Source: Xanthobacteraceae bacterium (GTDB lineage: Bacteria; Pseudomonadota; Alphaproteobacteria; Rhizobiales; Xanthobacteraceae). From it: a DNA stretch of 47,735 bases. Location: assembly GCA_019745775.1 (NCBI GenBank), contig JAIESR010000035.1:1-47735 (forward strand). Direction: 5' to 3'. This document shows, one piece after another, positions 1 through 47,735 of this stretch; position 1 is the first letter of the stretch, and every line of letters starts with the position of its first letter. The notes below the pieces were generated by a model. That model did no database searches. It was not told where the DNA came from and saw only the letters and a list, made by a program, of their open reading frames with translations. The translations under genes and the position numbers were made by a program.

Positions 1-535
1 TTGCCGCCGCGGCTGATTCCGGCGCCGGCGCGGGAGCGGCCGGCGGCGTCACCGCCGCAGCGGCGGGCGGCCGATAGCGCGGCGCGGGCGTGTCGCGGAA
101 CGCGCGCTCGAGCTCGTCGATGACATTCTCGTTCGGCTGGGCCGTCGATGGCGCCGATGCCGTGGCTGCGGCCATGCGCTCGAGCTTCTCGATCAGGTCG
201 CGATCGTTGCCGGCAGGCTCGGCCTGATTTTGCTCGAGTTGATCGAGCACGATCTTCACGCGGTCGATGGTGGCGAGCACCAGCGTTACGGCGTCGCCGG
301 TGACGCGCGCGCCATCGCGGAATTTGCCCATCAGCGCTTCCGCGGCATGGGTCAGCGCTTCGAGCCGCGGCAGATTGAGGAAGCCGCAGGTGCCCTTGAT
401 GGTGTGGACGAGCCGGAAGATGTTGTTGAGGATCTTGGCGTTGTTCGGATCCTGCTCAAAACGCACCAGCTCGACGTCGACGACGTCGATGCTTTCATGC
501 GTCTCAGTGAGGAAGTCGCGGAGCAGCTCGTCCAT
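1..535 (-). CDS. cheA: Chemotaxis histidine kinase CheA, N-terminal part (cut by window edge)
   Basis: This is the first ~178 residues of CheA, the cytoplasmic kinase that relays chemoreceptor signals to CheY and CheB. The start codon is the ATG complementary to 533-535, giving MDELLRDFLTETHESID. The N-terminal Hpt domain is clear: LVHTIKGTCGFL at about residues 43-54 holds the phospho-accepting histidine (HTIKG). Downstream there is a linker rich in Ala and Pro, which is usual between P1 and P2. The kinase and CheW-like domains lie beyond the left edge. The next gene, chpT, is on the same strand about 175 bp upstream, with a CtrA-like box between them. The identity rests on the Hpt motif and the chpT neighbour. 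Confidence 0.9.
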   Translation of the reverse strand, partial: MDELLRDFLTETHESIDVVDVELVRFEQDPNNAKILNNIFRLVHTIKGTCGFLNLPRLEALTHAAEALMGKFRDGARVTGDAVTLVLATIDRVKIVLDQLEQNQAEPAGNDRDLIEKLERMAAATASAPSTAQPNENVIDELERAFRDTPAPRYRPPAAAAVTPPAAPAPAPESAAAA

Positions 536-658
536 GACAGCTTTCAAGCACGCCAAAATGCTCCCCAATCGGCGACCTTTTGGGAGCGTAAACAGTGTGT
601 TGGCAAAGGGTTTAATTTCCGTGCACGGCGCACGGGCGCGTCGACCTTTCCGCGCGCG

Positions 659-673
659 TTAAGCAAGCGTTAG
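659..673 (-). promoter_or_regulatory. CtrA-like box upstream of cheA
   Basis: The + strand reads TTAA, seven bases, then TTAG; on the - strand CTAA-N7-TTAA. This is one base off the full CtrA consensus TTAA-N7-TTAA. It sits ~125 bp upstream of the cheA start and just downstream of chpT. CtrA commonly controls chemotaxis and flagellar genes in this order. Binding is inferred from sequence only. Confidence 0.4.
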
Positions 674-709
674 GCAATTCGCCATCCGGCCGGAATCAGC
701 GCGGTATTG

Positions 710-1348
710 CTAGCGTGTGGCCACCGTCACGGTGTCGCCCTCGGCGGTGAGGCCGATCGTGAGCCCGCAGGCCTTGGCCAACAGGCCGGTATAGAACGGC
801 TGGATGGCGTGGGCGTCGACGTTGCCGCTCTCCGACTGGCCATCGAGCAGGCCCGGCACCGCCTGGTTGATGCGCGCATTGATGCCGGTGGCGGTGATCT
901 TGAATCCCATGGTCTCGCCGGAACCGATCGGATCGACGGTCAGCGTGCCGCCGCGCGGAATTGTGCCGCCCGCGACCACCAGCATGTTGAGCAGGAGCTT
1001 CACGCGGTTCTTGGGCAACAGCGCGCGCTGCAGGTTCCAGGTCAGCTTGACCTTGTCGTCTTCGATGTGACCGCGCGCCACGGTCTCGGCATCGCCGGTG
1101 TCGATCTGGGCGCCGGCGGAGCCGGCCGCACCAAAGGCGATCCGGCAGAATTGCAGGCGGGCGGAGGCGGTGCGCGCGCTCTTCTTGATCAGGTCCATAG
1201 CGAAGGTCCTGGTCTCCGCGTCGCCGCCCTCCTCCAGCACCTCGAGCCCGTTGACGATGGCGCCGGCCGGGCTGATGAGGTCGTGGCAGACGCGCGAGCA
1301 CAGCAGCGCCGCAAGATCGAGCGACTCGAGGGTCACGGGTCCGGACAT
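710..1348 (-). CDS. chpT: Histidine phosphotransferase ChpT
   Basis: This 212-residue protein is the phosphotransferase that passes phosphate from the hybrid kinase CckA to the response regulators CtrA and CpdR. The start is the ATG complementary to 1346-1348 (MSGPVTLESLDLAALLC); upstream extension in the same frame is Arg-rich and unlike the family. The H-box motif CHDLISPAGAIVNGLE at about residues 20-35 carries the phosphorylated His and the following conserved Pro and Asn. The C-terminal part keeps the degenerate ATPase-like fold, including GFKITATG and the terminal GLTAEGDTVTVATR. Length matches the family. It lies upstream of cheA on the same strand, an arrangement that places cell-cycle control beside chemotaxis. 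Confidence 0.88.
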   Translation of the reverse strand: MSGPVTLESLDLAALLCSRVCHDLISPAGAIVNGLEVLEEGGDAETRTFAMDLIKKSARTASARLQFCRIAFGAAGSAGAQIDTGDAETVARGHIEDDKVKLTWNLQRALLPKNRVKLLLNMLVVAGGTIPRGGTLTVDPIGSGETMGFKITATGINARINQAVPGLLDGQSESGNVDAHAIQPFYTGLLAKACGLTIGLTAEGDTVTVATR

Positions 1349-1474
1349 GCCTATGTCTCCGGTTACGGGATGCAGCGGATCGGGACGCGACTCGAATCGC
1401 GATCTGGCGCGAACGCGGCGGTGTGATACACCGCGTCGACTCATTCGCCAAGGCAAGACCACGTATCGTCAAAT

Positions 1475-2302
1475 ATGACTGTTCCATCCGACGCCGCCCT
1501 CATCGAGGACATGACGACCATCGTTTCGCGGGCGGCGGCGGCCGTCCTCGCCGCCCGCGAAAGCGCGCTCAACACGCGCACCAAGGCCGATCAGTCGCCG
1601 GTGACGGCGGCCGACGACGCCTCCGAGGCGCTCATCCTGGAAGGCATGGCGCGGGTGCTGCCGGGCGTGCCGGTCATTTCCGAGGAGGCGAGCGCGCGCG
1701 CCGCCGTTGGCGCGGTCGGTGATGAATTCATCCTGGTCGATCCGGTCGACGGAACCCGCGAACTGGTGGCAGGGCGCGATGAATTCACGATCAACCTGGG
1801 GCTGGTGCGGGACGGCCTCCCGGCACTCGGCATTGTCATGGCGCCCGCGCTCGGGCTGGCCTGGCGCACGGCCGCCGGTGGCGGCGCGGAGCGGTTTCGG
1901 CTCGTCCCCGGCGCCGCCGCCGACACCGCCACCGAGATCGCCGCGATCCGGACCCGGCCGATGCCGAAAGCAGGCATTGTCGCCGCGGTCAGCCGCTCGC
2001 ATTTCGATGCCGCGACCGGCGCATTTCTGACCCGGCTGGGTGCGCGCTTCGGTGAGGTGACACGGCTGGAGAGCGGGTCGGCGATCAAACTCTGCCGCGT
2101 GGCCGAGGGCGTGGCCGACGTCTATCCCCGGCTGGCGCCGACCCACCAGTGGGACGTCGCGGCAGGCCACGCGATCCTCGCCGCGGCCGGCGGCACCGTC
2201 ACCACGGCGGAGGGTTTGCCTCTGTCCTATCGCCCCGCCGACGGCCTGCGCGTCGCCGGCTTCATCGCCTGGGGCGACCCTTCGGCCGCCACCCCCTGCT
2301 GA
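1475..2302 (+). CDS. cysQ: 3'(2'),5'-bisphosphate nucleotidase, CysQ / inositol monophosphatase family
   Basis: The 275-residue product belongs to the Mg-dependent, Li-sensitive phosphatase fold. CysQ removes the 3' phosphate from PAP (3'-phosphoadenosine 5'-phosphate), a by-product of sulfate assimilation. Visible motifs are SPVTAADDASE (substrate lid), ISEEAS with the metal-binding Glu, the signature DPVDGTRELVAGRDEFT, and the C-terminal QWDVAAGHAILAAAGG, all in the usual order. DGTRELVAGR with Glu-Leu after DGTR fits CysQ better than a true inositol monophosphatase (DGTxNF). It is divergent from chpT and its stop lies 9 bp from that of the convergent YHS-domain gene. No strong Shine-Dalgarno sequence is seen before the ATG. 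Confidence 0.85.
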   Translation: MTVPSDAALIEDMTTIVSRAAAAVLAARESALNTRTKADQSPVTAADDASEALILEGMARVLPGVPVISEEASARAAVGAVGDEFILVDPVDGTRELVAGRDEFTINLGLVRDGLPALGIVMAPALGLAWRTAAGGGAERFRLVPGAAADTATEIAAIRTRPMPKAGIVAAVSRSHFDAATGAFLTRLGARFGEVTRLESGSAIKLCRVAEGVADVYPRLAPTHQWDVAAGHAILAAAGGTVTTAEGLPLSYRPADGLRVAGFIAWGDPSAATPC

Positions 2303-2311
2303 ACGCCTGCT

Positions 2312-2818
2312 TCAAGGGACCAAGGTTTTCTGCACCGCCGGCCAGGCCTCGTCCGCGGCAGCCGTGACCTGCTCGCGGTTCACGGCGAATATCGCCTTGG
2401 TTTCCGGCGACTGGAACAGGTAGAGGCGCTCGTCCTCGATCGAGAAGATGCGCGGGTCGCCGGCGATCGCCACGTTGCGGCCGAGCCCGACCGGATCGTA
2501 GCCGCCGAAGCGCGGCATATAGACCTCCGGATCGGCGACGAAGGCGGCGAGATTGCCGGGATTACGGAAGCGCCAGACCACGCCGGCATGCCGGTGCTCG
2601 AACTCGCCCCTGCCGAGGGTGGGCGCGCCATCGGTAAAATAGGCGACCGGGTCATAGCCGTGAATCGCCAGCCCGGTATTGCGGTCGACCACGATATGTT
2701 CGGTGGTGGCCGCGCCGATCGGCAGCGCCGCGGCCGCCATCCACAGCAGGGCAAGCGCCGCGGCGCCCCTCCGGGCGCGCCCAAAGGCCACCTTCCGTGC
2801 ATGCCGCCGTACGGCCAT
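2312..2818 (-). CDS. Exported YHS domain-containing protein
   Basis: This 168-residue protein begins with a basic N-terminus followed by a hydrophobic stretch (AALALLWMAAAALPIGAA), so it is probably exported to the periplasm. The remainder is a YHS-type domain: LAIHGYDPVAYFTDGAP at about residues 51-67, then FEHRHAGVVWRFRNPGNLAAFVADPE and YMPRFGGYDPVGL. In this form the Cys of classical metal-binding YHS domains is replaced, as is common in YHS proteins of alphaproteobacteria. The exact role is unknown; tentative links in the family are to metal or heme handling. It is convergent with cysQ. Confidence 0.75.
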   Translation of the reverse strand: MAVRRHARKVAFGRARRGAAALALLWMAAAALPIGAATTEHIVVDRNTGLAIHGYDPVAYFTDGAPTLGRGEFEHRHAGVVWRFRNPGNLAAFVADPEVYMPRFGGYDPVGLGRNVAIAGDPRIFSIEDERLYLFQSPETKAIFAVNREQVTAAADEAWPAVQKTLVP

Positions 2819-2922
2819 AGTATTGCCGATCCTGTGGCGATTCGGTTGCGTTCGTGCCGCAAACCTAGGCTACTGGCGTGACGAAGCCGTAAATCCTGGC
2901 TGGGATCGAATGGAGCTTTTCG

Positions 2923-3510
2923 ATGGGCGCCGTACTGCGGGGGCTACTTCTATTTATTGTCTTGCTGGGCTTTGGAACGCCGCTCGCGGCACAGGAGCAA
3001 CCGCCGCCCGGATCGCCGCCGCCTGCATCGCAGTACCCGCCGGGTGAACTGGTTTCGACCGGCCACCGCTTCTTCGGCACGGTCTCGCGCGGCCTGGCGA
3101 GCGTCATCGAAAAAGCGGTCAGCAACTGGGGCCTTCCCAACGGCTACATCCTCGGCCAGGAGGCGGGCGGCGCGTTCGTCGCCGGACTGCGCTACGGCGA
3201 GGGCACGCTTTATACCCGCAACGCCGGCGATCGCCGCGTGTTCTGGCAGGGGCCCTCGATCGGGTTCGACTGGGGCGGCGAAGGCGCACGCACCATGATC
3301 CTGGTCTATCACCTGCCCTCGACCGAGGCGATGTATCAGCGCTTCGCCGGCATCGACGGGTCGGCCTATTTCGTGGGCGGCTTCGGCATGACCGCGCTCG
3401 GCGCCGGCAACATCGTTCTGGTGCCGATCCGCTCCGGCGTCGGCCTGCGGCTCGGCGCCAATATCGGCTACCTGCATTTCACCCGCGCGCCGACCTGGAA
3501 TCCGTTCTAG
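2923..3510 (+). CDS. eipA: Envelope integrity protein EipA-like (DUF1134)
   Basis: The 195-residue product has a cleavable signal peptide (GLLLFIVLLGFGTPLAAQ) and a proline-rich linker before the conserved domain. DUF1134 features are visible: SVIEKAVSNWGLPNGYILGQEAGGAFVAGLRYGEG, then GPSIGFDWGGEG at about residues 109-120 and a glycine-rich C-terminus with VGLRLGANIGYL. In Brucella the orthologue is a periplasmic beta-barrel-fold protein needed for envelope stability and controlled by the CtrA pathway. The start is preceded by GGAG. The gene stands alone between the YHS gene and the coiled-coil gene. Family assignment is firm; function here is by analogy. Confidence 0.85.
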   Translation: MGAVLRGLLLFIVLLGFGTPLAAQEQPPPGSPPPASQYPPGELVSTGHRFFGTVSRGLASVIEKAVSNWGLPNGYILGQEAGGAFVAGLRYGEGTLYTRNAGDRRVFWQGPSIGFDWGGEGARTMILVYHLPSTEAMYQRFAGIDGSAYFVGGFGMTALGAGNIVLVPIRSGVGLRLGANIGYLHFTRAPTWNPF

Positions 3511-3713
3511 GGTTGCCGACAAGATCGCGTGCTCCATCGCCGCCTCGAAAGAACCGCCCTCGCGTAGCGCGCCGGCATTGGGCCTGCGGCGCTCATGCCT
3601 TGAAAGCTTCGCCAACGGAGGCGGATTTAGGTTAATCGTCCCGATCGCTGGTCCCGCAGGGCGGGCCGTGGCAATGTGGTAAAAATTCAAGGCGGTGTAG
3701 GAGGCGTAGCCAG

Positions 3714-4985
3714 ATGATCGAACCGATCATGTATGTGGCGATCGGATTCTTGGTCGCGTGCATGCTCGTCATCGGCATTATCCCGGTCGTGCACGCGCGC
3801 GCGGTGCGGCTCACCACCCGCCGCCTCGAAGCGGTGACGCCGATGTCGATGGCCGAGATCCAGGCCGACAAGGACCAGCTGCGCGCCGAATTCGCGATGT
3901 CGACCCGACGGCTCGAGATGAGCGTCGAGCAGATGAAGGCGAAGACCACGAGCCAGCTCGCCGAGATCGGCAAGAAGAGCGAGGCGATCGGCCGGATCAA
4001 GCTCGAGCTGGGCGAAAAGACCGCGGCGCTGTTTGCGCTCGAAGCCAAGGAACAGCAGCTCAGCGACGACCTCAACGCGACCAGGCGGCAGCTCGACCAG
4101 AAAACCACCGCCCTGGCGGAGGCCGAGCGGGCGCTGGCGGAGACCCGCGCCCAGCTCACCAGCGCTTCGACCACCGTCAACGACACCAGCCTGACCGTCG
4201 ACAGCCAGCGCGTCGAGCTCGTCACGGCGCGCGCGCAGATCGAGGTGCTCAAAGGCCAGATCGAGGGCTACGACAAGGAAAGCCGCGCGCTGCACGAGCG
4301 CCTGACCATCGAGACCACCGCCGGCGACGCCACCCGCCAGGCGCTGACGTCCGAGATCGCGAAGTCCGAGGGGCTGACCGCCCGCGTCGCCGAGCTCGAG
4401 CGGCAGGTGGTCGCGCAGACGACCGAGGCCGAAGTGCTCGGCCGCCGCGTGCAGGAGCTGCTGGCCAAGCTCGACGAGCAGGGCCGCTCCATCAACGAGT
4501 CTGATACGCTGCGCACCGAGGCGAGCTCCGCGCAGCAGACCGTGATGGCGCTGCGCGCGGAGCTGATGGAAGCCGACAACCGCCGCCGCAGCGCGACCGA
4601 GACACTCACCACCGAGCGCAACACGCTCGAAGAGCAGCTCAAGCAGTCGCAGGCTGAGCGCGACAAGCTGCAGGCCGAAATCGTGGCGATGAAGCGCGAG
4701 GCCGAGTCTGCCTGGCAGACCGAGCGCATGGAGAACGCGGTGCTGCGCGAGCGCATCAACGACGTCGCCGCCGAGGTCGCGCGCCTCACCAGCGTGCTGG
4801 AGGGCCCGGGCTCGACCATCGAGTCGATGCTCGCGGGCGTGTCCACCACGGTGCCGCTCGCGCCGGCGGCATCGACCGCCTCCCCCGAGAAGCGCAACGG
4901 CGAAAGCGCGCGCGGCTCGCTCGCCGACCGCATGCGGGCCCTGCAAAGCCGCGCCTCCCAGCTGCCGCAGCCGGGCCGCGCCTGA
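3714..4985 (+). CDS. Membrane-anchored coiled-coil protein of unknown function
   Basis: The 423-residue product has one N-terminal membrane segment (about residues 6-26) and then a nearly uninterrupted Glu/Gln/Arg/Ala-rich heptad pattern from about 50 to 370. This predicts a long cytoplasmic coiled coil anchored in the inner membrane. A short Pro/Ala-rich region follows (PLAPAASTASPEK). The end, RGSLADRMRALQSRASQLP, looks like a short helical tail. A strong AGGAGG lies about 10 bases before the ATG. It resembles SMC- or RmuC-like proteins only through coiled-coil composition; no ATPase or nuclease motif is present. Function unknown; a structural or scaffold role is an inference. Confidence 0.75.
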   Translation: MIEPIMYVAIGFLVACMLVIGIIPVVHARAVRLTTRRLEAVTPMSMAEIQADKDQLRAEFAMSTRRLEMSVEQMKAKTTSQLAEIGKKSEAIGRIKLELGEKTAALFALEAKEQQLSDDLNATRRQLDQKTTALAEAERALAETRAQLTSASTTVNDTSLTVDSQRVELVTARAQIEVLKGQIEGYDKESRALHERLTIETTAGDATRQALTSEIAKSEGLTARVAELERQVVAQTTEAEVLGRRVQELLAKLDEQGRSINESDTLRTEASSAQQTVMALRAELMEADNRRRSATETLTTERNTLEEQLKQSQAERDKLQAEIVAMKREAESAWQTERMENAVLRERINDVAAEVARLTSVLEGPGSTIESMLAGVSTTVPLAPAASTASPEKRNGESARGSLADRMRALQSRASQLPQPGRA

Positions 4986-5126
4986 GAGCGCGCGGATGCG
5001 ACGTCGGACGGCGGCGGCGGCAGGACGGATCGAATTGGTCGCAAGGCGCACGGCGGTTCGAAAACGGGCACAAAACCAGCGCGCTTGATTACAGCCGCCG
5101 CCTGCCTTAAATGCTGCCCTCGGACC

Positions 5127-5201
5127 GGGCGCTTAGCTCAGCGGGAGAGCGTTCCCTTCACACGGGAGAGGTCGTAGGTTCAATCCCTACAGCGCCCACC
5201 A
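5127..5201 (+). tRNA. tRNA-Val (anticodon CAC)
   Basis: A complete 75-nt cloverleaf. The acceptor stem is GGGCGCT/AGCGCCC; the D arm GCTC/GAGC; the anticodon stem TTCCC/GGGAG closes the loop TTCACAC, so the anticodon is CAC. The T arm is GTAGG-TTCAATC-CCTAC. The terminal CCA is encoded. Its 3' half, from 5153, is repeated exactly at 9926 and 20003 and in decayed form at 18036, marking it as the integration target of the elements that follow. Confidence 0.97.
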
Positions 5202-5203
5202 TT

Positions 5204-5672
5204 GAACCGCTGCTGGTGCCGGGTTTTCGGCGTCTCTCCCCTTCCCACTTCGGCAACTCAAAACGGAACGCAACGGGAAATCGGCAATTCGACCCGTGGA
5301 AAATCCGTGCGCTTTTTTCTGCGGATTTGTTCCGTGGTGATCGTTCGCGTTTGTTCACGGGGTGTCAATCTGTGGTCCGTTCTCACGAAAGGCCCACACG
5401 TAGATGCCGCCTGCTGATTCCTCCAACACCCACTGTTTAACTCTTTCGTCTCACGACGGATAAGCACTGGGTCCCTTGGGGGTGCACGTCATCATCTGAA
5501 GGCAAATGGCCGCAGACGACTGTCGAACAGGGACAGCGTCCGCCAGGCGGACGCTGTCCCTGTCCTTCGTTGACCCCTGCGGGATTCCCTTGATGATGGC
5601 CGTCGTACCCCATCGGATCGTGATCGGCTTCGTTCCGAAGCCACGCGTTGGCTCAGACCCCGAGGTTCGATA
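5204..5672. other. Island left flank, no gene, contains a long palindrome
   Basis: About 470 bp between the tRNA and the first island gene. I see no convincing protein in any frame. The first ~200 bp is comparatively A/T-rich with a TTTTTT run near 5313. The only clear structure is the palindrome at 5527-5563. Confidence 0.5.
5527..5563. repeat. Perfect 18-bp inverted repeat with 1-nt centre
   Basis: The arms ACAGGGACAGCGTCCGCC and its exact reverse complement are separated by a single A at 5545. It is too tight for a normal terminator loop unless the central bases stay unpaired, and no T-run follows. It might be a protein-binding palindrome or an end of a lost element. It lies 110 bp upstream of the first gene of block A. 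Confidence 0.8.
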
Positions 5673-6707
5673 ATGGAATTCGGCATCTTCGACCACGTCG
5701 ATCGAACCGGCGCACCACTCCACGAATACTACGAGCAGCGTCTTAAGCTTGCCGAAGCCTATGATCGCGCCGGCTTCTATTGCTATCATGTTGCCGAGCA
5801 TCACTTTACGCCACTGGGTATGGCGCCGTCGCCGAGCGTCTACCTGTCGGCCGTCGCGCAACGGACCCGTCAGCTCCGCTTCGGTCCACTGGTCTATCTG
5901 CTGCCGCTCTATCATCCACTCAGGCTGATCGAAGAGATCGGCATGCTCGATCAGATGAGCGGCGGGCGTCTGCAAGTCGGGGTCGGGCGCGGCATCTCCC
6001 CGCTCGAGGTCGGCTACTACGGGCAACATCCCGACCGTACGCAGGCGGTCTACGAGGAAGCGCTCCAGGTGCTCCGGAAAGGCCTGACCAACCAAATCTT
6101 GAGTTTCGAGGGACAATTTTTTTCGTATCGGGACGTCCCGATGGAGATCACGCCGATTCAGCGGCCGCATCCGCCATTGTGGATGGGCGTCAAATCAGTC
6201 GCCAGTGCCGAGGCGGCCGCGCGCGACAACATCAACATCGTCTGTCTGATGAGTGCGTCCGACATGCGCTCCCGCGCCGATCGCTACCGTGCGGTGTGGC
6301 GGCAACACCATCCCGATGCGGACACCGAGCCGAAGGTCGGATTATCGCATTTCATCGTGGTTGCGCCCACCGACCAGGAGGCGCTCGATATTGCGGCGCG
6401 AGCCTATGAGCGGTGGCACACGAACTTCCATTATCTCTATCGACTGCATGGACGTGATCCTGTCCAGGGGGTACGCCCTCCAGAGTTCAATCAGCTCATT
6501 GAGACGGGCCAAGGCATTGCGGGATCTCCGGCGACGGTTACCCAGTTCCTCCGCGCGCAAGTGGAGGTTTCGGCCGTCAACTATCTTGTCGGTCAGTTTT
6601 CCTTCGGCGATATGTGTTACGACGAGGCTGGTCGTTCGGTCGAGCTGTTCGCACGTCACGTCATTCCGGCGTTGCGCCAAACCGAGCCTGTGGCGGCTGC
6701 CGGTTGA
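5673..6707 (+). CDS. LLM class flavin-dependent oxidoreductase
   Basis: This 344-residue protein has the luciferase-like monooxygenase barrel fold. The start is typical (MEFGIFDHVDRTGAPLHEYYEQRL) and is followed by AEAYDRAGFYCYHVAEHHF, where luciferase-family proteins place the active-site His-rich segment. LRFGPLVYLLPLYHPLRLIEEIGMLDQMSGGRLQVGVGRG at about residues 66-105 is the classical flavin-phosphate-binding region. Such enzymes use FMNH2 and O2 to oxidise a substrate, sometimes with F420 instead. The substrate cannot be read from sequence. It leads block A, 50 bp before the aldolase gene, and probably shares its transcript. Confidence 0.85.
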   Translation: MEFGIFDHVDRTGAPLHEYYEQRLKLAEAYDRAGFYCYHVAEHHFTPLGMAPSPSVYLSAVAQRTRQLRFGPLVYLLPLYHPLRLIEEIGMLDQMSGGRLQVGVGRGISPLEVGYYGQHPDRTQAVYEEALQVLRKGLTNQILSFEGQFFSYRDVPMEITPIQRPHPPLWMGVKSVASAEAAARDNINIVCLMSASDMRSRADRYRAVWRQHHPDADTEPKVGLSHFIVVAPTDQEALDIAARAYERWHTNFHYLYRLHGRDPVQGVRPPEFNQLIETGQGIAGSPATVTQFLRAQVEVSAVNYLVGQFSFGDMCYDEAGRSVELFARHVIPALRQTEPVAAAG

Positions 6708-6757
6708 TGCTTCGCTTGCACGAACTTTCAGGAAGGCCGGACTACCGGAGTAAAAAG

Positions 6758-7507
6758 ATGATCGACGACAAACTCGCCAAGGACCTCGACGAACTCGCCG
6801 TGGGTTGCCGCGTGCTGCAGGCACACGGGCACGGCGACAAGACTGTCGGGCACCTCTCGCTCCGCGATCCGCACGCGCGCGGCTTTTGGCTGAAGCGGGC
6901 ACAGGCGGGGTTGGACGAGATCATGTCACCCGCGGATTTTGTTCTGCTGGATTTCAACGGCAACCGGCTTCACGGTAAGGGTGGCATACATTTCGAGTGG
7001 CCGATCCACAGCGAGATATATAACTCCCGCCCCGAGATAAACTCCGTCGGACATACGCATCCGTTCTACGCCAGCCTCTTTGCGGCGCTTGACGTACCGC
7101 TCAAGGCGATCGCGCACGAAGCCTGTTATTTCGAATCCGACGTGCCGCTATATCGAGGCACGACCAAAATCCTTGATAGTCCTCAGCTCGGACGCGATCT
7201 CGCCGCGGTGCTCGGGCGGCATCATGCGGTCTTCATGCAGAACCACGGCATCACGTTCTGCGGAGCCTCGACGGCGGCGGCCGTCATGTTCGGCATCATT
7301 CTGGAGAAGGCCTGCAAGCAGCAGATCACGTTGGCTTCCTATGGCGCCCCGATGGTGGAAACCCCGCGCGAGGAGGTCGTCGACAAGGCGCGGAGCTTGA
7401 CCAGACCGGCCCTGTTGAAAGACTTCTTCGACTACTATTGTCGACAGCTCGCGACGATCGAGAAGCTCGGGTTTCCGGCCTGGTTTGGAGGCGAATTGCC
7501 CGGCTGA
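6758..7507 (+). CDS. Class II aldolase/adducin family protein
   Basis: The 249-residue product matches the zinc-dependent aldolase fold of fuculose- and ribulose-phosphate aldolases. HTHPFYASLF holds two of the metal-binding histidines and MQNHGITF the third. An acidic residue (EACYFESDVPLY) follows in the usual region. The start ATG at 6758 has GGAG 8 bases upstream; the longer frame from 6614 overlaps the previous gene and is not needed. It probably catalyses a retro-aldol cleavage or a decarboxylation in the same pathway as the upstream flavin oxidoreductase. Substrate unknown. Confidence 0.85.
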   Translation: MIDDKLAKDLDELAVGCRVLQAHGHGDKTVGHLSLRDPHARGFWLKRAQAGLDEIMSPADFVLLDFNGNRLHGKGGIHFEWPIHSEIYNSRPEINSVGHTHPFYASLFAALDVPLKAIAHEACYFESDVPLYRGTTKILDSPQLGRDLAAVLGRHHAVFMQNHGITFCGASTAAAVMFGIILEKACKQQITLASYGAPMVETPREEVVDKARSLTRPALLKDFFDYYCRQLATIEKLGFPAWFGGELPG

Positions 7508-7568
7508 ACGGGATGGCCGGCCGCCTCTCGCGGCTTGAGACATTGGAGCTTCGCTGAGAGGTGGGGCT

Positions 7569-8417
7569 TTGGCAAAGCATTTGACCGGAGAATCTCGAGG
7601 AGCGCTTCGCACGCTGACGGTGCTGCGGGCATTGAATAAGCACAACGGCGCTACCATAACCGAGCTTCATGCCGCCACGCATATTTCGCGCCCCGCGCTC
7701 TACCGCATCCTGGCCGCGCTTGGCATGGCCGGGTACGTCGCCCGGACGACGGAAGGCGCCAAATACCTGCTGACCTCCTTGGTCAGGACGCTGAGCGATG
7801 GCTACCGCGACGATCACTGGATCTGCGAGGTGGCGACACCGGTCATGCACGAACTGCAAAAGACCATTTTGTGGCCAACCGATCTGGCCACACTTCACAA
7901 CTACGAAATGCACCTTCGCGACACGACCCGCCGGCGAAGTCCATTCGTCATCGATCAGGGGGCGGTCGGCGCACGCCTGTCTATGTTGCAGACAGCATCG
8001 GGGCTAGCTTATCTCGCCCATTGCGGGGATGACGAGCGCAAGACGATTTTGAACGTCCTGCGGCGACCGGGCAATCCAGACTACGCTTTCGCGTGCCAGC
8101 CCTCACGCGTCAGCCGGCTTCTTCAGGAGGTCCGGGCGAAAGGCTACGGCTGGCGGTACAAGCACAAGTACCGCACGCAGGGTAGCGCACGAACGGGGTC
8201 GATCGCCGTTCCTATTTACTTCGACCGGCGCGTGGTCGCGACGGTAGGGATGACGTTCATCGCTCGCGCGCTCACCGTAAATGACGCCGCGAGCCGGCAC
8301 CTCAACAATTTGAAGACCGCGGCGCGAGAAATCGAGAGACGCCTCAAGGCGCCGCCCAGCGCTGCGTCGACTGCCGGACGATCGACCAACTTCGATAGCC
8401 GGCCAGCGTCGCGCTGA
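7569..8417 (+). CDS. IclR-family transcriptional regulator
   Basis: The 282-residue protein starts at a TTG codon (7569) preceded by GAGAGGTGGGG. It has an N-terminal winged helix (LRTLTVLRALNKHNGATITELHAATHISRPALYRILAALGMAGYV, about residues 14-58) and a C-terminal IclR effector domain with SMLQTASGLAYLAH and GSIAVPIYF. IclR proteins bind small aromatic or aliphatic acids and control nearby catabolic genes. The position inside block A, between the aldolase and the Bug receptor on the same strand, makes these its likely targets. The closest well-known relatives by pattern are MhpR-type activators; this is not certain. Confidence 0.88.
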   Translation: MAKHLTGESRGALRTLTVLRALNKHNGATITELHAATHISRPALYRILAALGMAGYVARTTEGAKYLLTSLVRTLSDGYRDDHWICEVATPVMHELQKTILWPTDLATLHNYEMHLRDTTRRRSPFVIDQGAVGARLSMLQTASGLAYLAHCGDDERKTILNVLRRPGNPDYAFACQPSRVSRLLQEVRAKGYGWRYKHKYRTQGSARTGSIAVPIYFDRRVVATVGMTFIARALTVNDAASRHLNNLKTAAREIERRLKAPPSAASTAGRSTNFDSRPASR

Positions 8418-8575
8418 ACCCAAGGAAGCCATAAGAGTTCGTTACTGGCTGGCGTCCGGCCAGCGGACGCGCAGCAATTTCATCATTGACCGCTCCCCCC
8501 TCGCGACACCTTGATCGAGACCAATGTAGCTTCGCTGACCTGCTGAGCTGAAGAAACGAGCGCTGGAAGGACCCA

Positions 8576-9571
8576 ATGAAACCCAAGAGGCTGGGCTTTG
8601 CCACGTTTCTCATGACTGTCGGCATCGTGGCCTGCTTGCCGGCGTCGCAACCGGCGCACGCGCAAGACAGCTATCCAAGCAGGCCTATTCGCGTCATCGT
8701 CCCCTACGCGCCCGGCGGCTACAACGACATCGTAACCCGGCTGATTGCAGATCGCCTCAGCCCGGTCTTAGCGACGCCGTTCATCGTGGAGAACAGGCCC
8801 GGTGGAGGAGGCAAGGTTGGCGCCGCGGCGGTCGCGACGGCGCCACCCGACGGCTACACGTTGCTCTTCGGCGGCAATACGAATTTTGTGTTGAATCCCT
8901 TGATGGAGCGCAACATTGGGTACGACCCCGTCAAGGGCTTCGTCCCAATCGCGCTCGTCGGACATTTTCCGATGATCGTCATCACGCCGAAGGGGCGCGC
9001 TGTCGACACGTTTCCAGATCTGCTGACGAAAATAAGGAGTTTGCCTGCCGGAGCGGTCTATGGGACTGCCGGCGTCGGCACACCCACCCACCTCGCCGGG
9101 GCTTGGCTCGCCCGTCTTGCGGGCGCAAAAGCAGCGCCCGCGCACTATCGAGGCGGCGCGGCAATTCTGGCCGACGTAATCAACGGACACCTCGACTATT
9201 CGCTCGCAACGCTCGCAGTGGCGACGAACCGGGATCGTATCAACATTGTTGCTTCGGTGACGCACGAGCCCATTCCGGGCCTGACCGGCGTTCCGGCGAT
9301 TGTCGATGCCGGCCTACCCCAATTCAGAAAGATCGACTGGATCACCTGGAACGGCTTCTTCGCTCCTGGCAACACCCCCCGACCAATCGTCGAAAAGCTC
9401 AATGGCGCGATCTACCAGGTCTTGAAGGACGAATCGATCAAAATGCGCTTCGCCGAGCTCGGCGGGTGGACACTCGAGACCCGCTCACCCGACGAGATCG
9501 CAATCTTTATTCGCCGCGCGATCGAAACCATGCGGGAGCCTCTTCGTGAGCTCGGAGTAATTCCAGAATAG
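8576..9571 (+). CDS. Bug-type tripartite tricarboxylate transporter substrate-binding protein
   Basis: This 331-residue periplasmic receptor begins with a signal peptide ending at PASQPAHAQ-DSYPSRPIRVIVPYAPGG. The last segment is the Bug hallmark. Further family marks are FIVENRPGGGGKVGAAAVATAPPDGYTLLFGG and PVKGFVPIALVGHFP, and the C-terminal lobe GNTPRPIVEKLNGAIYQVLKDE. Bug proteins bind carboxylates such as citrate, nicotinate or aromatic acids and feed TctAB permeases. No TctA or TctB gene is nearby. AAGGACCCA precedes the ATG. It closes block A and presumably binds the substrate of the upstream enzymes. Confidence 0.9.
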   Translation: MKPKRLGFATFLMTVGIVACLPASQPAHAQDSYPSRPIRVIVPYAPGGYNDIVTRLIADRLSPVLATPFIVENRPGGGGKVGAAAVATAPPDGYTLLFGGNTNFVLNPLMERNIGYDPVKGFVPIALVGHFPMIVITPKGRAVDTFPDLLTKIRSLPAGAVYGTAGVGTPTHLAGAWLARLAGAKAAPAHYRGGAAILADVINGHLDYSLATLAVATNRDRINIVASVTHEPIPGLTGVPAIVDAGLPQFRKIDWITWNGFFAPGNTPRPIVEKLNGAIYQVLKDESIKMRFAELGGWTLETRSPDEIAIFIRRAIETMREPLRELGVIPE

Positions 9572-9616
9572 GGTCTCGATCGGCAGTGTGATCGCGGAAA
9601 CGTCCTACTCGACGGC

Positions 9617-9690
9617 TTATAGGTCGGCGTGCAGCTGATCGCAGACGAAGATCAAGATGTTGGGGGGCAAGCCATGCTTGCCATTTGTAT
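9617..9690 (-). pseudogene. Remnant of a sulfatase N-terminus
   Basis: On the minus strand a short frame reads LPPNILIFVCDQLHADL before a stop at 9617. It closely resembles the first strand and metal-binding Asp of sulfatase-family enzymes (PNILFIMCDQLRADY). Nothing of the rest of such a protein follows. It is too short to be sure. Confidence 0.35.
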
Positions 9691-9821
9691 TGTCGGAGTG
9701 GATCGCGCAATTGACAAGGCTTGACACAAACAACCCGAGCGTTCCTGAACAATTGCATACATAGGCGCAAGTTTGCACCCGTCCTGGCGCACAAATAATG
9801 GATCGCCCAAGAGGGCGCGAA

Positions 9822-9925
9822 AGGGGAATTTCTTCCGGCAAAAGAGCGTCCCAAACTCGCGCTGGAGAATCCGTGGAAACCAATTCTGACGCTATGCAAG
9901 TCATTGAAATCGTTCGGATGAGTAA
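9822..9925 (+). repeat. Conserved arm upstream of the tRNA-Val fragment, copy 1
   Basis: About 104 bp strongly similar to 19901-20002, with its last ~60 bp also similar to 17977-18035. Shared words include GCTGGAGAATCCGTGG and GCAAGTCATTGAA. It directly abuts the tRNA fragment at 9926. Read in one frame it encodes ESVE, six variable residues, then QVIEIVRM, continuing into the tRNA fragment as NPFTRERS and stop. Confidence 0.75.
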
Positions 9926-9976
9926 TCCCTTCACACGGGAGAGGTCGTAGGTTCAATCCCTACAGCGCCCACCATT
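9926..9976 (+). repeat. attachment-site-like copy of tRNA-Val 3' half (exact, 51 bp)
   Basis: Identical over 51 bp to 5153-5203, from the 5' side of the anticodon stem through CCA and two bases more. This is the usual extent of a tyrosine-recombinase attachment core in a tRNA gene. It separates blocks A and B. The 5' half of the tRNA is missing, so it is not a functional tRNA gene. Confidence 0.85.
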
Positions 9977-10717
9977 CCGCATGATCCTTTAATGAGCGGG
10001 CTGCTGCCCCCCTGCTTCTGCGTCGGGAGTCCGCTTCACACTCGGCTCCGGGCATACAGCTGCATGCAGCAAGTGACGCGAAGGGCCACCTGCTGCCATT
10101 CGCGCTGAAAAGCATGCTTGCGCTGCACAAGGTCGCTTCCACCCAAAGCGCGACATCGCACTTGGTCACATCGACGGCAAGCTTACCACCCTCGACCGTG
10201 TCCGGGATTGGCGAGACCGCATCCGTTGGAAGTCGGAGTTTGGGAGGTCAACTCCTTGCCGCGGCTCACACTCGCCGGACCGCTCTGGAGCGCGGGGCGC
10301 GTGCACAGCCACGCGCTCCCGCCGGTGCAGGTTGACCTTCTCGCGATAGTCGATCGCATTCCAACCGGAGATGCGGATCGTGCTCTCCTTGCCCTGAATT
10401 TCCAGGCTCAACTTGGCGGCGGCAGGCAGCTCGACGACCGCGACGAAGTCGTGGCCTTGCTGAAACACATTGATCGGTCGGGAGCGAACTAATCGGGGCA
10501 TTCTTGATTTTTTGTGCGCGCCAGGTGTCACGCGCCAGGCATGCCTATTCCCCTACGTCCGGCGAGCACCGAAAATCGCATTCGCATCAGAGAGCTGGCA
10601 GGCCGGGATGTCGTCACACGCCGCCGAGTTCATCTCCTTGAACTTGACCGGTTCTTCTCATCACCGCAGGAGCTCAGGGGATAGGCATGCGCGCCAGCCC
10701 CCTTGTTGGTCGGTGAT
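9977..10717. other. Block A/B junction, decayed sequence
   Basis: About 740 bp without an intact gene. It contains the small heat-shock protein remnant at 10290-10501 and otherwise open but unconvincing short frames. The base composition is mixed, as expected of a degraded junction. Confidence 0.5.
10290..10501 (-). pseudogene. Remnant of a small heat-shock protein (Hsp20 / alpha-crystallin)
   Basis: A frame of ~70 codons reads RSRPINVFQQGHDFVAVVEL, then LSLEIQGKESTIRISG and REKVNLHRRERV. This matches the start of an alpha-crystallin domain (…VFQQGDDFVAIIELPGV…, IRISGKK, RRERVSGTFDRT). After RRERV the expected FDRT…LP strand is lost and the frame becomes Arg/Pro-rich, so a frameshift is likely. 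The PG of the ELPG motif is altered to PA. It is probably non-functional. Confidence 0.55.
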
Positions 10718-11641
10718 CTATTTCTGCATCACTTTATTTCGTCGCGACACGGTTTCTTGCGCTTCGCTCAATATCCATTTCCTGAAAATAACAAGCGGAA
10801 GCTCATGACGCTTGTGTTGGGTGATGGCCAAGCAATAAGGCCGCTCGCTCTGTAGCTCCAAGCTGAAGGGAACCACGAGACGACCTTTCTCGATATCCTC
10901 GAGGAGGAGAAGTGGTTGGCCGAGCACAATACCGGCGGCTTCTCGCGCTGCCTGATAAGCCAGAGAGGAATTCTCAAACCACAAGCCGCTGTCGATAAAA
11001 TGGCTCTTGACTCCCGCAAGCTGAAACCAGGCTCGCCAGTGCGTCACTTGCTTGGGCGAATATAGGAGTGTTTCTCCAATGATATCGTTCGGATTACGCA
11101 GCGGTTTCGACCTTGCGAGATACTCGGGACTGCAGACCGGCATAAATGTCTGATCAAACAGGACCTCGAAATCGATGCCAATCGGATTGCCATGAGAAAT
11201 AACAATACCTATGTCCATGTCGCTCTGCGTAAAGTCCGCCGCTTGGAGCGACGCCATGAGTCGAATGACAATGTCAGGGTGTTGCGCCCTGAAGCGTCGC
11301 AGCCGGGGCATGAGCCATTCAACAGTAACTGTTGGCAGAGCCCGCAACGACAATCCGACACCCTGCATGCTTGAATTCAGTACGTCATTTGTTGCGGCGT
11401 CGATCGCATCAAACGCGGCGGACACAGCTTGCAGGTAACGACGTCCCGTTTCAGTCAGCCGCAAACCACGGCCCATGTTTATGAAAAGGCTGGATCCGAG
11501 GTGTGCCTCAAGCTGGCTGATCTGCCGGCCAACGGCCCCCGGCGTCACGGACAATTCCTTCGCCGCTTTTGATAGGCTCTCGTGGCGGCCCGCAGCCTCA
11601 AAAGACTTCAGTCCGTTCAGTGAGGGAAATCTGTGCCCCAC
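10718..11641 (-). CDS. LysR-family regulator (GcvA-like)
   Basis: The 307-residue protein has an N-terminal winged helix-turn-helix with PSLNGLKSFEAAGRHESLSKAAKELSVTPGAVGRQISQLEAHLG (residues 5-48) and a periplasmic-binding-like effector domain. SVTPGAVGRQI and the YLQAVSAAFDAIDAAT linker are typical of the GcvA/AmpR branch of LysR regulators. It is divergent from the catabolic operon starting at 12022, with 380 bp between them, and is the obvious candidate to control it. The frame is intact and ends next to the decayed junction. Confidence 0.88.
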   Translation of the reverse strand: MGHRFPSLNGLKSFEAAGRHESLSKAAKELSVTPGAVGRQISQLEAHLGSSLFINMGRGLRLTETGRRYLQAVSAAFDAIDAATNDVLNSSMQGVGLSLRALPTVTVEWLMPRLRRFRAQHPDIVIRLMASLQAADFTQSDMDIGIVISHGNPIGIDFEVLFDQTFMPVCSPEYLARSKPLRNPNDIIGETLLYSPKQVTHWRAWFQLAGVKSHFIDSGLWFENSSLAYQAAREAAGIVLGQPLLLLEDIEKGRLVVPFSLELQSERPYCLAITQHKRHELPLVIFRKWILSEAQETVSRRNKVMQK

Positions 11642-12021
11642 GCGGGCGTTCCTTCGTTTTGAGTTTTTCGCACGCCTAGGCGGAGCGAATTAGCATTGTC
11701 ATGAGAATTGTAACACGATTACTACCAACGAAGGAAGAACACGCGCAGTCAGTGCCTATCAGCAGGAAGCGCTTGAGACGCAACGTCCATGCCGATCCCA
11801 TCACATCATGCCTTGACGTCGAAAGCCTGGCTTAATCAGAGTGATAAAACATCGGCCGACCAGTCTGTCGCTTCGCGCCTAGCCGTCTTGCTCTGGCGAG
11901 TGCTTCCCAGGCGTCACCGGACCTATGGGGATAGTCATGACCACTGTTGGCCGGCCGGCGGGACGTTGTCGCAGGCTTGTGCTTATTCGATGGACGCCAG
12001 CTACGTCGCAGGGAGAGCAGG
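11642..12021. promoter_or_regulatory. Divergent intergenic region between the LysR gene and catabolic operon
   Basis: About 380 bp with no convincing gene; an open frame extends the thiolase upstream to 11947 but has no family similarity. The promoters of both divergent units and the LysR operator must lie here. The A/T-richer stretch near 11690-11730 is the best place to look. No operator could be assigned by eye. Confidence 0.45.
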
Positions 12022-13134
12022 ATGGGCGCGTGGGCGTTAAAGGACAAGGCCGCAATTGCGGGCGTCGGCACTACGGGTTACGGCGCATTTCCTGAAACGG
12101 ATGATTACGGCCTGGGCCTCGAAGCTCTGCGCTTGGCCGTTGACGATGCAGGGATCGATTTCGGTGAGATCGACGGCCTGATCATCAACCGTATCCCAAA
12201 CTACGAACGCTTCGTCCAGCTTGCGAACTTGAACCCGACTTACGTCCTGGCCACGGAGGCTCATGGCCGGTTTTCCGCAGTGTCGCTGATGCTGGCTACC
12301 CAGGCCTTGGCGTCGGGCTCCGCCAAGGTCGTTGCGCTGGTATATGGCAATAACGGTCGATCCGCACGAGCGAAATACGGCGGCAGCGGCATGTGGGCGC
12401 CGTGGGGCTTCACGTCGCCGGGCGCGACGCACGCTATGATGTTCCGCCAGCACATGCACGAGTTCAGCACTAAATCCGAAGACCTTGCGAATATATCTGT
12501 TGCTTTTCGGAAGCATGCGTCAATGAACCCCGCCGCAGTCATGCGCGCGCCGATCACCGTGGAGGATCATCAAAACTCGCGCTTTGTCTGCGACCCCCTC
12601 CATCTACTCGATTACTGCATCATCAACGATGGCGGCGTCGCGTGGATTGTAACCACGCCGGACCGGGCAAAGGATTTGAAGAGGCGTCCGGTGCATGTTG
12701 CTGGTTATGCGGTGCAAGCGTCCTTCAACCACAACGCGGTTCCGAACTCGGACTACTGGTATCCCGCGCTCCGCAAAGTCGCGAGCGAAGTCTATCCGCG
12801 CGCCGATCTCGACCGGTCGGCTGTCAACGGACTCATGATCTACGATAATTTCTCACCAACCGTATTGTTCTCGCTGGAAGGGATGGGCTTTTGCGAGCAG
12901 GGCGAGGGTGGCGCGTTCGTCCGCTCCGGAACGCTTGAACTCGGTCGCGGGCGTTGGCCTACGAATACAAGCGGCGGACATTTGTCGGAAAGTTACATGC
13001 AAGGCTGGGGGCTCATCGCCGAAGGCGTCCGGCAGTTGCGAGGCGAATGCGGCGCGCGCCAAATCCCCAATTGCAACGTGATTCAATACATCTGCGCGAC
13101 CAATATCTGCTCCTCGATTATTTTGCGGAAATAG
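12022..13134 (+). CDS. Thiolase-like protein (Ltp2 / lipid-transfer type)
   Basis: The 370-residue product belongs to the thiolase superfamily, in the SCP-x/Ltp branch. Marks are KAAIAGVGTTGYGAFPETD at the N-terminus, GLALEALRLAVDDAG-like helices, VVALVYGNNGRSA, and the C-terminal NTSGGHLSESYMQGWGLIAEGVRQLRGE with the GGH motif. GGGAGAGCAGG precedes the ATG at 12022. Such proteins pair with DUF35 proteins, as in the steroid side-chain retro-aldolase Ltp2-ChsH2, and the next gene here is a DUF35 protein only 3 bp away. It therefore probably splits a beta-hydroxyacyl- or beta-ketoacyl-CoA intermediate. Confidence 0.85.
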   Translation: MGAWALKDKAAIAGVGTTGYGAFPETDDYGLGLEALRLAVDDAGIDFGEIDGLIINRIPNYERFVQLANLNPTYVLATEAHGRFSAVSLMLATQALASGSAKVVALVYGNNGRSARAKYGGSGMWAPWGFTSPGATHAMMFRQHMHEFSTKSEDLANISVAFRKHASMNPAAVMRAPITVEDHQNSRFVCDPLHLLDYCIINDGGVAWIVTTPDRAKDLKRRPVHVAGYAVQASFNHNAVPNSDYWYPALRKVASEVYPRADLDRSAVNGLMIYDNFSPTVLFSLEGMGFCEQGEGGAFVRSGTLELGRGRWPTNTSGGHLSESYMQGWGLIAEGVRQLRGECGARQIPNCNVIQYICATNICSSIILRK

Positions 13135-13137
13135 GCC

Positions 13138-13551
13138 ATGACATACACTAAGCCCTTACCCACGATCGACGTCTGGAACCGCCCATTTTGGGATGCGTGC
13201 AAAGAGCAGCGCCTCATTGCCCAGAAATGCAACACGTCAGGTAAAGTTTGGTTTCCGCCGAGTCCTGTATCTCCCATCACGCGCGACCATGATTGGAGAT
13301 GGATAGACCTAACCGGCGCCGGGCGAATCGTCTCGTGGGTCGTCATGCATCAGAAGTACTTCTCCGGATTCGCTGGTGAGATTCCTTATCTGGTGGCTCA
13401 GGTTGAACTCGACGAAGGGCCGATGTTCATCACCAATATCGTCAATGCAGGACGAAACAGCGTCGCAATAGGCGCGCGTGTGCAGGTGGTATTTGATCCC
13501 ATCACCGATGAAATCTCTCTTCCGAAATTTCGATTGTTGGAGCGCGCATGA
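13138..13551 (+). CDS. DUF35 / OB-fold partner of the thiolase-like protein
   Basis: The 137-residue protein shows the DUF35 order: a rubredoxin-like segment (WDACKEQRLIAQKC…FPPSPVSP) and then an OB-fold acyl-CoA-binding domain (WIDLTGAGRIVSWVVMHQKYFSGFAGEIPYLVAQVEL). The zinc ribbon normally has CxxC and CPxC; here these read CNTS and SPIT, so only one ligand remains and zinc is unlikely to be bound. It starts 3 bp after the thiolase stop and its own stop overlaps the next start. It is the likely obligate partner of the thiolase-like protein. Confidence 0.85.
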   Translation: MTYTKPLPTIDVWNRPFWDACKEQRLIAQKCNTSGKVWFPPSPVSPITRDHDWRWIDLTGAGRIVSWVVMHQKYFSGFAGEIPYLVAQVELDEGPMFITNIVNAGRNSVAIGARVQVVFDPITDEISLPKFRLLERA

Positions 13552-14333
13552 GCGAGCAAGAACTGATCGTTGTCGAGGAACGCGACACGCACGCGGTGAT
13601 TCGAATCAATCGACCCGAGAAGAGGAATGCGATGAACCAAGCCGCACGCGCCGGCATGCTTGCGGCACTGCATAAAATTCGCGGACGCTTCCCAGTCGCG
13701 GTGCTCACGGGGACCGATAAGAGTTTCTGCAGCGGGATTGACCTAAGAGAGCGGCATGATCCGCATGCCAATCTGGACCTCATCAATGATCCCAAAACCG
13801 CGTGGAACGAGGTCAACATCGCCATCCGAAACCATCCCGCCATCTTTATTGCCGCGGTGAATGGCATCGCACTTGGCGGCGGCGTCACGTTGATTAATGT
13901 GTGCGATTTGGCCATCGCCGCGGAAAGCGCGCAGATGGGCATGCCCGAGATGGGCTTTGCGACCTATCCAGGCCTTGCCGGCCCCGCGACGCAGCTTTCG
14001 CTGCCTCGTAAGCGCGCCGCGTGGATGATCTTGACCACTAACCGTATCGACGGGGTGACGGCTGAGCGCTGGGGTTTGGTCAACAAGGTTGTGCCGGATG
14101 ATGAACTGCTTGCCACTGCTGAAGAGCTTGCCCGTCAAGTCAGCCAGTTTGATGTGGTATGCCTGGAGCAAAGCAAACAGGCATTGGATCAACTCCCAAT
14201 CGTCATCGATTGGCGCGAGGCCTTTTCCCTGGGAAGCCGTGTCAATGAGCGGATCCGTAGCCAAACCTCAACGCATACAAAGGCTCTAGAAAAGTTCAAC
14301 CACGGCGAACGAAACCCTGGACAGGGTCGGTGA
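13548..14333 (+). CDS. Enoyl-CoA hydratase/isomerase family protein
   Basis: This 261-residue crotonase-fold enzyme overlaps the preceding stop by ATGA. It shows RINRPEKRNAMNQAAR, the oxyanion-hole segments SFCSGIDLRE and NGIALGGGVTLINVCDLAIAAE, and the MPEMGFATYPGLAG segment. It would hydrate an enoyl-CoA to a beta-hydroxyacyl-CoA, giving a substrate for the neighbouring thiolase/DUF35 pair. PGLAG replaces the common PGAGG, so isomerase or hydrolase activity is possible; I could not assign both catalytic glutamates with certainty. Confidence 0.88.
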   Translation: MSEQELIVVEERDTHAVIRINRPEKRNAMNQAARAGMLAALHKIRGRFPVAVLTGTDKSFCSGIDLRERHDPHANLDLINDPKTAWNEVNIAIRNHPAIFIAAVNGIALGGGVTLINVCDLAIAAESAQMGMPEMGFATYPGLAGPATQLSLPRKRAAWMILTTNRIDGVTAERWGLVNKVVPDDELLATAEELARQVSQFDVVCLEQSKQALDQLPIVIDWREAFSLGSRVNERIRSQTSTHTKALEKFNHGERNPGQGR

Positions 14334-15487
14334 ACGGCATGGAAGTATCCGTGCGCATATGTGGGTGCGACAATGCGTCGAATGTCGACCTACCTTTATC
14401 ATCGTTCACGGTGGTAGAAGTTTGCACGGCGTCAAGCTCGCTGCCGCAGCGCATTGCGGTGGCAATGGCTGGAAAGATTGCCCGCGACCTAGGTGCGCAT
14501 GTTTTCGCGGTCTATGGTCCTGACGGCGACCCACTTGGCGCGGTAACCGTAGAGCCATATGAACGGTCGCCACGTGAAGCCAAGGCGCTTTCCACTTTTC
14601 TGAACAGCGGCAAGGAGGCAATCCTCCTTTCCAGGCATGAGCGCGAGGATTGCGAGCGTATTGCCGACATCGTCACTCATGCAGATGCTTTGCTTATATC
14701 AACAGGTGTTGCTGAAAACATCGCTCTGAAGGCGCCGGTAACGGTCGACCTCGCCGTGTTGCCCCCGAATATTTCCACAGCCGTTCCTCCGAGTGAACTG
14801 GGATTGTTCGCTCTATCGGGCATGCTCGACCTCGTCGGTACGGCATCGCGGGAGCCGCTCATGCTTGGCGGGCACCAAGCTGCGTACTCAGCTGGCTGCG
14901 CAGCGTTCTCCGCAATGATGACGGGCTTTGCCGAGAGAGAATTTCAAGGGCGTGACGCTCACCTCGTAGTCGATATGTTGAATGTTCTGATGTGGCTGAA
15001 TTGGAAGGCGCTTGCGGCAGCGGAGATCACGCCTAGCGAGATTGTTAGCCGCGAGGGCGAGGATGCACCGTGGCGTACAGTGCCTTGCGCGGATGGCCAT
15101 GTCGCGGTCGTTTATAACGACCGGGATTTACCGCAAATCTTCGACTTGCTCGCGGATGATGACGGCCTGCCAGGGGGGCAAGCTTATTTGAAATCGCGCG
15201 CCACTGACAGCCGGCACGATTTGATGGAAGCCATCAAGAGATGGTGCGCGCCACGCACCCGACGGCAAATAACCGATGCTGCGCAACGGCGCAGCATCCC
15301 ATTCGGACCTGTGCTTCTGCCGCATGAGTTGCTGTGCGACCCGCAGCTTATTTTCCGGCAGAGTTTTGCCTCGGTCGTCACCCCAGGCAGTGATGCGCAA
15401 ATCCCCGTACTGCCCTTGCGTTGGAATGGAAAGCCTGTTCATGCGCCACTCAATCCAACAGCGGTTTCCGTCGAGGCGCCACGATGA
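14330..15487 (+). CDS. Class III CoA-transferase subunit (CaiB/BaiF family), atypical
   Basis: The 385-residue product starts at GTG 14330, overlapping the hydratase stop. It has the CaiB/BaiF layout but a divergent N-terminal part. The middle segment PLMLGGHQAAYSAGCAAFSAMMTGF (about 176-200) aligns with the family helix that carries the catalytic Asp. Here the Asp position appears to be occupied by His182/Gln183. The C-terminal region (DLMEAIKRWCAPRTRRQITDAAQRRSIPFGPV) is typical. A second CaiB gene overlaps it, so the two may form a heteromeric enzyme like BbsEF, with this as the non-catalytic partner. That is an inference. Confidence 0.8.
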   Translation: MNGMEVSVRICGCDNASNVDLPLSSFTVVEVCTASSSLPQRIAVAMAGKIARDLGAHVFAVYGPDGDPLGAVTVEPYERSPREAKALSTFLNSGKEAILLSRHEREDCERIADIVTHADALLISTGVAENIALKAPVTVDLAVLPPNISTAVPPSELGLFALSGMLDLVGTASREPLMLGGHQAAYSAGCAAFSAMMTGFAEREFQGRDAHLVVDMLNVLMWLNWKALAAAEITPSEIVSREGEDAPWRTVPCADGHVAVVYNDRDLPQIFDLLADDDGLPGGQAYLKSRATDSRHDLMEAIKRWCAPRTRRQITDAAQRRSIPFGPVLLPHELLCDPQLIFRQSFASVVTPGSDAQIPVLPLRWNGKPVHAPLNPTAVSVEAPR

Positions 15488-16650
15488 AACCGCAACGTGC
15501 ACTGACCGGATTCACTGTGCTCGATCTCGGCATTATGACAGCGGGGGCCGCGACGTCCGCTTTGCTCGCAGACGCTGGCGCGCGCGTCATCAAAATTGAG
15601 TCCGAACGCTATCCGGACCCGTTCCGCAAATGGTCCGGTGCCGGCCTTACCGGACGCGGTAGCAGCGCCGCAGCGTTCGATTTTACCAATAGGAATAAAA
15701 TGGGCGTGTCGTTGGATTTAAAGACGCAGCGTGGACGTGAAGCATTTCTAAAGTTATCGAAGAACGCCGATCTTGTGGTGGAAAATTTTCGTCGAGGCGT
15801 CCTGGAAAAACTCGGCCTTGGCTTTGAGGAGTTGAGAAAACAAAATCCCCGCATAGTCCTTGCGTCATTATCGAGCCAGGGAGATGTCGGGCCGGAGGCT
15901 CACTACAAGTCCTTCGGCTCGACGCTCGAGGCCATGGGTGGACTTGCTGCCATCACCGGCTACGCCGGGGAAAATCCGCAAGTATCGGGAAAGAGCCTCA
16001 ATTTTCCGGATCAAGCTGTCAGCATCTTTGCGTTTGGCGCCATTATAGCCGCGCTTCTCGCGGCCAAGCGAAAGGGCCAGGGCGAACATATCGATATATC
16101 ACAACGAGAGCTCATTCTTTATATGGTCGGCGAATACATCGCTGCGGAATCCGTCCGTCACGGATCGGCAGTAGGCGAGTTGTGTCGAGGCAACGCGGAT
16201 GCGAGCGGTCGCTTTCAAGGATGCTTCCGGACGGCCGAACGCCGATGGGTTGCGATCACTGCTCCGAATGAAACGGCTCGCAACGAGCTTGCGTCAATTT
16301 GCGGGGCAAATTCACCAGGCGACTCAAACTCACAACGCGACTTGCTGGCGGCGGTGACCACGTTCGTCGCACAATCGCGCTATGAGATCGTAGCGGAAGT
16401 CTTCGGTAAGGCCGGCGTCTCAGTCACACGGGTGCTCGCCGCCAACGAAGTCCTCAACAACCTCAAGAATGCTCACTGGCACGCCATTATGCCAGGTCCT
16501 GCAGGAGGTCTCGTCAAAGGCGTCCCGTTTCTCAACCGAATTTCGCCGTTTTGCATCGAACGTCCAGCGCCAAAGCTTGGCGAGCACAGCGACTCCATCC
16601 TAGCGGAAATTAACGAGCATCCTTCCACGACATCAACAGACCTAGCGTGA
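15484..16650 (+). CDS. Class III CoA-transferase (CaiB/BaiF family), catalytic type
   Basis: The 388-residue protein starts at ATG 15484, overlapping the previous stop (ATGA). Motifs: LTGFTVLDLGIMTAGAATSALLADAGARVIKIE at the N-terminus, LVVENFRRGVLEKLGLGFEELRKQNP, then MGGLAAITGYAGENP and NFPDQAVSIFAFGAI. Asp176 sits where oxalate CoA-transferases carry the nucleophilic aspartate. GQGEHIDISQ follows as usual. It probably activates the imported acid by moving CoA from succinyl- or acetyl-CoA. It lies directly before the operon's solute receptor. Confidence 0.85.
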   Translation: MKPQRALTGFTVLDLGIMTAGAATSALLADAGARVIKIESERYPDPFRKWSGAGLTGRGSSAAAFDFTNRNKMGVSLDLKTQRGREAFLKLSKNADLVVENFRRGVLEKLGLGFEELRKQNPRIVLASLSSQGDVGPEAHYKSFGSTLEAMGGLAAITGYAGENPQVSGKSLNFPDQAVSIFAFGAIIAALLAAKRKGQGEHIDISQRELILYMVGEYIAAESVRHGSAVGELCRGNADASGRFQGCFRTAERRWVAITAPNETARNELASICGANSPGDSNSQRDLLAAVTTFVAQSRYEIVAEVFGKAGVSVTRVLAANEVLNNLKNAHWHAIMPGPAGGLVKGVPFLNRISPFCIERPAPKLGEHSDSILAEINEHPSTTSTDLA

Positions 16651-16693
16651 TCTCCAGGTGAATTCAGAGCAGGGCAGTCTCAAGGAGAAATTA

Positions 16694-17731
16694 ATGGTCA
16701 GATTGATGGCTGCACGCGTTGGCTATGTTGCCGTAGGACTTGTCGCGACCCTTGCGGCTAACGCTGCACCGAGCCGCGCGGACGAATTCTATCGGGGGAA
16801 GCAGGTCTCGGTATATATAGGTTACGGCCCAGGCGGCACTTACGACACCTACGGTAGACTATTGGCGCACTATATGAGCCGATATGTTCCCGGCAATCCC
16901 ACGTTTGTGCCGCGAAACATGCCGGGAGCCGGCAGCAAGTTGCTCGCCAGCTATCTTTATAGCGCTGCGCCTAAGGATGGCAGGGAATTCGGGGTTATCT
17001 GGAGCGGTCTTATACTCGATTCATTGCTGGATGAATCGCGCAGCGAGAAATTCGATGCCAGCCGTTTTAGCTGGATTGGCAGCATGAACAAATCCACCCG
17101 TGGTGGGGTCGTTTGGCACACGGCGCCGGCTCAGTCGCTGGAGGATGCCCTGCACAAGACAATGGTCGTTGGTTCGACTGGTGCGAGATCAGGCCTCGGA
17201 CTTTATCCGTTGCTGCTCAACCGGCTAATCGGTGCCAAATTCAAGATCGTCGGTGGTTACAAGGGGTCGACCGACATGAGCTTGGCGATGGAACGCGGCG
17301 AGCTCGATGCTATTGTCGGTATCGATATTGCTAACATCCTGAATGTCAAACCCGATTGGTTTGCAGCAATGAAGGCCAAGGTGTTTCTGCAACTTAGTCT
17401 TCAAAAAGATCCACAATTTCCACACGCGCCTTTGGTGATGGACTTCATCTCGAAGGCGGAAGACAGGCAATTCATGAAATTGTTCCTTGCAGCGGATGAT
17501 CTCTCCTATTTGTTCATAGCTCCGCCTTCCATTCCAGCGGATCGTCTCAGAGTGCTACGCGAGGCGTTCGTGGCGGTAACGAAGGATCCCGCCTTTTTGG
17601 TGGAGGCTAAGAAGCGCAATGTTGAGGTCAAGCCGACCAGCGGCGAGGCCATTGCGAGCTTGGTAAGTGATATTTATTCGACACCTGCGTCCTTGTTGGC
17701 GCAGGCTCGGGCGCTCGTGAATAAGCAATAG
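16694..17731 (+). CDS. Tripartite tricarboxylate transporter receptor-like protein
   Basis: This 345-residue periplasmic receptor begins at ATG 16694, with AAGGAG upstream; an in-frame GTG at 16658 is less likely. The signal peptide ends near AAPSRA-DEFYRGKQVSVYIGYGPGGTYDTYGRLLA. The opening FYRGKxVxxxIGxGPGGTYD and VPGNPTFVPRNMPGAGS mark the divergent receptor branch that also includes the protein at 23790. No TctA/TctB genes follow. As last gene of the operon it probably captures the acid that the CoA-transferases activate. Confidence 0.88.
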   Translation: MVRLMAARVGYVAVGLVATLAANAAPSRADEFYRGKQVSVYIGYGPGGTYDTYGRLLAHYMSRYVPGNPTFVPRNMPGAGSKLLASYLYSAAPKDGREFGVIWSGLILDSLLDESRSEKFDASRFSWIGSMNKSTRGGVVWHTAPAQSLEDALHKTMVVGSTGARSGLGLYPLLLNRLIGAKFKIVGGYKGSTDMSLAMERGELDAIVGIDIANILNVKPDWFAAMKAKVFLQLSLQKDPQFPHAPLVMDFISKAEDRQFMKLFLAADDLSYLFIAPPSIPADRLRVLREAFVAVTKDPAFLVEAKKRNVEVKPTSGEAIASLVSDIYSTPASLLAQARALVNKQ

Positions 17732-17976
17732 ACGCAGTTTTGAGGCGCATCGGCATCATCCGTAAGGCCTGCGGGTTGCGGCGATCCCGCTTACATAATC
17801 TCGCACCAATGGCCTCGACAACCAGAGAGTCGGTAAGCTCCGGGCGAACAGCAGATATCGATGTTACCGTGGTGATGTTCGTCGTCGCCGAAATCACAAC
17901 TTCTGCTTTTGGAAAGCTGCCGGATGCACACGTCTCAATGCTGCATTTGTTCAGGTCGGCTAAGGGTCATTCGCGC

Positions 17977-18035
17977 GAATCCGTGGAGTTTGGTTTTCAT
18001 ACCACGCAAGTCATTGAATTTATTAAGATGGTGAA
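17977..18035 (+). repeat. Conserved arm upstream of the tRNA-Val fragment, copy 2 (short)
   Basis: About 60 bp similar to the ends of the arms at 9822 and 19901, without gaps. It shares GAATCCGTGGA, GCAAGTCATTGAA and ends in GAA before the tRNA fragment. In the same frame it reads ESVE, six residues, QVIEFIKMV, then NPFTR. Confidence 0.7.
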
Positions 18036-18080
18036 TCCCTTCACACGGGACGTCACCCTCCCCTCGCAAAGCGCCCACAC
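18036..18080 (+). repeat. Decayed copy of tRNA-Val 3' half
   Basis: TCCCTTCACACGGGA (18036-18050) and AGCGCCCAC near 18070-18078 match the ends of the attachment core, but the middle has diverged (CGTCACCCTCCCCTCGCA). It lies 6 bp before a complete second tRNA-Val gene. It is probably an old, no longer recombining junction. Confidence 0.7.
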
Positions 18081-18086
18081 ATTGAA

Positions 18087-18161
18087 GGGCGGTTAGCTCA
18101 GCGGGAGAGCGTTCGCTTCACACGCGAGAGGTCGTAGGTTCGATCCCTCCACCGCCCACCA
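18087..18161 (+). tRNA. tRNA-Val (anticodon CAC), second isodecoder inside the island
   Basis: A 75-nt gene with encoded CCA. Acceptor stem GGGCGGT/ACCGCCC, D arm GCTC/GAGC, anticodon stem TTCGC/GCGAG around TTCACAC (anticodon CAC). Compared with the gene at 5127, one acceptor pair and one anticodon-stem pair are changed on both sides, so pairing is kept. The T stem GTAGG/CCTCC has one mismatch. It could be functional or slightly decayed. Confidence 0.85.
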
Positions 18162-18185
18162 TTCCACTGCGTGTCGAATGCTCGG

Positions 18186-19010
18186 CTAGTTCTTCGACGC
18201 TATCGCGCCGTTTTGCTTGATGATGGCAGCACCTTCCTGACTTTTCACAAAGGCGATGAATGCATTCACCGATTCTGTTGGCGATTTTCCGACGACCAAA
18301 AACGCATCTCGCGTTAGACGGTACTTGCCGGACAAGACACTGGCCTCATCGGCCGAGGCGCCGTTGAGCGAAACAGCTTTGATCTTGCCTTTGCTTTGCG
18401 CGACAAACGTCGCGCTCGTCATGCCGATCGCTCCTTGCGTTTCTGCCAGAGCGCGGGCCATATCGCCCGCGCGCGCCAGAGATTGCGTTCCTTCAGGGAT
18501 TTTCAGATTCTTGAAGCATGCGATTCCATCGCGCACGACTTCCATATCCACTTCGCTCTCGGGCCGAACGAGAACAACAATTGCCAAGTCGGAGCCGCCG
18601 ACCTCCTTCCAATTGCGGACCTTGCCTTCGTAGATCGAGCAGATTTGCTCATCCGTCAGGCCCTTGACGGTGACGGCCTCGTGAACGCCGAACAGCACCG
18701 GCGCCATCGCGATACGATGCACCGTCATTCCGCGTTTGGTGATATCGCCGACGTTGAGCCCGTGGCTCGCCATCGCGATATCAATCCTGCCAGCCGAAAG
18801 GGCTTCAAAACGAGCTTTCGTCCCGAGACCTTTGCCGACTTGTACGGTGATTCCGCGCTTGGCGGAAAATGCCTTGCCCAGGGCCTCAACCAACGGAGCT
18901 GTTCCGGTCGAGCCGTCTATCGAGATTGTCTGCTGAGCTGACGCGCTACCGGCAGCGCCCAACGCAACACCGATGACCAGTGCCTTCAATGACCAGAAGC
19001 CTTTGAACAT
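18186..19010 (-). CDS. PstS-like periplasmic substrate-binding protein
   Basis: The 274-residue product starts at the ATG complementary to 19008-19010, preceded by GAGGGGAGG. The signal peptide ends at GSASA-QQ. The mature part opens TISIDGSTGTAPLVEALGKAFSAKRG and shows GLGTKARFEALSAGRIDIAMASHGL, DEQICSIYEGKVRNWKEVGGSD and a C-terminal AFIAFVKSQEGAAIIKQNGA. These fit the PBP_like/PstS group that binds phosphate or other oxyanions. No PstCAB genes are present. It is divergent from a TauE/SafE exporter, so sulfonate- or sulfur-oxyanion binding is also possible. Confidence 0.82.
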   Translation of the reverse strand: MFKGFWSLKALVIGVALGAAGSASAQQTISIDGSTGTAPLVEALGKAFSAKRGITVQVGKGLGTKARFEALSAGRIDIAMASHGLNVGDITKRGMTVHRIAMAPVLFGVHEAVTVKGLTDEQICSIYEGKVRNWKEVGGSDLAIVVLVRPESEVDMEVVRDGIACFKNLKIPEGTQSLARAGDMARALAETQGAIGMTSATFVAQSKGKIKAVSLNGASADEASVLSGKYRLTRDAFLVVGKSPTESVNAFIAFVKSQEGAAIIKQNGAIASKN

Positions 19011-19090
19011 GGCATTCCTCCCCTCAGGAATGTTGATGGGATATGATATCGAGCGAGAAGCCGGTGCTGCAATGCATGCCGGAGGAGGAA

Positions 19091-19876
19091 ATGGACTTTC
19101 TAGTAATTGGCATCGTGGCGTTCGCCGCCTCGGCGCTGACGTTCTTTTCAGGCTTTGGTCTCGGCACGATTTTGTTGCCGGCGTTCGCGCTGTTCTTTTC
19201 GGCACCGGCTGCAGTCGCGGCGACGGCCGTCGTGCATCTGCTAAACAACCTGTTCAAAGGCACGTTGATATTCCGCACGGCGCACTGGCCTACAGTGCTC
19301 CGGTTCGGAATTCCGGCTGTGCCCGGAGCAATCGCTGGCGCGTTGCTGCTGGCCTACCTGGGCGAAATGCCGGCGTTCCGCTGGAGCGCTTTTGGCCGCG
19401 AATTCGTCCCGTCTACCGGTGGCATCATTATTGGCCTGGCATTGTTCGTGCTTGCCGTGCTGGAACTGGTGCCGTGGTTTCAAAAGTTGTCCGCGCCGGC
19501 CCGGTGGGTGCCCCTCGGTGGACTGCTTATGGGCTTTTCCGGGGGCCTTACCGGCCAGCAAGGCGCATTGCGTTCCATCTTCCTTTTGAAGACCGGTCTC
19601 GACGCGCCACGTTTCATTGCGACGGGTACGATGGTCTCAATCTTTGTCGACGTTTCGCGCTTGCCAACCTATTTCGCATCATTCACGCGTGGCACGCTGG
19701 ACCTTGCCGGGCGTGAGGGCATGTTGGTGGCGGTCGGTACGGCTTGCGCGTTCGCAGGGGCGTGGGTCGGCGCAAGCTATTTCAAGAAGGTGACCATCGA
19801 GGTGGTGCGCTATCTGGTCGCTGCGTTGATGCTCCTGATCGGCACAGGACTGATTTTCGGAGTACTCGGCACCTAG
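19091..19876 (+). CDS. TauE/SafE (TSUP) family membrane transporter
   Basis: The 261-residue polytopic protein has about eight hydrophobic segments. The start at 19091 (MDFLVIGIVAFAASALTF) is chosen because GGAGGAGGAA lies directly upstream; a longer frame from 19043 adds a hydrophilic extension. The duplicated TSUP pattern is visible in FFSGFGLGTILLPAFALF and LLMGFSGGLTGQQGALRSIFL. Members export sulfite, sulfoacetate or other organic anions. It is divergent from the PstS-like receptor, 80 bp apart; the two make up block C. Confidence 0.85.
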   Translation: MDFLVIGIVAFAASALTFFSGFGLGTILLPAFALFFSAPAAVAATAVVHLLNNLFKGTLIFRTAHWPTVLRFGIPAVPGAIAGALLLAYLGEMPAFRWSAFGREFVPSTGGIIIGLALFVLAVLELVPWFQKLSAPARWVPLGGLLMGFSGGLTGQQGALRSIFLLKTGLDAPRFIATGTMVSIFVDVSRLPTYFASFTRGTLDLAGREGMLVAVGTACAFAGAWVGASYFKKVTIEVVRYLVAALMLLIGTGLIFGVLGT

Positions 19877-19900
19877 GTTTGGAAGGTTTCCTTTGCCCTT

Positions 19901-20002
19901 AGGGGAATTCCTTCCGCAAAGAGTGTCTCAAACCTGCGCTGGAGAATCCGTGGAAATTGGTTTCGAAGATGTGCAAGTCATTGAAATTATTCAGATGGGG
20001 AA
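19901..20002 (+). repeat. Conserved arm upstream of the tRNA-Val fragment, copy 3
   Basis: About 102 bp similar to 9822-9925 through its whole length. In frame it reads LGEFLPQRVSQTCAGESVE, six residues, QVIEIIQM, and continues in the tRNA fragment as NPFTRERS and stop. Confidence 0.75.
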
Positions 20003-20049
20003 TCCCTTCACACGGGAGAGGTCGTAGGTTCAATCCCTACAGCGCCCAC
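20003..20049 (+). repeat. attachment-site-like copy of tRNA-Val 3' half (exact, 47 bp), right end of island
   Basis: Identical to 5153-5199. It ends at CCCAC, where the original has CCCACC. This is the last copy and so the likely right boundary of the island series. The sequence after it shows no further repeats. Confidence 0.85.
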
Positions 20050-20166
20050 ATCGAACCTACCGCCATTGTTGAAGTGTCTTGCGATCACGCAATTTGTCTG
20101 TTCGGCAAGTGGCGGCAGAATCGCGTCCGGCTGCCGGTGAAATGATGGAGCCACGGGAGCGATGCA

Positions 20167-21585
20167 TCATTTGGGGTTGGTCACGCCATAGTGGTCGGCC
20201 AGGGCGTGGCCGGGATGGCGGTAGGGCTGGATGCCCGGCTTCTGCGGCAACATGGTTCTGTCCCACTCCTCCCACTCGGTCTTCAGGCGGTTGAACACGT
20301 CCGCTTGTCTCACTTTCAGATTGGCGCGCTCGCGCGGATCCTTGACGACATCGAACAGGAACTCGTTGCCCGCGATCCGCAGATACTTCATGTCGCCATC
20401 GCGCACGGCGCGCTGCTGGCCGGGCCGGAAGCGGAAAAACAGCTTGCGGGGATGGGGGCGCGCCTTGCCGGTCATGACCGGGACGAGGTTGTCGCCGTCG
20501 GGCGGATAGGCCGGGTCGGGCGCTGCACCGGCGGCGGCAAGCAGCGTCGGCAGCCAGTCCATCGTGGCGGTGACCCGCTCCGAAACCTGTCCGGCGGCGA
20601 CCTGCCCCGGCCAGCGGACGATCGCCGGAATGCGCACGCCGCCTTCGAGCAGCTCCTGCTTCATGCCGCTGAACGGCCATATCTTCGAGAAGCGCTCGCC
20701 GCCGTTGTCGCTTGTGAAGACGACGATGGTGTTGCCGGCGATGCCCTGCGCGTCGAGCATCTGCAACACCTTGCCGATGTTCAGATCCATGCTCTGGACC
20801 ATCGCAGCGTAGGTCTTCTGCGAGCCGCCCTCGTAATGGATGAAATCCTTGACGCGTTTGGCCTCCTCTTGGTCGTCAGGCCCGATCCAGGGGTAATGCG
20901 GCGCGTTGAAGTGGAGGCTGATCAGGAACGGCTGCTTGGCTTTCGCATAATCCGCGATCGACTGCACGGCCCGGTCGCCGAGCAGGTTCGTCATGTACCC
21001 ATTCCGATCGATCGTCACCTCCTGCTCGTAGAGCGGCGTGCGCGACTTGCTGCCGTGGTCGAAGTAGTCGGCGGTGCCGCCGAAGAACCCGAAGAAGCGG
21101 TCGTAGCCGCTCTTGAGCGGGCTGAAGTCCGGCAGGAAGCCCAGGTGCCACTTGCCGATCAGTTCGGTGGCATAGCCCGCCTTTTTTAGGATGGAGGGAA
21201 GCGTGGGATGGCTGGGCGGCAGGCCGGCGTTCTTCGCGCTCTGCAGATTGATCGGCTCCTCGAGACCGGCTGCGAGGCGATATTGATAGCGTCCCGTGAT
21301 CAACGCGACTCGCGTTGGCGAACACACCGGCGAGTTTGAATAGGCCTGCGTGAATCGCAGCCCCTCGAGCGCGAGCCGATCGACATTCGGAGTCGTGTAG
21401 TCGCGCTGTCCGTAACAACTCACGTCCGCATAACCGAGATCGTCGGCCATGATGAAGACGATGTTCGGCCTGCCGGTTTGCGCTCGACCCGTTCTGCCAA
21501 GCCCGAGGCCCGCTGCCATGATCGAACCTGCCGCCGTCGCTTGCACAAATCGGCGTCTCGTAACTAGGCTCCGACCTGTTGTCAT
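20167..21585 (-). CDS. Tat-exported arylsulfatase-type sulfatase
   Basis: The 472-residue enzyme starts at the ATG complementary to 21583-21585, behind GGGGGGTGAG. Residues 10-13 (RRRF) followed by VQATAAGSIMAAGLGLG form a twin-arginine signal. PNIVFIMADDLGYADVSCYG supplies the two metal-binding Asp. NSPVCSPTRVALITGRY at about 84-100 is the sulfatase signature; Cys88 in CSPTR must be converted to formylglycine. VFTSDNGGERFSK and GGVRIPAIVRWPG are the further metal- and fold-defining motifs. It hydrolyses a sulfate ester of unknown kind in the periplasm. No formylglycine-generating enzyme is in the window. Confidence 0.9.
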   Translation of the reverse strand: MTTGRSLVTRRRFVQATAAGSIMAAGLGLGRTGRAQTGRPNIVFIMADDLGYADVSCYGQRDYTTPNVDRLALEGLRFTQAYSNSPVCSPTRVALITGRYQYRLAAGLEEPINLQSAKNAGLPPSHPTLPSILKKAGYATELIGKWHLGFLPDFSPLKSGYDRFFGFFGGTADYFDHGSKSRTPLYEQEVTIDRNGYMTNLLGDRAVQSIADYAKAKQPFLISLHFNAPHYPWIGPDDQEEAKRVKDFIHYEGGSQKTYAAMVQSMDLNIGKVLQMLDAQGIAGNTIVVFTSDNGGERFSKIWPFSGMKQELLEGGVRIPAIVRWPGQVAAGQVSERVTATMDWLPTLLAAAGAAPDPAYPPDGDNLVPVMTGKARPHPRKLFFRFRPGQQRAVRDGDMKYLRIAGNEFLFDVVKDPRERANLKVRQADVFNRLKTEWEEWDRTMLPQKPGIQPYRHPGHALADHYGVTNPK

Positions 21586-21929
21586 ACTCACCCCCCTGGC
21601 TTCGAGGTCTGCACTCAAGCAAAACTGTCCCGACTTGTCACCACATCAACCGGTCTCTGTGCTCTCTCGGGTTGCCAACAATGGCAAAATCTAAAGCCCG
21701 GGAGCTACCATCTATACAACACAGTCACAGGCTTTGGCTCTTGAAGCACGAAGTTGACGACGATCGCTTCCTACAGATTTCGTCGACCTCGCCGGCCTCA
21801 TTCGTCGCTCGGCGAGCGGTGTCGCCCCCTGCCTTCTCTCGACGAAATCGCCGCATCAGGGCTAGAGCCGAGCGTGAAGGCGGAATAGCCTAAGCGAACG
21901 GTGTTGGTATTGAACGGAGGCAGGTTGCC
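21586..21929. promoter_or_regulatory. Divergent intergenic region, sulfatase and YncE-like gene
   Basis: About 340 bp between two divergent genes for exported proteins. No intact small gene is convincing and no operator could be recognised. Promoters for both directions are expected here. Confidence 0.4.
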
Positions 21930-23279
21930 ATGCAGATCAGTCGTCGCGACGTAATCTCTTCAGCCGCCGGCCTGGGGCTTGCTGCCGCCACGCGGCCGGC
22001 GTGGTCCCAGCCGGCAGAGAAGACACCGGATCGGGTCTTCGTTTGCAACGAAGACAGCAACACCCTTTCCGTGATCGATCCCGTCCGCAATCAAGTGACC
22101 GCAACTGTCAATCTCACCAGCTTCGATGAGGACCCGCGACCGCCCTTCCGTTACGTGACAGGTGGAGTGATACCCACCCACGTCGCAATGGTGCGCAAGC
22201 CGCTTTATCACGGCGCCATCGACATCCATGGTGCCGCTCCCTCTCCGGACGACACGCTCATCGCCACCACCGGCCGCGGCACCAGCAATGTGTACCTGAT
22301 CGAAACGGCGACATTGAAGGTCGTGGGCAACTCCGCCAATCCACAGGCGGGACCGACCACCAATCCCGAGCGGCTCTCGAGCGGCATCATCGTGGGACGC
22401 GAGCCGCACGAGCCGACCTTCACGCGGAACGGCAAGGAACTCTGGGTCACCGTTCGCGGCGAGGATCGGATAGCAATCGTCGATGTCGAGCAGGCCCGTC
22501 GCGGCAACAGCGCCGGCGCGAGCGCGGTCCGGCAATACCTCGGGACAATCAATGGGCCGGCGCAGGTATGGTTTTCGAAGGACGGCCAACTCGCCTTTGT
22601 CGTGTCGCAGAAGGCTTCGCAGTTGGACCTGTTCGAGACCAACTTTGGTGCGGACGGCTATAGCCGTGCCAAGCGCGTGAAAACCATCGATATAAAATCG
22701 CAGGACCCGCGCGCGTTCACGCCGTTTCTGAAGACGTCGCCTGACGGACGAGAGGTTTGGCTCTCGCACAAGATTGCCGACGCGGTTTCCGCTTGGTCGG
22801 TAGACCGGGACGCAAAGGCGCTGGATACGGTTGCGCTCGGCGAGAACGCACGGCCAAACCATGTCGAGTTCGTAGAAAACAACCGTGGCAAGGCGGTTTA
22901 CGTCAGCTTCGCCCGGGTTGACGACGGCGGACCGGAGAACACGGCTTCGAGCCGGATCGCCATCATCGATCGCTCGGCTCCGGCAGGCAGTCGCAAAGTG
23001 ATTGGTCACGTTTTCAGCCATGGTCGAGAGGCGCACGGACTTTGGACCAACCCGGAAGGTACCCGCCTGTACGTGGCGCACGAACAGGATGAATTGCCGA
23101 ATACGCCCAATGCCGGGCAGACGGTTTGCAGTGTCTTCGACGTCGCGGATCCGCTGGCGCCCAAGCACGTGACACAAATCCCGCTCGGCGAGCTTGCGCT
23201 GCCCTCCGGGAAACTCCGCAACAAGAAGAGCATCAACCTGGTCTACGTGCGGCCCGGGGCGACCGGACAAGCCGGCTAG
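21930..23279 (+). CDS. Tat-exported YncE-like beta-propeller protein
   Basis: The 449-residue protein has a twin-arginine-like leader (ISRRDVISSAAGLGLAAATRPAWSQ). The rest consists of repeated blade-like units: RVFVCNEDSNTLSVIDPVRNQVTATVNL, DTLIATTGRGTSNVYLIETATLKVVG, KELWVTVRGEDRIAIVDVE, and GTRLYVAHEQDELPNTPNAG. This is the YVTN/YncE seven-bladed propeller pattern, used for binding rather than catalysis in most known cases. GGAGG lies upstream of the ATG. A DUF305 gene follows after 16 bp, probably in the same transcript. Confidence 0.82.
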   Translation: MQISRRDVISSAAGLGLAAATRPAWSQPAEKTPDRVFVCNEDSNTLSVIDPVRNQVTATVNLTSFDEDPRPPFRYVTGGVIPTHVAMVRKPLYHGAIDIHGAAPSPDDTLIATTGRGTSNVYLIETATLKVVGNSANPQAGPTTNPERLSSGIIVGREPHEPTFTRNGKELWVTVRGEDRIAIVDVEQARRGNSAGASAVRQYLGTINGPAQVWFSKDGQLAFVVSQKASQLDLFETNFGADGYSRAKRVKTIDIKSQDPRAFTPFLKTSPDGREVWLSHKIADAVSAWSVDRDAKALDTVALGENARPNHVEFVENNRGKAVYVSFARVDDGGPENTASSRIAIIDRSAPAGSRKVIGHVFSHGREAHGLWTNPEGTRLYVAHEQDELPNTPNAGQTVCSVFDVADPLAPKHVTQIPLGELALPSGKLRNKKSINLVYVRPGATGQAG

Positions 23280-23295
23280 AACGCAGGAGCCATCC

Positions 23296-23742
23296 ATGCG
23301 ACCAACGATGTCGATGCTTGCGGCTGCTGCCGCAGCGTTGTGGCTGTTGGGTCAAAGCTTGGACCCCGCCGCTCGCAGCGAGACGCATGCTCATCCGCAG
23401 CGTCATCCGGCGGAACAATGGTCATCGGCTATGGGCTTTCCGCGTTCGCTCTATGAAGCGGCGATGCGTATGCACGAAGACATGCTTCGCTCGCCCCCAA
23501 CCGGCAACGCCGATGTGGATTTTCTCGTACAGATGATCCCGCATCACGAAGGCGCCGTAGAGATGGCCCGGCTTTATCTCGGCGCCGGCAACGATCCGCT
23601 CGTGCGCCGCCTGGCCGAAGAAATTATCGCCGGCCAGCAGGCCGAGATTACCGCCATGAAGGCGAGGCTCGAGATTCTCAGGAAGGGCGCCGATCCGAAC
23701 CCAGGCGGCTTTCCGTCGTTAGGGAGTAGCCGTGGACAATAG
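23296..23742 (+). CDS. Secreted DUF305 protein (ferritin-like helical bundle)
   Basis: The 148-residue product starts at ATG 23296, with AGGAG upstream, and has a signal peptide (MLAAAAAALWLLGQSLDPAARS). The DUF305 core is seen in VDFLVQMIPHHEGAVEMARLYL and RRLAEEIIAGQQAEITAMKARL; the HH pair and His/Glu residues are those proposed to bind metal in this family. DUF305 proteins often lie near copper-handling genes, but none is seen here. It follows the propeller gene closely and may work with it. Confidence 0.85.
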   Translation: MRPTMSMLAAAAAALWLLGQSLDPAARSETHAHPQRHPAEQWSSAMGFPRSLYEAAMRMHEDMLRSPPTGNADVDFLVQMIPHHEGAVEMARLYLGAGNDPLVRRLAEEIIAGQQAEITAMKARLEILRKGADPNPGGFPSLGSSRGQ

Positions 23743-23789
23743 ATCGCGCAATTCATGCCGCCCGGTCCATCAGGACCCAACGGCGGCCG

Positions 23790-24830
23790 CTACTTCGCCG
23801 CCGCCGGCTTGATGTTGAGCGCCTTCCTGACCAGCTCGACCACCGGCTTCGGAGTGTCCAGGATTTCCGTCACGGTCTTCTGCATCGCCTCGCCCGGTAT
23901 CGGATCGAGATCGAGCTTCCATTTCTTGGCCTGTGCGAGGATCTCCGGGTCTTTCATGCCCTTCTCGAAGGCGGCGCGGAGCGCGTCGGCGCGCTCTTTC
24001 GGAATGCCGGGCGTGCCGACCAGCGAGCGGCCGAGCTGCGACGAGGCGCCGACCAGCATGAACGCCTTCTTGTGATCGGGATTGGCGGTCAGGTCCTGCA
24101 CCAGCGGCACGCTCTCGAAGCCCTTCGCCGGCTTGTCTCCGATCTGCACCAGGTGAGCGATCTTGTTCTCCTTCACCCAATGCGGCTCGGTGATCGCCCA
24201 GCTGATGAGCGTGCCGCCGCGGCCGTGAATCTCGCCGCGCTCCATCGCCACGTTCTCCTCGCTCACGCTCTTGAAGCCGAGGATGACCTTGAACCTGGTG
24301 CCGAGCAGCACGTTCATCAGCGCCGGCAGCTGATACTGGTAGGAGCCGGCGCCGGTGGAGCCGAGCACCACCTCCTTCTGCATCGCATCCTGGATGGTCA
24401 GTGCCGGCGAGGTCTCGCGCCACACTGTGAGCGAGGAATTGAGCGGCACGAACTGGCCGACCATCAGGAACCTGCGCAGGTCGTATTGGTCGCCGGTCAC
24501 GCCGAGCACCTGGTTCTGCGGCGAGCTGGCGTGCATGGACAGCAACGCCGTTCCGTCCTTGGCCGCGACCTTGTCGAGATAGGCCGCCGCCAGCGCGCCG
24601 CCCGCGCCGGTCATCAACTGAACGATGACGTTCGGATTGCCCGGAAGGTGCTTCTCCATGATCCGGGCGCCGAGCCGTCCGTAGAAATCATAGGTGCCGC
24701 CGGGCCCGATCGGCACGACGACGGTGACGGTCTTGCCCTTGTAGAACGCGGCCACGGGGTCGGCCCGCGCGACGTCCAGCCAGGCCGCAAGTGCCAGTCC
24801 CGCGGCGAGCCATGCCGATGGTCGCATCAT
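23790..24830 (-). CDS. Tripartite tricarboxylate transporter receptor-like protein
   Basis: This 346-residue receptor starts at the ATG complementary to 24828-24830 with GGAGG upstream. After a signal peptide ending near DVARA-DPVAAFYKGKTVTVVVPIGPGGTYDFYGRLGAR it shows HLPGNPNVIVQLMTGAGGALAAAYLDKVAAKDGT. It belongs to the same divergent branch as the protein at 16694 (FYkGKxVxxxIGxGPGGTYD). The C-terminus has GIPKERADALRAAFEKGMKDPE. No permease genes are adjacent; it is convergent with the DUF305 gene. Ligand unknown, probably an organic acid. Confidence 0.88.
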   Translation of the reverse strand: MMRPSAWLAAGLALAAWLDVARADPVAAFYKGKTVTVVVPIGPGGTYDFYGRLGARIMEKHLPGNPNVIVQLMTGAGGALAAAYLDKVAAKDGTALLSMHASSPQNQVLGVTGDQYDLRRFLMVGQFVPLNSSLTVWRETSPALTIQDAMQKEVVLGSTGAGSYQYQLPALMNVLLGTRFKVILGFKSVSEENVAMERGEIHGRGGTLISWAITEPHWVKENKIAHLVQIGDKPAKGFESVPLVQDLTANPDHKKAFMLVGASSQLGRSLVGTPGIPKERADALRAAFEKGMKDPEILAQAKKWKLDLDPIPGEAMQKTVTEILDTPKPVVELVRKALNIKPAAAK

Positions 24831-24922
24831 TGTTGCCTCCATTGTCAGCGGGGTCGCCGGCGCCAAGTGTCGTGGCCCGTCAGGGTCGAGGCAATGAGAC
24901 GAATGCGCTCACCGCCGGCCGA

Positions 24923-25800
24923 TCAACGCGCGACCACGGGAAAGGTGACGCCAAGCGCCCAGGCAAGCAGCAGGCCAAGCGCAATTCCGACGGCACACGG
25001 CGAGCCGCTCCGGCAGCCCACGAAGCCGCCCATCAGGCCGGAGATCGTAAAGAACAAGACGATCACGGGAAGGATGATCAGCAGAAAAAACGGCCGCTTG
25101 AAGTCGAGCGCCGCGGCCGCACCCAGGGACGCGATGAATGCGCCGCGCGCGGCGAGGACGCGCCACAGCGCGGCGCGCCCTCCCTCCGTGACTAGGCTGT
25201 CGGCGAGCATGTACGGCAGCGCGCCCACGGCGATCGCGGCGATGATCGGCAGCCTGGATGGAATCGGCCCGAACGACGCACGTAGCGGTCGAGCGCGCCG
25301 CCGAAAACGAAGATCCCGTACCCCGCGAGCGTGAGAGCCGCAATCCAGGCGACATCGCCGATCCTGATGCGGCACCAGATCAGCAAGCGCAGCGCCATGA
25401 GGCCATAGACGAACAAATGCGCCGCGAGATAGTCGGCCACCAGCACGGGCAGAAAGCGCGTCTCGACGAAGCTCAGCAGGACGGGCGTCGACACCGCCCG
25501 GATGAGAACCGCCATCAGGAAGGTGCGGAGCGACAGGGTGGACGGCGCGGTCTTGCCTTCGGGCAAGAGGCGCGAGAGCGGCCATGCCAGAATCACAATG
25601 CCCACAAGCAGCAGGACGATCGGGCCGCCCGTCGCCGAGACGGGACCGCCGCTGGTGAGGGCGAACACGGCGTCGAGCCAGGCGCGCGCCTCCCGCAGCG
25701 CCGTCGGCGAATAGAGCACCCCGACGTGTTCGACGTTGCGACCGACGATGGCCCGCCGGCCCGTGCCCCCGGCGGGATCGCCGACCGTCGTCCCTTCGGT
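24923..25800 (-). pseudogene. Decayed hydrolase/multi-spanning membrane protein, truncated and frameshifted
   Basis: Two overlapping minus-strand frames together form one protein. The first gives VGRNVEHVGVLYSPTALREARAWLDAVF, which resembles the end of an alpha/beta-hydrolase domain, then membrane segments up to GGALDRYV. The second frame continues with SFGPIPSRLPIIAAIAVGALPYMLADSL and more membrane segments to a stop at 24923. The shift lies at about 25278-25282 and fits loss of one base. The N-terminal catalytic part is missing: upstream sequence runs into a fragment of another gene on the opposite strand. Dead gene very likely, unless the truncation is an assembly fault. Confidence 0.65.
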
Positions 25801-26115
25801 CGCGGCAGGCTCCGCGAGGCGCAGGTTGCTGGGGCGCGAGCCGCGTTTCAGGCGCGTCCCCGTGCGCCTGCTCGACACCATCATCGGGGGGTTGGATGCA
25901 CTCGGCCGTGTCTTTCCGCCGTTGGCTGCGAAGGCCGAGCTGGCCCGCATCGGGCGCTACTATGCAACGGAGTCGATGCTCGTTCTCGATCCGGCGACCG
26001 GGCGCTACGGCGCATCGGCCACACCCTCGACCGGAACCGAGACCCTGTTCGATTATTATGTGCGCCTGATTGCAGGCGAGGTCTCGCTCGAACGGGGGGA
26101 CCCCGCCGTGTTTTC
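25790..26115 (+). pseudogene. C-terminal fragment of a BciA-like 8-vinyl reductase
   Basis: The + strand encodes LLGREPRFRRVPVRLLDTII, LGRVFPPLAAKAELARIGRYYATESMLVLDPATGRYGA and TETLFDYYVRLIAGEVSLERGDPAVF. This is the C-terminal region of the NAD(P)H-dependent 3,8-divinyl chlorophyllide 8-vinyl-reductase (BciA/DVR) family. The preceding codons read LREAQ, resembling the PREQGE motif that precedes it in the family, but the few codons between appear deleted. The catalytic N-terminal Rossmann part is absent. It is a relic of a bacteriochlorophyll-type gene or a close homologue. Confidence 0.6.
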
Positions 26116-26174
26116 AGGCAGGCTCGCCTGCGCGTGTCGCGGGCGGATGTGTGACGATGCCCGGGAGGAGCCAG

Positions 26175-27668
26175 CTACGAGAAAATGCCGGGCCCGGGCG
26201 TCAGCGCGCTATTCGGATCGAACTTCTTTTTGGCTGCGGCGAACCTTTGCAGAAGTTCTGGCCCGTAATGGTCCCGCCATTGTTGCTTGGACAGGATCGG
26301 ACAGTACGGCGGGGAGATCTTGCCACCGGCTGCGAGTACACGCGGCAACAAGGCGTTGGTGGCCGCCAGCAAGGTCTCCGGATCAGGCGAGCCGGTGCCG
26401 CTGGACCGCCGCTGAACCCGAAGCTCGCAAGCTATATCGGCGTCGGGCATTCTCAACAGTGGGCGGGTGTAGCGCGCAGGCACCTTGGCGGAAACCTCCA
26501 CGGTCCAGATACCGACATAGGTCTCGGGCGTCGAGAGGATATGAGCAAGAATCTCCTTGGCTGAATTGTGCGGCAGGGTGGCGACGAGCGCGGCATTGCG
26601 CACCCCGCGCTTCACGGCTGCGAGGCTTGCCGTTACGCTGGCCCGGCGGCGGTCGAGATAATTCCAATAAGGCATCGGAGCCGCCGCCCGCTCGGAAGCG
26701 AACCGCAATCCGTTGAGCCAGACGGGAGGATGATCGGCATCTGCGGCGGAGTCGACGAGGCTTGCGGCGTAAATCTCGAAGCGCGATCGGCCATCGGCGG
26801 TCCTGATGGCCGCGCCATTGAGAAGGCCCAGCTTTTCCGCTTGGGTGAGCCGGGCCTGGTCAGAGATGAAATCGTCGACATTGTCGTACGTCAGAGTGCG
26901 CGGCACGACGAAACCACCAGCCGGAACCAGTCGCAGCCGCGCACGCACGATGATCCCGCACTGACCGAGGCCCGCAAGCGTCATCTCAAAGAGCTCGCGA
27001 TTGCGTTCCAGCGAGCAGGTCAATAGTTCACCCGCACCGGTCACCACATCGAGCTCGACCACGTTGTCCACTTGGGCACCGTGGCGATAGCCGGTCTCGC
27101 CGGTGCCTCCGACGCTGAGAGTGCCACCGACGGTCAGCACCATCGCATCCACCATCACCGGCGGAATGAGGCCGCGGGAGAGCGCCGCCTTGGCGACATC
27201 GCCCCACTGTGCACCCGGCTGCGCGTCGATCGTGTCGCCATGCCAACTGATGCTGTTGAGGGTACTCGAATCAACGACGATTCCGTCCGCGACCTGTGAC
27301 TGGCCGTACTGGCTGTGGCCGCCACCGCGCATCGCGATGCGCAGGCCGTGCTTGTTGGCGTAGTCGACCATCCGAACCACGTCGCGCGCCGAGCCTGGCC
27401 GCAGCACCGCGATTGGCAAGCGACTGACGTGCCCACCATAGTCGGCGGCGACAAGCCGCCGGTCCGCTTCGTCCATGAGAACATGACCGTCGAGACCAGG
27501 TAGATCGCCGAGTGCTTTTCTTGTCGATTTTTCCGCCCGAGCGGCGCGAATCGACAGCGCGCCGGGCAGCAGACTCGCCGCCGCAGCGCGGCGCAGGAAT
27601 GACCGCCGCGTCAATGATTGGGATACGGACTTAGGGCTGCGGAATTTGCGCGCTATCGGACTGCGCAT
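26175..27668 (-). CDS. Tat-exported FAD-linked oxidase, cytokinin-dehydrogenase-like
   Basis: The 497-residue product starts at the ATG complementary to 27666-27668, with AGGAG upstream. A twin-arginine signal (TRRSFLRRAAAASLLPGALS, about 20-39) is followed by a PCMH-type FAD domain. IAMRGGGHSQYGQSQVADGIVVDSS (111-135) has the GGGHS motif; in cytokinin dehydrogenases the corresponding His carries covalent FAD. The C-terminus FAAAKKKFDPNSALTPGPGIF is the substrate-cap ending shared with cytokinin dehydrogenases and berberine-bridge enzymes. It oxidises an amine or alcohol outside the cytoplasm; cytokinin as substrate is possible but unproven. Confidence 0.75.
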   Translation of the reverse strand: MRSPIARKFRSPKSVSQSLTRRSFLRRAAAASLLPGALSIRAARAEKSTRKALGDLPGLDGHVLMDEADRRLVAADYGGHVSRLPIAVLRPGSARDVVRMVDYANKHGLRIAMRGGGHSQYGQSQVADGIVVDSSTLNSISWHGDTIDAQPGAQWGDVAKAALSRGLIPPVMVDAMVLTVGGTLSVGGTGETGYRHGAQVDNVVELDVVTGAGELLTCSLERNRELFEMTLAGLGQCGIIVRARLRLVPAGGFVVPRTLTYDNVDDFISDQARLTQAEKLGLLNGAAIRTADGRSRFEIYAASLVDSAADADHPPVWLNGLRFASERAAAPMPYWNYLDRRRASVTASLAAVKRGVRNAALVATLPHNSAKEILAHILSTPETYVGIWTVEVSAKVPARYTRPLLRMPDADIACELRVQRRSSGTGSPDPETLLAATNALLPRVLAAGGKISPPYCPILSKQQWRDHYGPELLQRFAAAKKKFDPNSALTPGPGIFS

Positions 27669-27839
27669 GGCGGTTCTCCTGGACATGGATCGCGTGGACC
27701 ACTCCGGGCTGATGAACGCAGCTTCTCGCGACAGATCGGCAATTCTGGAAGGAGAACTTGACGATCTTATGGACAAGCGGCGCCCGCCATCCTCTTGCGC
27801 CACTGGCTTTTGCCGGATGTTTGCGCAGTACTCGCGCGA

Positions 27840-28697
27840 TCAGCCCAAAGATCGCACGACATGTTCCTTGAATCGTTGCGCAGGAACGGACAACCGCTCC
27901 TTCTGCAACAGCGCGATCTCGGTGTCCTTCAGGTCCGGCAGCGGCTTGCCGTCGATGATGTGCAAATCCGGCGGCACCATATCCTTGGGCAACACGGTCA
28001 TCCCCAGGCCGGCCGTCACGGCGGCCAGCGATCCGGCGAGCGAACCGCACGTATAGGCGATGCGCCAGGGGCGTCGTGCCCGGTCGAGCGCCTCGGTTGC
28101 CCGCTTTCGATAGACGCAAGGCGCCGGCGACACCACCAGCGGCAGCCGGCCTTCGGCCGCCCAAAAGTCGCGATCGGCCCGCACCCAAACCAGCGGCTCG
28201 CGCCAGACTCGTATGCCGCCGGTATCCGACAATCGCTCGCGCTTGATGAGCGCAAGATCGAAGGCGCCTTTGCGGAAGCGTTCCAGAAGATTGAGGGTCA
28301 GGTCGCAGGTGACCTCCAGCGCGACCGCCGGATAAGCCTGGGCGAACCGCGCCAGGACACCGGGCAAATGCCGCGTCGCGAAATCTTCCGGCGTGCCGAG
28401 CCGCACGACGCCGTGCATACGCGGCTCGTTGACGCGCGCGACGACCTCGTCATTCAGATCGAGCAAGCGCCGCGCATAGGCCAGAAACGTGTCTCCCTCG
28501 GACGTGAGCCGCACCAGACGCGGATTTCTGTCGATCAGCTTCTGGCCGAGCGCGTCCTCCAGCCGCTGAACCTGCAGCGATATCGTCGACTGCTGCCGCC
28601 TCAACGTCTCTGCTGCTCGCGTGAAATTTCCGACACCGGCGATGGTCACGAACGTCCGCACGAGATCGAGATCGAGATTGGTGGGAGGGCGCGGCAT
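27840..28697 (-). CDS. LysR-family transcriptional regulator
   Basis: The 285-residue protein starts at the ATG complementary to 28695-28697; an upstream in-frame start adds nine residues. The winged helix-turn-helix is NLDLDLVRTFVTIAGVGNFTRAAETLRRQQSTISLQVQRLEDALG. The effector domain has GVVRLGTPEDFATRHLPGVLARFAQAYPAVALEV. The pattern is nearest to the LrhA/HdfR-like branch. It is divergent from sbtA with a 168-bp A/T-rich gap containing a dyad, so it probably controls bicarbonate uptake. Confidence 0.87.
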   Translation of the reverse strand: MPRPPTNLDLDLVRTFVTIAGVGNFTRAAETLRRQQSTISLQVQRLEDALGQKLIDRNPRLVRLTSEGDTFLAYARRLLDLNDEVVARVNEPRMHGVVRLGTPEDFATRHLPGVLARFAQAYPAVALEVTCDLTLNLLERFRKGAFDLALIKRERLSDTGGIRVWREPLVWVRADRDFWAAEGRLPLVVSPAPCVYRKRATEALDRARRPWRIAYTCGSLAGSLAAVTAGLGMTVLPKDMVPPDLHIIDGKPLPDLKDTEIALLQKERLSVPAQRFKEHVVRSLG

Positions 28698-28708
28698 GAA
28701 CGGCTCTA

Positions 28709-28723
28709 TGATCAATAATATCA
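28709..28723. promoter_or_regulatory. Candidate LysR operator between regulator and sbtA
   Basis: TGAT-CAATAAT-ATCA is a dyad of LysR type. Related words (ATTATCAAT, 28738-28746) follow. It lies 12 bp upstream of the LysR start in the divergent gap. Assigned by eye only. Confidence 0.35.
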
Positions 28724-28865
28724 ATCACAATACTTTCGATTATCAATTTATGCAATCTCGAAACTTTCCTTAGAAGGCTCGGCGCCGGCCTTACCGCACT
28801 TCCGATCTTGAGCCGGATGGGTTGTCGCGCCTCATCGATCAGCGGGTGAGAGGACCAGAGGGACG

Positions 28866-29837
28866 ATGCTCGATCTTGCCTTCCAGAACCTTCTGTCCCC
28901 CATGGTCTTGTTCTTTGTCCTCGGACTTCTGGCGGCATTCGGCCGCTCGGACCTGTCCATTCCGGAGGCCATTGCCAAGCTTCTGATTCTGTACCTGCTC
29001 TTGTCGATCGGCTTCCGCGGCGGCGCCGAGGTCGCCCATCACGGGCTCACCGGTCAATTGGTCACGACCATCGCCGCCGGCATCCTGCTGTCGTTCGCCA
29101 TCCCGTTCATCGCTTATGCGCTGCTGCGGGCAACGACCGGGTTGAACGCCACCGATGCCGCATCCGTCGCCGGGCACTATGGCTCGATCTCGGCAGTCAC
29201 GTTCGTCGCGGTCACCGGGGTCCTGGCTCATCTGTCCATTCCCTACGACGGCTATCTTGTCGCCGTCGCCGCCGCCATGGAAACACCCGCCATCCTGGCC
29301 GCGCTCCTGATTGCGCGGCGCATGACGGCATCGGGCGATCGGATCGCCAACGGCGACTTCCTTCGCGAAGTCGCATTCAACGGCTCGATCGTCCTCCTGA
29401 TCGGCGCCTTTGCGATCGGCGCGATCACCGGCGAGCGCGGGATGGCGATGTTGAAGCCGTTCATTGTCGACGCTTTCCCGGGATTCCTGTGCCTCTTCCT
29501 GCTCGACATGGGGCTGGTCGCCGGGCGCGGCCTGAAACAGGGCTGGCGCTATCTTTCGATCGCGGTTGCCGGTTTCGCCGTCGTGATGCCGCTGATTGCA
29601 GCGGCATCGGCGGCCGCGACGGCGACCTTGATCGGACTTTCCGTCGGCAGCACGGCCGTGCTGATGACGCTGGCGGCCTCGGCATCTTATATCGTGGTGC
29701 CGGCAGCCATGCGCCTGGCACTGCCCGCGGCCAATCCGGCCATTGCGCTGACGCTGTCGCTTGGAATCACATTTCCGTTCAACCTGCTGGTCGGGATTCC
29801 GCTATACATCGCCTTGGCAACGCGCATTGCGCAATGA
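28866..29837 (+). CDS. sbtA: SbtA-type sodium-dependent bicarbonate transporter
   Basis: The 323-residue inner-membrane protein has about ten hydrophobic segments. SbtA features are LLSPMVLFFVLGLLAAFGRSDLSIPEAIAKLLILYLLLSIGFRGG at the N-terminus, NATDAASVAGHYGSISAVTFVA with the conserved SVAxHYGSxSAVTF motif, and VAVAAAMETPAI. It imports HCO3- with Na+. Cyanobacterial SbtA is ~50 residues longer. A PII-like SbtB gene follows directly. AGGGACG lies upstream of the ATG. Confidence 0.88.
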   Translation: MLDLAFQNLLSPMVLFFVLGLLAAFGRSDLSIPEAIAKLLILYLLLSIGFRGGAEVAHHGLTGQLVTTIAAGILLSFAIPFIAYALLRATTGLNATDAASVAGHYGSISAVTFVAVTGVLAHLSIPYDGYLVAVAAAMETPAILAALLIARRMTASGDRIANGDFLREVAFNGSIVLLIGAFAIGAITGERGMAMLKPFIVDAFPGFLCLFLLDMGLVAGRGLKQGWRYLSIAVAGFAVVMPLIAAASAAATATLIGLSVGSTAVLMTLAASASYIVVPAAMRLALPAANPAIALTLSLGITFPFNLLVGIPLYIALATRIAQ

Positions 29838-29860
29838 ACCGGCGCGATACAGGACAGGCC

Positions 29861-30172
29861 ATGCAAACCCATCCCAAGAAACGTATCGACGTCATCGTCG
29901 AGGCTCCGCTGATGCGGCGGATCATCGACCGACTCGACCAAGCCGACGTCTCTGGATATTCAGTCATGCCGATCGTGGCCGGGCGCGGCCATGATGGCTT
30001 ATGGACGGCCGACGGCCAGATCAGCAATGCCACGCAAATGGTGGCAGTCGTGTGCATTACCGATGCGTCAAGAGTCGACGATATCCTGAATTCGATCTTT
30101 GGGGTGATTTCCAACCAGATCGGCTTCGTTACGATTTCGGATGTGGCAGTCGTTCGTCCGGAACGATTCTGA
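29861..30172 (+). CDS. SbtB-like PII-family regulator of the bicarbonate transporter
   Basis: The 103-residue protein follows sbtA. Start 29861 has AGGACAGG upstream; an alternative ATG at 29834 overlaps the sbtA stop (ATGA) and adds nine residues. [40 protein letters not shown] matches the ferredoxin-like PII fold with the GYSVxP motif and the start of the T-loop. The C-terminal redox motif CGPxGC of cyanobacterial SbtB is absent. SbtB proteins bind cAMP/AMP or ATP and gate SbtA; the same is inferred here. Confidence 0.78.
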
Positions 30173-30315
30173 CGTGGCTATGCGCAGCGCCCGCGACGGC
30201 CCGTACGAATCATGAACATCACGCGCCGCCCCCAACACCGGAAGCTGCGAACATTTGCAATCCCTGGACCCCGCTATCGCCGACAGCTATTCACACTGGA
30301 TGCAAGGATGTGAGC

Positions 30316-30810
30316 ATGGCCAGACCCGTTGCGAACAAGCCCATCGCGATCATCATGGGAAGCCAGTCGGATTGGGAAACGATGAAGAATGCCGCCGAGA
30401 CGCTCGATGCGCTTCGGGTCGGCTATGAAGCGATGATCGTTTCCGCCCATCGCACGCCCGAGCGGCTGTACAAATTCGCCAAGGGCGCCAAGAAAGACGG
30501 TTTCAAGGTGATCATTGCCGGTGCCGGGGGCGCGGCCCACCTGCCCGGCATGACCGCGGCGCTCACGCCGCTGCCTGTGTTCGGCGTTCCGATGAAATCG
30601 CACGCGCTGGAGGGCAAGGACTCGCTGCTCTCCATCATGCAGATGCCGGCCGGCATCCCGGTCGGAACGCTGGCGATCGGCAAGCCCGGCGCCGTGAACG
30701 CCGCGCTGCTGGCTGCCGCCGTCCTTGCCCTGTCGGACCCTGCGATTGCCAAGCGCCTCGACGATTGGCGCGCGCGACAGACCAAATCGGTTGGCAGCCG
30801 GCCAAAATAG
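30316..30810 (+). CDS. purE: 5-(carboxyamino)imidazole ribonucleotide mutase PurE
   Basis: The 164-residue enzyme converts N5-CAIR to CAIR in purine synthesis. Motifs: [21 protein letters not shown] with the substrate-binding GSx[13 protein letters not shown] with the catalytic His region, and [27 protein letters not shown]. Length matches the bacterial class I enzyme. AAGGA lies upstream of the ATG at 30316. It is followed by purK after 16 bp, the standard pair. It comes 143 bp after sbtB. Confidence 0.95.
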
Positions 30811-30826
30811 TCTTGATGTGGCGCAG

Positions 30827-31900
30827 ATGCTCAAGCCTGGATCAACGATTGGAATTCTTGGCGGCGGCCAGCTCGGTCGCATGCTTGCACAGGCCGCGGC
30901 GAAGCTCGGTCTGCAGTGTCACGTCTTTTCGTCCGAGGCCGACGCATGCTCGTTCCAGGTCGTGCAGCGCACCACCTTGGCGGACTTTTCCGATCAGGCC
31001 GCGCTGGAGCAGTTCGCGCGCGATTGCGACGTCATCACCTACGAGTTCGAGAACGTTCCCGCAGCTGCTGCCGCCTTCCTGGCAAAGCGCAAGGCGGTGC
31101 TGCCCGATCCGGGGGTGCTGGCGACGACGCAGGACCGGTTGATCGAAAAGAACTTCGTCAGGAATCTCAAGATCGCAACGGCGCCTTACGCCCCGGTCGA
31201 CGATCTCGCGCAACTCGTCGCCGCGCTCGCGAAGATCGGCACACCGGCCGTCCTCAAGACCCGGCGGTTCGGCTATGACGGCAAGGGTCAGGTCAAGATC
31301 CGCAAGCCTTCCGAGGCCGCCGCCGCCTGGCAAGCCGTCGGCGAGGCCCCGTCCATCCTCGAGGGATTCGTGGACTTCGAATGCGAGGTTTCAGTCATCG
31401 CGGCGCGGACCGGCGATGGCCAGGTCGCGTGTTTCGATGTGACGGAGAATGAGCATCGCAACCACATCCTCAAAATCTCCCGCGCCCCGGCGCGGATTCC
31501 CGCGGCGCTTCTGGCCGAAGCCCCCAGAATTGCAAAGCGAATTGCCAAGGCCTTCGATTATGTCGGCGTCCTGGGGATCGAAATGTTCGTGGTCCGTCGC
31601 AACAGGACCCCTGTGTTGATGGTGAATGAGATCGCGCCGCGGGTTCACAACTCGGGGCATTGGACTCTCGATGGCGCGACCGTCTCGCAGTTCGAGCAGC
31701 ACATCAGGGCGATCGCCGGCTGGCCGCTGGCGAAACCGGTGCGCATCGGCCGTGCAACAATGGTCAACCTGATCGGCGCCGAAGTCGACGACTATGCCAG
31801 GTCGCTGAAAGTGCCCGGGGCGTCAGTGCATCTTTACGGCAAAGGCGAAGGCCGGCCGGGGCGCAAGATGGGCCATGTGACGACGATCGTCGTGAAGTGA
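30827..31900 (+). CDS. purK: 5-(carboxyamino)imidazole ribonucleotide synthase PurK
   Basis: The 357-residue ATP-grasp enzyme makes N5-CAIR from AIR, ATP and bicarbonate. It opens with GSTIGILGGGQLGRMLAQAAAKLGL. The ATP-grasp part shows PAVLKTRRFGYDGKGQ, ILEGFVDFECEVSVIAAR and the metal-binding EIAPRVHNSGHWTLDGATVSQFEQH. Start ATG 30827 is used; an in-frame GTG at 30818 is possible. Pairing with PurE is standard. The upstream bicarbonate importer would deliver its substrate. Confidence 0.95.
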   Translation: MLKPGSTIGILGGGQLGRMLAQAAAKLGLQCHVFSSEADACSFQVVQRTTLADFSDQAALEQFARDCDVITYEFENVPAAAAAFLAKRKAVLPDPGVLATTQDRLIEKNFVRNLKIATAPYAPVDDLAQLVAALAKIGTPAVLKTRRFGYDGKGQVKIRKPSEAAAAWQAVGEAPSILEGFVDFECEVSVIAARTGDGQVACFDVTENEHRNHILKISRAPARIPAALLAEAPRIAKRIAKAFDYVGVLGIEMFVVRRNRTPVLMVNEIAPRVHNSGHWTLDGATVSQFEQHIRAIAGWPLAKPVRIGRATMVNLIGAEVDDYARSLKVPGASVHLYGKGEGRPGRKMGHVTTIVVK

Positions 31901-31963
31901 ACCGCGGCAGAAGCCGTCGGATCAAGACTGCTCATACCAACATTTGAAAGGTTCGACCTTTCC

Positions 31964-32090
31964 CCGCGTCATGGCCGGGCATAGCCCGTCAAAGACGGGC
32001 GTGAACGCCCTTATGTCCCGGCCATCCACGTCTTCGATTCGAATCGCGATTCAAGACGTGGATGCCCGCGACAAGCGCGGGCATGACGAG
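31964..32090. repeat. Multi-hairpin intergenic repeat between convergent genes
   Basis: A stretch of consecutive inverted repeats: GGCCGGGCAT with ATGTCCCGGCC, GCCCGTC/GACGGGC, GGGCG/CGCCC, ATCCACGTCTT with AAGACGTGGAT, and GCCCGCG/CGCGGGC. It resembles the dispersed palindromic elements common in Bradyrhizobium and Rhodopseudomonas intergenic spaces. It lies between purK and the convergent TPP enzyme gene and may act as a transcription terminator for both. Confidence 0.75.
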
Positions 32091-32112
32091 TCAAACATTA
32101 CGCGCTTCGGTA

Positions 32113-33795
32113 TCACATCTTGCCGTGCCCGCGCTTCATGGTCTGGCGCATGATCGGTGCCGTGACCTGATCGGTGATCTGGATGTTCCAGATTTCGCTT
32201 TCGCCCTGCGCCGCGAAGTCGGCGAACAGCTTCGGGATGACCGACACGTCGCGGATCTCGTGGCCGCGCAGGCCAAAGCCGCGGGCGATGTTCTCGAAGG
32301 CGGGCCGGCCGAACACGGCAAGGCTGTCGTCGAGGCCGTCGGCGCGCAGCTTGTGGAACTCCGAGCCGTAGCCGCCGTCGTTCATCAGGCACATCAGGAT
32401 GCGGAATCCCTGGCGCTTGAGCGTCTCGAGCTCCTGGACGTGGAACAGGAACCCGCCGTCGCCTTCGAACAGCACGATCTTGCCGTCGCGGCCCTGCCGG
32501 CGCGCCGCCGCAACGCCCAGCGCATAGCAAAGGCCGTTGCCGACCGCGCCGAATTCACGGACCGTGGTGTAGCGCTCCGCCGGCCGGCCGCGCATCTGGG
32601 TGTTGAAATAGGCCTGGTGGCCGCCGCCGACGACAATGTCCCAGTCCTTGGGCACGACCGCGTCGATGGCCTCGATCACCTTGCGCGGATCGAGCACCCC
32701 GGGCGCGATGTCGAACGGCTCCGCGTCCGCCGGCTCGGTCGCGATGCGATGCGCCAGCTCTTTGGTGCGGATGGCCGCCGCGGTCGGCTTGCCGGCGCCC
32801 AGCGTCCTGTCGAGCCCGGCGAGGATCGCCTCGACGCCGACGCGCGCATCCGATCGCACGTACAGGTCGGCGGCCTTCTGCCCGTCGCGCAAGCCGCGCG
32901 GGGCATCGTCCACCTGGATCTTGTAGGCCTTGGCGAAGTCGTGCCCGCCACCGACGTAGTAGGACAGGCTCGCGCCGACCGCGAGCACGAGGTCTGCGGA
33001 GTGGTACATCTCCCGGCCCACCGACGAGAAATAGCTGCCGGTGACGCCGAGCCCGAACGGCTGGTCGTGGAACAGGCCGCGCGCGGGCAGCGTGTTGGAG
33101 AGCAAGGCGCCGCAGCGATCGGCGAGCCTGATCACCGCATCGCGGGCGCCGGACCACAAGACGCCGCGGCCGCCGAGGATGATCGGCCGCTTGGCCGCGG
33201 CCAGCCGCTCCACCGCCTCGGCCACGACCTCGGGGTCGGGATGCATGCGCCCGACCTTGGGCCGATACATCGCCGAGGTCGCGTAGGGCTCGTTGGCCAT
33301 GTATTCGACCTTCTGCAGGTCGTAGGGGATGCCCAGCACCACTGGGCGCCGCTCGTATTTGGCGATGTGGAACGCCTCGCGCACGTAGTCCATCATGCGC
33401 GGCACGCTGTGCGCGGCGATGTAGTGCGCGCCGGTCGCCGTCACCAGCGGCGCCTGGTCGATCGCCTGGTTGTAGAACTTGGCGTTGATCGGCGCCTCGC
33501 CGGCGAACACCACCATCGGCAGGCGGGCGCGCGCCGCGGCCGGCAGCGCCGTCATCAGCTGGGTCACGCCGGGGCCGCAGGTGACGGAAGCGACCGCGAG
33601 CTTGTTGGTCGCGACGTTGTAGGCCGTCGCCGCCGCGACGGTGGCGTGCTCGTGCCGGACGTGAACGGTCTGCACGCCCGGCAGTGCGGCAAAGGCGGTG
33701 GACCAGTGCATGTTGCCGTCGCCCATCAGGACGAACTGCGTATCGACGCCTTCCGCATGGAACGCGTCGGCGAGGGCTTCATACATTTTGGGCAT
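32113..33795 (-). CDS. Thiamine pyrophosphate-dependent enzyme (acetolactate synthase-like)
   Basis: The 560-residue product has the three-domain layout of TPP decarboxylases and synthases. Start is the ATG complementary to 33793-33795 (MPKMYEALADAFHAEGV). VRHEHATVAAATAYN holds the Glu that activates TPP. PIILGGRGVLWSGA lies in the central domain. GDGGFLFHVQELETLKRQGF…MNDGGYG is the C-terminal TPP/Mg motif (GDG to ND). It differs from true IlvB, and the substrate is unknown; 2-oxoacid decarboxylation or carboligation is expected. The downstream end abuts the hairpin repeat. The OPT transporter gene upstream is on the same strand. Confidence 0.85.
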   Translation of the reverse strand: MPKMYEALADAFHAEGVDTQFVLMGDGNMHWSTAFAALPGVQTVHVRHEHATVAAATAYNVATNKLAVASVTCGPGVTQLMTALPAAARARLPMVVFAGEAPINAKFYNQAIDQAPLVTATGAHYIAAHSVPRMMDYVREAFHIAKYERRPVVLGIPYDLQKVEYMANEPYATSAMYRPKVGRMHPDPEVVAEAVERLAAAKRPIILGGRGVLWSGARDAVIRLADRCGALLSNTLPARGLFHDQPFGLGVTGSYFSSVGREMYHSADLVLAVGASLSYYVGGGHDFAKAYKIQVDDAPRGLRDGQKAADLYVRSDARVGVEAILAGLDRTLGAGKPTAAAIRTKELAHRIATEPADAEPFDIAPGVLDPRKVIEAIDAVVPKDWDIVVGGGHQAYFNTQMRGRPAERYTTVREFGAVGNGLCYALGVAAARRQGRDGKIVLFEGDGGFLFHVQELETLKRQGFRILMCLMNDGGYGSEFHKLRADGLDDSLAVFGRPAFENIARGFGLRGHEIRDVSVIPKLFADFAAQGESEIWNIQITDQVTAPIMRQTMKRGHGKM

Positions 33796-33886
33796 GGGCG
33801 CGGTCTTACCTGGATTGCGAGGGGGTGGTACGCAACAGTATGCCCGGCGACGCCCGATGAATTCAATCGCAGCGGCCACACAAAAA

Positions 33887-35803
33887 TCAGCCTCCGAACA
33901 ACCTGCTGAGAATCCCGCCGCCGTTGGCCCACAGCACCAGCAGCACGCCCATCAGCGAGCCGCCGGCCACCACGCCCGACGCCACCGGCAGGGTGAACTC
34001 CTGTGCGAGTTTCGGTCTCCGCCGCTCAAAGAGCAGCGCGGCGAGCGCGCCCAGGAAAAACAGGAGCCCGTAGTACCAGTGAAACACCCAGGCGAGGCCG
34101 AACGCGACCGCTGACGGAAGATAGGCCTGGTATTTCGGCAGCACGACCGGCGCGAGCGTGAGCACCACGCCGGCGACGGCGCCGGCCACGATCAGCCACA
34201 GCTTGACGGGCTCGAGCGAGGCGAGACCCTTGCCGAGCGCGATGGCGACGGCGGACCAGGTCTGCGCGGCCGGCGCCGGGAACTGGTCGGTGCCGAGCAC
34301 CGCCGCGTTCGGCACCAGCGCCGCGAACACCAGAACGCTGACGACGGTGCCGGCGAAGATGCCGGAGAACTGCGCCAGGAACTGCTGGCGCGGGTTGGCG
34401 CCCAGCAAATAGCCGCTCTTCAGGTCGGTGAGCAGGTCGGCGGACGAGGTCGCTGCGCCGGCGGTGATGTTGGCGCTCATCAAATTGACATTGACGTTGC
34501 CGGGGCTGAGCGCGCCGAAGGTGAGCTGCGTGACCTTGCCCATGGCGCCGACCGGCGTGGTGTCGGTCTCACCGGTCACGCGGCAGGCGACGAGCGCGAG
34601 CAGGAACGACAGCAGCACCGCGACCACGCTTTCCCAGACCGCGATGCCGAAGCTCGCATGGCCGAGCCAGGCCAGCGCGACAAGCGAGACGATCTGGCCG
34701 GTGGCGAACCAGCTCATCGGCGCCTCGATGCGGCCGGCTTCGCTCACGGGTGCTGCGCGGAAGGAGAACATTTGGCCGAGGTCGTGGAACGCGCTCACCG
34801 CCGTGCGCCAGCTCAGCGCAAAGCTCAGCAGTCCTGCCGCCACCATGCAGGACGCACCGAACCAGAGCGTCCACTGCACGATGTTGGCGAAGCCCGCACC
34901 GTCGATGACCCCGTTCGCCTGGAGGATCGGCACGACAACGGCCCAGCATAGCGTGCCCGAGACGAGCATGGTCGCGCACACGCGCATGCCGGTGATGGCG
35001 CCGGCGGCGAGAAAGATGAAATCCCACGAAAAGTGCACGGTGCGGCCCGCCCAGGCGTCGTAATGGCTGCCGACGAGCCACTTCTGGAGGCCCGTCAGCA
35101 GCGCCCCGCTCGAATAGCGCTCGAGGCTCGCGCCGATCGTCGACAGCCCCTCCGCCCAGAACTTGTCGATCGCGGCAACGAGCCCGGCGAGACCGAGCGC
35201 CTTGGCAGCGCGTAGCCCTTGCGAGCTCTTGGCATGCAGCGCGCGCAAGGTTTCGGCCGCCGCGATGCCGGACGGGAAGCGCAGCTGCTCGATATTGATC
35301 ATCTGCCGCTTCATCGGGATCGCCATGGTGACGCCGAGCACGGCGATGAAGAACACCCAGGCCAGCATCAGCGGCACCGACATCGGCTGCTGGTTGATGA
35401 TGATGTAGGCCGCGAAGGCCGAAACCAGCGTGCCGCCGGTGGAGTAGCCGGCGGAGCTCGCCGTCGACTGCATGCAGTTGTTCTCGAGGATGGTCATCGG
35501 CGTGCGCGCGATGCCGATCTTCAGCAGGCTCGTCCAGATCGCATACGACAAGATGCACGCGGTGATCGCGACGCCGAAACCCCAGCCGGCCTTGAGGCCG
35601 ATGTAGAGGTTGGTCAGCGACAGCACGGCTCCCAGGCACGACCCGACCAGCACCGCGCGCCAGGTGAGCTGGGCCATGCTGTCGCCCTGGCCGCGATAGA
35701 CCTGCTCGTACCACTGCCGCTCGATCTCTTCGGCCGTGCCCTTGAAGCCGGCGACCAGCAGCGGCCGCTCTCCGTCGTGCGCAGCTGCAACGGATGGGTC
35801 CAT
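33887..35803 (-). CDS. OPT-superfamily oligopeptide transporter
   Basis: The 638-residue membrane protein has around 14-16 hydrophobic segments. The start at 35803 (MDPSVAAAHDGERPLLV) is chosen by similarity to family starts; no clear Shine-Dalgarno sequence is seen, and a TTG at 35872 could extend it. YIGLKAGWGFGVAITACILSYAIWTSL, the PMTILENNCMQSTASSAGYSTGG segment and IPMKRQMINIEQLRFPSGIAAAETLRALH are typical of OPT. Bacterial members import peptides or metal-chelate complexes. It sits about 90 bp upstream of the TPP enzyme gene on the same strand and might be co-transcribed. Confidence 0.88.
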   Translation of the reverse strand: MDPSVAAAHDGERPLLVAGFKGTAEEIERQWYEQVYRGQGDSMAQLTWRAVLVGSCLGAVLSLTNLYIGLKAGWGFGVAITACILSYAIWTSLLKIGIARTPMTILENNCMQSTASSAGYSTGGTLVSAFAAYIIINQQPMSVPLMLAWVFFIAVLGVTMAIPMKRQMINIEQLRFPSGIAAAETLRALHAKSSQGLRAAKALGLAGLVAAIDKFWAEGLSTIGASLERYSSGALLTGLQKWLVGSHYDAWAGRTVHFSWDFIFLAAGAITGMRVCATMLVSGTLCWAVVVPILQANGVIDGAGFANIVQWTLWFGASCMVAAGLLSFALSWRTAVSAFHDLGQMFSFRAAPVSEAGRIEAPMSWFATGQIVSLVALAWLGHASFGIAVWESVVAVLLSFLLALVACRVTGETDTTPVGAMGKVTQLTFGALSPGNVNVNLMSANITAGAATSSADLLTDLKSGYLLGANPRQQFLAQFSGIFAGTVVSVLVFAALVPNAAVLGTDQFPAPAAQTWSAVAIALGKGLASLEPVKLWLIVAGAVAGVVLTLAPVVLPKYQAYLPSAVAFGLAWVFHWYYGLLFFLGALAALLFERRRPKLAQEFTLPVASGVVAGGSLMGVLLVLWANGGGILSRLFGG

Positions 35804-36261
35804 CGCTGGCGTCAATCGTTCTGAGGGGTCTGTGGAATGGACGGCAATCTTCGATGGGCAAGAGCACATCAACTCAAGAGCTGATTGCGGCCTTGCGGCT
35901 CACACTCCGTCTTATATTGGGACTTGATGGCCAGCCACCCTTTCTCAAGTTAGGTGCGCTGTAATGGACAGCGCCCGCGGGATTTGCTGCGCGCCCGGCG
36001 ACACGACCCGCGACTACGCATTCCATGCGCTGGCGGAATTCCGCTCGATCCGTGGAAGTCTTCCTGTGGCAAATGCGCAACTATAGATTTTAAACGTATA
36101 ACGTGAATATCGGGGATAGTTCTCGTTTCAGTTTTGACTGCCTTGGGTTGAACAGAAACGCTGATGCAGCTTGGCGAAGTTCTGAAAGCGACCTGAACCC
36201 AGGGCGCACTTCTGCTGGGCGTATCAAGCATCCCGACAAAGGGGGGTGTGGGGGGGGTTCA
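35804..36261. other. Intergenic region, no gene seen
   Basis: About 460 bp between divergent genes. No supported small gene. It must hold the promoters of the OPT gene and of the gene at 36262. Just before the latter start are two G-runs (36239-36246 and 36250-36258, broken by TGT). Confidence 0.4.
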
Positions 36262-36945
36262 ATGTCTACAATCTCAAAATGTTTGCACGTCCTTGGCGTC
36301 ACACTCGTCATGGGTGCTGCCTTCGCGCCGCGCGGTACTGTTGCAGCAGATCAGCCAACTGCCGGTGCAGGTCCGGGCCGAACGCCAGCAAATCTTGCGG
36401 GCCTACCTAAGCAACTCGAAGGCGTCGGCTTCGGTGTAGGTATCGGAATTACGTTCGACCTGCACCGCGGCACAAACCGTTTAGGAGAGGCGGAGTTAGT
36501 GACGCCCGGCAACATTGTACGACTAAAGGAGTCACATGATGTGATCGCCGGCTTCGTTTTCGAGACGCACTATTTCTTCCCATTTGCTTTCGACCATCCG
36601 GGTATAATGCCGAGACGAGCGCCCGCCATGGGCCACGGACCTTTTGCCGCCATTGAAGTCGGATCAACAGCTGGCGGCGGCAGTGGTGTCATAACGGCCT
36701 ATGCGCTTGGCTGGATGGTGGGACTTCGCAACTGGGAGCTTCTAGAAAAACCCGACGGTAGCTACTTCGGCCGCCTGGCCCCAGGAAGCTGGAATTTTGG
36801 TATCGGCTTGCGCGTTGACCCCAAGGCTAAGGCCCTCGGAGACGGTATTGTCGCCAATCAACCCCTGCCTCCTGGCGAAACTGCAATCCGCACGAAGACG
36901 GCGCCTCGATACGGACTCATGCTTGTGACGTCGTTTGGCTTTTAG
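36262..36945 (+). CDS. Secreted protein of unknown function
   Basis: The 227-residue product has a signal peptide (VLGVTLVMGAAFAPRGTVAA-DQ). The mature part is rich in Gly and aromatic residues with alternating hydrophobic strands: GVGFGVGIGITFDLHRG, IAGFVFETHYFFPFAFDH, GPFAAIEVGSTAGGGSGVITAYALGWMVGLR, and a final YGLMLVTSFGF ending in Phe. This suggests a small beta-barrel, perhaps in the outer membrane. I do not recognise the family. The start is preceded by G-runs rather than a clean Shine-Dalgarno. A strong terminator follows at 36962. Confidence 0.65.
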   Translation: MSTISKCLHVLGVTLVMGAAFAPRGTVAADQPTAGAGPGRTPANLAGLPKQLEGVGFGVGIGITFDLHRGTNRLGEAELVTPGNIVRLKESHDVIAGFVFETHYFFPFAFDHPGIMPRRAPAMGHGPFAAIEVGSTAGGGSGVITAYALGWMVGLRNWELLEKPDGSYFGRLAPGSWNFGIGLRVDPKAKALGDGIVANQPLPPGETAIRTKTAPRYGLMLVTSFGF

Positions 36946-36961
36946 CTCTTGACGTCTCCAA

Positions 36962-36988
36962 TGGGGGCGGAAGTTCTTTCCGCCCCCA
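36962..36988. terminator. Bidirectional hairpin terminator
   Basis: TGGGGGCGGAA, a 5-nt loop, and the perfect complement TTCCGCCCCCA. It lies between the stop at 36945 and the convergent Bug pseudogene ending at 37056, and probably serves both. Confidence 0.75.
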
Positions 36989-37055
36989 CGAGCGCACATC
37001 ACTATGTGAGGTCCTTCGCCGGTGCAGTTCGCAAGCCTTCCTCAATCTGGGCTCC

Positions 37056-38033
37056 TCACTCCGGCTTGATATTCGCCGCCTTGATGGTCGGCCACCATTT
37101 CTCGATCTCGGCGCGCTGGAACTCGCCGAGCGCCTGCGGCGTCTGTTGTTCGCGCGGCGGAATGACCGACGACTGCGCCGCCATGCGCTTGCGGAAGTCA
37201 GGCTCGGCGAGCGTCTCGACGACCACGGCGTTGAGCTTGGCGACGACGTCCTTTGGCGTGCCCTTCGGCGCCCACAGGCCGTACCAGGTCGACACGTAAA
37301 GTCCCGGGATGCCGGCTTCGTCGATGGTGGGAACGTCGGGCACCGACGCGAGCCGCGTCTTCGCCGTCACCGCGTAGGGCCGCACCTGGCCGCTGCGGTA
37401 CATCTCGGCCGAGCCGCCGCTGAACTGATCGAAGATCAGCGTGACATGCCCGGCGAGCACGTCGCTGAACGCGGCGGCGCCGCTGCGATACGGCACGATC
37501 TGGAGCGCGACGCCGGTCTTGTCGCCGAAATAGAGGCTGGCGATATGCGCGATCGAGCCGATGCCCGCGGTCGCGGCCGACGCCTGCTTCGGATTGGCCT
37601 TGAGTCACGCGACCAGCTCGGCGAGGTTGTTCGCCGGCACGTCCCTCTTGGTCACGATCACGGAGGTGTTCGACGGCAGCAGCACGATCGGCTCGAGGTC
37701 CGTCGTGAGATCGTACTGAAGATTGTAGAGCGCGCCGTTGAACACATGCGTGCCGAGATGGCCGATGCCGATGGTGTGGCCGTCCGGCGCCGCGCGCACG
37801 ACGCGCGCGACGCCGATCGACCCCGCCGCGCCGGCGACGTTCTCGACCAGGAAGGACTGGCCGAGCGACGCTTTCATGCGCTCGGCGAGCATCCGCGCCA
37901 GCGTGTCGGCGGGTCCGCCGGCGGCAAATGGAACGACGATGGTGACGGGCTTCGACGGGTAGGGCTGCGCCGCCGCCGGCGCGACACCCTGCAACACGGC
38001 CGCGCAGGCTGCGGCAACGACGAGCCTGAGCAT
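37056..38033 (-). pseudogene. Bug-type substrate-binding protein interrupted by one TGA codon
   Basis: The frame of 326 codons gives a full Bug receptor except for one stop. It begins with a signal peptide (MLRLVVAAACAAVLQGVAPAAAQ), then PYPSKPVTIVVPFAAGGPADTLARML and FLVENVAGAAGSIGVARVVRAAPDGH. At 37605-37607 the codon is TGA within AELVA-stop-LKANPKQAS; a Trp (TGG) or similar residue is expected. After the stop the same frame continues normally to VSTWYGLWAPKGTPKDVVAKLNAVVVE and the end. Either a recent nonsense mutation or a sequence error; translation would yield a truncated N-lobe. Confidence 0.75.
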
Positions 38034-38209
38034 GTGCAATGTCCCCTGCCCCGGCACGCCCCATCGCGCGCCTTCGCCTCTGTCGCGGACTTCAGTCTAC
38101 GGCGCCCCGGCCGCGGCCGACAATGCGCGCAACGGCCGTCGTAGCCCACCGGCCGAAAACGGGCTACCGTTCTGCCGTCGGCGCGCGAAAGAATATCGAA
38201 GGTGCGTAT

Positions 38210-39268
38210 ATGGGCAACAGGCTCCTCCTCGTTGGCAGCGTCCCGCTTGAAACCGTCGAAGAGGTGATGCGCACCTTCGGCGGCACGCTCGGGCCGTATC
38301 TGCCCGCGATGCCGGACGGCGAGGTCGGCGAGCGGCGCTCGTGGGTCAACCGGCTGTCTTACCAGATCTTCAACGGCCACCAGGACCTGGAAACGCTCAA
38401 GCGGCCGAAGCCGGTCGACGGCGTCGAGCAGTTGCTGCCGCGCTCGCGCGACGACGCCTGGCAGTTCCGCGTCAGGCCCGGCGTCGAGCGGGTGCGGTTC
38501 GGCAATCCGGGCGTGCGGCTCGGCTACGCGCGCGACGCGGTCTCGTCCTACTTCGTGTTCCGCACCTTGCGCGAGAAAGGCATCCTGCCGGGGAAGATGC
38601 GCTTCCAGATTTCGATCCCGGCCTGCCACAGCGTGATCCGGCCGCTGTATTTCCCCGATCCCGCCGACCTGCCGCGCATCCGTCCGGGCTTCGAGGCCGC
38701 GCTGGCGGCGGAGGTCGAGGCGATCGCCGCGAAGATTCCGCACCAGGACCTCGCGATCCAGTGGGATTGCGCCTGGGAGCTACAAGCCGTGTGCGGCGCC
38801 GGCAAGAGCGTGCCGTCGGAGCTCGCGGTCGAGACCCACGTGCCGCAGATTGCGCGGCTCTCGAACGTTGTGCCCAAGGACGTCGCGCTCGGCTTCCACT
38901 TCTGCTTCGGCACCTTCGGCGGCTGGCCGGCGTTCGCGCCCGACGATCTCGCGCGCCCGGTCGAGCTCGTCAACGCCGTGCTCGCGAGCATCGACCGGCA
39001 GGTCGACTGGATCCATGTGCCGACGCTCGACCGCACCGACGACGCGTTCTACGCGCCGCTGATGCGGCTCGACGCCAGGGGCGCGCGCGTCTATCTCGGC
39101 GCGATCCACACCATGGCGACGCTCAAAGAGCGGCTCGACAGCGCGCGCAAATTCCTCCCCGACTTCGGGCTCGCCGCCTATTGCGGCTTTGGCCGCACGC
39201 CGGTGGAGAAAATCCCGGGCATTCTCCAGGACCATCTCGCCGCGCTGAAAGTCGCAGGGATGGCGTAG
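38210..39268 (+). CDS. Methionine synthase (MetE)-like zinc barrel protein
   Basis: The 352-residue protein resembles the C-terminal catalytic barrel of cobalamin-independent methionine synthase and its stand-alone relatives. It opens MGNRLLLVGSVPLETVEEVM, with DGEVGERRSWV in the N-terminal part. LGFHFCFGTFGGWPAF carries the HxC zinc pair and AAYCGFGR the second Cys. IQWDCAWEL is the expected Asp/Glu-rich strand. Stand-alone forms of this kind often act in other methyl or thiol transfers; substrate unknown. The start at 38210 is divergent from the Bug pseudogene. Confidence 0.78.
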   Translation: MGNRLLLVGSVPLETVEEVMRTFGGTLGPYLPAMPDGEVGERRSWVNRLSYQIFNGHQDLETLKRPKPVDGVEQLLPRSRDDAWQFRVRPGVERVRFGNPGVRLGYARDAVSSYFVFRTLREKGILPGKMRFQISIPACHSVIRPLYFPDPADLPRIRPGFEAALAAEVEAIAAKIPHQDLAIQWDCAWELQAVCGAGKSVPSELAVETHVPQIARLSNVVPKDVALGFHFCFGTFGGWPAFAPDDLARPVELVNAVLASIDRQVDWIHVPTLDRTDDAFYAPLMRLDARGARVYLGAIHTMATLKERLDSARKFLPDFGLAAYCGFGRTPVEKIPGILQDHLAALKVAGMA

Positions 39269-39692
39269 GCGGGATGGGTTGAGGTCGAAGCAGTCGCAGC
39301 AGCGACGGTGCGCTCCCTCCTTTTGAAAAGGCAGGAGGGCAATCGCATTTGGTCCTAACAGCGGTGCGCGGCGGTCATTATTGCGCCCTCTCCCCTTGCG
39401 GGAGAGGGCAGCCGCAGCGTTGCAACAACGGGGATCGGGTGAGGGGTATCGCTCCGCCGACGCATACCCCTCACCCATTCCGTTGCGCTGCCACACCTCG
39501 CCGCCCTCTCCCGCACTCGAAGTCGGATGTTTCCGACTTCGAGCGACCTTTATATGCCGAACTCGGGCAAGCCCGAGTTCGGTGGGAGAGGGCACAGCCA
39601 TGCACGCCGCGCTCGCGGCCAAGTGCGATAGCACTACTTTGAAAAGGTGAAGTGACGGGCGGGATCAAATTGCGATCGTGATCCCCACCCGG
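39269..39692. other. Intergenic region dominated by repeats
   Basis: About 420 bp between convergent genes. It is largely occupied by the repeat at 39384-39593; the rest has no supported gene. The sequence TTTTGAAAAGG near 39321 recurs as CTTTGAAAAGG near 39640. Confidence 0.5.
39384..39593. repeat. Intergenic palindromic repeat cluster
   Basis: Contains GCCCTCTCCCC-TTGC-GGGAGAGGGC, GGGTGAGGGGTAT with ATACCCCTCACCC, GAAGTCGGA/TCCGACTTC and AACTCGGGC/GCCCGAGTT, and ends in GGGAGAGGGC. The CCCTCTCCC and GGGTGAGGGG words are typical of dispersed REP-like elements in alphaproteobacteria. May act as terminator. Confidence 0.75.
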
Positions 39693-40661
39693 CTATTGCG
39701 TGACGAGATTGGCGGCCTTGGTGACGGCCTCCCACTTGTCGATTTCGCCGTGCCAGAACTTCGCCGCGTCGGCCGGACCGTGGTAGATCGCGTCCATGCC
39801 CTGCTGCTCGATCAGCTTGCGCACCTCCGGCTGGTCGGTGATCGTCTTCAATGTGGCGCTCAGCGTGTCGATGACCGCCTGCGGCGTGCCCGCCGGCACC
39901 ATGATCCCGAACCACGACAGCACCTCGGCATCCTTGACGCCGACCTCGGCCAGCGTCGGCGTGTCCGGCAGCGAGCGATGCCGCGCCGGTGCGGTCACGG
40001 CGAGCGGCCGGAACTTGTTGCTGGCGATGTTGGGGAGCGCGGTCGAGACGTTGTCGAACATGATGTCGATGTCGCCGCGCATCAGCGCCACCACGCAATC
40101 GCCCCAGCCCTTGAACGGAATATGCGTGAGCGACGTTCCCGTCCGAAGCTGGAACAGCTCGCCCGACAGGTGCAGCGTCGTTCCGACGCCGTTCGAGCCC
40201 ATGTTGCGCTTGCCGGGGTTGGCCTTCACGTCGGCGACCAGCGCGGCGACGCTCGTGGCCTTGACGTGCGGCCCGACCACCAGGACGTTCGGCACGCTGG
40301 CGAAGATCGCGACCGGAACCAGATCCTTCCGCGGGTTGTAGGCCGGCTGCTTGCGCATCGACGCGGTGATGGCGGTGAACGCGCCGCCGACCAGCAGCGT
40401 GTAACCGTCCGCCGGCGATTTCGCGACATAGTCGGAGCCGATATAGCCGCCGGCGCCGCCGCGCGCCTCGACGATCACGGTCTGCTTGAGGAGCTCCTGC
40501 AATCCGGGCTGCACCAGCCGCCCGATGATGTCGGTCGAGCCGCCGGGCGGCGCCGGCGCGACGATCCGCACGATCCTGTTCGGGTATTGCGCGAGCGATG
40601 CCGTCGCGGACAGCGCCAGTGCCAGCGCGGCCAAGACGACGCGGGCCGTGACGGCGGGCAT
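39693..40661 (-). CDS. Bug-type tripartite tricarboxylate transporter substrate-binding protein
   Basis: This 322-residue receptor starts at the ATG complementary to 40659-40661, behind AAAGGGAGAAA. The signal peptide ends at SATASLA-QYPNRIVRIVAPAPPGGSTDIIGRLV. Then come VEARGGAGGYIGSDYVAKSPADGYTLLVGG and ITHIPFKG-type binding loop (SLTHIPFKGWGDCVVALMRGDIDIMFDN), and the C-lobe VPAGTPQAVIDTLSATLKTI. No permease is adjacent. Ligand unknown. Upstream on the same strand lies only a gene fragment. Confidence 0.9.
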   Translation of the reverse strand: MPAVTARVVLAALALALSATASLAQYPNRIVRIVAPAPPGGSTDIIGRLVQPGLQELLKQTVIVEARGGAGGYIGSDYVAKSPADGYTLLVGGAFTAITASMRKQPAYNPRKDLVPVAIFASVPNVLVVGPHVKATSVAALVADVKANPGKRNMGSNGVGTTLHLSGELFQLRTGTSLTHIPFKGWGDCVVALMRGDIDIMFDNVSTALPNIASNKFRPLAVTAPARHRSLPDTPTLAEVGVKDAEVLSWFGIMVPAGTPQAVIDTLSATLKTITDQPEVRKLIEQQGMDAIYHGPADAAKFWHGEIDKWEAVTKAANLVTQ

Positions 40662-40777
40662 CGGCGTTTCTCCCTTTGCTCTCGAAGCGACTCCATGGCC
40701 GCCACGCGCATGGGAGTTTGACGGCAATCGACTGTTTTTCCAAGGCGGTGGAGATGCGGGGGTGGACGGCTTGCCCA

Positions 40778-40882
40778 CCTTCTCCTCTTCCATCCGGAAC
40801 ACCGCAAGCTTGTTGTTGCCGCCGGGGGCCTTTCTTGGCGGTCGCACGGATGATCCCGTAGATCACACCCGGCTGCGAGAGG
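40778..40882 (-). pseudogene. Duplicated 3' end of the propeller-like gene at 42950
   Basis: About 100 bp align with 42953-43060. The minus strand reads LSQPGVIYGIIRATAK, matching RSQPGVIYGIIRATAK near the end of the intact gene, then shifts frame and returns as FRMEEEK against FRMGEKK. Everything upstream of this C-terminal tail is missing. Same orientation as the intact gene, so the two form direct repeats around the patatin-like gene. Confidence 0.75.
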
Positions 40883-41028
40883 CCTCTTTCACAAAGAAGA
40901 AGATGAAGCCAAATAGCCATGGCGACTATCGCTTTCCTGCCCGAACGTCCAAGCCTTAGACAATTGATCCGATCCGGGACTACAGCATATCCTGATGTGC
41001 ATTTGGTTCGATTCGTTGGGGCTTCGCT

Positions 41029-42687
41029 TTGGCCCGAGAAGCTGTGAACGACGATCCGTCGCTATTCCCTCCGCTGCGTCACAACCTATTTGCCGCTTTC
41101 GCTGGCGGTGGCGCAAAAGGTTTGGTGCATGTTGGCGCACTAAAGGCGCTTGAAAATCGCGGCTTTGATTTTCAAGGAGTTGCCGGCACTTCAGCCGGCG
41201 CAATCGTGGCCGCTCTAAAAGCCGCCGGGTACAAAGCCGATGAGATCATTAGTCCCGAATTAGGGACCACTGTTTTGGATACATACGCGCGTCTATCAGG
41301 GCGGCGCCTGCGGCCGATCGACCTTTTTGGTCCTGGCGGCTGGCGAAAGGTTCAACTGCTTAAGGCTTGCTGCGGCGAAGACGGTCGCGCCGTCGTACTC
41401 TTGATGGTATCATTAATTCTATGCATCAGCTTGGTGCTGCTCCTCAATCGAAACTTCACGGGTCTTCTCCTCACTTTGGGAACATTGTTCCTTTTTGGAA
41501 TCATTGCTGGAGCCACGGTAGCATTCTTCTTCGAGAGGGGCGGACTAACAAGCCTTCGTGTTTTTCGCGACGCCATTAACAAACTAGTTGGCGCGAAACT
41601 GTTTGGCGAACAAAGTAACCGCGTTCCTCGGATGGGAGACTTCGGCATAGAAGGGCGACCATCTCTCAGAATTGTGGCCGCTGATATAACCACCCGTCAA
41701 CTTCGACTTTTTTCAAGCGACGTTGACAGTGACAAAGACTTGGCGGTAGCGGATGTCGTTGCCGCGTCAGTTTGTATTCCATTGCTTTTTCGGCCTTGGG
41801 AAATTGCGGGCAGGCTTCACGTCGACGGCGGCATAGTATCCAACCTCCCAGCTTGGCCGTTTGACGAGGAGCGGGCGCTCGATGTTGATGCGGTTACGGT
41901 CGCGTTCGAAATCTTAGAGCGCGGTCCCCATGCTCGACCAAATTTGCGCCGATGGCTCATTGACGTTGCACTTACAGCAGCGTTCGGCTCAGATATCCTG
42001 AGCAAACGTGCAGTAGATCGCTTGACTGTCTTGCAACTTGAGACCGATCTTTCGACTCTGGACTTTAGCATTTCCAGAGCAGCCGTTTTGGAAACAGTTC
42101 GAGAAGCAACGCTAACGGCTGAAGCGTTGATATCAACGCATCTCGTTGACAGGCCGTCGATCTTCAAGGAAGGCTGCCGGCAGACTCGTGATCTAGTCTA
42201 CAAAGCCTTAGGCGACATGCCCAATGCACTCGGCAAAGGCTCTGAAAGAGGCCGCGTTAGGGTGGCTTTGGCATTTCGAGAAGAAGGGTTTCTGAAATCT
42301 TTGCGGCTCAACTATTCAGCCGGGTTTGATCAAGATGCAGACGAAGGAATTATACTGCCCCGAGCAGGCTCCTTTATTGGAGAAGCCTGGAACAGCGGCG
42401 AAGCAATTCTTAACACCCGCCCGTTTCCCGTCCTTGCTCACCCAGGAGCGCGGCGGCTAAATAAACTATTCGCCAAGGATATTCAGTGGATACTGGCTGT
42501 TCCCATCTATGGAGGCACCGGCAACGACCTCGAACCACGGTTTGTGGTGGCTGTTGATGGGAGTGACGTGCTAAACGAAGATGATGTAGCCTTGCAGGAA
42601 ACTGTCGACCTACTATCTTCTGTTGTTGAGGAGATATTTGTCCCGATTGCCAACGAACTCGCAAAATCGGAGGCTTCCGTCCCATGA
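41029..42687 (+). CDS. Patatin-like phospholipase with two membrane helices and a GAF-like C-terminus
   Basis: The 552-residue product (TTG start 41029; GTG 41044 also possible) has an N-terminal patatin fold: GGGAKG at 26-31, nucleophile Ser55 in GTSAG (53-57) and catalytic Asp266 in DGG (266-268). Two hydrophobic helices (about 121-139 and 145-168) are inserted between nucleophile and acid, which is unusual and would hold the enzyme in the membrane. Residues ~400-545 (SFIGEAWNSGEAI…ILAVPIYGG…FVVAVDGSDVLNEDDVALQETVDLLSSVV) resemble a GAF sensor domain. GC is clearly lower than the neighbours, suggesting transfer. A 59-codon gene overlaps its stop. Role unknown; a regulated membrane lipase, possibly in defence, is an inference. 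Confidence 0.8.
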   Translation: MAREAVNDDPSLFPPLRHNLFAAFAGGGAKGLVHVGALKALENRGFDFQGVAGTSAGAIVAALKAAGYKADEIISPELGTTVLDTYARLSGRRLRPIDLFGPGGWRKVQLLKACCGEDGRAVVLLMVSLILCISLVLLLNRNFTGLLLTLGTLFLFGIIAGATVAFFFERGGLTSLRVFRDAINKLVGAKLFGEQSNRVPRMGDFGIEGRPSLRIVAADITTRQLRLFSSDVDSDKDLAVADVVAASVCIPLLFRPWEIAGRLHVDGGIVSNLPAWPFDEERALDVDAVTVAFEILERGPHARPNLRRWLIDVALTAAFGSDILSKRAVDRLTVLQLETDLSTLDFSISRAAVLETVREATLTAEALISTHLVDRPSIFKEGCRQTRDLVYKALGDMPNALGKGSERGRVRVALAFREEGFLKSLRLNYSAGFDQDADEGIILPRAGSFIGEAWNSGEAILNTRPFPVLAHPGARRLNKLFAKDIQWILAVPIYGGTGNDLEPRFVVAVDGSDVLNEDDVALQETVDLLSSVVEEIFVPIANELAKSEASVP

Positions 42688-42863
42688 AATCGATCAGACG
42701 AAGTGATAGCGGGAGATTTGGAGTCCAAGCGGAGCGTATCCGGCGTGAAAGCCAAGAGGTGGGTGTACGACTTAGTTTGAAATCGGAAGAGTTCACGAGA
42801 GGATTGCGCAAGCGCGTGGAAGCAATACAAGATAAGAAATTGAAGGCTTCCGCGAAGCGATAG
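42684..42863 (+). CDS. Small basic protein overlapping the patatin-like gene
   Basis: A 59-residue gene whose ATG overlaps the patatin stop (ATGA), the mark of translational coupling. The product (MKSIRRSDSGRFGVQAERIR…) is rich in Arg, Lys and Glu, with a C-terminal helix RGLRKRVEAIQDKKLKASAKR. No membrane segment or Cys is present. It could bind nucleic acid or the partner enzyme. Base composition matches the patatin gene rather than the host. Not a recognised family; the coupling is the main evidence that it is real. Confidence 0.55.
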   Translation: MKSIRRSDSGRFGVQAERIRRESQEVGVRLSLKSEEFTRGLRKRVEAIQDKKLKASAKR

Positions 42864-42949
42864 TTATCCCTAGGACGCCCGAGTCAACGGCCTTTGCCTT
42901 ACTCAAAGGTTCGGTAGTTGATTGATGCCAGGCGCGCGGTGACACCGCT

Positions 42950-43795
42950 CTACTTCTTCTCGCCCATCCGGAACACCGTCACCTTGTGGTTGCCGCCGGC
43001 GGCCTTCTCCTTGGCGGTGGCGCGGATGATCCCGTAGATCACGCCCGGTTGCGAGCGGTCCCAGGCGATGCCCTGGCCGCGGATGTTCATCGCGATGATG
43101 TCGACGAGCTCGAGCACCGAGCCGGCCTTCGGCAGCCGCATGCGGTAGAGCTCGGCCGGGTCGTGGCCGGTGAGATAGAGATAGCCGTCGGGCCCCCACG
43201 AGCCGCCGGAATTGCTCATGTCCGCGAAGCGGTCGAGGATCGCCTTCGGCAGCGTCCACGACGACACCGGCCGGAAGTCGCGCGTGAGCTTCACCATCAG
43301 CGTGTTGGCCTTGTGGCCGTACGGCGTCTTGTTGGGGCCGAGCAGGCGATCGTAGTTGGCGAACGTCATCCACCAGTGATTGTCGTGCCAGTCGGCCCAG
43401 GTGAGCGAGCCCCACTGGATGCCAAAGCTGTGGGTGCCGACGTGCTCCATGGTCTCGGCGTCGTAGATCTCGAGCGAGCTCGTCATCGGCCAGTCGGGGT
43501 AGTTCGAGTGCGCGGCGTAGATCTTGCCGTCCATCACCATGGCGCTGTCGAGGTGGGTGATCGGGCCCTTCTTCGGGCCCTGCCATTTCTTGACGAGCTT
43601 GCCGGTCACCTTGTCGTACTTGCCGATCGTCTCGTTATCGACGGGGTAGAAGTGCTTCGCATCCACGCCGATGCCCTGGTTCGCCTCGGGGATCGTAAAC
43701 TCGCCGATCTGCACGAGCACGGATTGTGCGCCCGCCGGCCGGATGACGGCGGCAACAAGCAAGGCCAGCAGGACGATGGACGCGCGATGACGCAT
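42950..43795 (-). CDS. Secreted propeller-like protein of unknown function
   Basis: The 281-residue protein starts at the ATG complementary to 43793-43795, with GGGGAAAA upstream. The signal peptide ends at VIRPAGAQS. The mature part has repeated strand patterns: VGTHSFGIQWGSLTWADWHDNHWWMTFANYD, GGSWGPDGYLYLTGHDPAELYRMRLPKAGSVLELVD and GQGIAWDRSQPGVIYGIIRATAK. The (W)GPDGYLYLTGHD-type motif suggests a beta-propeller. It may bind a ligand or act as a cycloisomerase-like enzyme. A copy of its 3' end lies at 40778. Confidence 0.75.
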   Translation of the reverse strand: MRHRASIVLLALLVAAVIRPAGAQSVLVQIGEFTIPEANQGIGVDAKHFYPVDNETIGKYDKVTGKLVKKWQGPKKGPITHLDSAMVMDGKIYAAHSNYPDWPMTSSLEIYDAETMEHVGTHSFGIQWGSLTWADWHDNHWWMTFANYDRLLGPNKTPYGHKANTLMVKLTRDFRPVSSWTLPKAILDRFADMSNSGGSWGPDGYLYLTGHDPAELYRMRLPKAGSVLELVDIIAMNIRGQGIAWDRSQPGVIYGIIRATAKEKAAGGNHKVTVFRMGEKK

Positions 43796-43904
43796 GGTTT
43801 TCCCCTTCCGATAAGCCGCGCTCGGACGCAGCATAGCCCAGCCGATCGAAGGGCAACACCGCGCAACTGGAGCAGGTTTCCGCTCGACACAAACCTCTCC
43901 GCCG

Positions 43905-44042
43905 CTCATTCCCGCGCAAGCGGAAATCCAGAATCTTCCGTTGTCGCCCGTGGGTCCCCGCCTTCCGCTTTCGCGCAGGGCGCTACGGCGGACCCGATCC
44001 CACCGCAGCTCCTTTGGCGCGGAGGCGGGTCGCGGGGACGAG
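43905..44042. repeat. Dispersed intergenic repeat
   Basis: CATTCCCGCGCAAGCGGAAATCCAGAATC is followed by TGGGTCCCCGCCTTCCGCTTTCGCGCAGGGCG, then GCGGGGACGAG. These are the words of a repeat seen widely in Bradyrhizobium-like genomes (CATTCCCGCGCAAGCGGGAATCC… GGTCCCCGC). It fills most of the 307-bp gap between the propeller-like gene and the next frame. Confidence 0.65.
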
Positions 44043-44102
44043 CGGACTGAGGGAGCGCGATTCAAGTCGGCGGAACGGCTCTGCCCGATCTCACGGTGGG
44101 CA

Positions 44103-44483
44103 TTACGTCCGATTGGTTTTGGACCTCGATTTCATCGCATAGACGACACCCAATGCCAGAGCACCCAACGTCACGACACTCGCCAGAGCGCCGTAACCAT
44201 AGCCCTCCGCCACCAGCGAGAAAACGACCAGGCCGATTACGCCGAGAACTATGCCGACGACCTTCCGCGGGCTTGGTCGCCCCATGTACGACTGGTAGGC
44301 GCAGTAGGTTGCGAGCCCCAATATGGGAAATAAGAACACAAGATCGACGCGAATGTTGCAGTTCGGATCGCACAGGACGCCGGTCGAAGGCTCTGACTTT
44401 GCGCCGTTTTCGGGGAACAGCGGACATAGACCGATTTTCGGTACGCGAAGACGTGTAGCGAATGACCCGGAGCAGACATTCAT
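44103..44483 (-). CDS. Small multi-spanning membrane protein, start uncertain
   Basis: The C-terminal ~80 residues hold three hydrophobic segments: LVFLFPILGLATYCAYQSYMG, VVGIVLGVIGLVVFSLVAEG and ALASVVTLGALALGVVYAM, ending in a basic tail KSRSKTNRT. This part looks like a genuine small membrane protein. The N-terminal part from the ATG at 44483 reads like non-coding repeat or the tail of a degraded Bug gene, so the true start may be a GTG near 44339. Family not recognised. Confidence 0.4.
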   Translation of the reverse strand: MNVCSGSFATRLRVPKIGLCPLFPENGAKSEPSTGVLCDPNCNIRVDLVFLFPILGLATYCAYQSYMGRPSPRKVVGIVLGVIGLVVFSLVAEGYGYGALASVVTLGALALGVVYAMKSRSKTNRT

Positions 44484-44683
44484 ACCCGCGAAATTGATCA
44501 CCTTTGGCCCATATGGCGACCTTGCCGGCAAGGAAACTCCCCGAAGTTCGCCGGTTGCCCTGCCACCACTGTGCCGCATGGACTCGCAATTCGCATATTG
44601 ACCTTTGGATCGGCCAAAGCAGCGTTGACTTCTTTGTTAAGCGTGTTGACGACTACGGCAGGCTTGCTCAGCTGACAACCCAT
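44481..44683 (-). pseudogene. C-terminal remnant of a Bug-type receptor
   Basis: The minus strand reads KPAVVVNTLNKEVNAALADPKVNMRIAS and VVAGQPANFGEF, then after a frameshift GPKVINFAGMN. This is the standard Bug C-lobe (PxxVVxxLNxEINxAL, GxxPxxFxxFIxxExxKWxKVIxxAGIK). The rest of the gene is missing; its 5' side is cut near the end of the response regulator gene. Confidence 0.6.
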
Positions 44684-44697
44684 GCCTTGATCGGTGA

Positions 44698-45135
44698 CTA
44701 CGTCTGCGGCGGCGAAGCGGCATGGGCGAACAGCGACTTGATTTTCTGGTGCAACGTCTCGGCGTTAAATGGCTTCACGATGTAGTTGTCAGCGCCAGCT
44801 TCCTTTGCGGCGACGACGTTGTCCTGCTTGGATTCGGCCGTGACCATGATGAAGCGAGTTGTGCTGATCTTTTTATCGGCACGGATTTCGCACAACAGGT
44901 CGTAGCCAGTCATCGGCTCCATATTCCAATCCGAGATCACGAGGTCGTAATGTTTTTTCCGCATCCTGGCGAGCGCGGAGGATGCCCCTGGGGCCTCATC
45001 GACGTTCTTGAACCCGAGCTGTTGCAGCAGGTTGCTGATGATGCGAGCCATCGTGCTGCTGTCATCGACAACGAGGATCGAAATCGGCGTATCAATCGCC
45101 ACGATCTGCTCCGCTGATTTTTTTCTTAACTTCAT
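44698..45135 (-). CDS. CheY-like single-domain response regulator
   Basis: The 145-residue product starts at the ATG complementary to 45133-45135 (MKLRKKSAEQIVAIDTPISILVVDDSSTMARII). The acidic pair DD in VVDDSS, the phospho-acceptor Asp in LVISDWNMEPMTGYDLL, the Thr/Ser in FIMVTAES and Lys in IVKPFNAETL are all present. No output domain. WNMEPMTG places it in the CheY group that acts on the flagellar motor. Its start overlaps the end of the PilZ gene by 44 bp, indicating coupled translation. A shorter start inside the frame is possible. Confidence 0.87.
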   Translation of the reverse strand: MKLRKKSAEQIVAIDTPISILVVDDSSTMARIISNLLQQLGFKNVDEAPGASSALARMRKKHYDLVISDWNMEPMTGYDLLCEIRADKKISTTRFIMVTAESKQDNVVAAKEAGADNYIVKPFNAETLHQKIKSLFAHAASPPQT

Positions 45136-45436
45136 ACGCCGCGCGCAAGGTCTGAATCTGTCTTCGCACAAACTGAACGCCGATCCGCGTCTCCGAGCGC
45201 CACCTGATATGACACTCTCGTCTTACCTCGGATTTTCCGCCAATCATCAGCAAGATCTCGTCGGGCACACTTTGAGTGTGTTGCAACTGCAGTTGAGCGC
45301 CAGCTTCGGAAATATCGATAATGGACGCCGACCATTGCAGGTTATCAGGTCCGACCAGAATTGCTGAATAGTGGAAGTCCCGCCTCCCGCTTTTTCTGCG
45401 AGCACGTCCGGTGTCCTTGAATGGCTGCTCCGGCAT
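45092..45436 (-). CDS. PilZ domain protein
   Basis: The 114-residue protein has the PilZ cyclic-di-GMP binding layout: GRARRKSGRRDFHYSAILVGPDN with the Arg-rich N-terminal motif, and WSASIIDISEAGAQLQL with the D/NxSxxG-type motif (DISEAGA). The usual RxxxR is represented by RRKSGRR. It lies upstream of and overlaps the CheY-like gene, so c-di-GMP sensing and motor response are probably linked. Short length suggests an adaptor rather than an enzyme. Confidence 0.83.
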   Translation of the reverse strand: MPEQPFKDTGRARRKSGRRDFHYSAILVGPDNLQWSASIIDISEAGAQLQLQHTQSVPDEILLMIGGKSEVRRECHIRWRSETRIGVQFVRRQIQTLRAAYEVKKKISGADRGD

Positions 45437-45454
45437 CGAGCGCCCCCGGGGTGA

Positions 45455-45787
45455 CTACTTCTTCGAGAATGTTCCGCTGATGGCTTCCATCCGGCGCACC
45501 GTTCCCTGCGGCGGCGCCACGTTAGGTGGGACGCTTGGCGCTTGCTTGGCAGTCTTTTCCTTTTCCGGTGCGGGTGCAAAACGAATAGTCTCGACTGGTC
45601 TGACGGCGCTGACCGTCAAACCGTCGGTATTTTTGCCTGATCCGACCGAGAGAAACCAAACAACGCCGCCAGCTCCTAGCAATAGAAATACGGCCACACC
45701 GCTCGCGATGACGAGCTTTCCCTTCCCGGACGCATGTTGCTTGGGCTGCTCCGACTTCGGGCGTGCAACCTGAGGCACCTTGCTCAT
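45455..45787 (-). CDS. Single-spanning membrane protein with Pro/Ala-rich tail
   Basis: The 110-residue product starts at the ATG complementary to 45785-45787 (MSKVPQVARPKSEQPK); a GTG at 45799 may add four residues. A cytoplasmic basic N-terminus is followed by one membrane segment (LVIASGVAVFLLLGAGGVVWFLSVG) and a periplasmic tail rich in Pro, Ala and Lys. No recognised domain. It lies 18 bp before the PilZ gene on the same strand, so it may be part of that operon. Confidence 0.55.
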   Translation of the reverse strand: MSKVPQVARPKSEQPKQHASGKGKLVIASGVAVFLLLGAGGVVWFLSVGSGKNTDGLTVSAVRPVETIRFAPAPEKEKTAKQAPSVPPNVAPPQGTVRRMEAISGTFSKK

Positions 45788-46230
45788 TGCGATGCTCACC
45801 GACCGTCATTCTCCAAGCATACGATTGAGCGATGAACCATAAGTTAAGGGCGAAGTGACGCTCATTTGCGAGTTGGTTCATCGATCATTTTGGTGCGTCT
45901 CCTGCGCTTAACTTCCGCCTGGCGAGAATCGCACGCCTCATGGCCCCGTTGCGATCGACGTATCCAGTTTTTTTGCTTCGTAGGTGCGGGCGGCGAGGTA
46001 GCAAGGGCCGACATCAGACAATAGAAGCGATGTCTGCTCTTGGCCCTTCGCGACATTCGCGGCGTCGCAGCAATTCAGTCGCTTTCGGACCGACGCGGAC
46101 ATCAGCGAGCGGCTTGTAGCCCGGATTTATGAGTACGCGCCCTAGACAGCAAACCTATCCTATGTAGAATTTCTCCGTTTCCTCCAAGTGCTCACGAGAG
46201 CCCGTTGTGCACCAAGCCGGCGGGCTCTCT
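45788..46230. other. Intergenic region, no supported gene
   Basis: About 440 bp. A 64-codon frame on the minus strand (45862-46056) is very basic and has no family similarity. The hairpin at 46196-46229 is the only clear structure. Confidence 0.4.
46196..46229 (-). terminator. Hairpin downstream of ihfB
   Basis: GAGAGCCCG and CGGGCTCTC form a perfect 9-bp stem with a 16-nt loop, next to the ihfB stop. The T-run is weak, so termination efficiency is uncertain. Confidence 0.55.
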
Positions 46231-46554
46231 TCATTCCGCAACCTGATTTGATGGCGCCAACGTGCCGTCTTTATCAGGCTTGTTCAATCGGGTTTTCAAT
46301 TCTTTGCCCATCTTGAAAAAGGGCACCTTCTTGTCGGGCACTGACACTTGCTGGCCGGTTCGTGGATTGCGGCCCAGACGGGCTGGTCGTTTTTTAGAAC
46401 TGAATACTCCAAAGCCTCGAACCTCAACCCGTTCGTTTTCGGCGAGAGCCAGTGTGATCCTGTCGAAAAAGGCGTCGACGATTTTATTGACGACCTGCCG
46501 CGTCAAATGGCGGTTCTTGGCGTGGACTTGGTCAACCAGTTCAGACTTGATCAT
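46231..46554 (-). CDS. ihfB: Integration host factor subunit beta
   Basis: The 107-residue DNA-bending protein starts at the ATG complementary to 46552-46554, with GAGGAGCG upstream. [37 protein letters not shown] is the dimerisation half. [50 protein letters not shown] is the HU/IHF signature, with the Pro of the GRNPRTG arm that intercalates into DNA. Length and residues favour IHF-beta over HU. Its partner IHF-alpha is not in this window. Phage-type integrases that use tRNA targets often need IHF. Confidence 0.88.
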
Positions 46555-46643
46555 GGGCGCTCCTCATTGAGCCAACTCATTTCGAATTCGGGGCCAAGCG
46601 CCATAACTTGGGTTAAAGCCATTCACGCTCAGCGCCGCAATAG

Positions 46644-46670
46644 AAAAAGGCCCCGCTGGCGGGCGGGGCC
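46644..46670 (-). terminator. Rho-independent terminator (minus strand)
   Basis: GGCCCCGC (46649-46656), a 6-nt loop and GCGGGGCC (46663-46670); on the minus strand TTTTT follows the stem. No gene on the minus strand ends here, so it may end a short RNA or shield ihfB from read-through from the right. Confidence 0.6.
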
Positions 46671-46797
46671 AAGGTCCTTCCACGCAGAACCACCCGAAGG
46701 TGGTCTAGCAACAAGCCAACAGCACCATGGGTTTTATTGATTTGCAAGCCCGACAACCTATATCGGGCACAGACGATAATTCAGTAAGTGGCGCACC

Positions 46798-46974
46798 GTG
46801 AGTAAGAGTAAGCGTGAACAAACCTGGGCGATCTATCGCCTTGCGTCGAAAGCTATCTATCTCGGTCAAGTGACTGCGGCAGATGAAGACAAAGCAATCA
46901 AAGTTGCAATCAAACAATTGCCGGTGACTAACCCGCATCATCAGCAGGCGTTGGTGGCGAGGAAGGCGCAATGA
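46798..46974 (+). CDS. Small lysine-rich protein
   Basis: A 58-residue frame with GTG start (VSKSKREQTWAIYRLASKAIYLG…). It is helical and basic: KREQTWAIYRLASKA, then DEDKAIKVAIKQL and a tail HHQQALVARKAQ. The Shine-Dalgarno is weak. The next gene starts within its stop (ATGA). The coupling and the regular amphipathic pattern argue that it is real. Function unknown; similar short proteins occur in Bradyrhizobium-like genomes as far as I recall. Confidence 0.5.
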   Translation: MSKSKREQTWAIYRLASKAIYLGQVTAADEDKAIKVAIKQLPVTNPHHQQALVARKAQ

Positions 46975-47132
46975 GCAACCCTGTGCGAGTTCCAACAGGC
47001 CCGCTTGACCGCGAAGATTTTGTACATTTTATGCGGCGCGGCGGCACGATCGAAGACGCCGCTATGCTTCTTTGTCGGCAAGGGACGATCGACGAGGTTC
47101 GCCGCAAGGCTGAGGACCTTGGATTGATCTAG
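46971..47132 (+). CDS. Small protein overlapping the preceding gene
   Basis: A 53-residue frame starting at the ATG that overlaps the previous stop, with AGGAAGG upstream. The product (MSNPVRVPTGPLDREDFVHF…) contains a helix-turn-helix-like part: GGTIEDAAMLLCRQGTIDEVRRKAEDLGL. It could bind DNA but no family is assigned. Forms a two-gene unit with 46798. Confidence 0.5.
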   Translation: MSNPVRVPTGPLDREDFVHFMRRGGTIEDAAMLLCRQGTIDEVRRKAEDLGLI

Positions 47133-47156
47133 CTTCAAGCTCACCACTCATAAATC

Positions 47157-47357
47157 TTAGGGCGCGCGTGCAAATCGTGTTAGCCCCGCCTCGCCCATCT
47201 GTGCGACTTCGATGATTAACTTGGCGAGGTGCTCAGTCAGAGGATCGTCACGATCCTTCAAATCGAGTTGCACACGGGCAAGCTCATATGCCTCGGTCAA
47301 GACCTTGATGTCCACGGGATCGAAAGCCGACTTCTGCAACAAGCGATAGATCGCCAT
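47157..47357 (-). CDS. Small conserved helical protein
   Basis: A 66-residue frame starting at the ATG complementary to 47355-47357, with GGAG upstream. The product is MAIYRLLQKSAFDPVDIKVL… followed by helices TEAYELARVQLDL and LTEHLAKLIIEVAQMGEAGLTRFA. The pattern resembles short conserved proteins of unknown function in Bradyrhizobium. Function unknown. Confidence 0.6.
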   Translation of the reverse strand: MAIYRLLQKSAFDPVDIKVLTEAYELARVQLDLKDRDDPLTEHLAKLIIEVAQMGEAGLTRFARAP

Positions 47358-47419
47358 GACGCACTCCACTCTCAGCAGCGGAACCCGTCTCGCACCACCT
47401 TTTAATTTGTGACCCCAAC

Positions 47420-47593
47420 TTACCTGGACCTGTCGGCAGACCGCGCGGCGCCTGCCTCGTCCTCTGGCAAGTTGAACTTTACTCTGATTGCTCGCTCGAT
47501 GGTAGTCTCGCTGAGACCCATCTTGTGCATGAATTCACGCATCTCAGTGGCGTTGCGGACCTTATCCGCTATCCGCCGTTCTAATCCCCTCAT
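47420..47593 (-). CDS. Small charged protein
   Basis: A 57-residue frame starting at the ATG complementary to 47591-47593, with GGAGG well placed upstream. MRGLERRIADKVRNATEMREF is followed by MGLSETTIERAIRVKFNLPE, which has the look of a short helix-turn-helix (GLSETTIERAI). It is the last gene before the window edge, on the same strand as the 66-residue gene. Function unknown. Confidence 0.55.
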   Translation of the reverse strand: MRGLERRIADKVRNATEMREFMHKMGLSETTIERAIRVKFNLPEDEAGAARSADRSR

Positions 47594-47735
47594 GATGCGA
47601 CCTCCGTTAACCAACGCGGCAACGCAATTTGGAACTCATAGTTCCTTATCACGTTAGCTTACGTCAATTAGGGTCAAAACTCATTAATTTTCCGAGCTGA
47701 CAATACGATCCTGATTCGTTTTTGGAAGGGGATCG

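Follow-up and report, generated by a model that had tools for sequence, protein, structure and literature searches.

Probable tandem array of CIME-like islands without an integrase behind a tRNA-Val(CAC) gene

How do multi-gene metabolic modules, and tiny toxin-antitoxin blocks in relatives, come to pile up behind a single tRNA gene when they encode no recombinase themselves? The question is raised by a stretch of 47,735 nucleotides from a Xanthobacteraceae bacterium (GCA_019745775.1, contig JAIESR010000035.1), referred to here as the window. The target gene is a tRNA-Val(CAC) (Val1, 5127-5201, + strand; ARAGORN, Rfam 65.5 bits), within which the core starts at 5153. Exact copies of its 3' half are present at 9926-9976 (51 nt; match of 49 nt, E 4.7e-19) and 20003-20049 (47 nt, E 6.1e-18), both on the + strand in the orientation of Val1 and both beginning at the base equivalent to 5153. 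These E-values, obtained within the organism's own genome, show that the two copies are not due to chance.

The original prediction counted the 3' half four times in one orientation, including a decayed copy at 18036. Val1 and the two exact copies stand, but the sequence at 18036-18050 (+ strand) agrees with the Val1 3' half only over 15 exact nucleotides and in 20 of 51 ungapped columns. This does not demonstrate a decayed 3' half, and the sequence makes better sense as an anticodon-arm core next to a second gene for tRNA-Val. This second gene, overlooked earlier (Val2, 18087-18161, + strand; ARAGORN, Rfam 60.9 bits), is a complete tRNA-Val(CAC), 92% identical to the first, and lies 36 nt past the 15-nt arm core. 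A comparison of stem pairs in the anticodon and T stems shows that Val2 has one swapped pair (C-G to G-C) in the former and one mismatch in the latter.

The copies delimit three blocks on the + strand, whose GC content (0.566-0.600) compares with 0.680 left of the tRNA. Block E1 (5202-9925, GC 0.600) encodes, by Pfam, a luciferase-like monooxygenase (5673-6707), a class II aldolase (6614-7507), an IclR regulator (7569-8417) and a TctC receptor (8576-9571). Block E2 (9977-18035, GC 0.566) encodes a LysR regulator (10718-11641, - strand), a thiolase-like protein (11947-13134), an OB-fold ChsH2-like protein (13138-13551), an enoyl-CoA hydratase (13548-14333), two class III CoA-transferases (14330-15487 and 15421-16650) and a protein without a family match (16658-17731). 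Block E3 (18162-20002, GC 0.575) encodes a PstS-like binding protein (18186-19205, - strand) and a TauE-like permease (19043-19876). The Pfam and NCBIfam matches of the tested genes in these first three blocks fall to metabolic, transport and regulatory functions, and the gene at 16658-17731 falls outside any family. No transfer genes were found among the 13 larger E1-E3 genes scanned with Pfam.

A shared right end, also overlooked earlier, precedes each of the three copies (9926, 18036 and 20003). The sequence on the 9928 side is 79% identical to that on the 20005 side over 106 bp, and the 18038 side is 79% identical to the 20005 side over 61 bp. The E1 and E3 right ends (attR modules W1, 9822-9925, and W3, 19901-20002, both + strand) carry an arm motif at -68 relative to the core, while in the E2 right end (W2, 17977-18035, + strand) this motif is weak (6 mismatches at -68) and AAGTCATTGA is retained. 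With at most 4 mismatches, the arm motif occurs at -66 to -70 in 12 of 20 junctions, including two of the three ends in the window, and four more junctions, E2 among them, have it at -68 with 5-6 mismatches; 26 of 4000 control windows reach 4 mismatches. A left-arm motif with 2 mismatches is found in E1 (5294-5311, + strand) at a distance of 139 nt from the core, and in 12 of the 43 junctions examined it lies 138-141 nt from the core; none was found for E2, E3 or several small blocks of relatives.

The right-end motif at its fixed distance marks integrase-less blocks in relatives G010, G002 and G174 and in the independent record L050, as well as the right end of intact tRNA-Val integrases, which supports the proposal that the blocks are cassettes of a larger family sharing one end. 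L050 shows the window's arrangement again: a right end is followed by the arm core and Val2, then by cargo, a further right end and a core. Could the tRNA region instead have been duplicated, or have undergone homologous recombination, to give the repeats and Val2 with no site-specific insertion at all? Val2 is indeed a complete gene near Val1 in the array, but the copies, which start at one anticodon-stem base, have no 5' half, they are preceded by the shared end, which bears no relation to what lies upstream of the tRNA itself, and L050 and other genomes hold different cargo between the same marks, so that this origin is most improbable.

The integrase expected at such ends is present in relatives, where six intact genes (334-569 codons) lie directly before a tRNA-Val(CAC) core. 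In these relatives the integrase gene occupies the right end and continues into the core, just ahead of which the arm motif lies. Four of the six are among the 12 arm-motif junctions; the motif is absent from the other two (G053 and G318) and from junctions in G200 and G017. Other integrase families use the same site in G200 and at the locus of G383, where the integrase beside the core is assigned to another family by our own profiles. An Rfam search gave nothing credible for the second target of sister integrases.

In agreement with the original prediction, no integrase is visible among the blocks. Thirteen PF00589 matches were found in the organism's genome, none of them on the window's contig. 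Absence cannot be proved by this search on its own, as two tRNA-Val integrases tested score weakly with PF00589 (25.8 and 36.7 bits); a profile drawn from 16 members of the integrase family in question also gives no match in the window at E 1e-3. A search for a recombinase elsewhere in the genome that targets this tRNA had been suggested, and a family-specific query found none there or in seven congeners. An integrase on contig C108 was considered as the missing enzyme and rejected, as in our reading it ends in a stop codon followed by a fragment of another tRNA. The right ends were likewise considered as relics of integrase coding sequence and this was rejected for the window: an open frame spans W1, W3 and the L050 end L050a into the core, but the window's right ends are not recognised by the family profile and show no third-position excess. 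A composed 35-aa peptide from this frame has no match in plasmids.

Comparison of the locus with relatives supports serial site-specific insertion at one tRNA-Val gene, as first suggested. Among the relatives' stretches that extend leftward beyond the tRNA, most match the left flank, with its coiled-coil-like gene up to the tRNA (3714-5126, + strand; for example G007, 72% over 1.3 kb, and G002, 76% over 1.6 kb). The right side differs: the sequence 5325-47735 is found in only one of 27 relatives' stretches, and blocks E1-E3 were not found at the tRNA-Val locus of the relatives examined. Two congeners, G005 and G004, look like the anticipated empty sites. The DNA right of the array (20050-47735, GC 0.626) shows no correspondence to the right-hand flank of the relatives. 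Its segment 42950-43770 has a counterpart to the right of the tRNA in G002. The relatives' right-hand neighbour genes are located on contig C108, where a search turned up no core; the native right junction is absent from the window's contig.

The most probable reading of 5202-20049, with a probability of about 0.7, is a tandem array in which three or more CIME-like islands accreted at tRNA-Val(CAC) through a tyrosine integrase. The core of this integrase would comprise the anticodon arm and 3' half of the tRNA; all three blocks retain its right attachment end, and E1 also a left arm, but none has the integrase. E3 or a predecessor would have joined first, at the anticodon arm, carrying the complete Val2 just inside its left end. 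E2 and E1 would then have entered at the arm left of E3, each restoring the 3' half of Val1. Against this reading stand the failure of the family profile to recognise the window's right ends, the lack of a left arm in E2, E3 and several small blocks of relatives, the weak W2 arm, the intact integrases and other junctions that lack the arm motif, the native right junction missing from the contig, and the use of the site by other integrase families. Misjoining of blocks at the 47-51-nt repeats is a conceivable artefact in a draft genome of 147 contigs with exact repeats, yet very unlikely, since L050 independently repeats the order of right end, arm and Val2, and a single contig holds multiple copies of the core in G096, in G108 and in G200.

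Under the accretion reading, loss of the integrase gene and its action in trans are equally possible; connecting the modules with one named integrase family and a pair of attachment motifs makes "lost" versus "in trans" testable. A rather unlikely alternative is a non-autonomous family that never had an integrase: short cargo modules with a minimal right end (~60-105 bp), which a tRNA-Val integrase, resident or visiting, would join in trans. Consistent with this, right ends in the window and in L050 extend about equally far before unrelated cargo (W1/W3 to -106/-104, L050a with both to -87/-88), very small blocks carry such an end (~1.0 kb in G010, where an HTH protein accompanies a HigB-like toxin; 1.3 kb in G174), and the right end is more widely shared than the left arm. 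On the other hand, G096 demonstrates integrase loss with a relic, the sole such case, in which the 3' part of the gene lies at exactly the equivalent place (profile E 2e-24). Moreover, no present helper is known, given the negative genome and congener searches above, and erosion alone may account for blocks that lack a left arm.

A tandem CIME-like array is itself of an already known kind. CIME tandems formed by accretion have attachment ends, lack integration and transfer genes and are stacked at one site (PMC5704250), as are E1-E3; here, however, both ends are recognisable in E1 only (right ends in all three) and one block has a complete tRNA, and "CIME-like" refers to structure and does not imply an ICE or IME origin. 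The Dehalococcoides ssrA islands (PMC3146451) are also tandem, with niche-metabolism cargo between repeats of an RNA-gene 3' end and a shared motif directly before the repeats, and 15 have no integration module; they use a serine recombinase and tmRNA, whereas the window points to a tyrosine integrase and tRNA-Val, the target not being ssrA. The Islander database pairs intact tRNAs with displaced 3' fragments and includes arrays of at least two (125) and at least three (4) members (PMC4383910); its arrays require an integrase per member, of which the window has none, and for its tRNA fragment per member the window has the full 3' half for E1 and E3 and 15 nt for E2. The Bradyrhizobium symbiosis ICEs share the tRNA-Val target but are of very large size and carry a border integrase (PMC9239051, PMC9174649), unlike the window; in G383 the core-adjacent integrase is the one assigned above to another family. 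Tycheposons similarly have metabolic cargo beside a tRNA gene but encode a tyrosine recombinase (PMC10872708), which the window lacks.

The exact right-end pattern matches in 4 of 391 family genomes; beyond the window's three sites it occurs at L089, beside tRNA-Lys, and at L087 and L088, where no tRNA was called in the locus. A contig scan for the right end returned three stretches, of which L050 is meaningful and L051 and L052 are without the GAGAATCCGTGGAAA part at 2 mismatches. At least 120 viral-contig stretches with the exact pattern were left out of the evidence.

What the locus suggests beyond known island arrays is a target-replacing island marked by Val2's swapped anticodon-stem pair. 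Tycheposons, too, carry a complete tRNA. In relatives G096, G254 and G259, a tRNA with the swapped pair stands after a native gene that is interrupted within its anticodon arm, which suggests an island that replaces its target. Tentatively, one island class may destroy the target tRNA-Val(CAC) and substitute its own complete gene, whose compensatory stem swap would preserve the tRNA but alter the integrase core, making the replacement immune to reintegration; later islands would rebuild the native gene, leaving two tRNA genes, one free to decay, as the T-stem mismatch in Val2 would suggest. If true, this would clearly exemplify an island that rewrites a housekeeping gene, with the host surviving insertion and followers shut out. 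An island-borne replacement tRNA-Val was not found among the titles and abstract openings searched, a scope mostly outside subscription papers. By RNA folding, the cloverleaf is the best structure in one of five tRNAs folded (Val1).

The window contains two complete tRNA-Val(CAC) genes, Val1 (5127-5201), the target of the insertions, and Val2 (18087-18161), the second of which was overlooked in the original prediction. Both are called by ARAGORN and Rfam, on which all tRNA calls here rest; RNA folding alone gives a cloverleaf for Val1 only. The 3' half of Val1 recurs exactly at 9926 (51 nt) and 20003 (47 nt), as predicted. The sequence at 18036, previously read as a decayed third copy of this half, is identical to Val1 over 15 nt and matches in 20 of 51 columns, and that reading was wrong. 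All three copies start at the base equivalent to 5153, the first of the core, and a search of the rest of the genome gave just two more distant matches to the Val1 3' half (80% and 79% identical). The blocks stacked behind Val1, E1 (5202-9925), E2 (9977-18035) and E3 (18162-20002), lack an integrase, as originally noted.

The three copies have in common the 61 to 106 bp upstream of the core. In a relative (G096), the corresponding right end codes for the final portion of a tyrosine integrase (family profile E 2e-24), and this stretch as a query finds matches in 31 of 391 family genomes; the search for a recombinase elsewhere in the genome, proposed with the original prediction, gave no match to this query in the own genome or its 7 congeners. 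Open frames of the same tRNA-Val integrase family (334-569 codons) stop directly before the tRNA-Val(CAC) core in six genomes (G047, G114, G188, G162, G053 and G318). A short arm motif with ≤4 mismatches is present at -66 to -70 relative to the core in 12 of 20 junctions, and with 5-6 mismatches at -68 in 4 more, and is absent from the remaining G053, G318, G200 and G017; random 150-bp windows from ten of the junction loci reached 4 mismatches in 26 of 4000 cases. The G174 right end was located via the motif itself, and is not independent support. A second motif, AAGTCATTGA, lies near -32 in the window's ends, and a similar AAGATGTTGA near -32 in the intact element of G053. We conclude that the window carries three right attachment ends of the tRNA-Val integrase system. 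Integrase coding is not claimed for them, since the family profile does not recognize it and the differences between the copies fall at codon positions as 56, 33 and 51. An integrase of a different family adjoins the core in G200 (L238, 15520-16932), and more than one integrase family therefore uses the tRNA-Val site.

The left arm motif was derived from the window, G007 and G017. A search for the 16-mer of this motif, CGTGGAAAATCCGTGG, gave 17 sites distributed over 15 of the 391 family genomes; on reading of the loci, these sites comprise 11 left ends after the tRNA-Val(CAC) core, one right end before it (L222), four sites after another conserved sequence for which Rfam gave no identification, and one unrelated site (L219). 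A conserved sequence other than the tRNA-Val core (..GGCCGGC..CCGCACCTTTT) precedes the arm motif in loci L213, L216, L223 and L228, and sister integrases stop before a similar sequence in L292, L293 and L299. The left arm of E1 lies 139 nt past the core with 2 mismatches. An arm at +138 to +141 with ≤3 mismatches is present in 12 of 43 junctions; most of these 12 either defined the motif or were retrieved with it. It is absent from the DNA past 20049, and from E2, E3, G010, G002 and G174, so that the right end is more widely common to the family than the left.

Integrase-less blocks with the shared right end are also present in G010 (about 1 kb, encoding a HigB-like toxin and an HTH protein), G174 (1.3 kb), G002 (3.3 kb from tRNA to core), G096 (8 kb, with both arms and an integrase relic) and locus L050 (two blocks). 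L050 (JALHQZ010000033.1) is filed under a Pirellulales MAG, yet its tRNA-Val locus resembles that of the Xanthobacteraceae family, and the contig is likely misbinned. In G108 (C53, 122753-242673), ∼120 kb separate an intact tRNA-Val from a 3' copy, with a family integrase within and a second left end after.

Many relatives keep the left flank up to Val1. Conservation of the 5-20 kb region, which would have spoken against insertion, was not found: among 27 relatives' stretches, which extend rightward to differing degrees, one (L055, from G002) has >120 bp in common with window 5325-47735, at 42950-43770. The proposed alignment with relatives gave two sites, in G005 and G004, that look empty: the DNA directly past the tRNA is alike in the two (90% over 3 kb), followed by DNA common to other relatives. 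The own-genome counterpart of the relatives' right-hand neighbour region lies on another contig (C108), on which the tRNA-Val core was not found, and the right side of the window is therefore not the relatives' native flank. C108 also carries another integrase followed by an apparent 3' fragment of a different tRNA (L084, 13568-14761). Window stretches 40779-40882 and 42953-43058, 2.2 kb apart, are similar (85-90%), and probably represent related genes.

The array itself is of a kind already known. It fits the idea of cis-mobilizable elements (CIMEs) and accretion (PMC5704250), and a close parallel is seen in the Dehalococcoides ssrA islands (PMC3146451). Tandem tRNA islands have likewise been described (PMC4383910), and Bradyrhizobium symbiosis ICEs also use tRNA-Val as a site (PMC9239051 and PMC9174649). 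The new part is a possible replacement tRNA. Relative to Val1, Val2 has one anticodon-stem pair changed from C-G to G-C (the swap), along with other changes, and one mismatch in the T-stem. The L050 and G233 genes are identical to Val2 except that they do not have this mismatch.

In the order of integration that we infer, E3 or its ancestor would have joined first at the anticodon arm, carrying Val2 at the inner side of its left end, with the native 3' half, of Val1-type sequence, left at its right end (20003). E2 and E1 would later have integrated at the arm, left of E3, each rebuilding the Val1 3' half. This order would explain why the 18036 copy consists of the arm only, why the 20003 copy is of Val1 type despite following Val2, and why Val2 would be free to decay.

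Of the 391 family genomes, 9 contain the swapped arm (≤1 mismatch), the own genome among them, and all were retrieved by the swap itself, so that frequencies of swap-less replacements or of swapped native genes are not derivable from this count. In G096 (C44; L315, 3193-5172), the native tRNA-Val 5' half is truncated within the anticodon arm, with a complete swapped tRNA-Val 1.9 kb on. In G254, a swapped tRNA interrupted by the contig end lies ∼70 nt past the native 5' half, and a 3' half is located close to the beginning of a different contig. In G259, a complete swapped tRNA lies ∼100 nt past a cut 5' half; a second contig carries a further complete gene that is similar, which argues against strict replacement in this genome. 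In G233, a complete swapped tRNA follows the arm core by ∼35 nt, and a separate contig carries a further complete gene (92% similar). The swapped tRNA of G075 is complete, and no cut copy adjoins it within the stretch shown. G378, G379 and G383 have an odd or degraded swapped copy a few hundred nt past tRNA-Val or its 3' half, that of G379 still being called by ARAGORN. In G383 (C1, L341), the tRNA-Val 3' half and the degraded swapped copy lie together, and a complete gene is present elsewhere.
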